NCBI GenBank assembly: GCA_905160935.1
Contig: CAJHZI010000242.1
Location: 62,001-126,000, forward strand
Origin: Enchytraeus crypticus
Taxonomy: Eukaryota; Annelida; Clitellata; Enchytraeida; Enchytraeidae
Length of the DNA: 64,000 nt
Direction of reading: 5' to 3'
Below the pieces are notes generated by a model. It was given only the letters and a program-made list of their open reading frames with translations. It had not been told where the DNA came from and made no database searches. Position 1 is the first letter of the stretch. Every line of letters begins with the position of its first letter. The position numbers and the translations under genes were made by a program. Positions 1 to 64,000 of the stretch are shown here, piece after piece.

Positions 1-640
1 TCAGAGGAAGTAAGATAAACCTGGGCGGGGCTCAGGGAGAATATAAGATATCAGGAGGCGTGGTCAATAGAGCTTATGAAGACTACAACTAGCAGCCAAT
101 CAATTAATCAATCAGCCAATCAGTCAATCCATCCGGCAATCAATCGATCAATCAATCAATCGATCAATCCATCCATCAATCAATCGAATTTATTTTACTT
201 CCTCTCGAATGATATATAAAAACTAGAGAGGCCATATGTGCATGTCTGAGAATAAACAATTCTTGTGCTAAAACTCAATTCACTAATAAAATTTTAATTC
301 CAGTATTTATTCCAATCTATATTTATATTCTCCACTTGTCCCAATCGATTAGAAAAACTAACTGAAAAACGATAGAAAATGTCACAAATCATCATCATCT
401 TCCCTTAAATCCCAATTTAACCAGGGTCGGGACACGAATGGATATTATCCATTCGTTTATGTTTTGTGGCAATGACTGGGGCCTAGGTGAACAAATGTCA
501 AAATGTCACAAATAACTTAACTAACTACGACATTAGTCTTATTATCTTCGTGTAGTAACTTGAGTGTCACAACTTGTGAGTTGTGACACAAGTCAAGTAT
601 ATCACCGGTCTTCATCAGTCTAAGTCTTAGTGCATGTCTT

Positions 641-835
641 AATAGCCTAGGGGTAACGTAATGAAGTTTAAATGACAGATCCTGAGGTGAATTTAACCCT
701 CGTGGGTTCGAATCCCAGCCGCGCTGATTCACTGGACTGGCTATACGGAAAATGGACAAAATTGCCTAACGGTTTAAACATGTGGTATTAAAAGTGATAG
801 ATATCAACATGGTTGATCATTTCACTATAATGTTA
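641..835 (+). repeat. tRNA-derived SINE family A
   Basis: It contains the B-box GGGTTCGAATCCCAGCCGCG and the family tail ending TGATCATTTCACTATAATG. A short segment after the B-box (CTGAGAGTAAAATCTCGGAC in other copies) is deleted. Other copies: 10904-11045, 50840-51000, 53812-54043, 54403-54590 and 56150-56385. Confidence 0.8.
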
Positions 836-838
836 TTG

Positions 839-910
839 ATTAAAAGTTTAGCTAGTTTAGCAGGCCTGTTTACTTTTTTGCACGCCTACTAAACTAGCTA
901 AACTTTTAAT
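839..910. repeat. Short fold-back element
   Basis: Near-perfect inverted arms of about 26 nt (ATTAAAAGTTTAGCTAGTTT at the left, its complement at the right) enclose an ~18-nt loop. It abuts the end of the SINE at 641-835. Confidence 0.7.
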
Positions 911-977
911 CCATGACAATAGCGAGCAACAACTTATATAAACACAGTTATCGACACAGCGGGGTCCATGATGATCT

Positions 978-3900
978 CTAGCACACAACGGGAGCAGAGT
1001 CTATAGGGGTCTCTCTATTGAGAGGTGAGGGCAGCTGATTGGCCATGTTGTTGTTATCAGGGCTGAGGTCGATGAGACGGTTGATTGACTCTGCTAGCTC
1101 TGCTATGGACACTCTGCCCCGCTGCTTGATGAACCTAGCCACGCCTTCATACTCCTCCCACGTGATGTAAACAAACTTTCCTCTGTCGTCTATGACACCA
1201 GAGAGCGCTCCGTCTTGCTGTAGGCTTCTGATGCGATCTATAGCGTCCTGATCAGTCAATCAAATACATCAATACATCAATCAATCAATACATCAATCAT
1301 TACATCAATCAATCAATCAGAGAGCGCTCCGTCCTCTTTTAGGCTTCTTATGCGATCTTCTAGCGTCCTGATCAATCAATCAATACATCAATCAATCAAT
1401 ACATCAATACATCAGTACAACAATCAATCAATCAATACATCAATCAATCACATAATAGGCAGTCCAATTTCACATAATATCTGTAAATTCCAATGTATAT
1501 TTAAATAGATAGTGGAGTTAATATCTAAAGAGAGGTAGACACACAGAGAGACAGACAGGCAGACACACAGACACACCTGGGTTCTGATCTTGAAATGAGC
1601 CGCCAGGTCTTCCAGCATAACCACCTTCATCTCCTGCGGCAATCAATCAATCAATTAGACAAAGTATTAATCAGTCAATCAATCAATCAATCAATTAGAC
1701 AAAGTATTAATCAATCAATCAATTAATCAATTAGCCAATGTATTAATCAATCAATTAATGAATTAGCCAATGTATTAATAAATAAATCAATCAATTAATC
1801 AATTAGCCAATGTATTAATAAATAAATCAATCAGTTAATCAATTAGCCAATGTATTAATCAATCAATCATTAATGAATTAGCCAATGTATTAATAAATAA
1901 ATCAATCAATTAATCAATTAGCCAATGTATTAATCAATCAATCATTAATGAATTAGCCAATGTATTAATAAATAAATCAATCAATTAATCAATTAGCCAA
2001 TGTATTAATCAATCAATCAATCAATCAATTAATGAATTAGCCAATGTATTAATAAATAAATCAATCAATTAATCAATTAGCCAATGTATTAATCAATCAA
2101 TCAATTAATGAATTAGCCAATGTATTAATAAATAAATCAATCAATTAATGAATTAGCCAATGTATTAATAAATGAATCAATCAATTAATCAATGAGCCAA
2201 TGTATTAATCAATCAATCAATTAATGAATTAGCCAATGTATTAATAAATAAATCAAACAATTAATGAATTAGCCAATGTATTAATAAATGAATCAATCAA
2301 TTAATCAATGAGCCAATGTATTAATCAGGAGTAAATTCTCAATCAATATTCACACAAGTGTTAGGCATCGGCTAATCAGAGAACAATTAATCTAATATAT
2401 TAATCAATCAAGTAGTTTATCAGTCAATCAATTAATCAATTAGTCCATCAATCAATCAATCAATTAGTCCGTCAATCAATCAATCTTTTTAGTCTGTCAA
2501 TCAATGAATCAATCCCATCAATCAATCAATTAATCAATAATTCTCTCAGTGTTCAAATAGATTAATATATATCTCTCTGTAGTGTAGTGTCAAGTGGTAA
2601 GCATAAAGGTTCCTACTCATACGCTGCTTTTAACACTCGGTAAAGAGAATTCCAACGATTAACGAGTTAAACCTTCACAAAATGCTATACTCTATCCACA
2701 GCTTAATGCAGCCTATGGTTTGGGAATATGGCTTCTGAGGTGTTTTCCTGTTGCCTTCCCCAGTTCTTGCTCATTCACCTCTTATGACACGTGCAGTTTA
2801 CGGTTGGTCTATTCTTCAGTGTCCTGGACACAAGATGGATTAATTGTTTCATTCAATAGACTGAAACATAGGTTCACAATTTAGCATTCAGACTTTTGTA
2901 CAAATGATCTTTTATAAACATTATAGATGAAAAATCAATCAATAAGATTTAATTTCACTTAATTAAGTGGAAAATTTATTACAATAAATTTTAAAGTTTT
3001 AAATGTAATTTTAAAAGTAAAGTTTGTAACATCTGCTTGCAAGACATATTCTCCCTGTTTCTCTGCCAAATAAATGTTCCACTAAGCAACTAATCCCTGC
3101 CTCAATTAAGGCTTATAATTATAATATCATTAAAATAGTTATAATTTAGATGTAATTGCAGGCTCAGGGTTTTGACATACCTTTATATAGGAAATGAATT
3201 CCTGCAGAAGTGACTGCATCTGTAATAGAAAACACCAGAACTGTTGTGACAAGAAATACTACTTATATCAAGTGCTCAGATTTATCACAGCTTAACAATA
3301 TTGTAAGACAAGCTACAAGTTAGGGTAACAAATACATAAATTAATAAATCAATTCATCAATTAACAACTAAATAAATAAATAAAACAAATCAATTACTTA
3401 ATCAATTCATCAATTATTAAATAAATAAATTAAATATTTAACTAATTCCTCAATTATCAAATAAATAAATTTTTTAACCAATTCATCAATTAACAAATAA
3501 ATTAGTTTATTCATTAATTAAGCAATAAATTAATTCATTAATTATTTCGATTTACTATGATGTCATTTTTGGTCTTACTTTTTATCATTGTACTGTTTGA
3601 TTTGTTTTCTGTTATTTTTCTTCCTGTCAAATGTTGACGAATAAAGAAGTAGATATATTAATTCATTAAATAATTCATCAATTAACAAATAAATTAATGT
3701 ATTCATCAATTAAAAAATTAATTCATTCATTAAATAATTCATCAAATACTTAGAACACTTATGTCTCGTACATCCTCTTCATTGACAGCCTCAGTTCCCT
3801 CCTCCTCTACAGAAAACTCTGCCTTGAGCCTCAGATACTCCTCGTGCTCTCTCTTCTCCTTCTCTTCTCTCAATCTCTTCTCCTCCGCTTCCTGCATCAA

Positions 3901-5701
3901 TCAATCAATCAATCAATTAAATGGCATCATCAATCAATAGTCAAGGAATCAATCAATCATTAATTAACTGGCTCAGTCAATCAATCCATCAATCAATCAA
4001 TCAGTCTATTCCAGCATTCAATCAAATATCAGTAAATTTATAAATATATGCAATAAATTGCTTAATCTGTTAATATATAAAAATAAATCAGTAAATCTGT
4101 TAATTTATTTGTAAATTTTAAATGCAAATCAGTGATTCATTAAGATACATATAGAGAGCCAGGTATAATGTCTGTCTCTTGCTAGCCTAATTATAAATAT
4201 TAGTTAAACAATAACATTTATCACCATCATCATAATCATTAACATCATCATCATCATCATCTTTCCTTGAACGTCAGTCTCTTGCTAGCAAGTCAGTGAC
4301 AGAGAGATGGCTGGGTGTGATTGAACCCTGCACCCAGTGACCCGCTGTTCAACCACTCCTCCACAAGCCACTGACCGATTGAGTAGTATTGGGCTTGTTC
4401 TAGTTAACTGCATCATTCATTACGTTTGTTTCAATTTTCTGCACCTATTGTGTGATTTACTTACAATGGTTATATTCCTTTTGCATTGACTTGTAGCTGA
4501 TTGCACTTCTGTTGTTCATCGTTTGAAATTCGAAATTAAACTATAGATACTTCTCTGAATGAATTGAACTTTCTCTCTGACTCAGTTCAAATCTCAGAGA
4601 CTAAATCAAGAACTGTAAACAAGAGTTCCAGACCTTGGCGGCTTCTTCGGCTTCCTGCTTCTCTTCTTCTTTCTTTCTCATCTGTTCCAACTTTTCTTCT
4701 TGTTTCTTCCTCTCCTCACGTTCCTGCTGCTCGGCCTGTGCAACAACAACAACATCACAACTTGTGCAACAACATCACAACCTGTTCAACAACAACAACA
4801 ACATCACAACTTTATTTTTATTTTGTTTTCTATTGTGTTCCAATAAAAGTTAATTCACAATTCTAAACTCATTAATAGATTAATAGAGGCAATGTTAATA
4901 GATTAATAGAGGCTATGTTAATAGATTACTAGAGGCTATAGTAGTAGATTACTAGAGGTTATGTTAATAGATTAATAGAAATCTCTCATGTTAAGTTCAA
5001 AGAACTAAAGACAGATCTCTCGCTCACCTCTCTTTGAGCTTTTCTCGCAGCTTTCTCCTCAAGTTTTCTCTGCTTCTTTACGCCAACTTTCTCCTCAGGA
5101 AGGGTCGCACTGACCTCCACGTCTCCATCTTCCTCCTCATCATCTGTGTGTCAATCAATCAATCAATCAATCAATCTATCTATCAATCAATCTATCCATC
5201 AATCAATCTATCAATCAATCTATCCATCAATCAATCTATCAATCAATCAATCTATCTATCAATCAATCTATCTATCAATCAGTAAATCCATCAATAAATC
5301 AATCATCCAATCAATCAATAATCCAATCAATCAGTCATCCAATCAATCAATCAATTCAAAGGTACGTTAGATGATTTAAAGACCCACTCATATGTGGAAA
5401 TGAAGAGGAAGGCGGACGACAGAGAAGAGTGGAGGCGTTATGTACCATGGACCTGCCAGTAGTCAGTACACTAAGAGAGATATCTGTCAATCACTCTAAC
5501 CCGGCTCCGCCCTATGCACCAGTCTGCGCCTAGGCTCTGCCCCTCCTGCTCTCCTCCTCCCCGCCGCACGTACCACAGGCACCGCTCCCCCACGAGCTGC
5601 TGCCCCGTCCCTTGCTCCTGCATCGGCTGCCTCGCCACCTAATAATTGTTCATCAATTTTATTTATTTATTCAATTAAATTGATTTCAATAGTAAAATGT
5701 A

Positions 5702-5756
<55 letters not shown>

Positions 5757-5779
5757 ATATTATATATAATATATATCTA

Positions 5780-5816
<37 letters not shown>

Positions 5817-6594
5817 ATAATTCTATACATATATACATGTATAATTGTATATGTATATATGTGTGTGTGTGTATGTGTATGTGTGTGTGCATATATATAT
5901 ATATATATATACATTATATATATACATATATATATACATATATAAATATATATACATATTATATATATATAATATATTACATAATTATAAAGTTTCTTAG
6001 CACTTGTGAACTACCATACACTATTCAGGCAAAGAAGTCATCCAATTAATAATTACAAAAATAAAAATAAATAAAAACTCCTCAGTAGAATTGAGGAGTT
6101 CATAAAGCAAGAATTCACTAATAATAATAATATATCAATTAAAGTATAAAAGCGTCTAAATAACATTTCATAACATAAGAAGCCAAAGCCAACATATCAA
6201 CAGATTTGTAAAGGTCCATTAAAAGGTAGAAGTCCGAAATCTGGTCAGGGAAAGAAACAAAAAGTTAAACTATACAGTTAAAATTAAAAGTTAAAATAAA
6301 AGATTATCACCATCATCATAATCATCATCATCATCATGATCTTCCCTTGAATCCAATTTTAACTAGATTCGGTATACGAACAGATTTCCAGTCCTCTCTG
6401 TCCTATACCTATATCATTCAATCCACTATTAAAATAAAAGATTTATATATTACATAATATACTATTAAACATCTCAACATCTCAAATTCACACAGCATAT
6501 ATCTTTAACCTTTTTGTTTTGATCCGTACAGGAAGTAGAAGAGTCCGGCAAAGACAAGAGTTAGGAATCCTAATGATAAATACAACAACTCCAT
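978..6594 (-). CDS. DDRGK1: DDRGK domain-containing protein 1 (UFMylation scaffold), 8 exons, complete
   Basis: Exons on the minus strand: 6594-6510, 5638-5501, 5143-5028, 4735-4634, 3891-3772, 3219-3181, 1633-1577 and 1247-978. All joints are GT-AG and phase-consistent, giving 927 nt and 308 aa (human about 314). Seen: an N-terminal hydrophobic segment ([20 protein letters not shown]), a basic/glycine-rich linker, a long charged helix rich in E, K and R (about residues 76-190, including [17 protein letters not shown]), then a winged-helix/PCI-like C-terminus with [12 protein letters not shown] and [14 protein letters not shown]. Known for the family: an ER-membrane adaptor that works with UFL1 and CDK5RAP3 to attach UFM1 to substrates such as ribosomal protein uL24. 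Exon 6 is only 39 nt. Exon 8 has a decayed duplicate of its start at 1319-1378. The acceptors of exons 3, 5, 7 and 8 sit next to (TTGA)n tracts. Exon 2 has a weak pyrimidine tract and is the least certain exon. Confidence 0.93.
1319..1378 (-). pseudogene. Decoy duplicate of the DDRGK1 exon 8 acceptor and exon start
   Basis: It repeats 1199-1258 at roughly 90 percent identity, including the acceptor (TGATCAG) and the next ~48 nt of exon. A one-base insertion shifts the frame, so splicing to it would disrupt the DDRGK domain. (TTGA)n lies on both sides. Confidence 0.85.
1640..2330. repeat. AT-rich minisatellite in DDRGK1 intron 6
   Basis: Units built from TTAGCCAATGTATTAAT alternate with AATAAATAAATCAATCAATT in blocks of about 60 bp. 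It grades into simple TCAA repeats at both ends. Confidence 0.9.
4290..4378 (-). repeat. tRNA-like SINE fragment (family D)
   Basis: On the minus strand an A-box-like GTGGAGGAGTGGTTGAACAG precedes a B-box-like CAGGGTTCAATCACACC. It lies in DDRGK1 intron 4. No matching acceptor stem was found, so a SINE head is more likely than a tRNA gene. Confidence 0.4.
5150..5360. repeat. TCAA/TCTA tetranucleotide tract in DDRGK1 intron 2
   Basis: Tandem TCAATCAATCTATC variants begin directly behind the exon 3 acceptor. In the sense strand of DDRGK1 the tract reads (TTGA)n. Confidence 0.95.
5366..5490 (+). mobile_element. LINE 3' end, family X (C-terminus of reverse transcriptase ORF)
   Basis: It reads [20 protein letters not shown], then EWRRYV with small frame changes, then a CACTAAGAGAGA tail. 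Identical segments occur at 11522-11645, 11742-11800, 11864-12030 (minus), 39610-39735 (minus), 59048-59170 and 62505-62560. All are 5'-truncated, which is normal for LINE insertion. Confidence 0.7.
5707..5985. repeat. (TA)n / (TG)n microsatellite in DDRGK1 intron 1
   Basis: Long TATA runs are interrupted by TGTGTG and TACATA. Reading frames across it are low-complexity YIYI/CVCV and are not genes. Confidence 0.97.
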
Positions 6595-7014
6595 GTTTAC
6601 ATCAACAGCTGTTCACCACTACTCATTTGGTAGAGCGAAAATGCTGCTAACAGCAAGGGCAATAGTTGCCAGAGGAATACAATATTTTCTCAAAGTTTTA
6701 TATCCTACCAAATAGAAATATCGAGGCGTAAGTTTTTGTGCTTCTTGTTCTATGTTTACCACTTCCTATCTTCAAAATTGAAATGAACACCTTTAAACGA
6801 TTATTTTGAGCATTTAAAATTAAACTGCAAGGCTCAAAGATCTTTAAAATAAAGCAAGGATCGACAATGCAGAAACTACTATTGCTTATCTACAAACTAC
6901 TTCAATTGCATTGCAACCTTCACCTTTAGTGTCTGTTAATTTATTTCACTTTATACACCACCCAACTAAGCATACATGTATGATCTCAACGCGTCACTGG
7001 GGTATACATGTACA

Positions 7015-8230
7015 TGCATACTCTTGATCTCTCTGATGCCTTTGACACCAGTGATCACTATAAATCCTTTTACAACTTCTTTCCTCTCGGTTTAGTATCC
7101 ACGTCAATGCACTTGGTTGGTTACTTCATACCTCACCTATCGTACTCTTAGCGTTGAAGTGAAAATATATGCCTCTCCACCTCCCTTCCCGGGCCGGGCC
7201 TAAGTATGGGGTGCCTCAGGGCTCCGTTCTTGGTCGTATCCTCTTCAACCTATACACGACTCCACTATAAGCTCCTCAAAATTGATCTCCTGGCATTCAA
7301 TAGATCATCAACTTTTCGCTGATGACACTCAGTTGTACACACATGACTTACCCCACTTGATCTTATCCTTAGGCGTACCTATAGACCTTTTATAAAAGGT
7401 GTCTACTTTGAAAAATCACCCTATGTATTATTTGATGCGTTGGAGCGGCGCCACTGTGCAATCATAAACTTTATTGCTTTGCTGAAGGCAAATGCAATGT
7501 AATATATCATTTAAATGTATGATATCCTCTCTAGATATTGTATCTAGACACATATTAAATGTAAATTAAGACATACTATTATGTTAATCATTGTTTGATA
7601 AGTAATTGAAATATATTTTTTGTAGTTTTAAAAAATAACATTCTGTTAATAAATGAAGAAATACATAATAAATATAAATGAATATATAGAACCTTGCCAG
7701 CCTTCAATATGATCACACACCTCTCTCCACTCTCCCACTAGGCTTTGCTTATTATGTGAACAGAGCTACCACAACGAATTGTAAAAGGTCTATACAGCAA
7801 TCCTTTCATTCGATAACGTCCTGTATGTCGTTATCCTTGACCACCTCTTACATACCACGATCACATCACCCAAAAATTTCACCTGCAGTCACATGTTTCT
7901 TCCACATTAGCGATCTTCGTCGAATAAGATAACATCTTTCTCTTGAGACTGCCACTCTACGATTGGTGCTGCTCTCGTACCATCCACTATGTACTGCAAC
8001 TCCCTATTCCTTTAAGTTAGTTACTCTAGATCGAGAGACCGAGCATTCGAATCCTTCTCGCAGCAACTTATCTAGGCGCTCCTTTCAGCATGCTGCTCCA
8101 CACCTCTGGAATTTTGTTCTTTCTACTCCGCGCACCCTCTAATCTACTCCTGATCAACATTTTGTACTTTGGGAACAGTTTCATAGGCGGTTAAAAACCT
8201 AGAGCTTCCTCCTCCTATCTTTTCCTTTTA
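7015..8230 (+). mobile_element. Degenerate CR1/L2-like LINE: reverse transcriptase remnant interrupted by a MITE
   Basis: Broken frames show LDLSDAFDT, GVPQGSVLG, ILFNLYT and HQLFADDTQLYT at 7019-7345. These are the ordered catalytic motifs of non-LTR reverse transcriptases, with FADD as the active site. C-terminal remnants resembling RAFSxAAPxLWNSLP appear at about 8040-8210. The MITE at 7380-7794 splits the two. Many stops and shifts make it non-functional. Confidence 0.7.
7380..7794 (+). mobile_element. TA-flanked MITE, copy 1
   Basis: The termini are TATAGACCTTTTATAA and TTGTAAAAGGTCTATA, inverted repeats ending in TA. This suggests a Tc1/mariner-type non-autonomous element of about 415 bp. 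A second, inverted copy is at 10478-10819. No transposase is encoded. Confidence 0.75.
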
Positions 8231-8239
8231 CCTATCGAC

Positions 8240-8655
8240 CTATAAAGTCCATTAACAGAGACCATAACGCAAACCTCCATTTCCCGAATACCCTTCCTTG
8301 GACTGACTACCAGGATTTTGGCCCGCACCGTTTATGGAGCCCTCACTCTGATCATAGTTTTTTATTTGATTCCATAGTGTTCGATGTTGTCATGGACAAC
8401 AGTAACACTCTAATTTGTAGTAATTCTTTTCTCTTTTCTCTTTGACCTCTCCTATTCAACCATTACACAGGAAGTGAGACCAACACGCAAACCTCCATTC
8501 CACTAGTACCCTTCCCCGGATCGCCCTCCCGGATTTTGGCTTGCACCGCTTCTGGACTGCACACTCTGCTCATCGGATTTAATTTAGTACCACAGTGCTC
8601 GATGTTGTCATAGACGACAGTAGCACTTTAATTCTGTTGTTGTTGTTGTATTGTT
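8240..8655 (+). repeat. Tandem pair of LINE 3'UTR segments
   Basis: Two ~200-bp copies (8240-8430 and 8455-8655) share CGCAAACCTCCATT, GATTTTGG and GTGCTCGATGTTGTCAT-like blocks. The second ends in (TTG)n. The terminal block recurs at 9310-9400, 30440-30700, 39760-39840 and 40318-40440. It is probably the 3' end of the CR1/L2-like LINE above. Confidence 0.6.
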
Positions 8656-9769
8656 GTTATTGTTTTATATTGGCTATTTCTTTAAACCTTGACAAAAACC
8701 CGGAACTTGAACTTAAATCTGGGCGCTAATCTAGGTTAGCTCCGCCATGATGTGAAGCACTCTAAGATTTGAATCATTCATTAATCCAACTGCGGGGCTG
8801 CGAAACGACTCTAATTGCCTAACTACCTCGTGCTCCGGGTATGTTAAGTATTTAGTCCTACATGTCCTTGTAATTAAAGATATATATTCGTTTAAATCTG
8901 ACATACCGCAGAAAACTTGCATACAAATAGCAATATAGAATGCAACAAACAAATGTCGACATATTTTTGAAAAAAACTTATCCGAAAATTTTTCTGTGTT
9001 TATTGCTGTAGTCTACTTTATGCCAAACTTTTACGCTTGTAGGAAACTGACTGAGATATCGTGATATTTAATCTGTGTAGTTTGGAAAGAGTGCAGGCCT
9101 AGTTCTGTTGTATATGTAAATATGTTAGCACATGTTAATATTGTAATTTCTGATATGTTGAGCCATGCTAGTTGATAGGTAAGTTAGTATAACCTTTTTT
9201 GCGTGGGTCTCAAACAAGCAATTGTGCTATCTGACCCAATATTTGCCATGTTATGTTAATTTTTTGACTTATTTCCATAATTTTGGAATTTTCATAATTT
9301 TGAACCTTCTTTTTATTCACCGGACTGGACTGGATTTGTCACAATAGTATTTGATGTTGTCATGGATGACAAGCACTCTAATTGTTGTTATACATGTTAT
9401 ATAGTCTTGCAGAGTTATCAACTGTTTGCTAGTGACTATTTATTCAATTTGACATTTTCTGTTCTTGACAATTGAGAATAATGAAAAATTGCACTTGTTA
9501 CCTTTTTTGTGAATGTCTGATATTTTATGTTAGCTAGACATGTAATCTGTATGATATTTAAAGGCATTCTTGGGGATTAATATGGATAGTTGCTTGGTTG
9601 AGTCCGTGGTTAAATTGGGAATTGAGAGCTAGGGGAACTGTCTGAATTTTTGGACCCTCTGTAATATTTTTTCAGGTCTCCCAGTATCTAATATTGGCCC
9701 CTAGCAGGGGCAGGCACCTCAGAAAAAATTAGAGATATAGGGAAACTGAGTGCGTTCCCCCACTTTAGC

Positions 9770-10150
9770 CGCTGGGTTGAACAATAGAAGGTTAAGTGGT
9801 GTCAAGGGTCAGTTTCCAGAATGGGCAGCAGTGAAGAGTGGTGTGCCATAGGGCTCTGTTTTGAGTGGTGTGCCATATGGCTCTGTTTTGAGTGGTCTGC
9901 AGCACATTTCTGTTTTGAGTGATGTGTAACACGTCTCTGTTTTGAGTGGTGTGCCACACGGCTCTGTTTTGAGTGGTGTGCCATATGGCTCTGTTTTGAG
10001 TGGTGTGCCATACGGCTCTGTTTTGGGGCCTCTGTTATATTTAGTTTACATAAATCGTATTGACGTAGATAATGTATAAAAATTGAGTAAATTTGCTGAC
10101 AGTTTTAAAGTAGCAAAAATAGCAAATAGCATTGAAGATGCTGAGATGGT
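9770..10150 (+). mobile_element. LINE reverse transcriptase fragment with tandemly amplified GVPxGSVL motif
   Basis: A frame reads FPEWAAVKSGVP, then about seven 30-bp repeats of SGVPYGSVL with variants, then GPLLYLVYINRIDVDNV and KFADSFKVAK. In an intact enzyme GVPQGSVLGPLLF occurs once, just before the catalytic FADD. The array is an internal expansion of that conserved block in a dead copy. Confidence 0.7.
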
Positions 10151-10159
10151 GGTATAATC

Positions 10160-10305
10160 ACATTAATTGATGGATTGATTGATTGATTATGCAGTGTGAC
10201 TGAGCCCAGATGTGTTGCCTGCAGGACATAAGGCTGTTCTCTCTCTCTTTGAGACGTGATGGCTTCAGTGGAAGACTCAATGCACGACTGTTGCCTCAGA
10301 GGTTA
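10160..10305 (+). pseudogene. Exon-like segment behind a (TTGA)n tract, copy 1
   Basis: TGATTGATTGATTATGCAG is followed by a segment shared with 12600-12725, ending CTCAGAG|GTTAGT. A conserved frame reads DVMASVEDSMHDCCLRG. A CT-repeat expansion shifts the upstream frame (QDIRLFS). The host gene was not identified. Confidence 0.35.
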
Positions 10306-10477
10306 GTTCTATCTCAAAACTAGCAAATAACATTAAAAATGCTGAGATTGTGAAATATGTTATAAAATATTGCAGAATTATAAGTCTTGTGATAGCCAGT
10401 GGAGTTCAGTAGTGAGTAAGTATGTAGGTAATGTACTTGTATGTAGATAGACATGTGTGTATGTATGTGTATAGCTG

Positions 10478-10819
10478 TATAGACCATTGATGACTGTGCA
10501 ATATTCTATAAATTCGTATATATTTATTATGTATTTCTTCATTTATTAACAGAATGGAATTTTATATAATTACAAAAGAATTATATTTCAATTTCTTGAC
10601 AAATGACAATAAACATAATATATGTCTTAATTTACAGTTAATAATATATGTCTAGATAGAATATCTAAAGAGGATATATTACATTTTAAGGATATATTAC
10701 ATTGCAGTTGCCTTCCGCAAAACAATCAATTTTATGATTGCATAGTGGCGCCGCTCCAACGAATGAAATGATACGTAAGGTGATTTTTCAAAGTAAACAC
10801 CTTTTATAAAAGGTCTATA
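10478..10819 (-). mobile_element. TA-flanked MITE, copy 2
   Basis: Ends TATAGACC and GGTCTATA. The internal sequence, including GTTGGAGCGGCGCCACT on the minus strand, matches the copy at 7380-7794 in opposite orientation. The terminus at 10478 has diverged after the first 8 bp. Confidence 0.75.
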
Positions 10820-10903
10820 TGTACATTTTTTGTGTGTGTGTGGGTGGATGTATTGTACCTGGTACTGTGTATTGGTTTCTTGTTTTATTTTTCCAGTACA
10901 GAA

Positions 10904-11045
10904 TGACGCAATAGCGCAGTGGTTAACCCCATGAATTTTTTTAATGACAGATCCTCTGGTGAATAGAACTCTTATGGGTTCAATTCCCAGCCGCACTGAT
11001 CTTAGAGTAAAATCTCGGACATTCACTGGACTGGTTACACCAATT
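10904..11045 (+). repeat. tRNA-derived SINE family A, 3'-truncated
   Basis: A-box region CAATAGCGCAGTGGTTAA, B-box GGGTTCAATTCCCAGCCG, then TCTCGGACATTCACTGGAC. It stops before the family tail. Confidence 0.75.
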
Positions 11046-11392
11046 GTTGTTTACCGTTTACATTTGTTATATGATGAGGTAAGAAATCTACGACTAGACT
11101 GGATAATTAAGTTAAGTTAAATAAGATTATATCTTGCAGTCGGGACATGAGATAGTTGCAGATTTCTGGAGGAGGGGGGCAGGAGAGCCCACGTCACCGA
11201 CCTCCATTTCAAATTCTTTCACTTGCTCATGGCAACTAACTTGACTATAGTTGATCTGATGACTTGATTAATAATATTGCTTGTAATAATTGATGCAGTG
11301 TGCATCTATCGAAGCAGGATGAAAAGATGAATATATTTTCTTATATTTGTCTTATTCCTATTTTCTATATTTTTATTCTTTTTATTTGTATA

Positions 11393-11423
<31 letters not shown>

Positions 11424-11521
11424 GATCTGTATATCTGTATATTTATATATTCATATGTTTTTTGATATTAATTAATTTTATCTTAGTCTTAGTCTACAAT
11501 AATAAGACTAATTCTATTATG

Positions 11522-11800
11522 TTATTGATGAATTAAAAATCCACTTGTATGTGAACCTGAAGAAGAAAACGGAAGATAGAGATGAGTGGAGGCGTTATAT
11601 ACCATGGACCTGCCAGTAGGCAGTGCACTATGAGAGAAAGAGGGAGTCTTATTCTTATCCTATCTTATCTTATGGGGGCCCATCTTGTCATACACAGAAT
11701 CCCCCAAGAAAACAGCAAGTAACGACAAGAACGAGTATTGCTAGATGATTTAAAGTTCCACTCATATGTAGAAATGAAGAGAAAAATGGAAGACAGTTCT
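11522..11800 (+). mobile_element. Two LINE 3' ends, family X, in tandem
   Basis: Pieces at 11522-11645 and 11742-11800 encode the degenerate end of the reverse transcriptase (motif EDRDEWRRYIPWTCQ) followed by AGAGAAAGAG. The second is cut short. Confidence 0.6.
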
Positions 11801-11863
11801 TTTTATACCACTGATTTAAATTGTTAGGCAGTTTATAAAAATATTAAATTCTTCTCTCTCTCT

Positions 11864-12030
11864 CTCTCTTAGGGCACTGCCTACTGGCAGGTCCATGGTA
11901 CATAACGCCTCCTTCTCTTCTCTGTCTTCCGCCTTCCTCTTCATTTCCACATATGAGTGGGTCTTTAAATCATCTAACATACCTAATCTCGGCCTGCCCC
12001 TTTTGCCTTCCATTCTACCTTCTATGACCT
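11864..12030 (-). mobile_element. LINE 3' end, family X
   Basis: On the minus strand it reads [20 protein letters not shown], then VEMKRKAEDREE and a stop, followed by (AG)n. The GRPR-basic block before a tryptophan region is typical of the C-terminus of LINE reverse transcriptases. Confidence 0.75.
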
Positions 12031-12419
12031 CTTTTAATAGACCTTCCCCCCTTAGAAATTATTAAATTATTTCTTTAATATTTACTGATTTTAGCTGAAT
12101 ATTAAAATATTAGTCGTATTTAATGGCAGTAGCATACAGATAGAGACATTGTCATGATTGTCACTTCAACACACACATGACTACAAATAGAAAATAATCT
12201 CAACCAGACTTGAGTAGGATTTACATGTATTACAAAATAACAATTGCTGCAATAATTTTAATGCCGAATTTGCTGAAATGTTTGTTGTAAAATTTGACTT
12301 AACTCTTGCATTATATGCTGCTGTATATATTGATTGTTTGCAGCAATGGTTCATTCTTATTGATATTACTTATGGAGGAATTGATTGATTGATTTTTGAG
12401 GATGATTGTTTTGACTGAT

Positions 12420-12600
12420 TGACTATGAGCAGGATGATCGTGATCTGTAGCCTGTTGGTCATGTAGCTATCAACATTAATTGATTGATTGATTGATTGAT
12501 TTTAGAGGAGGATTGTTTGGATTGATTGGCTATGAATATGGTCATAGTGATCTGCAGCCCGTTAGTCATGCAGCTATCAACATTGATTGATTGATTGATT
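12420..12600 (+). repeat. Tandem duplicate segments between (TTGA)n tracts
   Basis: Two ~115-bp units share GTGATCTG(T/C)AGCC, GTTRGTCATG and CAGCTATCAACATT, each bounded by TTGA repeats. One frame of the second reads GHSDLQPVSHAAIN without stops; the first has a stop. Confidence 0.5.
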
Positions 12601-12725
12601 GATTGATTGTGCAGCGTGACTGAGCCCAGATGTGTTGGCTGCAGGACGTAAGGCTGTTCTCTCCTAGAGACGTGATGTATTCAATGGAGGACTCGATGCA
12701 CCACTGCTGCCTTAGAGGTTTGTTC
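12600..12725 (+). pseudogene. Exon-like segment behind a (TTGA)n tract, copy 2
   Basis: Behind (TTGA)n and GTGCAG, an internal CTGCAG acceptor leads into DVRLFSPRDVMYSMEDSMHH and CCLRG before GTTTGT. It pairs with 10160-10305. The product is not recognised. Confidence 0.35.
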
Positions 12726-13924
12726 TATTAATCTAAGGCTTTGATTTTCAGGGTGACCACTCTACTGGAAAACTGGGAAAACCTGGAAAAGTCAGGGAAT
12801 TTGAAAGTGGTCAGGAAAAAGTCAGGGAAAATAGAATTTTGGCATTCTTAACATTTTTAGTATGAAAAAATTCAGTGCATATCATAAAGAAATGGTGTTA
12901 CAATACAATTTCATGTATGCTGATACTTTGCCTAATTTTATATACTGTAGACCTATCAGTGTAAAATGAAATAGCAAAGTGCATATTGTTTAGAAATCAT
13001 TTCTGACAATGTTTTCCAACATAGAAATCGATGCTGCGATGGTAACGAAATGTCGAGGAAATGAAAAGTCAGGGAATTTGTTGTGGTGTGGAGAGTGGTT
13101 ACCCTGGATATTGAGTTGTTGTCTGTCTTTTGATACGAGTTATTGAATGTATATGTTTGCTTATGATTGTGGGCTGTCAACTAGATAGGGTTTATTTATC
13201 CTCTTTGATGACCCGTTTGTATGTGCAATTTTGTATTTCGTGCTTTGACGATAATGTCATTAAACATAGTTCTCTCTCTATTGCTCAGCGTTATATTTAT
13301 CTCTTAGCTAACGTGTTCCTCCTATCGATCAATCTACAGCTTAATAACAACTTTGTTTGGATTTTTGTAACTGATATTCTGGTTTTGACTGCGTATTATA
13401 TCTGTAAACGGCGACAATGTTTGCGTCAGAACTTACAGTTGTTTTTAGTCAATGAGCGAGTCATAATAGGCATTCTTGTTCTTGTCGCACCTTTTCACAG
13501 CCCTACTGAATGCATTTTTTAGTTGAATCATAAAATTTCTCTGAGATCGTGTTATGTAATTGTTCCACCATACAGGCAGCACTGCATGCCAATCTTCATC
13601 AGATTCACGTGGGGAATTTCTGATATTTCCACCTAATTACGTTCTTCTGGAATTGTATTGAGACGGCCTTCCTGAGTTTGATGCATTGAGACGGGGTTTT
13701 CTTTGGTCTGAGGCGAGTGTGCTCAATCGATGTGCTCAACTAGGTTTCATTTTGTTGGAGATCAGCTTGTAGCTCTTCTGACAGGAATGGCTCTCTCATG
13801 ATCATGTTGATTAGGAACGACTGTGGCTTTTGGTTCTTGTGGTGATTCTGACGTTTTTTTATCTTTAAGTTATAACCGTAAAGCTGTAAAGCCAATGTTA
13901 ACGTCGGTTTCATCTCTCTAAAGC

Positions 13925-14165
13925 GACATCAAAGCTAAAAAGCTAAAGCTAATGTTAACGTCAGATTTCTCACCCGAAAGCGATGTCAGTGACGGGCGAG
14001 TCCAGGATTTGAACCCCGCACATACTGATCCGCGGTCAAATACCTTACCGACATTGTTACTGGCTCCCAGCCTCGTATCAGTGACGGACGAGCCCAGGAT
14101 ATGAACCCGAACTTACTGATCCACAGTTGAATATCTTACCGACATCGTCACTGGTTCCAATACTA
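13925..14165 (-). repeat. Two SINE family B copies in tandem
   Basis: On the minus strand each has an A-box-like AC(A/G)ATGTCGGTAAG and a B-box-like GGTTCAAATCCTGG / GGTTCATATCCTGG, then CCCGTCACTGAC. The second lacks the 3' end. Other copies: 32258-32372, 38020-38150, 40840-40980 and 61795-61925. Confidence 0.7.
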
Positions 14166-15503
14166 ACCATAATAATAAGCGTAGCGGGTGACTCGGTCTT
14201 GTTGTCACATGTATCTTCTGTACGACTAAGGTCTATCATTAGGTCTTGTTTTGACATCTCAGTCGCAGCACAAAGTACCAGTATCAGTGTCATATAATTT
14301 CAAAATTTGAGTCTGCACGAGAGGTACACCAGACCTCGATTTTTCCTTGGTAGGAGCTCCTCTGTTGGCATCTTTATATTTAACGTAGCGGCTGTATTTG
14401 CTTCAGCTACGGTGGATTAATATTGGAAAATATTAGAAAATATATTGGGGTATTGTTGTAGTATGAAGAGGGTAGCTATCTGATATTTCTTCAACTAACT
14501 AGATCTTTTATTGACTGATCTCCCAATGCTGGCATCTCATATATGAAAGAGACTAACACTTGTATCATTTATCAATGCATTAAATAAAGCGTTTATCATA
14601 TCGTTCAATTTGCGTAGGGTGTGATAATTTAGATAAATAAATTAATAAAATAAATCTGTGACATGAACAGAGTCAAATACGTATTATTCTCGCAAAGTCA
14701 ACGAGTAGCTTTGGTCAATCGTTCATAAACAAATTGAAGCGTAATACAACAGCAGTTAGTTCTTATTGAGCCACCCTTCCAGGGTCCCTGCTGTTTAGTT
14801 CATTTCAAAACCGACTAATTCAATTATTAGAAATGAAACTATTAGTCCCCAATGCAATGAAAATAGATTAATACAATCAAAAACAGACGTGATTGAATGT
14901 CACACAACACCCTGTAGTTATCAGCATTGTAAACTAATATTTGTAACCTGTTATCTAACTAGTAATTGCAAGCATATATGTAAACGAGCTATAAGGTCTT
15001 AACATAAATCTATCTGTCGAACATTATTCAACTAGATATTTCTTCTGACACTTTTATCTTCTACATGACTAAGGTTTATCATTAGCTATCCGCTGGCGAG
15101 TTATATGCCATACATGAATGCTCTACGGTACGAGCTAATTTTTGGAAACGCACTTCCCAGTGCTTTTTCTGTCCCCAGATCGCGAGCATATGCTGTGGTG
15201 AGCCCTGTTTGAGGTCTATCATTTCACTGGGTAACAAGTATTTTCCCCCTGATATGAAATCATGTGTTCCTTATTAATTTTGACCTGCTGATTCCAAAAC
15301 TGAAATCAGAATATTCCTATCACGTCGGGAAAAAAAGTTACAACACTTTAAACGAAAATCGATAAGTATATAAATTGAAGCAATGCGTAACCATTAGCCA
15401 GGTGTCAAATGTACATTAAAAATACTGGCAAGCATGAAATACAGACATGTGTATAATATAATGTCAACAAGGCATTCAACAGTTTCTATACAGCTCTAGA
15501 AAA

Positions 15504-16142
15504 CTAAAAGTGCTTCAAGGCTTGGGATTTTCTTCTGTGGCTGCAATCAGTTTCCCGTCGTAGAAACCAACAGAAATCTCCCATCATGTTCGGATCGAAT
15601 CGGCCTTGATGTCTGGTTTCTATGACTGAGATATCTTGATGGAACCTTTCTCCTTGTTCATCTCCTTGGGCTTCACCACCGCACTCAGCCTCATCTGTAC
15701 TTTCATCGCTTGTGCTGCGTGGATCTATTGGATTAATCGGTACAGGATTCTTAGCATCATGCAACACTGGCTTCAGAGCTGACGGGACAGTCTGGGTACA
15801 CTATTGCTGATTTGTTCTTCTCGGAGAACCCTGCTATGTAGGTCATGCAGAAGTAACAATCTGACACATGTTTGGTTGGTTCAGGCCACACCATGGGTAT
15901 ATAGAAAGCCTTGAACTTTTCTTGCCAAGTAGCCACTGTGTTAATCCGGAATAACATGTTGTGCAGCAAATACAAGGTGCCCAACTCTTATCCTGGTCAC
16001 CAAGTTTGATGCCTAAGTAACTGTGATATGCAACTTTGAGTTTCTTCGCTAAATTCTTTCTTTGGTCCTTTGTAGTGAACTTTCCACAAATGTAACAAAA
16101 ATTGTCCGGATGATTAACGCAAGCTCGACTAGTTCTTTTCAT
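15504..16142 (-). pseudogene. Degenerate copy of a repetitive metazoan 'GDQDK-WAP' protein, internally deleted
   Basis: N-terminal part (16142 to about 15780): CVNHPDNFCYICGKFTTKDQ, YLGIKLGDQDKSWAPCICCT, then after a frameshift MVWPEPTKHVSDCYFCMTYI. After a jump the C-terminal block (15690-15510) reads GDEQGERFHQDISVIETRHQ and NMMGDFCWFLRRE. I recall these two ends as the start and finish of a long repetitive protein common in invertebrate genomes and probably mobile-element-derived. Here the whole middle is missing. Function unknown. Confidence 0.6.
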
Positions 16143-16999
16143 TTTGAATTAAATTAATTTGAATCAACTGTATTCAACTTGTATGATATTCTAAAAAATA
16201 AACACAGCATTACATATTATTTTATTTATAGCTTTAATATAACATAATAATTGTGACACACATATCCACTGCAGCCGTGTGCACATTGTGAATGATAACA
16301 GCTTACCCTACCAAATATTGTAGGCTAGGCTTACTACTAATTAAGTTCATGGGCTCCTATGGCCTACTGTCCCCTAACCCTAACACTCACAGACCATAAT
16401 CCTGGTTTTAACCCCAAAATAACCCGAAAAGGTTTTGCCATGCCCCTAGTTACTAAATATTTAGGTACTACACGGCCGCCATGTAAATTCACTCCGTATG
16501 CACATTATGGACAAATTATTATTTAGCCATAACTCAAAAACTATAGGTAATAGAAAAATTCTGCTTGCAGATTTGTTATCAGCTCAAAGAACTTTATATC
16601 ATCAAAAATTTCTTCAGGGGGAAACAAAAATTTTTTTGTTGTTGACCAGTATTTCCAGCAGGATTTAGGATTGAAGAGGGTTTGATGCACATGTAGGGTC
16701 TACACTGAACCACTGCTGAAGAAATCACTTCCATTACTAGACGCCTGCGCTCGTCTTTATCAAATGTTATCATATTCTTGTTTGACAGAATAGCAGACTA
16801 CAATTGCATTGTATGCTGCGGGTACCCAGGATATTTTGAAATAAAACCATATAGACTTGGACAGTTCGGTGGTCTGCCTGATCATGTATCGGAGCTTGCT
16901 TCCAGTGTTGCCATCAGTAGCACAAGTTATGATTAAACACAGAAATGATGTATGTTATGTGTTTGCTCTTATATTGACGTTATGTAGAAGCACTGCCTT

Positions 17000-17720
17000 T
17001 AGATTTTTGCTCGAGCTGTCGATGCACAATCTCTCAGGCTGATCTGGCGTGATATGGTCGCACAGGCCGACGCACAGACAGGTGGATTGGACTTCGTGGG
17101 ATTACGTATTGATTTGTGAGATGTTGCGACTGTATTTGTTGGTTTATTTTCCAATTTATCCACTCTGGAAATCAACTGATTGATACTACTACGTAATTCA
17201 TCCGGAAGTGAGTTTAGTAATTGTATCACATCCGTGGTGGTTGGTTCGCTCTTAAGCGGTATTTGTTTTGCTCTTCTTTCATAATCAATGCTGGATAGCT
17301 CTGGATACCTCGCATGATCAAATACTCTGCCGCGTATAGCTGGGAACGGGCTATAAAATTTTTCCTCGCAATTCAGCAAGGCAAAACGACTAGTTTATGT
17401 AATATATAAATATATTATAAAATATGTAATGTATCTGTATAGACAAATATGTAGACACAGAGATATACACACACACATACGTTCTAAATACGCGCTCTGG
17501 AGACCTCTCAAGATAAATCCTGCCACTCGGTGATCAGGAGAACAGGAACAGGGGCTGTAGCCCCTGAGGAGCGGGTAGAGGCAGCGTCCTCAGCAGGCAG
17601 CGCCCCCTCGCCCTGGTGTGCTATCTCCACAAGTGAAAGTCGTTGGGGTCGAGCGGCGATGTATGAAGCGGCCGACGAAGCGTCACCACCGATGGCATTT
17701 AATAATAATGCGATTCTGTA
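17000..17720 (-). other. Two open frames without recognisable family
   Basis: Minus-strand frames at 17379-16999 (126 codons; coiled-coil-like SSINQLISRVDKLENK) and 17729-17508 (73 codons; RYYRIALLLNAIGGDA, faintly gag-like). They might be gag remnants of an LTR element, but no protease, RT or LTR was found alongside. Confidence 0.2.
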
Positions 17721-17974
17721 ATAGCGCATAGCTCTTTTCCTAGTTAGCGATACTGACTAACATTTTGATCACAACGATCCACTCCCTCCAAGTATTTGTT
17801 ATACATTTGTGTGGCTGGTTCACTGATATTCTGTCATTCCACGCAGCCACTTTGACTGTTTTTTGTTTGAATCCGTTACCTGGTCGAAATATCCCTTTCT
17901 CATTTTTCTCCTTATTTGGTACTGTGTCACAATCTCAATTTGCTTTGTGTAAAACATCGGAGGCTTTTACCCGG

Positions 17975-18850
17975 CTGCTCAAACGTTTGCAGTTGTATCC
18001 CGCGCTTCATCAGCAGCGAGGTGCTTAGGATGGTTGTCCTGGGACCCAGGAACTGCTATCACCTCCCTGCATCAGCATGGAATATCCCTCGACAATCAAT
18101 CAATCGCGAGTGGTGTTAAATTAATTTCATTATTCTAAAGCAATTAACATCAAAATAATTTTAGAATTTAAAAGCAATCAACATTAGATTAATTTCAGTA
18201 TTCTAAAGTAATCAACATTACATTAATGTCAGTATTGTAAAGAAATTAATTTGTAATTAATTTCTATACTCTGAAGCTGTCACTTACGGTTAACGAGTGA
18301 CTCAAGTGCCTCTGTGTGTGATGGTGGAACCAGAAACTATTGCACTTGTCCTGATCCGTGATTAATTAAATATGCGACTCCTGTGTTTAATCTCCACGGT
18401 GTGATTGAAGATGTACCGAGGAGCTGTGTGCTATAGTGACCATTCTGGAGGGCCATAAGGTGTGGGCTGAGCACTGTCTCAGAAAGTCGCGTACCTTGTG
18501 ATTTACATTATTTGTGATGTAAACTGTTCAATTCAACTTCCACTTCTCTTCCCTTCACCTTCCAGAAACAGACAAGTCCTGACCTCTAATAGGACTGAGA
18601 CGGCTAGTCGAGATGACCTCTAATAGGACTGAGACGGCTAGTCGAGATGACCTCTAATAAGACTTAGACTGCTAGTCGAGATGAACTCTAATAAGACTTA
18701 GACGGCTAGACGAGATGACCTCTAATAGGACTGAGACGGCTAGTCGAGATGACCTCTAATAAGACTTGGACGGCTAGTCGAGAGGACCTCTGATAAGACT
18801 TAGACGGCTAGTCGAGATGACGTCTAATAAGACTCTTACGACACGTGCGT
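17975..18850. repeat. Segmental duplication, copy 1 (partner at 21890-22610)
   Basis: The shared order is a GTTTGCAGTTGTATCC segment, a block containing CTCCCTGCATCAGCATGGAA, a short TCAA tract, an A/T-rich ~40-bp repeat, the JmjC-like exon, a segment with CTTCACCTTCCAGAAACAG, and a ~34-bp minisatellite (unit like CTAATAGGACTGAGACGGCT). The minisatellite occupies about 18575-18840 here. The partner keeps the order with fewer repeat units and small deletions. Confidence 0.7.
18288..18466 (-). pseudogene. JmjC-like exon copy 1, broken by an in-frame stop
   Basis: On the minus strand, an acceptor (GTGCTCAG) and a donor (C|GTAAGTG) bound 179 nt. The conserved frame reads PHLMALQNGHYSTQLLGTSS, then ITPWRLNTGVAYLINHGSGQ, a TAG stop, then FLVPPSHTEALESLVNR. 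It aligns with the exon at 25282-25468 (ITPW, NHGxG, V-P) and with the copy at 22139-22317. The stop sits where the other copies read Trp or an adjacent residue. It is either a pseudogene or an exon of an element no longer expressed. Confidence 0.45.
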
Positions 18851-19108
18851 CTAAGCTGGTAGAACTAGAGCGCTTACGGGTTCTTTCAGCCGATGGAGAT
18901 TCTTCATGAGTTTGTTCTGCAGCTTGCAGATGTGTCGTAGGCTGTGATCTCCTGCGTGTGCGTGCCGGTGAGGCTGAGTGTGAAACAATACAATACGTTA
19001 TGAATGAATTATGAATTCTTCTTCTTAGGATGAAGAAGAATTTAATTATCCACGAAATACTATGCTATTGAATATTCCATATACTATACAACTTGTAAGC
19101 ACTCTGCA

Positions 19109-19184
19109 GCGTGTATTTCAGTCTAAAGTTTGTAATATATAATATCGGCATTACATTTACATTGCACTTTAGACTGGAATACAC
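19109..19184. repeat. Inverted repeat / short fold-back
   Basis: GTGTATTTCAGTCTAAAGT is followed about 38 nt later by its near-complement ACTTTAGACTGGAATACAC (one mismatch). Confidence 0.65.
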
Positions 19185-19339
19185 AAGCCTTGATCCAGGG
19201 TGATAGCTTCTAACTCAGTTACATCAGCTACACATTACAATACACTAGCACACATTACAATACACTAGCACACAGTACAATACACTAGTGCACATTACAA
19301 TACACTAGTTTATTTTCACAGATAATGCGATCAATACTT

Positions 19340-19665
19340 AATATAGACAGAGGGTTAGTAGTACTTCTTGGCTGTAGGTGGTAGTGTAGATGGCACATGT
19401 GCGCCAGAAGCCGCAACTGGTCCCGTCATCGTTATTGGGAGCTCTCCAATAAGACCTCTCTCTTATCACAGCTTCTCTGAACTGCAGCAGTCGAATTTTC
19501 GAACGTGCTGGTCGTTCTGCATTGCACAATGTGTGCATTGTGTATGGCGATTTCTAAGAGATGAAGTCCAATCTTTTTGTACCAACGTATGGTCTTGCGC
19601 AGAGCCGAATAATAGCTTAGCATCTGATCTGATTTGACGACACCAGTAGTTGTAGTCGCGGACAA
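19340..19665 (-). pseudogene. piggyBac-like transposase C-terminal fragment
   Basis: The minus frame reads GVVKSDQMLSYYSALRKTIR, then WYKKIGLHLLEIAIHNAHIV. This is close to the DxMLSYYSxxRKxxRWYKKxxxHxxxxxxxNAxxL block of piggyBac transposases, just after the last catalytic Asp. It continues in broken frame. No piggyBac TTAA ends were found. Confidence 0.7.
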
Positions 19666-19918
19666 TATTTGGTTTCAGTCTATGCTATTTTCTGATTCGT
19701 CCAAGCTCGTCGGGTCGTATTCGCTGGTATCATCTTCAACTGCACCTTCAGATTCACTGTTCTCTGCAGCAGAAATTTCCATGGAAAATTCTGAGTTCAG
19801 CAACATGTCTACTACTTGATCCGTTTTATATCGTTTTATATTTATTATTCCTCAAACAACCCGGACACAACACGGGTATCAATTAAACTTAATTAAAGAA
19901 GATCAAATAAAAACAAAT

Positions 19919-20079
19919 GTTGTCAAGATGTTCAGCTACATATTGAATGGCCCGATGCCTCAGATCGTAGCTGTCTGCTAATCTCGTGCCTAGTCCGAGG
20001 AGACGGGCGTCGGCATGAAATAAGCACGAGCCCTCGCCCCGGACATCTTCAACCCTGAACCCCTTCTGTTTGAACACCT
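19919..20079 (-). pseudogene. OTU-like cysteine protease exon (fragment)
   Basis: After a GTGTAG acceptor the frame reads VFKQKGFRVEDVRGEGSCLF, then HADARLLGLGTRLADSYDLR, then HRAIQYVAEHLDN. The GEGSCLFHA element resembles the catalytic-cysteine block of OTU deubiquitinases (D/E-G-x-C-L-F), and LRHRAIQYVAEH fits the following helix. No further OTU exons (the catalytic His block) were found nearby and no clear donor follows, so it is a gene fragment or part of a mobile element. A decoy copy of the acceptor and first ~25 nt lies upstream at 20100-20180. Confidence 0.45.
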
Positions 20080-20229
20080 CTACACAACAACTGTTGATAT
20101 AGTTAATATCCTGTACTCTAAAACCCTTCCTCTTGAAGACCTCTACACAACAACAACAACTGCTGATATAGTTAACACGTTGACTGCCGACTGATTAATT
20201 TTGTCCCACAGCCTGTGCCCAGCTTCTGG

Positions 20230-21360
20230 TATCACCTACATAAGCAAGAAATCCATCACATTAAGATGCCATTCAAAGGTTTTCCAGCTTCAAGCCATAT
20301 TTTATGTGAAGTAATAGATTTTGATTTCAAAATAGACAAATCACTAATCCACCAATGCTTAAATCTTTTTTGTGGGATAAAGGATATACACTTATCACTA
20401 GCTGTCAGCAATGCGTGCACAATTTCCCTGTAATACTGTTCGATTTGCGTATTTGACAAACATTCATTGACAGCCAAAATATCTACAACGCTTTCATATA
20501 TGAGGTACAACAATTGTCTAGTCATATCATAATATTTATCAACATTACTTTTATCCCAACGCAAAAATTTCTTAGTGAAAGCAGTGCTAGTAACCGGTAC
20601 TGGGCGACCAGCTGTTACAGATGAGAAAAATGTGGAATGTATTGGCATAGCTAAGCTAGCAACTACAGGCAAATGATCAGAGTGATTTAATGCATTATGG
20701 ACTATGTCATAATTTACTAAGCAATCAGATATGCAATCAGATATACAAATATAATCAATTAAACTAAAATGGCTTAGCTTAGCATTTGAGAATGTGTATA
20801 CAATGTCATTATTAGGGGCGTTAACATTAACAGTTTTGATTTTATAATTAGCCAAGAAAGAATTAATTACAAGAGCATGTGCAGAATTGGTCCTCGGATC
20901 TGCGTTAAAATCTCCTCCAAATATATAGTACACGGCATCTGATTCTTCTATAATTAAACTGACATTTGTTAGAATATCATTTAGTTCATTTAAAGTTTTA
21001 TCTGATCCATCATAACAAGTTAAATATACATTATGAACAAGACATCTTCAATAGTCACAGTTACAATACGTTCAAATGTATGTATGTCACTACATAGTTT
21101 AACAAGACTCTTTCACAAGTATGGCTGTACTACCTCAGGGCCTGCCCCTCTGAAGTCCTTCTTCAACGACTTGTTCCATGGCAGAAATTCCAAAGCCAAT
21201 GTAATTATCATTAAACTTTGTAATTTTTTGTAGATTAGCAGGGGATACCCAATATTCCTGAATAAAAATTAAATCGTAAATACCCGAATTACACAGTTCT
21301 TCTAAAAGAGTACACCCCTGATTGAGACAAAGGAGGTTGTACGATATTACAGATAGATTT
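20230..21360 (-). pseudogene. LINE endonuclease (EEP family) fragment
   Basis: Downstream frame (20933-20256) has FGGDFNADPRT, LIDYICISD and NHSDHLPVVA, the catalytic D-x-N, L-I-D-Y and S-D-H motifs of apurinic-type endonucleases. It continues into linker sequence ahead of the missing reverse transcriptase. The N-terminal part at about 21350-21050 (GIYDLIFIQEYWVSPANLQK) is in another frame with stops. Confidence 0.75.
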
Positions 21361-21889
21361 CAAGAGTTTAATACGTTAGAACCCATTTATTTTTTGGAAT
21401 TTCCAGCTGCGCTAGTAGCAGTTTTAGCTACCTGCACTACAGATTTCATGGCTTTGAATGTCCATGGTTTTATGATAATACCGATTACCCACATCTGTGT
21501 AGAATTAATTTTTTCGTGATTTCGTCATTTATACAGACGCGGTAGGAGCTAGGAATGTTCGTTTCGTGAATTCTCTTGAAAACATCTGATGGGTTTAATT
21601 CCACATGCCTCAGTTATACAAGCTCCAATTGTTTCCGCTGTTTCAGACAGGTCAACATTATAAATGCCTCATGAGCCTTGCGTTTCTTACGCCCAGAGGA
21701 CTTGTTCCACGCTTTACCCCTTAGCCGGCCGGCTACTCAATGGCAAGCGATTCCTTGTATCCATAGTAGTATGGGACTGAGGATCGAGCTTCCATGATCG
21801 AGAAAGATTTGAGAAGGTTGAGAGAACCACGTGACCCCCTCAGTCACCCTCAATATCAGTGCGTTCTGCGTTAACAGGAGCGTGCCGGC

Positions 21890-22610
21890 CAGCTGCTCAA
21901 ACGTTTGCAGTTGTATCCTGGGACCCACGAACTGCTCTCACCTCCCTGCATCAGCATGGAATATCCCTAGATAATCAATCAATCAATCGCGAGTGGTGTT
22001 AACAAATTAATTTCAGTATTATAAAGCAATTAACATCAAAATAATTTCAGAATTTAAAGCAATCAACATTAGATTAATTTCAGTATTCTAAAGTAATTAA
22101 TTGTTAATTATTTTCTGTACTCTGAAGCAGTCACTTACGGTTAGCGAGGGTCTCCAGCGCCTCCGTGTGAGATGGAGGGACAAGATACCATTCCACTTGT
22201 CCCGGCCCGTGATGAATTTAACACGTGACTCCTGTGTTCAATCTCCGTGGTGAGATTGAACATGTTCCATGAAGCTCTGTCCTATAGAGGCCGTTCTGGA
22301 GGGCCAGATGGTGTGGTCTGAGCACTGTTAGAAAGTCGCATACCTTGTGATTTACATTATTTGTGAAGTAACTGTTCAATTCAACTTCCACTTCTCTTCA
22401 CCTTCCAGAAACAGACATTGTCGAGTCCTGACCTCTAATAGGACTGAGACGGCTAGTCGAGATGATCTCTAATAAGACTTGGACGGTTAGTCTAGATGAC
22501 CTCTAATAAGACTTAGATGGCTAGTCTAGATGAACTCCAATAAGGCTTAGACGGCTAGACGAGATGACCTCTAATAGGACTGAGACGGCTAGTCGAGATG
22601 ACATTATTCC
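21890..22610. repeat. Segmental duplication, copy 2 (partner at 17975-18850)
   Basis: Same order and orientation as copy 1. It is shorter because a block downstream of GGACCC is deleted and the ~34-bp minisatellite (about 22430-22605) has fewer units. Confidence 0.7.
22139..22317 (-). pseudogene. JmjC-like exon copy 2, broken by an in-frame stop
   Basis: Same boundaries and length as the copy at 18288-18466 (179 nt). The frame reads PHHLALQNGLYRTELHGTCS, ISPRRLNTGVTC, a TAA stop, then IHHGPGQVEWYLVPPSHTEA and LETLANR before a C|GTAAGTG donor. The two copies sit in a larger duplicated block and carry different stops, so each decayed independently or each derives from a different source copy. 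Confidence 0.45.
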
Positions 22611-23179
22611 ACGGGTATAGTAAACTATAATATAGACGGAAAGAGGGTTCCATATATGGAATATATGGGTTCCTGACACAATCGATACTTGTTCAATACA
22701 GAAAGTGGTTAACAATGATTTTAGATAACTATCAAAAATAAATTTCTTTCAATAGCTAATCGTTTTCTAATAAACCCTTTATAGTAATAAGAAACCATTG
22801 CACTTATACATATATATTAGTTTAGTGACTCCTTGAGAAGCAATTTTCAAAGATTACTTAAGTTACACGGCCCTGAACATAAAACAATCTATTGGTGTCA
22901 CATCTTCATTTGCTTCAGTAATATGCAGCTGTACTAATATGATAGAGCTTACACATAAGATACATTAGAAGAGATTAAGGCCTAACCGTAGCTCTGGATC
23001 TCAATAAACTTGAAGTGGCTAAGATTACTGGTCCCTCGGTAACTGCCATAAAGTATACCCCCTGAACAACGAGCAATGATCCTGCTGGCTGGATAAATGA
23101 TATACAATGGATGCCATGCTTAGAGAGCTGGGTCGGGCTGAGTATGACCCTGTTATGTAAACCTCGGGCTAACAGTTCA

Positions 23180-23722
23180 TTCAGAAGCTACATTGAGAGC
23201 GGAATCTGAAAGAAGATACAGTAAGGTCATTATATACTTTCAGACCTAATTTCCGCATTTGCAAGAGTTTCTGTCTCGTGGCGTCGTTCCGGATACCTAT
23301 CACAATTCTATCGCGCAGGAGGGAATCTTCTACATGTAGATCGCCGTACTCGCAAGTACGCACACGTTTACGTAAATCAGCCAGGTACACATCGAAAGGT
23401 TCTCCTTTGTCCTGCGAACGACGATTAAATGCGTATCTCTCGTAAGTGATATTTGTTTCACGTACAAAATGTTTCTCAAACGATTCTATTGCTTTATCGA
23501 TCTCGCTTGCATCCTCTTCGCTGAGCTGCATCGTCTGAAACAACTCGAAGGCCTCGGCACCAACACATGCGAGGAAGATAGCTGCTCGCTATGAAGTGGA
23601 CTCACTTGTCAGTTTTGCTGCTTTCTCGTAGTTAATCCACTGTCCCTTGAAGCGTCTCCACTCTATTGTCAGTCATGTTTTCCGACATCTTTAGTGCTGC
23701 TGGGATCGGTATCTGAGACATC
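23180..23722 (-). pseudogene. Ty3/gypsy-type gag remnant
   Basis: Reads QWINYEKAAKLTS, AIFLACVGAEAFELFQTMQL, then RYAFNRRSQDKGEPFDVYLA, DLRKRVRTCEYGDL and LRDRIVIGIRNDATRQKLLQ. This is the usual retrotransposon gag layout (W-x-N-Y-E, F-x-x-R-x-Q, LRDRIVxGI). It has one in-frame stop and a frameshift near the start. No zinc knuckle, protease or RT follows. It lies downstream of the LTR at 23868-24238. Confidence 0.75.
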
Positions 23723-23867
23723 TTTTAGTGCCTACAATACTTAAATTACTTATTTAAGGTAAAAGTATCCTAAAAATTATGTTCAACAATTTAAATAGTT
23801 CAATCGATACTTGTAATAGTAAACTATCTATTTACTCAAATACATGTATCTTTTACTGCTGACACCA

Positions 23868-24055
23868 TGTAACGTTATGTGTTCTACTAACGTTAAAGTA
23901 ACTAACTCCAGCACAGCACGATAAAGATGTATTAAACTCTTTATTGTAATAAAGCGTGATTACTATATATATATATATATATATATATAACTATAGACAA
24001 CTTATACGCGACGACTGCAAAGAGGAATCCTCTGCTGCTGTTCAGTATGGGAGCT

Positions 24056-24088
<33 letters not shown>

Positions 24089-24238
24089 TATATGTATATA
24101 TATATATTCTACACATTGCCAGTTTACGATTATGCTAATGATAACCTATTACTAAAAGGATCGTAATATAACTTAGTATTTACGACTCAACAGATCATAT
24201 TATATCTTAGCATTTACGACTCGAGCGTTTATATTACA
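23868..24238 (-). mobile_element. LTR (5') of a Ty3/gypsy-like element plus primer-binding site
   Basis: On the minus strand the LTR starts TGTAATATAAACGC and ends AACGTTACA (TG...CA ends, 371 bp). It contains AATAAAG and two (TA)n stretches. Immediately downstream (23867-23856) is TGGTGTCAGCAG, like the TGG-start primer-binding site of gypsy elements. The 3' LTR was not found, so the element is truncated. Confidence 0.65.
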
Positions 24239-24249
24239 GAGTCTCATAT

Positions 24250-24525
24250 TACACACGTCACACCTATCCAACAATCAATCAATTACAACACACTCACTAT
24301 CCAATACTCTAATTGATTCACATTCGTAATCAATTAAGTGTTTTTATCCAACAATCAATCAATTACTCACTATCCAATACTGCTCTAATTGATTCACATT
24401 CATAATCAATTAAGTGTTTTTATCCAACAATCAATCAATTACACACTCAGTATCCAAAACTGGATCAGTCTAATTCAAGTCTAATTAATTCACATTTATA
24501 ACAAATTAAGTGTTTTTCAAACATT
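24250..24525. repeat. ~85-bp tandem repeat, three units
   Basis: Each unit contains TATCCAACAATCAATCAATT, CTAATTGATTCACATT and ATCAATTAAGTGTTTTT. Confidence 0.85.
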
Positions 24526-24709
24526 TAAAATATCTTGCATTATCACTACATTAATGATTTAATTAATATATAAATCAATGAGTATCATAAGTTATTTTTA
24601 TTATATTTTTAATGCCCTGGGGTGTATGGTGTCCCGGGCTAAAAACAATAAAAAAAAGACTCTATTTAATTAAAGTAACATTAGAAAGAAAAGTTTAAAA
24701 TATTTCCTC

Positions 24710-24985
24710 TGCACATTGTTAGGTGATGAGTACTGTAGATAGACAGCAGGTGATGGGTACTGAGTGATGTACATTGTTAGGTGATGAGTACTGTAGATAG
24801 ACAGCAGGTGATGGGTACTGAGTGATGTACATTATTAGGTGATGAGTACTGTAGATAGACAGCAGGTGATGGGTACTGAGTGATGTACATTGTTAAGTGA
24901 TGAGTACTGTAGATAGACAGCAGGTGATGGGTATTGAATGATGTACATTGTTAGGTGGTGAGTACTGTAGATAGACTTACACATA
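24710..24985. repeat. 57-bp minisatellite
   Basis: About five units with GATGAGTACTGTAGATAGAC and GGTGATGGGTACTGAGTGAT. Confidence 0.9.
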
Positions 24986-25039
24986 GGAACTGGTGATGTC
25001 TGCTGCACAGTGGATGGCAGTTCTGAGGAAAATCTTCGT

Positions 25040-25200
25040 CTCACTGGTCTGTGTTCTTATGATTGTAGCAGCCAGGTTGTACTCGCTGGTCTGTGTTCTT
25101 ATGATTGTAACAGCTAGGTTGTACTCACTGGTCTGTGTTCTTATGATTGTAGCAACCACGTTGTACTCAGTGGTCTGTGTTCTTATGATTGTAGCAGCCT
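25040..25200. repeat. ~43-bp tandem repeat abutting a possible exon
   Basis: Four units contain CTGGTCTGTGTTCTTATGAT and GTTGTACTC. Read on the minus strand each ends ATAAGAACACAG|ACCAGTGAG, an acceptor plus nine bases. The innermost unit runs into ETKIFLRTAIHCAADITSSY before a GTGTAAGT donor. On the plus strand it could instead be donor-side repeats after VLRKIFVSL. Confidence 0.5.
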
Positions 25201-25281
25201 GACGGCTCGTAAGAAACCAGATGTCTGGAGAGGTCGTAAGAGCTGTCGGACGAAGCTGATGAAGCTGACCTGCACTGTCAG

Positions 25282-28200
25282 GCCATCAGCTCATCATCTC
25301 CTCGTGGACTCTCTTGCTGTCTCTCACAGCACTGCGGCGCTCTCCACTTCGGTAATTACCCCGTGGCTGTTCCAGACTACGAGTGCCGTGGTCAATCACG
25401 GACCAGGCGCGCTAGTGTGGTACATTGTGAGCCCCAAGAACGTGGTAAAGTTTACCACGCTGGCAAAGGTTTAGACTTTATTGTTACTCTCCTGATTTTA
25501 GGAAGATTTGATTACTGTGTGCTATATTGATTCTCTCTTGATTTGTAGGAAGATTTGATTTCTGTGTGCTACATTGATTCTCTCTTGATTTGTAGGCAAA
25601 AAACTTCAGACTTGTGCTGAGTTGATTAGCATGATGTGTAGTACAGAAAGCAACATAAAAAAGAGCATTGTGATGGCTTATTGTTTGTGATTATATGATA
25701 TTAGAATATGGACAGTAGTTATTCTGCATCCTCAGTGTATCAACAAGAATACAGTCATGTACAATCAATATTGAATGTTTCTTTGGCTGCACTTTCGAGT
25801 ACAGCGCTTCCTATATGATGGAAGAAATTGAAGTTTTCCAACTTTTCAGTTCTGTACTAAATTTTTGTTCAAAATTGGTTTTATGTGCTTGATATGAAAT
25901 GTTAATATGTAAGGTTTCTGATTCCAATTGATTTTAGCTTTTACTCCAGATTTTGTGAGCGTTTAATTTTAAGCATTATAGTTCTTTATACTCGCTTCAA
26001 GTCAAGATCAGCTGACTAACTGTCAGCCCTTGTTCTCAACTTCAGTTAGAGGATATTGGTGATTTAATTATGACAACAAGCATATTTTATTCTTTAATAA
26101 TATTACGATTAAACATATCGTTTGGACGTTAGTGTTAGTGTTGAGCGTAAATGTTATGTTTTTGTCTTATTATAAACCAATTATATGCAAAATCCTGTCT
26201 TAAGAAGTGACATGCAGGAGGAATTCGTTGAGAAAACTAAGAGTTAACTTTATCTAGGAGTTATGTGATAAAGATCTTTTGATTCAAGTAACTCAGTTAA
26301 CTTTGTTGATTGATTGATTGATGCATTTCTATTAATTAAGTTGATATTTTTGATATGATTGATATTCATACGCACAGAAATGTTTCCAGTAGAGTATAAT
26401 ATATGCCGCCACTTTCTCTCTCATGATCGCTGTGTCGTCCACCCAGCACTGCTGAGGAAAAAGGACGTTCCTGTGGGTGTGGTGCGGCAGCAGGCTGGAT
26501 TAATTGTTAAGATCGTTGACTAATTGTGCGGACTGATTGTTTTGATTGATTGGGTAACGTGTAGAGTTATTTCGTTCAACCTCTTGCTTATTCAGTCATC
26601 ACTATAGAGTTGTGGTCAACAGAGATGTAGTTTATAGAAGAATGCTAAGTATATCTTATATAGATCATTTTAAAAATGAAGTTGTTTTACAAAGAATGTC
26701 TACTTGTCTTGACTTTTTGAACCGAATACGACGACAATAGATGAAATTTTTCGGACACATATATTTGAAAATACCGTAGGGACAGGAATAATAAAGGCAA
26801 AAGATGCAAGGGTCGACAGCGGATGACGTTTATTAAGAGTCTTAACAAATGGATGCAGTTAACTGATACAGAGATGATCAGAGCAACAAAGAACAGAGAC
26901 ATATGGAGGAATATGACCATGACCGCCTAGGCTTGGAACAGGCACGGCACTTAGAGAGAGAGAGATAGAATGATTGGTTGATAAATTGTTGAAAAGTGTA
27001 GCTGTATGATGAACAAAAGCAGTAAGTATTGATTGATTGATTACTTGCTTGTATGATTGATTAATTGATTGATTGTTAAACTGTATAAAGGTGAATTGAA
27101 GATTAGCAACAAGCAGCATTGATTTATTGATTGATCGTTTTGTAGTGCGCCTGCCGTATAAGTGTGAGCGGATTCGACCAGGTACCTCACTTTGCTGCTC
27201 AGGAGCCAGCCAGACCGGACGATGACGACACAGGTTTGTCTTTATCAGGTAGTCAATGATGTTGAGGTTAACGTTTGTTCTGCCTCACAGAGATGGCTGT
27301 TAGTGCCGATGAGACAGGGCTTTGAACCAACGGTCTCCTGCTTCTCTGCCAGCGTGCTATCCATTTGGCCATCTCATCGGCATTGTTCGTTTTTCCTTTA
27401 ATCATGTATGAGTCTCTGATGTATTGTGAGCAGCTCATCTGATACACCACGAGCCTCGCCTCTCTGCCTCTATTAAAACTCTATCTCTTCAAGTCTCTCT
27501 CCTGTTCTGTAAAGTGACTGGTTCGTGCTACCTATTCATAATCAGAGCTAATCCCTTCACAAAATTGTATGTCCTAATCTTGGATAAAGTGCATGAATTA
27601 GTGAATGATTGATTGATTGATAGAGTGCATGAATTAGTGAATGATTGATTGATTGATAGAGTGCATAATGTAGTGATTGGTTGATGGACAGTGAATCAGT
27701 TGCCTGATGAAGTAAAGGGCTTGCTCACGAGAGCAGTTGAAGGACTTGGCGCGAGGAGACGTGGGCTGATAATGGAAGTGTTGAGAGGAGTTGTCGCTGA
27801 CAAGACATCGGCTGTGCAAGGTTTGTCAGAGAGACGCGTTCTTAATACAACTTAGTCACCTTAATACAACTTAGTCACACATACAACACTCAGTGCACGC
27901 ACACACAATACTGAATACGAGGAGAAACACGCATACATACTTACATACACACCCACACATAATAACACACACCCATACATACTTACACGCACACACCCGT
28001 ACATACTTACACACACACACCCGTACATACTTACACCCGTACACACATACTTACACACACACGCCCGTACATACTTACACCCGTACACACATACTTACAC
28101 ACACACGCCCGTACATACTTACACCCGTACACACATACTTACACACACACGCCCGTACATACTTACACCCGTACACACATACTTACACACACACTCGTAC

Positions 28201-29665
28201 GCAAATGTAGTCACAGCTTCCTGTTCAGCTCAGCCCTACCAGTTATATCAACAATTTAAAATAGAAAATTATCATTAGAAGCTGAGAAGTACAGCAGACA
28301 ATGAGCACATACCTCTAAATGTTGTTCTGCAGAAGCTTAATATAACAGCGACAGGGCCTGGTGTATTGGGTGAGCACGACTCTAGTGGTGATCTCTGACC
28401 ACATTCTGCCACTGATATGCTATCGAGCAGGAAATTGACGTTAAACTTGGACCATGGCCCCGTTGCAAAGCTGCTGGCTTTGCATTCCTGCAATAGTTTA
28501 TGCTATTGAAACGTATAATTTACATTGTCTTTGTTATACTTTATTGCATTTCATTGTTGTGTGTTTCTTTATATAGCAGTGTATATTATATTATCATTTC
28601 GTTCTGTGACGCTCTTTGGTATTGTATTCTCTAATATGTTTGTTTCAAATAAAGTGTATTATGTAGTTCTGTATAATATCATGTTGATGGTATGCAGGAC
28701 GAGCAGAGATCGAACCTGCTGAAGACAGTGACGATGAAGAAGAACCCGGCTCTATGCCGTCAGGTATTTTGTTCATTACAATCCCTCGCGGGTCAGTTTT
28801 ACGTCAGCTTCCCCTGAATTTTCAGTTCTGAGGCAGAAGAACTAGAAATTCAAAATTAATTCTAAATATCGATAGGGTTTTTGAATAAACTGGAATTCTA
28901 ATGGCCGTTAATAAGGAATAGAGATATCGCAGTTAAAACCCAAACAGTGGTTTAAGCAACGGAATAGTTGGACGTTTTTTTGTAAGCTTAATCGGCGGTC
29001 TAGTAGTTATTGTTCTCCTTTTGAATGCTTAACACGTGAATTAGGTGATTTGCCGTTTTAAGACGTAAGCTTCTAGTTTTGTGTATGAAATTAATTAATA
29101 AATTATTAATTTATAAATTAATAAGAAATCTTAATTGATTGATTAATTAATTACGAGAACATCAGCTACAAGTCGAGCCTTATACCTACTGGTTAGTGCC
29201 TAACCGTGCTACCTGAGCAGCTGAATGACTAAAGGTTTTAGCTTGGCTAACGTGTGTTTGGTAGGTGGAGCAGTAGGAGGAATTAAGAGACGGTGGGATG
29301 AGGTTGAACAGGAATGTACTACAAAGAGGAGCACAGTGTTGGCCTCTCATATGTCGTATGCCCGTCCCCCTTTGCGTTTCTATGTGCCTTCAACCCCTCC
29401 ACGAGCGGTGGATGCCCCCGCAGACTCTTCCTCCCCGGGTGTGGTCCTGCCCACCCCTGGAGCAAATGGCAACATCATTCCGCCCACCCACCTGCTGGGG
29501 AATGCAGGTTCTTTCTGTGGCGCTGGCTGTTCCCGTCGTATTGGCGGAGCAGGGGGCTCATTACTACTGGTCAAAAGCATGCTTCCACACTTCAGCTGTC
29601 TTCTACTGTTCAAAAGTGTCCTTCCACACTTCAGCTGTCTCCTTCTATTATGTTTTGCAGAGTAG
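25282..29665 (+). CDS. JmjC-like domain gene (JARID2/KDM-like fold), 5 visible exons, 5' end not found
   Basis: Proposed exons: 25282-25468, 26395-26505, 27146-27233, 28698-28763 and 29265-29665. Outgoing and incoming phases agree (0, 0, 1, 1). Seen: SVITPWLFQ, then VNHGPGALVWYIVSPKNVVK, then VVHPALLRKKDVPVGVVRQQ and GFDQVPHFAAQEP. This order resembles the second half of a JmjC domain (N-x-x-x-G-x-x-x-WYxVP, SPELLxxxxIPVxRxVQ, GF...NFA). An acidic stretch (ARPDDDDTG, EPAEDSDDEEEPGS) and a proline-rich tail follow. The usual HxD/E iron ligands are not visible, so any JmjC fold may be inactive, as in JARID2. Two related, broken exons lie on the opposite strand at 18288-18466 and 22139-22317 and share the same incoming phase, which supports the first exon. 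The acceptor at 26395 is ambiguous (26390 possible). No N-terminus, PHD or ARID was found. It may be a gene fragment or a mobile-element gene. AATAAA at 29730 fits a 3' end. Confidence 0.42.
26695..26975 (+). mobile_element. LINE 3' end (reverse transcriptase C-terminus), degenerate
   Basis: Frames read MKFFGHIYLKIP, GKRCKGRQRMTFIKSLNKWM, and EMIRATKNRDIWRNM, then a GGCACTTAGAGAGAGAG tail. The order FGH...GRQR...W...A..DR..WR is the usual end of LINE ORF2. The tail is again (GA)n. Confidence 0.65.
27301..27385 (-). repeat. tRNA-like sequence, probably SINE-derived
   Basis: The minus strand starts GCCGATGAGATGG and ends TCTCATCGGC, an 8-bp closing stem, with a B-box-like GGTTCAAAG. The anticodon and T stems do not pair properly, so a functional tRNA is unlikely. 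Confidence 0.35.
27895..28200. repeat. CA-rich minisatellite (~50 bp unit)
   Basis: Tandem ACACACACGCCCGTACATAC and TTACACCCGTACACACATAC blocks, about four long units. Confidence 0.95.
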
Positions 29666-30144
29666 CTAGAGTAGCTTTATTCTCTTTATTATGTTCGTTC
29701 ACTTCACTTTATACACTAATTCTGAGGGCAATAAAAAAGAACCTGTGACTTTTTGACTTATTGCACGAGTTATATATTTTTTGCACACTGTATATTAATT
29801 AAGCATTCGGTTTTCTATTATTTTTCTCTGAATAAAATAATAGATCTACTTTCTTCTATTGTCTAGTTTGGATCTTGTGAAGAAAATTAAATATCGTCTC
29901 TGACAGAATCTCTGTGATATAGAAATAGACTTTAAATTATTATTGTATATTGCAAACCTATAATTAGAATGCTACTGTCGTCCATGACACTAGCACGGCC
30001 TATTGATATAAATCCAAGCCAGTGAGCAAAAAAGAAGGTTTTTGACGGGTCCAATGTCAAATTCTAGAAAACTAGTTCAAGGCGCCGTAAAGCTAGTCCA
30101 TATGTATGTATATATATATATTTGTATGGGCGTATGTGTATATG

Positions 30145-30183
<39 letters not shown>

Positions 30184-30734
30184 CGTTCTGCCAATTGGCA
30201 GATTCAATTAAGGTACATAGTCATCTTGTTTTCTTATTCTGCTTTCACGCTACACAAAGAGCGCTGCAAGTATCTATACTTCATGTAGCCTATTGCTTGA
30301 CAAAAATAAGCTTCTGAGGTGGTTTCGGGTTTTCTTAATTGCACACTTTGATATCCTCTTAAAAGTTAAAATTGAAAAATGCCCATGCTATCAATTCTGC
30401 GAATGTCCGAGATTTTAATATGTTAGCAGCCTGGACGAGAATTGATATCATGACTTACAACATCAATTAGAGTGCTAATGGGGTTAATGACAAAATCGAG
30501 CACTGTTGAGACAAATCAAAGCCGGTGAGCAAAACAAGAACCAAAATGGTTACGGTCCCAGATCTAGAACACCAGTTCCAAAGATGATATAATATAATAA
30601 CAATTGGAGTGCTACAGTCATCAATGACAACATCAAGCACTAATTAGATAAAATCAAACCGGCGAGAAAAAAGAAGGTTCAAAAACGGTGCAAATATCAA
30701 AATCTAGAAAATCAGTACAAAGTAAAGGGAAATA

Positions 30735-30975
30735 AGGAAAAAGACGTTTAGGCGCTGGTCGCAACTCTTGGACACTGGATGGAAAAGATAGGACTTCAAC
30801 TGCCTATGGAACAACTCATAGGAAAGCAAAGGCCGACAAACTAAGACTTGCGAAGATTGGATAGAAAAGAATTTAAGTTCTGCAGTGCAACTTGCTAGAT
30901 AGAACGATTAGATATCTTAGAGCGTGGAGGTAAGCTAGGTCTCACAAGAGTAATTAGAAGACCGAGTAACAGCAG
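30735..30975 (+). mobile_element. Possible LINE 3' fragment
   Basis: A broken frame reads GRQTKTCEDWIEKNLSSAVQ and LAR, similar in spacing to the GRPxxRWxDDLxxxxxxxxxxxAxDR end of LINE ORF2. Low complexity of evidence. Confidence 0.3.
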
Positions 30976-31455
30976 GCTGCATCACTTTAATCAAGTGAGA
31001 GATACAAATTTGTTCAGGGATGGTGATGGACTTCTAGGTTAAAGAAGCTGTTTTGTAAATAGACATAGGAAATAAAGATAGAAAAGAAGTGCCCAAATTC
31101 ACATATCTTATCAGACGTTCTGCATTCTGAACTGTGTCTAACACGTTTAGAAACTTTAGAGTTCAGAACCAAAGAAAAAATATTTAAGCGAGCCCATACC
31201 ACGCTCGAATTGCCTCATCGGTGATAGATATTTCGCTATACGCAGTGATTTGTTCACTCGTTTTTTTATAATGGCATTGGCAACTCTCTGAAGTCAAGCA
31301 ATGTTGGTAAACACTTCCATGGGTAAACAGCTTTAGATTGTTTACATGTATTGTTTTCTTATCTGTTATTTAGTTTTTTCTTTTATCTGATTAACTCTTT
31401 ATCGTTTAGATCGCCTGATTTAACTGTCGTGTTTGTTAAACCTTCTTGTCAAGCT

Positions 31456-32906
31456 ATGGATCAAGAGGACAGAACACTGAGACCTGAGAGATCTGTAAGT
31501 ATTTTCCTTTTTCTAAACCCCAAAGTTAAACTATTCAATTTTGTTATGGTTGTAAATGGTTATTGATTAGCTATAATATCAGTTATAAGAGCCATTTTTT
31601 CACTTTTACATTGTAGTTTTCTTCATTTCTTGTTGAATTTACTACATTTTACTGGTCGTTTTCACGCACAAATGTTATTTAAATGTGTGGATATGTTGTT
31701 TGTGTATTGGTAAGGATAATTGGGTGTTTTAGGTAGCTACCGAAATAATTTTTTACTGTCGCAATACTAAAATGTCTTAACACAAAAAAGATTTTTAAAG
31801 AATCGAAATCCTAATTCCTCACCCTAACATCTTACTTTAAAAATTTAACAACTTAAACCCTAACCATTAAGTCTGTAAAAAAATATTCAGTAAGACCCAC
31901 AGTCACATTGGTAAGTATGTTTTTAGGTATAATAACTAATCAAAGTGTGTACTTCTTTCGCTTATAATTTTGGTATCACAAGGTATGAAATGAAACAAAT
32001 TAAATGAAGGCGGTAGATGTACAGTAAAGCAGATGAAGTATCGTAATATATTGATGCATACATTAGAGTTCTCACTATACAGAGCATAAAGTACAGACAT
32101 ACTACTGACATACTGCTGACTTAAATAAATGAAGATTTCAATTTGTGTGATGGTAATTAATATAAGAATGTTTTCCCACTCAACGACGATGTCGCAGACG
32201 TTTTAAAAAGCATCAAAAGGCAACGATTACTAATATCAACGATTACTAATTTGCTGGAACCAGTGGCGAAGTCGGTAAGACACTCGACCGCGTATCAATA
32301 TGTGCGGGGTTCAAATCCTGGGCTCACCCGTCACTGACATCGCTTTCGAGTGAGACCCAGTGTGACGTTATGTTATGTTATGTTTTATGTTATGTTATGT
32401 TATGTTAATCGATGTCACTATTGTTTTCTCAGACCCTCAGTTTATCAAGCTCGCTGTCACCCTCTACCCCGCGGCTGTGTGAAGGTTTGTCGCAGCTCTA
32501 CCTGGAGCAGGAGCGAGCCTGCGTCAGGAGCTTTGACGGCTGGAGCGAGACGGAGCAGGTTCAGTTCGCAGAGACAATTCTCTCTCGGATGAGTCACTCT
32601 CAGCTGGGAACGGTGGAAAACTATCTGAGACCCTTGCTTCAGCGGGACTTCATCACCGCTCTGCCTGGTCTGTGTTCTGGGTATACCGTAGAGTGGACGA
32701 AATAGTCGTTCCGTAATTTTTAAATAATTGTTTCATTATTTTGATTTATTTGGTAATTTCGTAACTGATTGTCAGGTGCTGACTGGGTCCGTTGTGGTGC
32801 TATATATTTTAATTCATTGATATACATTGTTTCTCAGCTGATATATTATATTAAAATAGACCTGTCATTTAGCGGAACACGAGAGATACAGAAAGAAAGA
32901 GATAAG

Positions 32907-32976
<70 letters not shown>

Positions 32977-35900
32977 TAATGAAGAAGAGAGAGTTCCCTC
33001 TCTCTCCTTCACTATCTTGATAATGAGAGAGAGAGAGAGATAATGAGAGAGAGAGAGATGGTGTGTTGAATGTGATGGTTTTTGATGTGCTCAGCTCTGG
33101 GACTGAACCATGTATCAGAGAAGATTCTCTCGTATCTCGACGCTCGTTCTCTCTGCTCGGCTGAACTCGTCTCACGCGGCTGGAACAGCGTCGTAGCTGA
33201 CGGAATGATCTGGAAGAAGTTGATAGAGAGCAAGGTACGCGGCAACACACTGTGGGGCAGCCTGGCCGACAGGAGAGGCTGGTATGTAGTCAATCAATCT
33301 ATCAATCAGTCTGTCAGCCGATCTTTCAGTCAATCTAGCAATCAATCAATCTATCAGCCAATCTATCAGCCAATCTATTAGTCAGTCTATCAACCAATCT
33401 ATCAATCTATCAGTCAATGTAGCAATCAGTTTATCAATCAATCTATCAATCAACTAATCAATCAATCAATCAATCTATCAGTCAAGGACCAAGCTCTAAA
33501 TTAAGCAATCTGTGAACCAATCATTTAGTACATAAATCTATCGGAGTAGAGTGAGATACTCCGAAGAATTATCAATCAACCAATCAATCAATCAGTCAAT
33601 CTATAAATTAATCAATATGTGAATGAATCATATAGTACATAAACCCATCAGAGTGGAGTGAGATACTTCTATGAAGCTCTCTGAGTGAGCTTCTCTATCT
33701 CCTAAATATCCTCTATCTCATCTTCTCTATCTCCTAAATATCCTCTATCTCATCTTCTCTATCTTCACTACTTCTGGAGTAATGAAGATGGAGAAGCTCA
33801 TAATATAGTTAATCGGCCTTATAGACCTACAGATTTATTTGTAACTGTAGGTCTTGCAACATGATACAATATTACATAGGTAGCCTTTATTCTATAAGCT
33901 TTAGTGTTACAGAACTCAGAATTACATTAATTAGCATTTTTATAAATAGCAGCTTATTTCTGATATCTCTTCAAGTTGTTTCTGTTTTGATATGTTTTGT
34001 GTATAGTGGTAAGTTTCTCTTCCGCCCCAAATCTCCAGAACTTTTGCAGTCTTCAGAATTCTACAGGAAGCTATATTCTGAGATAGTCAGGGATATTGAG
34101 GTAGTTATTTTGTACAATTTTTTTAGGTAGAATTTAACAAACATTATGCACTCTCAATTTTATGTATATCTATTTCTATATATCCATATAATCTCATTGC
34201 AACATCTGTATCATCAACTATAGTTGAAGGTGCAGATGTTGCAATGAGATTATATGGATACGCACTATGGATTATTCAGACAAATAGCTATTTGTCTGTT
34301 ACAAAATATTTTTATTTTATTTTTGCTGAATATCTCATGTATTTATGTCTCTATGTATTTAGGTCTCCATGTGTTTATGTCTATTTAGGTCTCCATGTGT
34401 TTATGTCTATGTGTTTATATATCTCTGTTTATATATCTGTGTATTTAGGTCTCTATGTGTTTATATATTTATGTCTCTGTGTGTTTAGGTCTCTATGTGT
34501 TTATGTATATGTATTTATGTCACTGTATGTTTATGTTAAACAGAACGTGGAGAGGAACTGGCGTGTAGGCAGACATTCACTTCAGCGTATTGTGTGCCGC
34601 AGTGAATCGAGCAAGGGCGTCTATTGTCTGCAGTATGACGATGAAAAGATTGTCAGCGGCCTGAGAGATAACACCATCAAGGTTTCCTCTCTCTCGATCT
34701 CGCTCTGACTCTCTATACTGCTATGTTTCTCTGTCTCGCTTTCTCTATATATCTATATATCTCTCCTTCTCCCTCCCCCCCCTCTCTCTCTCTCCTGTCT
34801 TTCTTTGGCACTCTTTATCACTGTCTATTTCTTGTTTGTGTTCTTAATAATATTCTTGTTTCTGTTCTTATTAATATTCTTGTTTGTGTTCTTGTTGTTA
34901 GATTTGGCATCGCAAGACCCTGGACTGCACTCAAGTGCTACAAGGTCACACTGGATCAGTGCTGTGCCTTCAGTATGATGATGACATCATCATCTCTGCT
35001 TCCAGCGACTCCACCGTCCGGTGATCAATCAAACAATCAATCAATCAATGCAGTCAGACATACAATCAATCGATCAGTTAAAGAGTTACTGGTTCGTACT
35101 AGAATTATCAATAAAATCCATCAGTCGCTTAATTCAATCAATCAATCAATGCAGTTGATCATATCAGTCAATCTATTCAGTCAGTATTTGATCACTGTAA
35201 TTCTATTTTAATGTATTGTAATTCCATGTTACAGTACTGTAATTCTATTTTACAGTACTGCAATCCTATTTTACAGTATTATAATTCTATTTGCCGGTAT
35301 TGTAATTGTATTTGCCAGTATTGTAATGCTATTTTACAGTACTGTAAATCTATTTTACAGTACTGTAAATCTATTTTACAGTACTGTAAATCTATTTTAC
35401 AGTACTGTAAATCTATTTTACAGTACTGTAAATCTATTTTACAGTACTGTAAATCTATTTTACAGTACTGTAAATCTATTTTACAGTACTGTAAATCTAT
35501 TTTACAGTACTGTAAATCTATTTTACAGTACTGTAAATCTATTTTACAGTACTGTAAATCTATTTTACAGTACTGTAAATCTATTTTAAGAAAGTAAACG
35601 CAATGACAAGGCTGTTGCTTGTTTTTAAGTACAACATAAAGTCAACCTGTGGATTTTCGCTACGACGACGATCTGTTCTATGTATGTACGTTTATACGCT
35701 TGTATGACTATGTTTGTGTGTGTATATGTGTGTATGGCAGCTTGTGTGTTTGTGTGTGTGGTTGTCTGTTTGTACGAGTGTATGATTTTCTGTATGTGTG
35801 TGTATGACAGTGTATGGAACATAAAGACAGGGGTATTGATGAACACACTCATACATCACTGTGAGGCTGTGCTACATCTCAAGTTCTCTGATGGGCTGAT

Positions 35901-36736
35901 GGTAACTTGCTCTAAGGTATTCTACTTCACTCTTTATCTAGTCATTGAAGCCTTTCTGATATATGTCAATCTTTGGTTCTATTACAGACTGATTGATTGA
36001 TTAGCTATGGGATAAATCTATAGATGTTTGGATTGATTGATTGATTGACTACAGGGCAGATCTATAGCAGTGTGGGACATGAACTCAGCCACTGATATCA
36101 ACCTGAGATGAGTGCTTGTGGGTCACACAGCTGATGATTGATTGATTGATTGATTGATTGACTACAGGACAGATCTATAGCTGTGTGGGACATGAACTCA
36201 GCCACTGATATCAACCTGAGACGAGTGCTCGTGGGTCACAGAGCTGCGGTGAATGTTGTGGACTTCGACAACAAGTACATTGTCTCTGCGTCGGGTGACC
36301 GGACTATCAAGGTCTGGCACACCGCCACGTGTGAGTTTGTCCGTACACTGACGGGCCACAAGCGTGGAATAGCCTGTCTCCAGTACAGAGACAAGCTTAT
36401 TGTCAGCGGCAGCTCTGATAATACGATCAGGTGTGGTGTGCGCGTGTGCGTACATGAAAACTGTGACGATTCTTATTTCAGTCTGTTTCATTCTAATCTG
36501 TGCATGTTGTGTGATAGCTAAGGTACTAATTGACCCTCTACACTCAAGGAATAATTAAATTATTATAAAAATATGTTTTCTATATGTATAGTTAGATTGA
36601 GCTGCTAATTGATTGATTGTTGGATTGATTAAGTGACTGATAGATCGATTGACTGATTATTAAATTGTGTTGTTGATTGATTGACTGATTATTATATTGA
36701 TTTACTGTTTGATTGATTATTAGAATGATTGCTGCA

Positions 36737-36767
<31 letters not shown>

Positions 36768-37974
36768 GCAGGTTGTGGGACATAGAGTGTGGCGTGTGTA
36801 TAAGAGTGCTGGAAGGTCACGAGGAACTCGTGCGTTGTATCAGATTTGATTCTAATCGTATCGTCAGTGGCGCTTACGATGGGTTCTTATTACTTGCTCT
36901 TGATTCTCTTCTAACTCCTCCTCCTCCATTCTTATAATCCTAGTACTCTTTAATCATATTTTTCTTTCATGTTTGTGCATGTGACATGTCAGTGCTTGGT
37001 CTAAGATGTATAAGCTTTCTGCATTTCTGTTTAGTCATTCATTCATAATTTCCCTGCTCTTGCTTATTTACTATTTTTTCATTATTCTATTTGTACACTG
37101 GCAGTAAAATAGACAGTAGATGATAGCAATGGCTGTTTTGAGTAATTTAATAATTTGTGCAGTAAATATAGTGTGTGGGACCTACGTGAAAACAATACCG
37201 TGTCTTTATTATTTACTGCACTAAGATAAAGGTGTGGGACCTGCTTGCATACAATATGGTTGATGTATTATTTATTGCAGTAAAATAAAGGTGTGGGACC
37301 TACATGCTAGTTTACAATATGGTTGATGTATTATTTATTGCAGTAAGATAAAGGTGTGGGACCTACATGCTGCTCTGGATCCTCGAGCGCCTCCTGGAAC
37401 ACTCTGCCTCAAGACGCTTGTGGTGCGTCCATTACGTTCATATTTCTTATATTTTGGATCACAAATTCATTTTAGCTGCGTTGGTGAATAACTGTAATTC
37501 ATTAATTGCAATAATTAATTATAGTTTCGGATTGTTTTGAAGTAAATTTAATGCTGAGTTGCTTGGGAACAATATTTACTCTCATCGGCGGTACTGAACG
37601 AACCTGATATTCACTAGCTCTTGCTAACGTTCTTCTTTTAATTTTCTATTTCATTTATTTTCAGAACAATAACATTATTCTAGTCATAAGTGAATAAGTT
37701 GTTGCTTAAGAGTTGCTAGAAATAAATTAAGCAACTGTAATTAAATTAAATTAAATTTAAAACACAAATAATGGTATTGATTAGGTAGATATTGATTGAT
37801 GTGTTACAGGAGCACACGGGACGGGTGTTTCGGCTGCAGTTTGATGGGATTCAGATCATCAGCAGCTCCCATGATGACACGATACTCGTCTGGGACTTCC
37901 TCAACGTCTCTGATTCGTCGGCTGAAGACTCCGCATCCTCTCCTAACCGCACCTACACATACGTGCCCAAGTAG
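31456..37974 (+). CDS. BTRC: beta-TrCP / FBXW11-type F-box WD40 protein, 11 exons
   Basis: Exons: 31456-31494, 32433-32667, 33095-33281, 34007-34100, 34544-34681, 34902-35020, 35811-35916, 36168-36430, 36772-36882, 37344-37422 and 37810-37974. Phases agree throughout: 1536 nt, 511 aa (vertebrate paralogs about 540-605, longer at the N-terminus). Seen: a dimerisation region (about 30-85; [11 protein letters not shown] at its end), an F-box (about 88-135; [18 protein letters not shown]), a linker with [12 protein letters not shown], then seven WD40 blades (about 205-495) with motifs such as [32 protein letters not shown] and [13 protein letters not shown]. Known role: substrate receptor of the SCF ubiquitin ligase, binding DSGxxS phosphodegrons of beta-catenin and IkB. 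One ortholog cannot be assigned to BTRC versus FBXW11. Exon 1 supplies only 13 residues, so alternative upstream starts are possible. Exons 8 and 10 have decoy duplicates upstream. The exon 3/4 joint reads Cys where vertebrates have Trp. Confidence 0.95.
32258..32372 (+). repeat. SINE family B in BTRC intron 1
   Basis: AGTGGCGAAGTCGGTAAGAC (A-box region), GGGGTTCAAATCCTGGGCTC (B-box), then CGTCACTGACATCGC. Followed by TTATG repeats. Confidence 0.75.
32915..33058. repeat. (GA)n microsatellites in BTRC intron 2
   Basis: Two GAGAGA runs just ahead of the exon 3 acceptor. Confidence 0.97.
33290..33610. repeat. TCAA/TCTA tract at the 5' end of BTRC intron 3
   Basis: It begins 9 nt after the exon 3 donor. 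In sense orientation it is (TCAA)n, the reverse of the acceptor-side tracts. Confidence 0.95.
34181..34260. repeat. 80-nt perfect hairpin in BTRC intron 4
   Basis: Twenty-eight perfectly paired bases per arm (left arm begins TATCCATATAATCTCATTGC) enclose a 24-nt loop that itself holds CAACTATAGTTG. Size and pairing fit either a tiny fold-back element or a microRNA-type precursor. Confidence 0.85.
34320..34540. repeat. TATGTCTCTATGTATTTAGG minisatellite in BTRC intron 4
   Basis: Irregular ~18-bp units of GTCTCTATGTGTTTAT type reach the exon 5 acceptor. Confidence 0.85.
35215..35590. repeat. 21-bp palindromic satellite in BTRC intron 6
   Basis: About 17 units. The homogeneous core is CTATTTTACAGTACTGTAAA plus T, containing the 16-bp perfect palindrome TTTACAGTACTGTAAA. 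Units are degenerate at the left edge. Confidence 0.97.
35985..36133 (+). pseudogene. Decoy duplicates of BTRC exon 8 start
   Basis: From 36055 it copies the first ~79 nt of exon 8 after a CTACAG acceptor (reads [15 protein letters not shown]), then a stop where exon 8 has CGA (AGATGA versus AGACGA). A third, more decayed copy at about 36005-36030 reads GATAAATCTATAGATGTTTG. Each is preceded by (TTGA)n. Confidence 0.9.
37160..37343 (+). pseudogene. Tandem decoys of BTRC exon 10 acceptor
   Basis: Three copies (near 37161, 37208 and 37278) of TTATTTATTGCAGTAAGATA with the next ~20 nt of exon (AAGGTGTGGGACCTACATGC), each diverging before the true exon at 37344. Confidence 0.9.
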
Positions 37975-38019
37975 TGCCGCAGCGTTCTCTGGAACACTTG
38001 AGTTAGGCCAATAAGAGCT

Positions 38020-38150
38020 AAAAGCTAAGGTTAACGTCAGTTTCCTAACTCGAAAGCGATGTCAGTGACGGGAGAGCCCAGGATTTAAACCCCGCACATA
38101 CTGGTCTGCGGTCGAGTGTCTTACCGACTTCGCCACTGGCTCCAGCCGAA
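38020..38150 (-). repeat. SINE family B in BTRC 3'UTR
   Basis: The antisense copy begins about 45 nt after the stop codon. B-box complement GGATTTAAACCCCGC; ends GGAGCC on the sense strand. Confidence 0.7.
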
Positions 38151-38197
38151 TGTGAGATTATTGTGTGTCTAGCTTCGTCTCTTGTGTGGGACTGGGG

Positions 38198-38203
38198 AAT
38201 AAA
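38198..38203 (+). terminator. Possible BTRC poly(A) signal (proximal)
   Basis: AATAAA about 225 nt after the stop. A second AATAAA at 39156-39161 would give a 1.2 kb 3'UTR. Choice unknown. Confidence 0.35.
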
Positions 38204-39562
38204 ATGTTGGATTTTATAATGATGCTCTAGTAACGTGATAAATTATTATTGTTTTGTTTATTATTATAATTATTATTAGATTGCTTTATTTCACCTGACT
38301 CCATCTAACTGTAGTGTCGTTCTCTTAACTGACAGGAGTCGATGTATAGAGATAATTGTTTGTATAAACTTGAATGTATATATAAAAATGAGGCTCTGTT
38401 TAAACTTGAATGTTTGTAGGAACTTAATTCTAATTGTGGCTGCACTGATTTTGTATCAGAACTTTTGTGCTAAATAGACTTGTTAGGCTTACTAATTATG
38501 GCTTCTCAGAAATGATGTGATATAGGAAGAATTTAACGTTATTATTATTACCTGATTGAGATACAGTGGATGTTGTGTTAATGACTTGAGCCCATCCTGT
38601 TAGAGCCCAGTATCTGAGGCATTTCTTTATCGTGTGGTCTATAGTTTACATGTGACTCTGTTCATGAAGAATTGCTCTCAGTGTTTAGCATTGTTAACAC
38701 TCATCAGAGTGAAACGCTCAATAGAACAAAAATACTGTATATTATCACAAATATCAGGGATCAGACAATCTATGCGTGTTCTACTGGTTTATGTGCACAA
38801 TTCATGATATGATAATCATAGTGGAATCCAGTACTGATTTAAGTCTTGATTTATGGATTAGAACTTTAATTAAAATATCTTGTACTTAGTTTATGTTATT
38901 GAGACATAGTTCTAACGGATCTCTATGTATGACATAGTTGTGAATTTCACCTTGTTTACCAGTGACACTAAAATCTTAGATACTTGAATTCAGTAGTGTT
39001 GTGTGCTTGCAATACTTAGGTCTTTGGCTAAAGAATTACCTACTGTATTCAGCATTGTAGAGACGTACATGTAATAGTTTTTTTCTAGTTTAGACTAATT
39101 TTGTTTAGTATAGTCTTTATATGAAAATGTATGCCTGGAAACCACTATCTGATAGAATAAACAGCCTGATTGATTATAATTATATAACAATATGTTATTA
39201 TGGTTTAGTATGTTAATATGGTATAACATGTTAGTTTTGTTTAATATGTTATTATGGTTTAAAATGTGATTATGGTTTAATGTTATTGAATAACTATAAT
39301 GTTATTGCTGTAACAATTAATTAATGAGTGCTATTAACTTTGTAATTGTTTAGAATTGTTATACTTTATCTAGACTTATCTCGCTCTATGCTACTAGTAC
39401 TGACAGTGTCTGCTAACTATGCGTTCAATAACTTCTATGTCATTGCTCCGGTTTGACTGTTTTGTTTAGAAAACACTTGTTACAGTTAGTGAATCTACAA
39501 AGTTTAGCCTAGGAATTTCATTTAAAGGTATTCATGAAGGTATTCGTAAATTGAAGCACATT

Positions 39563-39564
<2 letters not shown>

Positions 39565-39616
<52 letters not shown>

Positions 39617-39735
39617 TTACTGGCAGATCCAAGGATACTCTTTGTCTCTCTCTCTTAGTGCACTGCCTACTGGCAGGTCCAGGGCATACAACGCCTCCAC
39701 TTTTGTCTGTCTTCCATCTTCCTCTTTCTGTCCGT
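39565..39735 (-). mobile_element. LINE 3' ends, family X, with (CT)n
   Basis: Complement of the CCATGGACCTGCCAGTAGGC block and its GAGAGA tail, with two partial copies in series. Confidence 0.65.
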
Positions 39736-40185
39736 AAAAACAACAAGACAACTATTAGAGTCTACTACGGTCGCCCATGACTACATCGATCACTATTATG
39801 ACAAATTCAAGTCGGTGAGAAAAAGTACTAAGAAGTAATCACAACGACTGTAGTTCACAAGTGAGCAAGAATTAGCAAGTCATAATTTTTGCAGAGTTGG
39901 CATCGACGATTAGTCATCGCATTATATCACGACACTTCCACCTGAATCAGAATATCACAAAAGCCTATTCAAATAATTTGTTCAAAGGTTCGTCCTGAAT
40001 ACGTTACAATTGCAATTTAAATTAGATATGACAACAGAAACTATTAAAAGAATGAGAAAATTACGAATCACAGTACGCACTTTGCAGTAAATGAGTCGAG
40101 ATTTAATGATACTTAATTATAAATAATTATTTAAGAAATAAATAACACAAATAATTTATAAATAAAAGTAATATTTAGTCAAGAA

Positions 40186-47223
<7,038 letters not shown>

Positions 47224-47269
47224 CCCCGCCCCCTTGTGCTAATGTATAGCTTGTTATGAATGAATGTCA

Positions 47270-48125
47270 CATGATGCATGTGATTAACTGCATCGCTTGA
47301 TGCATGTGAATTACTGCATTGCTTGATGCATGTGATTAACTACATCGCTTGATGCATGTGAATTACTGCATTGCTTGATGCATGTGATTAACTGCATCGC
47401 TTGATGCATGTGATTAACTGCATCGCTTGATGCATGTGAATTACTGCATCGCTTGATGCATGTGATTAACTGCATCGCTTGATGCATGTGATTAACTGCA
47501 TCGCTTGATGCATGTGATTCACTGCATCACTTGATGCATGTGATTAACTGCATCACTTGATGCATGTGAATTACTGCATCGCTTAATGCATGTGATTAAC
47601 TGCATCACTTGATGCATGTGATTAACTGCATCACATGATGGATGTGATTAACTGCATCACTTGATGTATGTGATTAACTGCATCACATGATGGGATGTCA
47701 ATTAACTGCATCACATGATGCATGTGATTAACTGCATCACTTGATGCATGTGATTAACTGCATCACTTGATGCATGTGATTAACTGCATCACTTGATGCA
47801 TGTGATTAACTGCATCACTTGATGCATGTGATTAACTGCATCACTTGATGCATGTGATTAACTGCATCACTTGATGCATGTGATTAACTGCATCACTTGA
47901 TGCATGTGATTAACTGCATCACTTGATGCATGTGATTAACTGCATCACTTGATGCATGTGATTAACTGCATCACTTGATGCATGTGATTAACTGCATCAC
48001 TTGATGCATGTGATTAACTGCATCACTTGATGCATGTGATTAACTGCATCACTTGATGCATGTGATTAACTGAACTGCATCACTTGATGCATGTGATTAA
48101 CTGCATCACTTGATGCATGTGATTC
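47270..48125. repeat. 26-bp minisatellite after ACTR1
   Basis: Unit TGATTAACTGCATCACTTGATGCATG (written here as TGATTAAC + TGCATCACTTGATGCA + TG). About 33 units, the left third diverged (TCGCTT) and the right homogeneous. It starts about 45 nt after the ACTR1 stop codon, so it may be transcribed in the 3'UTR. Confidence 0.95.
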
Positions 48126-48556
48126 ACTGACTATTTTTAATAATAACGTATTTGTGTGTGACGATGTTAGCTGATTGTTTTACAACCCTGACGATGTCTG
48201 CATTTAAGAAATCTGCCGTTTAGTTTATTGATTGATTGATTGATTGATTTATGGATTGATTGATTGATTGAGTGATTAATATTACAGTGTGCTTATGTAA
48301 CCTAGTATGCGTATATATTTGTTGTATTTATTGATATAAGACTGGTACGTCTGTAGCATATCGGTTACACGTTTAGATTTTCCTTGCTAGGGGTTCTACT
48401 GCCTAGACTCTCCCGTCACTGATGTGTCGATGGGCCCAGATGTTGATGATGTGTTGTCTATAAAATAAAGTGTTGTCAATGTTCGCAGCCATTTCCAACA
48501 AAACAGCAAAATAACATATTTTACTTCCTTTCTGTTATTAGTTAAAATTCTGAAAC

Positions 48557-48775
48557 GCCTCGTGGCGCAGTGATTAGAGAGCTCGTCTCTTGAACGAGAG
48601 GTCGCGGGTTCGAAACTGCGTAGCGACGTGGGTTTACTCTTCCTAGGGACGAATAGAAACCTAGTCGTGTACACTTGGTGGTGTCAGGCCGATGGATGGC
48701 CGACCTTAAGGAACCATTTCATATCCAGACCCCTCTTTGTCGACCCATAATAGGGATTAAAAGCACCCTAAAAGG
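48557..48775 (+). repeat. tRNA-derived SINE family C
   Basis: Head GCCTCGTGGCGCAGTGATTA with a paired anticodon-like arm (CTCGT...ACGAG, loop CTCTTGA), B-box GGGTTCGAAAC, then a ~150-nt body ending AAAAGCACC. The acceptor stem does not close, so it is not a tRNA gene. Confidence 0.7.
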
Positions 48776-49338
48776 AAGCTTTTTTATTAGTTAAAATTCT
48801 CTGATTATATTTGTTTTAATTTCGATAGACAATTCATAATTTTAACAGCTGATGATCGAATGCGGGCACTACGCTTGTAAATCCCTAAAAAAGCTAAAAA
48901 GAACAACCTAATATGATAACAAATCATGATCTCAAATTACGATTAAAGCATATAACGCTGTAGAATCCAGGCTTTGAATCTGTGTATTTATCTAGACCTC
49001 ACTTCCTCGTCTGTGTAGGGTCTACACTGGGATCCTAGTGGTAAAATCTAAGCTCATTAATTATAGTCCCATGTAATCTACTTCAGCTAATTGTGAAGTG
49101 ATACGTGACTGGTAAATTACTGTGTTATACCGAGTTTAATCTCTGGTAACTACAAGCAGGTTAGATGAGTGCAAACACAGGCCCGCAGTTTCGAGTTAGA
49201 GTTTAATTGACAGATGTTTCGTTTCTATATGTTACTCAGATCTTAAAAATATCCCGCAAACAATTGAAACTTAAAATTCTTATGACGACATGCAAAATAA
49301 TTAAATGTAATTGTTATTATTTTAGGATATATATCGAA

Positions 49339-49484
49339 CAATTTAATTGGACTAGGTAATTAATCGTGATGCACTGAGGTGGTAAAATTATTATTTAGTA
49401 AAATGTTTTTCAATGAAAATTTTACTAATTAATAATTTTACCACCTCAGTGCATCACGATTAATTACTAAGTCCAATTAAATTG
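49339..49484. repeat. Large palindrome 1
   Basis: 146 bp, arms of about 65 nt with few mismatches; outer end CAATTTAATTGGACT, inner TTAATCGTGATGCACTGAGG. Centre AATGTTTTTCAATGAAAATT. Confidence 0.9.
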
Positions 49485-49523
49485 TTTTATAAATTCTTAT
49501 TTTTACTCTTATTTCATCGTTTC

Positions 49524-49650
49524 AATTAATCGTGATGCACTGAGGTGGTAAAATTATTAATTAGTAAAATTTTCATTGAAAAACATTTTACTAATTAATA
49601 ATTTTACCACCTCAGTGCATCACGATTAATTACCTAGTCCAATTAAATTG
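49524..49650. repeat. Large palindrome 2, inverted relative to palindrome 1
   Basis: Same arms as 49339-49484, but the asymmetric centre is the exact reverse complement (TTTTCATTGAAAAACATTTT). Both are followed by the same unique segment (TATAAATTCTTATTTTTACT). Confidence 0.9.
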
Positions 49651-49888
49651 TGCTATAAATTCTTATTTTTACTCTTATTTCATCGTTTCACAAGGACATT
49701 GGTGTCCTTAATTAAATTATCCCAAAGGAGAGTTATATCAATCATCTGAATGGAAGGAGCTTCTCCAAATTGTTGCTGACAGGAGTCAGAGTTGGTTTTG
49801 GTACTGCAGTGAGTACGTACATGTAATCTTGTTCATACATGTACACGTTAATAATAATTAATCACACACAGTGAAATGATCAGTCATG

Positions 49889-49889
<1 letters not shown>

Positions 49890-49957
<68 letters not shown>
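49890..49957. repeat. (TA)n microsatellite
   Basis: Uninterrupted TATA run. Similar runs occur at 52056-52125 and 52954-53013. Confidence 0.98.
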
Positions 49958-49959
<2 letters not shown>

Positions 49960-50839
49960 CCCTTAATAGCACACGTTTAAACCTCTAGGCAATGGAATGA
50001 ACTATATGGACTAGAACCCACGAGAAAACAATTACATCAGGATCTGTTACAGATGGCTTGTAAATCTTCATGACGGCTCCTGAAATGACGTTCTCATTTG
50101 AAATGATCACCGTGATTTTAAACGAATAAAGACCCATGCAACTAGACGTCAAACGTTTTAGGCTCGGAGTTAACAATAGGAAACCGGTCACACATTTCTA
50201 TAGGACCAACTTAATTTTAGGCGTAAGCTTGTGAGAAAATGGGGTTGAGAGAAAGAGAGAGCGTACGCATCGACGGAGAGAGATAAAGAGATAATATCTG
50301 CATAGGGTAACTAATTATAATGTCGAGATGTTTTCAATAATTATTTAATTAAATATATTAGTAAATAAATTTTTTACGGTTTTCAGTAATTCTGTATCCA
50401 TTATTGAAGTCTCGTTCTCACTTAATCCACAGGAAAATTTCCCGCAACGGGTAACACCGAGTCATTATTTATAACTCAAAGGAGCAGCTGGCGATTTAAC
50501 GAATAACCACGATCGATTTTGTAGTTTTTCTCTTCCAGAATTATTTCTTCAACACATACCAAAAGTCGTTAAGATTCTAGTACAAAATTTAGAAGATAGT
50601 TAAATTAAACCGTATGCTGCAATTAATTTAAAGAATTCGTTATACTCTTGAACTGCCTGTGTGGTTCTACCCTCAGGGAATGTGAAGATTATCCACCAAT
50701 CTCTCCAAATCTGAATTGAAATCTATTCGGTTCTTATCCAAATGTTGAACCATGAATTGTGCCTGTCTTTTTCTTCTTACTGAGACTCATATTCAAATAC
50801 CGCGAGGCTTTCGGAATATTGTAATGCGCGACTACTACA

Positions 50840-51000
50840 AATTCAGGGTTCGAATCCCAGCCGCGCTGATCTGAGAGTAAACTATCAGACATTCACTGGA
50901 CTGGCTACACGGACAATGGACTAAATTGCCTAACGGTTTAAACGTGATGTTAAAAGTGATAGATATCAACGTAGTTGGTCATTTCACTATAACGCATGTT
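50840..51000 (+). repeat. tRNA-derived SINE family A, 5'-truncated
   Basis: B-box GGGTTCGAATCCCAGCCGCG through the tail GGTCATTTCACTATAACG. A more decayed antisense copy may occupy about 49970-50100. Confidence 0.75.
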
Positions 51001-51728
51001 TACTTTTTTACGAAAGATCGAGTGTTGGCAGATTGTAAAAGGGAGCCAAAGTGTCGGAAGATTATACTATAAGTCCCTGCTGACTGCAATCGAATTATCT
51101 ATAATTTCTAGTAACAATAAAGCGAGGAGGAATAATTAAAAGTACGAAAAAACAATTTATGAAGAAAACTGTCAACAAGTTCGGTAACACTAGCAAAGTT
51201 TTGGATGTATTTGAGCGTCTAGGCGGTAAAATAATTCTGCAGTAGTGCAAGAGTTTTTCGTAGAACAGATTAACTCACTGCTTGGTTTCACTTTCACATA
51301 CTGTGGAAACCACTGGCTTACTATCGTAACTATCGAATTTTTCGCTGCTTTTTGTTCGTGACGTCGAGTAGAAAAAATTAGAATACATCACATTCGATGC
51401 TATACTCTTGTGGAAATCTTCATAATTTCGATTATGTATTCCGTCAGTGCATCCCTCTGAGTCTATAAAACTGTAAAAGGTAAGGTTATATACTTCAATT
51501 GACACAAAAAGAACTAACAGTAACTACTAGCGCATTTATGAACAATTTTACTTAAATTGTTAAGAACAACGGTAACTTAAGCGACATTCAATTGACGACA
51601 TCGGTTCTACTGAAAGAATTTAAGACTTTAGTGAAATACTCGGTGTATTTTAATTGTATATAGAGAACTTACCTCAACTCTAGGCAGTTAATTAGGAAAA
51701 TATTTCTACTGTTTTATGCGATAATATT

Positions 51729-52060
51729 ATGGCTAAATACATGTATACATCTACGAGACACTTCAAGAAGCTTTTCTTGATTGGTAAGAAAATTCTATCT
51801 CTTCTCCATCTCTATAGTGTTTTGTCTAAATAACGTTATACTTTATGTAGAATAATAATTAAGTTCCTGAAGTGGTTTCCTACAACCTTCTTTAGTATCT
51901 TGTTTAATTGGCGTTTACAAAACACTTGCAAAAAGGATGAAATTAATGTTAATTTAACTGTAACATTTAAGTGTCAATCGAAACAACACGTACTTATAAT
52001 ATAAACCAATCAATCGGTCAATCAGTCGCATGGATTTGTGAGTATACTGTATGTATATAC

Positions 52061-52129
<69 letters not shown>

Positions 52130-52951
52130 TAAGGCAGATCTAATTGCGTCAGCAATTAGGCTAATGATTAAATATCGTATGACTACAGCTACCCGCCCAT
52201 TGACGGACTCGTAAGTGTCTTTTATTATAGCTGCGAGTATCTAACACACAGTGCATATTTACTATGCAAACTTGTATGTCTACGTAACCCAGTCATGGAA
52301 TAGAAATTGTACTTCACAGAAGTGGAATAATATTCGCAGAAGACACAGATGAACATGAAAACGGATATAAAAGCCTGTAGGCACTTACAACACCACAAAG
52401 GCAGTTGATTTTGCTGTTCGACGTATAGCATTATTGTGAACTATTTTAATCAATACTGTAGATGAAAACTAAACGTTGATTTAAAAATGCATTTCATTCT
52501 TTTAATTAATTTTTATTCCATTTACAGTTGCTACACTATATCATCTAGCTGACTCCATGTCGTTGCCAGTAGAGGACTCAAAGCACGATCATCTAGTTGA
52601 CCCCACACCTGTGGAACACTTCACCAGTGAGTATCAAGCTGACTCCACACCTATGGAACATACCACCAGTGAGTATCTAGCTGACTCCACACCTGTGGAA
52701 CACTCAACCGGTGAGTATCTAGCTGACTCCACACCTGGGAGGGTTAAGAGATTCTCATCTTACTCTTATCAGCTTCAGGTTCAATGTAAAAATCTCCATC
52801 AGCGACTGGACAGCACGAAAACACAATACGTAAGTAGAGCTAGAGCTGTTTATCCATGATAACTTCTACAACGTTATATGAAGCAATATTTAAGTTTGTT
52901 CATGATAACATAGAGCACCACGTGATAAACTAGAGAAGCTGTGGAAAAAGC

Positions 52952-53016
<65 letters not shown>

Positions 53017-53080
53017 CTCTCTCTCTCTCTCGCTGTCTATCTTTTTCTTTACCTGTCTTTCTCTCTCACGTATGGACTCA

Positions 53081-53131
<51 letters not shown>

Positions 53132-54043
53132 TGTCTCTCTCTCTCTCTCTCTCTTATGGTCAAACTGTAGCCGTAACAGACTATCATGGTTATATGAGTA
53201 TTGTTATGGTTATAAGAGTATCATTATGGCTATAAGAGTATTATCATGGTTATAAGCGTATTGCCATTGTTATAGGAGTATTGTCATGGTTATAAGATTA
53301 TTGTCATGGTTATAGGAGTATTGTCATGGTTATAAGATTATTGTCATGGTTATAAGAGTATTGTCATGGTTATAAGAGTATTGTCATGGTTATAAGAGTA
53401 TTGTCATGGTTATAAGAGTATTGTCATGGTTATAAGAGTATTGTCATTGTTATATCTAGCAGATATAACTTTATGCCAGCATTTCACAGTATTTCATCAT
53501 TTCCTGTAATGTAACAAAAAGTTGCTATACCCACGAGATTAATGAAGTCAGCATCGAATGACTCGATCAAAGCTTTACAAAGGTTTTGAATGACTTCATT
53601 AAATCACTGAAGAATGCCGCCAATCCTATAAACGTTGTGCTAATTTGACGTTCCAATAATTCCACTAAGAAATTCATAAGTTTGAATTTATTACGAGGAG
53701 CGAATGATGATTTATTGCACTCGCTTGATTGAAGTCATTCAACTCTCAATGCAGAGTTATGCCAGGTTTTATGACACGTTATCAGTTGTGTAATACAGGA
53801 TCAGTTACTTATTCAATAGCGCAATGATTAAGGGTGTAGATAACGTCATGAGGTTTAAAATGACAGACCCTGAGGTGAATCGAACTCTCGTGGGTTCGAT
53901 TCCCAGCCGCGCTGATCTGAGAGTAAAATCTCGGACATTCACTGGACTGGCTGCACGGACAATGGAAAAAATTGCCTTACGGATTTAACATGCGGCATTA
54001 AAGTGATAGATATCAAAGTAGTTGATCATTTCACTATAATGTG

Positions 54044-54094
<51 letters not shown>

Positions 54095-56579
54095 CATTAT
54101 TATTATTATTATTTTCAATTTAAAATTCTACATGTATATATAGGCATGCACATGTAGATACCCCGATAAACAGATTATAGCTGTATAGGCGGACAATGAT
54201 ATCGATTCTACAGAATACTAAAGTAAACCAAGGACTAATTTGAAATGGTATAAGCGTTAATTGAAATTATACTACACTCAATACAGTGCCTTTAATATAG
54301 ATATTCGACCACGGATCTCTTCTACAATATTCTGGTGGAAATTCTCATTATTTCTTTACCTTGGTCATGAAGTGTTAAAGTAAAAAAATACCACACATTA
54401 TAGTGAAATGATCAACTGTATTGATTTCTATCACTTTTAATACCACATGTTTAAACCATTAGGCAATTTAGTCCATTTTCCGTGTAACTGTTCTGTGAAT
54501 GTCCGAGGTTTTATTCTCAGATCAGCGCGGCTGGGATTCGAACCCACGAGGGTTCGATTCACCTAAGAGTCTGTCATTTAAAACTTTCATTGTATAGTAG
54601 TGTATGATATTGTGTGGTACTGTTTTGCAATTTATTTTATTGTATTGTGTTGTATTGTATTTCTGTATTGCATTTTGTATTGTATTTTTTGTATTGTATT
54701 GCATTGTATTTTTGTATTGTATTTGTATTGCATTATATTGTATTGTAATTATTGTATTTGTATTGTATTGTCATGCAGTGTGAGAGCGTGTACAAACACT
54801 TCGGCGGGGCTGAGAACATGACGGCCCCTGAGATCTGCCTCAACAAGGCCCTTAGCCTAGAGGCCTCCCTGCCTCCCCTCCCTCAATACTCCACCGTCGA
54901 TCAGGTAAATACCTGCTTAATCTTACTATTATTTATGTAGAGTCGATTTCTATTAAACACATCCATCATTTAGTCATTTTTCCTCAGATTTCTCACCTAA
55001 ATCGTGAAAATTACAGTATATTAGCCTTTTGTTGTTGAAAAACCACTCCTTCAGTTCTAAAATTAACTCTTTCACTTTTAGAATGATACTACCTTAACTA
55101 TCTTAACTATCTTAACTATCTTAACTATCTTAACTAGTTCAACTATCTTAACTATCTCAACTATCTTAACTATCTTAACTATCTCAACTATCTTAACTAT
55201 CTTAACTATCTCAACTAGTTTAACTATCTCAACTATCTTAACTGTCTTAACTAGTTTAACTATCTCAACTAGTTTAACTATCTTAACTATCTCAACTATC
55301 TTAACTATTCTAACTATCTTAACTAGTTTAACTAGCTTAACTATCTTAACTATCTTAACTATCTCAACTAGCTTAACTATCTTAACTACCTTAACTATCT
55401 CAACTAGTTTAACTATCTCAACTAGTTTAACTATCTCAACTAGTTTAACTATCTCAACTAGTTTAACTATCTTAACTATCTCAATTATCTTAACTATTCT
55501 AACTATCTTAACTATTCTAACTATCTTAACTAGTTTGGCTGTTCTAATAGTTTAGTATGAGTCTTAATGTTATGCTCGATGTTGTGCTGGAGATGTTGTT
55601 GTTGTTGTCGTGATGCTATGCTCGATGTTGTCATGTAGATGTTGTTGTTGTTGTTGGCAGGAGGCTCTGATACGTATGCTGAACGACAGCAGACAACTCA
55701 ACCATACAATCTGCTCTCTGATAGCAGTCAACCACCAGTCTCTGACACGTGTGGAGTGTGACCAGCTGACCCCCGTGTCACCCTGTCACCTCAAGTGCAG
55801 TGTGGCAGCGCAGTGTGACCAACAGCTCCTCTGTCAACTGATGGACGTTAACATAGTCCTGGAGAACTTAATCATGCTCCTTATGCTAGAGGTATTGATT
55901 GATTGATTGATTGGTTGATTGACTGACTGATTGATTGAGTGATTGTTTGATGAATTGATTGATTTATTGATTGACTGATTGGTTGATTGATTGATAGAAT
56001 GAAAGAAAGATTTTAAGCCCCATTTCTTGATTGCCTTATTATTTGATTGATTGATTGATTAACAGAAAGATCTTAAGCTATGTCTTGATTGACTGATTTG
56101 TTTGTTTTATCGATTGACTGATTTAACTGATTTGATTAACTCACATCATAGTGAAATGATCAACTACGTTGATATCTATCACTTTTAATACCACATGTTA
56201 AATCCGTTAGGTAATTTTGTCCATTTTCCGTATAACCAGTCCAGTGAATGTCCGAGACTTTACTCTCAGATCAGCGCGGCTGGAATTCGAACCCACGAGG
56301 GTTCAATTTATCTCAGGTTCTGCCATTTAGAACTTCATGACGTTGTCTACACCTCTAACCATTGCGCTAATGAGACATTCAAACACTAATTATGATTGAT
56401 TGATTGATTGATTGCTGTACTAGACTAGGCAGTATGAGCCGTGCACAGAGACATTCATGGAGATACCAATCAACGTTACCACTTCTAGGCTGGAGATGAG
56501 AGAATTCAACGTGGCAACACTACACTATTCTGAGAGTCTGACCGCCATTATGCTACAAGCTCTCTCTAAATACCGCTAA
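51729..56579 (+). CDS. Predicted secreted pro-protein with repeat propeptide and furin-type site, 5 exons; family not recognised
   Basis: Exons: 51729-51783, 52528-52829, 54779-54904, 55661-55891 and 56433-56579. All phases agree: 861 nt, 286 aa. Seen: a basic N-terminus, then a hydrophobic stretch formed across the first joint (FKKLFLIVATLYHLA) that looks like a signal peptide. An acidic region (about 30-85) repeats the unit ADSTPxEHxTSEYL about four times. A dibasic GRVKR follows, then a region of about 195 residues with 9 or 10 cysteines (for example QVQCKNLHQRLDS, QYCESVYKHF, HTICSLI, RVECDQL, CHLKCSVAAQCDQQLLCQL, YEPCTETF), predicted largely helical. Possible N-glycosylation sites are ENMT, LNHT and INVT. 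Inference: a secreted protein cleaved after RVKR, perhaps a ligand or extracellular cofactor. I do not recognise a family. Exon 1 is the weakest part because it is short. A possible poly(A) signal lies at 57311. Confidence 0.6.
53016..53155. repeat. (CT)n microsatellite
   Basis: CT runs following a TA run, in intron 2 of the secreted-protein gene. Confidence 0.97.
53170..53455. repeat. 20-bp minisatellite
   Basis: Unit GGTTATAAGAGTATTGTCAT, about 14 copies, intron 2 of the secreted-protein gene. Confidence 0.97.
53812..54043 (+). repeat. tRNA-derived SINE family A, full length
   Basis: A-box region ATAGCGCAATGATTAAGGGT, B-box GGGTTCGATTCCCAGCCGCG, conserved body, then a TTATTATTA tail (54044-54110) that looks like the family's 3' microsatellite. 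Confidence 0.85.
54403..54590 (-). repeat. tRNA-derived SINE family A
   Basis: Antisense copy. B-box complement CGGCTGGGATTCGAACCC; lacks the A-box end. Confidence 0.8.
55085..55545. repeat. 9-bp satellite in intron 3 of the secreted-protein gene
   Basis: About 50 units of TTAACTATC / TCAACTATC with TAACTAGTT variants. Confidence 0.97.
56150..56385 (-). repeat. tRNA-derived SINE family A, full length
   Basis: Antisense copy with B-box complement CGGCTGGAATTCGAACCC and A-box complement CTAACCATTGCGCTA, in intron 4 of the secreted-protein gene. Confidence 0.85.
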
Positions 56580-56581
56580 AG

Positions 56582-56623
<42 letters not shown>

Positions 56624-56735
56624 AAATACCGCTAAAGCTCTCTCTCTCTCCTCTCTTTCTCTCTCCTCTCTATCTTCTCTCTCTCTCTCTTACTCTCTCT
56701 CTCTTTCTTTTACTCTCTCTAAATACCGCTAACTA
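56560..56735. repeat. (CT)n with repeated gene 3' end
   Basis: TCTCTAAATACCGCTAA, which holds the last codons and the stop, occurs three times (56564, 56617 and about 56718) separated by CT runs. Confidence 0.9.
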
Positions 56736-57919
56736 TGTACATGACCAGTCTACACTTAAGTCTTTCCATGTGTTTCATAGTAATTGATACCATTCGTAAT
56801 TTATACGTATTTGTTTGTTATTCCAGCATATACTCCTGTTTCAGCATTCTCTTCTCGTGCTAAATTTGTAAGCTACACATTTTAGAACGAGATTTAGTTA
56901 AACTTTACTGTCAATTATTTAAAGGCTCATGTCGGAGTCGGCTGGCAGTGGAAGGCTAATACTATATCACTATGAACTGTTGTAACTTATTCACATATTA
57001 TAAACTCATTCTTGCTGTGATGTTTGCTTTAACCATTAGGCATTATAAGTATTTATTGACGGGTGCTGTGCAATTCTCAGATTTTACTTTCTGACCGTAT
57101 CTCTTAGAGTGGAGGGGAGGGGGATTTTGATATTTATTGGATAAATCAATCAATCAGTAACTGGACTCGCTTACTACAGTAAGATGTAGAATACTGCGTC
57201 ATTTATAGCGAGAGTTTAGCGTCAGGATCGTCATCTGATGATGATATCAGGGATGTTCTATGTATAGCTTACACTGTTGCTTGAATGAGGGAAAGTGAAA
57301 CCTCGTTATGAATAAAAAATACAAAAGTTACTGAATGACTTCGTCACACAGCTGGTCGTCGTGTATTTATTACTGTGAGATTTCCCTTTTTCAATTTCAT
57401 TTTCTGTTGCCGAACCGCTGATAGTAAAAGCGTACTCTTAATCTAGTTCTAATTTAATTTAAGATTTATTGCGAGACTGTTAAAGTTAACGCGATGCTTA
57501 TATTTCTCTATCATAGCTTTATTCTGTTAACAATATATTTTCTAATTTTATAACTCCATAAAAAATTTCTTGGTGTCATAAATGACGGCAGCGCTCTAGT
57601 TGTTTTACTGTTATAATGTTATTGACGCGTCATGTGTAAGCTATTGGGTCATATTTTATAACTATACATGTATGTTCCGTGGTATTTTTACAATGTTGTA
57701 TAGTTTTCTATTGTAACGTTATTAGTCGTGTATCTATACATTAGGACTCTGAGAAAGGGCATGCACATATTGAGTTGTGTAGGAATGAGTTCTCTATTGT
57801 AATACTCGTCTGTTTTTATCCTGTAATTTTAGTGTTCATTGCTGCCTAAATTAAATCATGTTGAGCCTGTAAATGTGAAGATCTCCTATAGAAACTGCGT
57901 AAAGGATTAGCGCATTGAT

Positions 57920-58080
57920 TAACCCTAACCCTATTGAAAAACCCTTAACCCTTAACCCTATTAAAAAATCCTTAATCCTAATCCTATTGAAAAACTCTTA
58001 ACCATATTGAAAAACCCTTAATCCTAATCCTATTGAAAAACCCTTAATCCTTAACCCTATTGAAAAACCCTTAACACTAA
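57920..58080. repeat. Telomere-like interstitial repeat
   Basis: CCCTAACCCT and CCCTTAACCC motifs (complement of TTAGGG type) alternate with ATTGAAAAA spacers in about 25-bp units. Confidence 0.7.
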
Positions 58081-58699
58081 CTAGCCGAAAATGCGGTTGT
58101 AAAAAATGCTAATATTTCCTTATATCAAACGGTTGACAGACAAAAATAACAAAAATGAAGGACAAAACAAAACAAAGCGCAGCTGTGTTATGAAGTTGAC
58201 CTGTCGTTTACGAAACTGGACGAGCGAAGTTGAATTTTGTTATCCAGAGTTTACTTTTGTTATCCAGAGTTTACTTTTGTTATCCAAAGCTTAGTTTTGT
58301 TATCCAAAGTGGAGTTTTGCTATCAGCGTACATTTAATTCAATGTGCTTCATATGTATGTGATCAGTCCTAGTTATTATCAAGGATGTCAGTATTTCTTC
58401 AAATCTGCGGTTTAGTTTGTAATGCTCATGTGCCTACGTTCATATTTCCTGTTCTCGTTAGGTTAATCTAAGACTTGTATTACTTAATTATTCACGACAA
58501 AGGTTTAACGTCAATTTCCTCATCTAAGGATGGCGTCAGTGACATTCCTTTAGCAATAAACTTCCGTATTTGCTGAATTTCGCTTGTATGGTCAGTTTTG
58601 TACGTTTATTTTGTGTTCTTTGTGTCTACGCGATCTACAGTATGTTTAGTTTTAATTAGGCATTAAATGTTTCTAGAATTTTGGGTACACTTAGCGGGA

Positions 58700-58785
58700 G
58701 GATGGTAGAGAGGTTAGCGAGGTTGACTGATAGCCCAGAGATGCTGGGATCAACCCTCAGTCAGATCAAAAAATCAGAACAGACA
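58700..58785 (+). repeat. Possible tRNA-like SINE fragment
   Basis: GGTAGAGAGGTTAGCGAGG followed by a B-box-like CTGGGATCAACCCTCAG. No tail was recognised. Confidence 0.25.
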
Positions 58786-59047
58786 GCTGTGTTGTTTTAT
58801 TTATTTTAGACTTTAGCAAGTATTAATTTATTCTATTGTATTTTATATAATTTTGATAATTAATAAACTGTATACTGTAAGTATAAATCTGTTCTATATA
58901 TGAGATTGGAATGTTGAGATTGTTTAACGAGACAAATAAACGTTTAAACTACAATGACTATTGCGTTGACTTCACTTCTGCATTGTTGACTTTTCGTATC
59001 TTAACGATATACGCTGTCTTATATAACAACTAGGAATGCCAGATTAG

Positions 59048-59170
59048 GGATGTTAGATGATTTAAAGACCCACTCATATGTGGAAATGAAGAGGAAGGCG
59101 GAAGACAGAGAAGAGTGGAGGCGCTATATACCATGGACCTGCTAGTAGGCAGTGCACTAAGAGAGAGAGA
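59048..59170 (+). mobile_element. LINE 3' end, family X
   Basis: Reads [20 protein letters not shown] and EWRRYIPWTC, then CACTAAGAGAGAGA. It is the best preserved copy in the window. Confidence 0.75.
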
Positions 59171-59504
59171 TATAACAACTAATCACTACAATAACAAAAC
59201 ATCACGTCATATCACACATATCTCATCTCAAAATTTAAATTACATAAATCATTGAATTCATCTCAATCAGTCCAAAGGCATCAATCACAAACTTAAATCA
59301 AAAGCAAACAAGTCATTTTATCCTGTGACTATAACACTAGACCAGTGTCTTTAGAGATTTTTCAAAGCAGTCATATATGTCACATCTAAAATTATTATTA
59401 ATATAGACTCACTCATGAATATGCATTTAAAACCATGAATATGCGTTAATTAAACTCCTCATGAATACAAATTAAGCCTTTCCATGAGTACAAATTAAAT
59501 CCTC

Positions 59505-59812
59505 CCTGAATATGCATTAAAGTGATTAACCTCCTTGAATATGCATTAAAGTGATTAACCTCCTTGAATATGCATTAAAGTGATTAACCTCCTTGAATAT
59601 GCATTAAAGTGATTAACCTCCTTGAATATGCATTAAAGTGATTAACATCCTTGAATATGCATTAAAGTGATTAACCTCCTTGAATATGCATTAAAGTGAT
59701 TAACCTCCTTGAATATGCATTAAAGTGATTAACCTCCTTGAATATGCATTAAAGTGATTAACCTCCTTGAATATGCATTAAAGCGATTAACCTCCTTGAA
59801 TATGCATTAAAC
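59505..59812. repeat. 29-bp minisatellite downstream of MED16
   Basis: Unit GATTAACCTCCTTGAATATG plus CATTAAAGT, about 11 copies with almost no divergence. Confidence 0.97.
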
Positions 59813-59963
59813 CCTTAATGAATATATTAACATCCTTCAAAAATTTGTAATGAACTGCTCCATGAATATGCATTAAAGGCATAAACACTCTGTACTGCAC
59901 ACCTTGTACATAAAATTACAGGTAAAAACATTTAAGATATGCACGACACAGATACTATACAGA

Positions 59964-62900
59964 CTATATAACTGGAACAGCCTGCTCTAGTTTCCACGGA
60001 CCACCACACACACAGGCTCTCTCAAATCTCAGCTCCCAAACTTTCGCTGCCGGCAACCGAGCGATCCTATTGGCCGACGATCTGCAGCCGCAGCGCAGAC
60101 AAACCCTAAGCCCGTCCTCTTTTGGCTCGCCGCCAGGTCTCGTAAGCTCCACCCTCTCGCTGTGATTGGCTGTCACGAGCGAGGCTTCGCTCTGATTGGG
60201 CGTAGCTCCCAGACCAATCAGTCTGACTACGTCTCTCACGTGACTAGCCCTGCACTGCCCGGGCAGCAAAGCCACATCGGTTCTAGCGCTAGACTCTATG
60301 ACACTCCTGTAGCTGTGCATGGGTCTCTCCCCGAACACGTACTTGAGCGGAAAGTCCTGCGAGAAGAGCTGCTGCGAGTAGTCGAGACACCCAAACAACC
60401 CCTCGTCCACTGGCGGCAGGTGAACCTGACTCAGAAACGTGCAGCACTCGTCGATCAGCGCCTCGTCATATTCTCTCGGCACGCGTCCAACGCCGGCACC
60501 GCCTCCGTTGGCAGCGTGCCAGATCTTGGTGATACACCTGAAGATGAGAGGAAGAAAGTCGACGTTCTGTACGGTGCTGCTGAACCTGGGCTGACAGGTG
60601 GTGCTGATCAGCCCCCACGTCTTTATCACCACCAGCAGCTCCCTCAGCGTAAACAAACAGCCGGAATCCCGCAGCAGGGAAACCCCCGGGTAATTCCCAG
60701 CACCGGAAAGTCCCGACCCTGCGCTGCCACCGACTAGAGTGGAGACGATGCCGATGAGATGAAGGGCAAGGTCGGCGACCCACTGGATGAGAGGCTGCAT
60801 GGAGAGGAGGGATAGGGATTCGATCACAAAGTTCTTGTCAGGATTGAGCGACATGACGATAGCGTCGATGTCAACGTCTGTATGCGCGCTACAGCTCATC
60901 GTTAGACGTTCTGCCGGAGACTACTCAGTCAATCAATCAATCAGTTAATCAGTCAGTTAATCAATCAATCAATCATTCAATCAATCGATGTCAACGTCCG
61001 CGTGCGCGCTACAGCTTATCGTCAGACGTTCTGCTGGAGACTACTCAGTCAATCAATCAATCACTCAATCAATCAATCAGTCAATCAATCAATCAATCAG
61101 TCAGTTAATCAGCTAATTAATCAATCAATTAATTAATTAATCAATCAATCAATCAACCAGTCAGTCAATCAGCCAATCAATCAACCAGTCAGTCAATCAA
61201 TCAATCAATCAGTTAGTGAATCAATCAGTCAATTTATCTATCTATCTATCTATCTATTTATCAATCAGTCAATCAATCAATCAGTTAATCGATCAATCAG
61301 TTTCTCTATCAATCAGTAAACCAATCTATCACTCAATCTATCTATCCATCAATCATCAATCAATCAATCAATCAATTAGTCAGTCAGTCAAATATGAGAA
61401 ATTATAATATAACTCACACAGCTCACAACAGAGTCATAGTCATAATTATGTGTTATATTAAATAAAAAAATTAATTGCTCATGATATTATTAAGTATAAT
61501 TTATATTTAATATTTCACATTATCCAGTTAACCTGGGATTTAGGGGAAGATGATGATGATTGCATATTATCCAGCATATAACGCATATCACAGACAATTA
61601 CTAAAACATCAGAACATACGGTTAAATAGTTAAAACTGAAATATGCACAGTTTACGTTCAGTTTATTATGAACTAACAGATGACATGTTAAGAATCAGTT
61701 AAAGAGTCATCATCTACCATTTCAAAGTCAGCCTTGGGACTCACTCGTCCGTCAGATCTTGAAACGACAGAAAGTACATAGAATAAAGCTAATAAAAAAG
61801 CTAATGTTAACGTCAGTTCCTCACTCGAAAGCGATGTTAGTGACGGGCGAGCCCTGGATTTGAACCCCGCACATACTGATCCGCGGTCGAGTATCTTACC
61901 GACATCGCCACGGGCTCCAGCAAATAGAAACAGGAAGGCCAAGACCTACCACTTCACTGGCAGACAGGACTTTAGGCCTGAGCAGAGACTTGAAGTAGCT
62001 GGATATACAGTGCAAAAGTATCCTGCAGTGACAGTCAGCTGCTCTCAGCTGTCCACAGCTGCTGCTGCTCAGCTTATACAGCGCCATCTTCTGAGTGAGC
62101 AGCCTAGTGTATAACAACTCCTGGGCGCTTGCTGGCTGCTTGCCAAAGTTATCTGATAGCTTCACCAACACACTCTCCACCATTCCTGCGTCCTCAATCA
62201 ATCAATCAATCAATCAATCAGTCAATCAATCAGTCAATCAATCAGTCAGTCAATCAATCATCAATCAATCCATTAATCAGTCAATCAATTAATCAATAAA
62301 TAAGTTATCTTTCACATGGAAATCAAGCTAAAAACTACAGATAATAGATAAATAAGGCTATATAGATTATACAGTTATAATTTAAGGTTTGATATAGGCT
62401 ACATTAAGGTTTGATATAGGCTACATTAAGGTATGATATAGTCTATGCCATTGTATAATAATCAGCATCTTAGTCAATGTAGTGCTCTTATTGAGAAGAA
62501 AGACAGAGATTGGAATATGTACCGTGGACCTGCCACTAGGCAGAATACGAGAGAGAGAGGGAGTGAGATAGAGAGTTAGATAGATAAATAGACAGATAGA
62601 TATATAGAGAGATAGAGAGGTAGATAGATAGAGAGATAGGTAGATAGAGAGAGAGAGAGATAGAGAGGAGAGAGAGAGAGAGATAGATAGAGAGAGAGAG
62701 ACCAGGTTTGACAGCAGTGAGACAGTCCCAATGATCTAGACCAGTGACGAGTAGGTACTCAAACATGGCGACTAGGAAAGGACTGGGAACCTGAGTGACT
62801 GGGTCCCTAGTGTTCACTGCCTTCATCACATACACACAGCTATACTGATCTATGCCCACCAGCACACAGCCTATCAATCAATCATCACATCAGTCAATCA

Positions 62901-64000
62901 ATCCATCAATCAATCTTCACATACACACAGCTATACTGATCTATGCCTACCAGCACACAACCTATCAATCAATCAATCAATCAATCAATCAACCAATCAA
63001 TCAATCAATCATCTAGTGAAAATATAAATTATTAACCAAAAAACAAGATCTATATAAGACATACACAAGATATACAATGTCACACATTAGTGACAGTATC
63101 GTTTCTGATATGAGAACAGTCTAAGAGACGTTAAACTTTGCTTTTAATATACATTTGTTATAAAACAGTTACTTTCTGCTATAGGACACAACATGTATGC
63201 AGCATTCTCTTCTCAGCGTATGTTGCAAATCATTCCACCACATGTAACTTTAATACCATCTTACTACAAGTAAAAAGACGTCTGGTAATTCATTAAAAGA
63301 CGAGAAAATTGAAATATAAAACACCATTTCTTTATAAAGACTTTGCATGATATCAATCCGGCTGCGACTGAGAGCTAATCACTTGTAATAGGTATAGCGC
63401 CGAATGCCCAAATCTTCCAGAAAACACTCGCATTTCATCACCATACCAACAACCAGTAATTTAAAAAGAAATGATTAACACGGTATTAACCAAAACATAA
63501 AAACATATATATTATTATTGTATAATTATTATTATGGTATTGTGACAGGGTATTAATTAACGATATATTTAACTCAAATCGTGAAATATCGTAACTTACT
63601 GTTACCCTAATCTCTGTGACGGTAGCTCGAGTGTGTCGAGTCGTGTTCAAGAGAAGCCTTTTGCTTCTGAACCATGACGTTAAACCCACTACAACCTACC
63701 TCTTAACACGGCAAAGTAACAACGATATAATTCTCAACCGGTGAACGACTGCTGCATGTGCGTCATGTGCGCCAAGGTCTTCCTCCTCTTATCCCCACAC
63801 ATCTCCTCCTCGAGGCCACTGCTCTTGAGGTCAGTGATCCCTGTGTCCAGGTTAGTCGTCGTCACGGGCTGAAAGGTCATCCGGTGCACGAGCTTGATCG
63901 ATCCGTCCCTATAGGCAATGGCGACGTACTGGAAGAGAGATGAGTCAGAGCAGCTGCCAGCTGTTCCAGCAGCTGCTGCGTCCAGGGGCCAGCAGCTGTC
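59964..64000 (-). CDS. MED16: Mediator complex subunit 16, C-terminal 534 residues (5' end outside window)
   Basis: Minus-strand exons: from beyond 64000 to 63739, 62870-62703, 62185-61958 and 60910-59964 (stop). Phases agree and give 535 codons including the stop; human MED16 is about 877 aa, so roughly the first 40 percent is missing. Seen: YVAIAYRDGSIKLVHR (end of the beta-propeller), FEYLLVTGLDHWDCLTAVKP, GMVESVLVKLSDNF, SSYFKSLLRPKVLSA, TDVDIDAIVMSLN, LRELLVVIKTWGLI, EALIDECCTFLSQ, and a C-terminal zinc-ribbon-like pair CLRCGC...CVCGG. Known role: tail-module subunit of Mediator, linking activators to RNA polymerase II. Two acceptors (60910 and 62870) have decoy duplicates upstream, and three acceptors adjoin (TTGA)n tracts. 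The intron 60911-61957 carries an antisense SINE. An alternative acceptor at 63928 is possible, but the frame stays open to the window edge, so I treat it as continuous exon. Confidence 0.93.
60985..61052 (-). pseudogene. Decoy duplicate of the MED16 last-exon acceptor
   Basis: Copies 60868-60930, including GACTGAGTAGTCTCC, the GGCAG/AGCAG acceptor and the first ~40 nt of exon, with about five substitutions. It lies 120 bp upstream in the intron among (TTGA)n. Confidence 0.9.
61055..61385. repeat. TCAA/TCAG/TCTA tract in the last MED16 intron
   Basis: Simple tetranucleotide repeats. In MED16 sense they read (TTGA)n. Confidence 0.95.
61795..61925 (-). repeat. SINE family B in the last MED16 intron
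   Basis: Antisense to the window and sense with MED16; GGGGTTCAAATCCAGGGCTC B-box region. Confidence 0.75.
62505..62700 (+). mobile_element. LINE 3' end remnant with long (GA/GATA)n tail
   Basis: TACCGTGGACCTGCCACTAG (family X end), then about 140 bp of GAGAGA and GATAGATA reaching the MED16 exon donor at 62702. Confidence 0.65.
62913..62972 (-). pseudogene. Decoy duplicate of MED16 exon (62870) acceptor
   Basis: Copies GATTGATAG plus the first ~46 nt of the exon (TGTGCTGGTAGGCATAGATC in sense), with a few substitutions, about 45 bp upstream of the real acceptor. Confidence 0.9.

Follow-up and report, generated by a model that had tools for sequence, protein, structure and literature searches.

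The window analysed here, a 64-kb stretch within a eukaryote assembly of 524 Mb, carries exons of DDRGK1, BTRC, ACTR1 and MED16 on both strands, an OTU-like open frame, and a series of tandem arrays that lie at or near splice sites (Table 1). In the four named genes, the end of the intron, its AG and the start of the following exon are tandemly copied before 6 of 27 acceptors, while the mirror event is found at 0 of 25 donors; the least certain acceptor of this set is the first of BTRC (E2). The initial annotation had listed seven such acceptor duplications, and six of these (DDRGK1, BTRC E8 and E10, ACTR1, and two in MED16) are borne out by homology-supported exon boundaries with consistent phase. 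Individual arrays differ in state. In ACTR1 all four upstream copies, with starts at 42487, 42456, 42425 and 42394, keep an intact AG; in BTRC E10 the copy at 37222 has lost it; and the BTRC E8 copy includes 79 nt of exon, of which 74 are identical to the original, with one stop codon. As for MED16 itself, a protein search returned five relatives, none closer than 52% identity, and the protein is only distantly similar to its human counterpart.

Table 1. Tandem arrays in the 64-kb window and the exon starts associated with them
Feature	Position	Strand	Unit	Exon starts	Basis and remarks
DDRGK1 last exon	1199..1436	-	~119 nt	real 1247; copy 1367	TRF, homology model
Units with CACAG	4744..4797	-	20 nt	DDRGK1 exon 4735	TRF; ends ~10 nt before the DDRGK1 acceptor
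Repeat inside OTU-like open frame	20100..20180	-			repeat visible; acceptor unproven
Units with TTGTAG	25040..25199	+	42 nt		TRF; directly 5' of coding-like segment 25193-25468; absent from the initial annotation
Units with TTGTAG then GAAGAT	25479..25596	+	47 nt		TRF; putative exon; absent from the initial annotation
BTRC exon 8 (E8)	36031..36246	+	113 nt	real 36168; copy 36055	TRF, homology
BTRC exon 10 (E10)	37158..37371	+	~4 copies	real 37344; copies 37281, 37222, ~37163	TRF
ACTR1 exon 5 (E5)	42369..42535	+	31 nt	real 42518	TRF, homology
MED16 last exon	60865..61103	-	120 nt	real 60920; copy 61040	TRF
MED16 exon	62825..63011	-	lag 91 nt	real 62870; copy 62961	TRF

The seventh listed case, the OTU exon, stands as a repeat and not as a proven exon with an acceptor, given that the reading frame remains open throughout the repeat, that a Pfam search at E <= 0.1 leaves it without a match, and that it adjoins an endonuclease-like frame whose own Pfam match lies below the curated cut-off. 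The CACAG array near DDRGK1 copies no exon sequence.

The proposed check on the pattern was a comparison of acceptors with donors, and the excess at acceptors holds beyond the window. To the window genes were added exons picked by homology in nine chaperonin loci and DHX8, where an event is found at 14/60 acceptors and at 2/56 donors (p = 0.002); with all loci pooled, the counts are 20/87 and 2/81 (Fisher p = 5e-5), and the bias persists when taken by gene (one-sided sign-flip p = 0.001). Chance similarity is rare, as matched acceptor/intron pairs score in 20/87 cases and mismatched pairs in 6/2576. Among 79 exons with both ends known, 17 are duplicated at the acceptor only, 2 at the donor only and none at both (sign test p = 0.0007), and in none of the 79 is the exon start copied past the donor or the exon end copied ahead of the acceptor. 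The initial annotation's description of the same event in unrelated genes on both strands likewise extends to the larger sample, with events in 10/14 loci and 6/10 sampled contigs. In the genes sampled, about one acceptor in five is repeated, as against one donor in twenty to forty depending on the test.

These counts rest on arrays read from one haplotype and on 49 of 57 chaperonin matches. Left out were five matches that sit within long open frames (C373, C259, C400) and a sixth, on C774, that lies beyond the examined stretch; two further matches in loci already sampled, with an event at 0/2 acceptors and 0/2 donors, stand outside the 87 and 81. The chaperonin set comprises 45 donors and 49 acceptors, as four donors whose predicted site scored weakly (< 2.5) were dropped and weak acceptors retained. 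A first array profile was partly inflated by imperfect microsatellites; under a stricter low-complexity filter the acceptor excess remains, with donors at 4/81 for at least 87% identity, 2 for at least 91% and 1 for at least 95%. A codon-model scan of 118 coding-like contig segments, the window included, placed 15 hits on 5' edges and 6 on 3' edges, and serves as support only, since it had no complexity filter and some segments are non-exons.

The anatomy of the copies agrees largely with the initial description of 17-80 nt of copied exon: the exon part of the ungapped match measures 17-79 nt in 19 of 20 events, the exception being DDRGK1, where an indel in the copy limits it to 7 nt and a gapped alignment extends it to 49 nt. 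Two or more upstream copies are present in 9/20 events. The initial description of the upstream copies as decayed by stops or shifts, with the innermost site as the real one, agrees with frame and homology, in that none of 37 upstream copies could be used without a frameshift or stop. In 22 of the 37 the acceptor score is at least equal to that of the real site.

A rival reading is that the upstream copies are functional, either as part-time coding sequence (alternative or nascent mini-exons) or as reserve branch or acceptor sites. Over all copies, 54 of 89 codons that differ from the real exon do so synonymously, as do 16 of 24 in single-copy events, where free drift predicts about 38%; these figures replace a first count from the best-matching copy per event, a choice that favours synonymous differences. 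DDRGK1 was outside that first count because of its indel, and by the ungapped rule shows no copy in the copy-wise counts. The matched part of the DHX8 last exon has six differences, every one of them synonymous, and its unit has AG/GT at the end, so that a splice from copy 1 to copy 2 would leave the protein unchanged. The AG, too, is intact in 34/37 upstream copies, but this retention is not above that of control dinucleotides (690/814, p = 0.36). Some older copies, moreover, are heavily altered in amino-acid sequence (in the L032 copy at -218, 7 of the 9 codons that differ), and AG/GT occurs within the copied exon part only in DHX8 and BTRC E10 among 19 events (DDRGK1 left out). Function for the upstream copies in general is quite improbable.

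The same preponderance of synonymous differences, as is seen between alleles, could suggest an assembly artefact such as misjoined haplotypes, and one lancelet repeat of comparable type looked aberrantly assembled in a draft genome. Assembly, however, is blind to gene direction. A preference for 5' exon edges that recurs on both strands, in 10 of the 14 loci and on 6 of the 10 contigs, and the graded, decaying copies of some arrays speak against an artefact, which we consider very unlikely. Still less credible is templating of the copies by pre-mRNA or lariat, as suggested at the outset, or by cDNA. Intron end and exon start are indeed copied together, as they would be found in pre-mRNA, but the matched intron part ranges from 8 to 128 nt before the AG, the longest match extending into another copy, with no single distance of the kind that a branch would impose; multiple upstream copies in nearly half of the events and the existence of arrays confined to the intron likewise speak against it.

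A mutational hotspot at acceptors is a serious rival, one to which we grant a real though less than even chance. Here low-complexity intron ends, often (TTGA)n, would slip and copy themselves along with the exon start, and the bias would reflect mutation and not selection at donors. Simple tracts do lie within 80 nt of 29/87 acceptors, 9/81 donors and 52/518 interior windows, and (TTGA)3 or longer lies within 60 nt of 24/87, 1/81 and 50/941, respectively; array coverage peaks at 0.33 between -100 and -50, compared with 0.10-0.19 for bins between -600 and -300. (The coverage, interior and tract comparisons use 73 donor-acceptor intervals, 13 of which have a protein-match gap between exons and may hide an exon.) Array frequency is likewise elevated at purely intronic points 40-100 nt ahead of acceptors (14-15/87), and is ordinary at points just inside donors (7, 7, 9 and 5 of 81 at +40, +60, +100 and +150) relative to 65 and 70 of 758 interior points, which are drawn from those same intervals. 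Acceptors are not the sole place hit, since tandem arrays are common around the sampled genes, covering 12-20% of positions 300-600 nt from splice sites in bins that can include other exons. Against the hotspot, a simple tract accompanies 9/20 duplicated and 20/67 other acceptors (p = 0.28). The more specific proposal of the initial annotation, slippage primed by (TTGA)n, found no significant backing, with TTGA alone at 8/20 duplicated and 16/67 other acceptors (p = 0.17).

The age of the copies bears on the same question. The identity-class comparison was redone on 61 introns flanked by known, adjacent exons, without the weak-donor cut (score < 2.5); the result for the youngest class was kept, and the acceptor excess in older classes became larger. 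At 99% identity or more, acceptors (5/61, 8.2%) show no significant excess over intron interiors (5.4% taken by intron and 8.6% pooled; difference with a 95% CI of -0.051 to 0.105), which weighs against a hotspot, and donors have no event at all (0/61; CI of the difference from interior -0.109 to -0.017). At 87% or more, acceptors stand at 18/61 (29.5%) and interiors at 7.9% by intron (10.6% pooled), a difference with a CI of 0.087 to 0.359, and donors at 3/61 are not significantly under the interior (CI -0.107 to 0.047). The acceptor excess over interiors, found at both the 87% and the 91% threshold and three- to fourfold for older copies, counts in favour of a hotspot; the donor deficit relative to interiors is not significant at 87-95% identity and stands out solely in the youngest class, which has few events. 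At acceptors, copies may stay recognisable for longer, since one member of the pair is a conserved exon. Exon conservation, which can double this visible time, accounts for the excess of older copies only in part, since the interior rate barely rises at looser thresholds and a doubling of visibility alone is thus insufficient, leaving room for a hotspot or for retention at acceptors.

We favour, with confidence that is about evenly balanced, a tandem duplication of the mirage type that is common in introns and is tolerated where it spans an acceptor, since splicing would use the exon-proximal site. Short segments are often tandemly duplicated in introns of this genome, as the sampled genes show, and when such a segment spans a 3' splice site, frame and homology suggest that the exon-proximal copy would make the message and the upstream copies would become intron. 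T/G-rich, low-complexity intron ends may add local slippage. Under exon definition, where flanking introns exceed 200-250 nt, preference goes to the closest sites across the exon (PMC9225289). By such rules, sites here are probably paired across the exon and the acceptor nearest to it favoured; with a median intron length of 618 nt, this pairing could explain why upstream copies are tolerated. The rarity of donor-spanning events may most simply be ascribed to selection. Further points count against mirage-type duplication with tolerance: a rule of exon proximity works equally in both directions and should allow donor duplication too, and synonymous differences exceed what free drift predicts. 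A further reading, possible if rather doubtful, is that introns grow one-sidedly, with copies of acceptor and exon start added at the 3' end, the spliceosome skipping at least four intact and often equally strong acceptors for the last, and the donor mirror event being purged; some copies, such as that of DHX8, may then be nascent introns with both copies under coding constraint.

Adjacent alternative acceptors are familiar from tandem NAGNAG sites. There the two acceptors are separated by 3 nt and either one yields a near-normal mRNA, whereas the present units measure tens of nt to more than 100 nt and upstream use would break the protein. The initial annotation knew of no described process of this sort, a view that the literature corrects. 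"Mirage" minisatellites, tandem units of 10-160 bp across an intron-exon boundary, are in print for the lancelet Adh3, TnC, globin (BflGb6, BflGb9) and PGBD5 genes, with copies 81-100% identical in BflGb6, copy number that varies among haplotypes, and somatic instability (PMC3087553, PMC3902484). Regular splicing is reported to be left undisturbed by them, and the globin paper has one mirage at the 3' end of an intron and another at the 3' boundary of an exon (PMC3087553, PMC3902484). A search of the present genome for GFP-family proteins, as a weak test of lancelet affinity, gave no match, and neither did the control genomes. Our arrays resemble them in having units of intron end plus exon start, several copies, splice signals that are often kept, and the real site beside the intact exon, and their spacing, from 31 nt (ACTR1) to about 131 nt (DHX8), is within the published range. 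They differ in affecting housekeeping genes, in their spread over the sampled contigs, and in their strong acceptor bias; no earlier count of acceptor/donor asymmetry for mirage-type repeats was found in the literature. The Rogers model, in which introns are gained by duplication of AG/GT proto-splice sites (recounted in PMC3087553), likewise involves short tandem duplications at splice sites or close to them, and Drosophila cases of intron gain by tandem duplication are described in PMC2891723. That process creates a new intron, whereas the present arrays extend the 3' end of one that already exists; as 17 of 19 events have no AG/GT inside the unit, AGGT-duplication does not describe them.

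What had been isolated lancelet reports thus becomes a measured acceptor bias. Many genes with several near-identical acceptors in a row constitute a natural experiment on splice-site choice, in which the layout that is tolerated shows the site that is required, and they offer ready candidates for in vivo tests of exon definition and intron gain.

Gene models in the 64-kb window, drawn from a eukaryote assembly of 524 Mb in 802 contigs, place BTRC and ACTR1 on the plus strand and DDRGK1 and MED16 on the minus strand, on the basis of human-protein alignments, Pfam matches and splice phase. In the N-terminal half of BTRC two exons match human at 52 and 63%. MED16 bears only a distant similarity to the human protein, and the comparison is backed by a solved-structure alignment of the last exon. 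From these four genes come 27 acceptors, six of them with a tandem copy of the exon start within 500 nt upstream, and 25 donors, none of them with a copy of the exon end within 500 nt downstream (p = 0.023, two-sided Fisher test). The initial annotation's seven cases thus include six true tandem copies at acceptors. The remaining one, the OTU case, is a repeat within an open frame without a Pfam match and was left out of the score. A search for GFP-family proteins found no match, a weak negative as to a lancelet host; the animal is perhaps a non-bilaterian such as a sponge, which is a guess.

A second sample was selected by homology alone to escape bias toward what had already been spotted: 49 of the 57 PF00118 (chaperonin) matches, on nine contigs, plus DHX8, which shares the window's contig. 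Splice sites were placed with the help of the open frame and a position model that had the window as its training set. The event occurred at 10/49 acceptors and 1/45 donors of the chaperonins and at 4/11 acceptors and 1/11 donors of DHX8; two more chaperonin exons, examined last, showed it at neither end. Pooled with the window, the count is 20/87 acceptors versus 2/81 donors (p = 5e-5), the asymmetry holds outside the window alone (p = 0.002), and the acceptor excess first proposed, with donors as control, is borne out. Mismatched exon/intron pairs gave 6/2576 acceptors and 2/2414 donors by chance. Both ends were known for 79 exons, and of these 17 had an acceptor-only and two a donor-only event (sign test p = 0.0007); 10 of 14 loci carried an acceptor event (gene-wise label flipping, one-sided p = 0.001), and a stricter complexity filter at >= 87% identity left 19/87 acceptors and 4/81 donors. 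Two contigs carry chaperonin matches of identical scores and spacing in an 894-aa open frame (C259:219813-222410 and C400:245545-248142); they may be two haplotypes of one region or the outcome of a recent duplication.

Across the 20 events the ungapped match extends 8-128 nt left of the AG. On the exon side it spans 17-79 nt in 19 of them, that of DDRGK1 being cut short at 7 nt by an indel. By an ungapped rule 9/20 events have at least two upstream copies: four in L038, in L035 and, with AG, in ACTR1, and three each in one L034 exon and one DHX8 exon; the stretch L033 holds a longer run of partial units, judged by eye. The last unit of each array is the exon continuing into conserved coding sequence. 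The AG is kept in 34 of the 37 upstream copies that this rule finds (control dinucleotides, 690/814), with CAG in the ACTR1 copies and TAG at its real site, and 22/37 copies score at least as high as the real acceptor; 0/37 are usable without a frameshift or stop, as had been claimed.

The initial annotation knew of no described process that targets acceptors in this way; we file these copies with the mirages already described in lancelet Adh3, TnC, globin and PGBD5 genes (PMC3087553, PMC3902484). PMC3087553 describes globin mirages with units of 10-160 bp, AG/GT signals kept in many units, 81-100% identity among units in BflGb6, copy number differing between haplotypes, and RT-PCR suggesting undisturbed splicing. 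No prior acceptor-versus-donor count of such copies was found in the open-access papers searched. According to PMC9225289, splicing with flanking introns longer than about 200-250 nt favours the splice sites that lie nearest to each other across the exon. Given a median intron of 618 nt, the exon-proximal acceptor is predicted to win, in agreement with observation, and upstream copies would cause little harm. The same rule would equally spare duplicated donors and therefore leaves the donor deficit unexplained; we infer that selection against leftover use of a second donor may be responsible.

The proper yardstick for acceptor targeting is other intron positions, because introns here abound in tandem arrays (in the window, 112/337 interior points of the four genes versus 56/762 points outside them). 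The comparison set comprised 61 introns lying between exons that follow one another directly in the protein, 49 of them long enough for interior points, under a gapless 24-nt test. At >= 99% identity, arrays straddled 5/61 acceptors and 0/61 donors, with an interior rate of 5.4% (8.6% pooled), so that the youngest copies, few in number, give no significant acceptor targeting and a significant donor lack. At >= 87% the figures were 18/61, 3/61 and 7.9% (10.6% pooled), a three- to fourfold acceptor excess of older copies with donors not significantly under the interior. In a previous, less clean set of 73 intervals the rates were 6.8%, 0 and 5.1% at >= 99%, and 26%, 4.1% and 8.2% at >= 87%. Conservation of the exon, which slows divergence in one member of each pair, should yield part of the surplus at acceptors. 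The interior rate, however, is nearly flat as the threshold loosens, and doubled visible time is therefore not the full account. Intronic points 40-100 nt upstream of acceptors are raised (14-15/87) and points past donors ordinary (5-9/81). Acceptors are possibly a moderate hotspot or a place of selective retention. Elsewhere on the window's contig, coding-like segments with putative boundaries, L011:1300-1620 and L020:8466-8705, also have their 5' edge copied upstream.

Sense-strand (TTGA)n of at least three units lies within 60 nt of 24/87 acceptors, 1/81 donors and 50/941 interior windows; the complementary TCAA form occurs at 0/87 acceptors, three donors and four interior windows. TTGA followed by C or T has a density per kb of 39 upstream of acceptors, 4.8 downstream of donors and 9.0 in the interior, and fits the general branch-site pattern YTNAY, which makes the tracts look like reiterated branch sites. 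This strand-specific concentration before acceptors covers introns of the window, of DHX8 and of L032-L040. Slippage primed by (TTGA)n, suggested as one possible source of the duplications, gained no significant support (8/20 duplicated acceptors versus 16/67 others, p = 0.17).

Other features of the window
Feature	Position	Strand	Remarks
Mobile-element-like frame	20259-21047	minus	Pfam Exo_endo_phos_2 below curated cut-off; adjoins OTU-like frame
Mobile-element-like frame	23184-23588	minus	by eye
Long minisatellite, units 24-84 nt	44723-46037		in ACTR1 intron
Long minisatellite, unit 26 nt	47267-48129		just past ACTR1 stop codon
Inverted repeat, arms about 22 nt	839-910		near DDRGK1 end; by eye
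Telomere-type AACCCT-like repeat array	57914-58081		mixed with ATTGAAAA units

Of the codons differing from the real exon, 54/89 over all copies and 16/24 in single-copy events are synonymous, where a freely drifting copy and an exon limited to silent change would give about 38%; copies of one event are non-independent, and DHX8 gives six of the 16. This excess fits poorly with free drift, and possibly reflects unequal exchange between divergent haplotypes at the birth of the copy, or a spell as coding sequence. For the latter DHX8 is the best candidate: the copy of its last matched exon (L018, about 218.4-218.6 kb on the contig, minus strand) has six codon differences, every one of them synonymous, and the repeat unit terminates in AG/GT, so that either splice route would give identical protein. 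Judged from its sequence, the DHX8 upstream copy may be a nascent intron.
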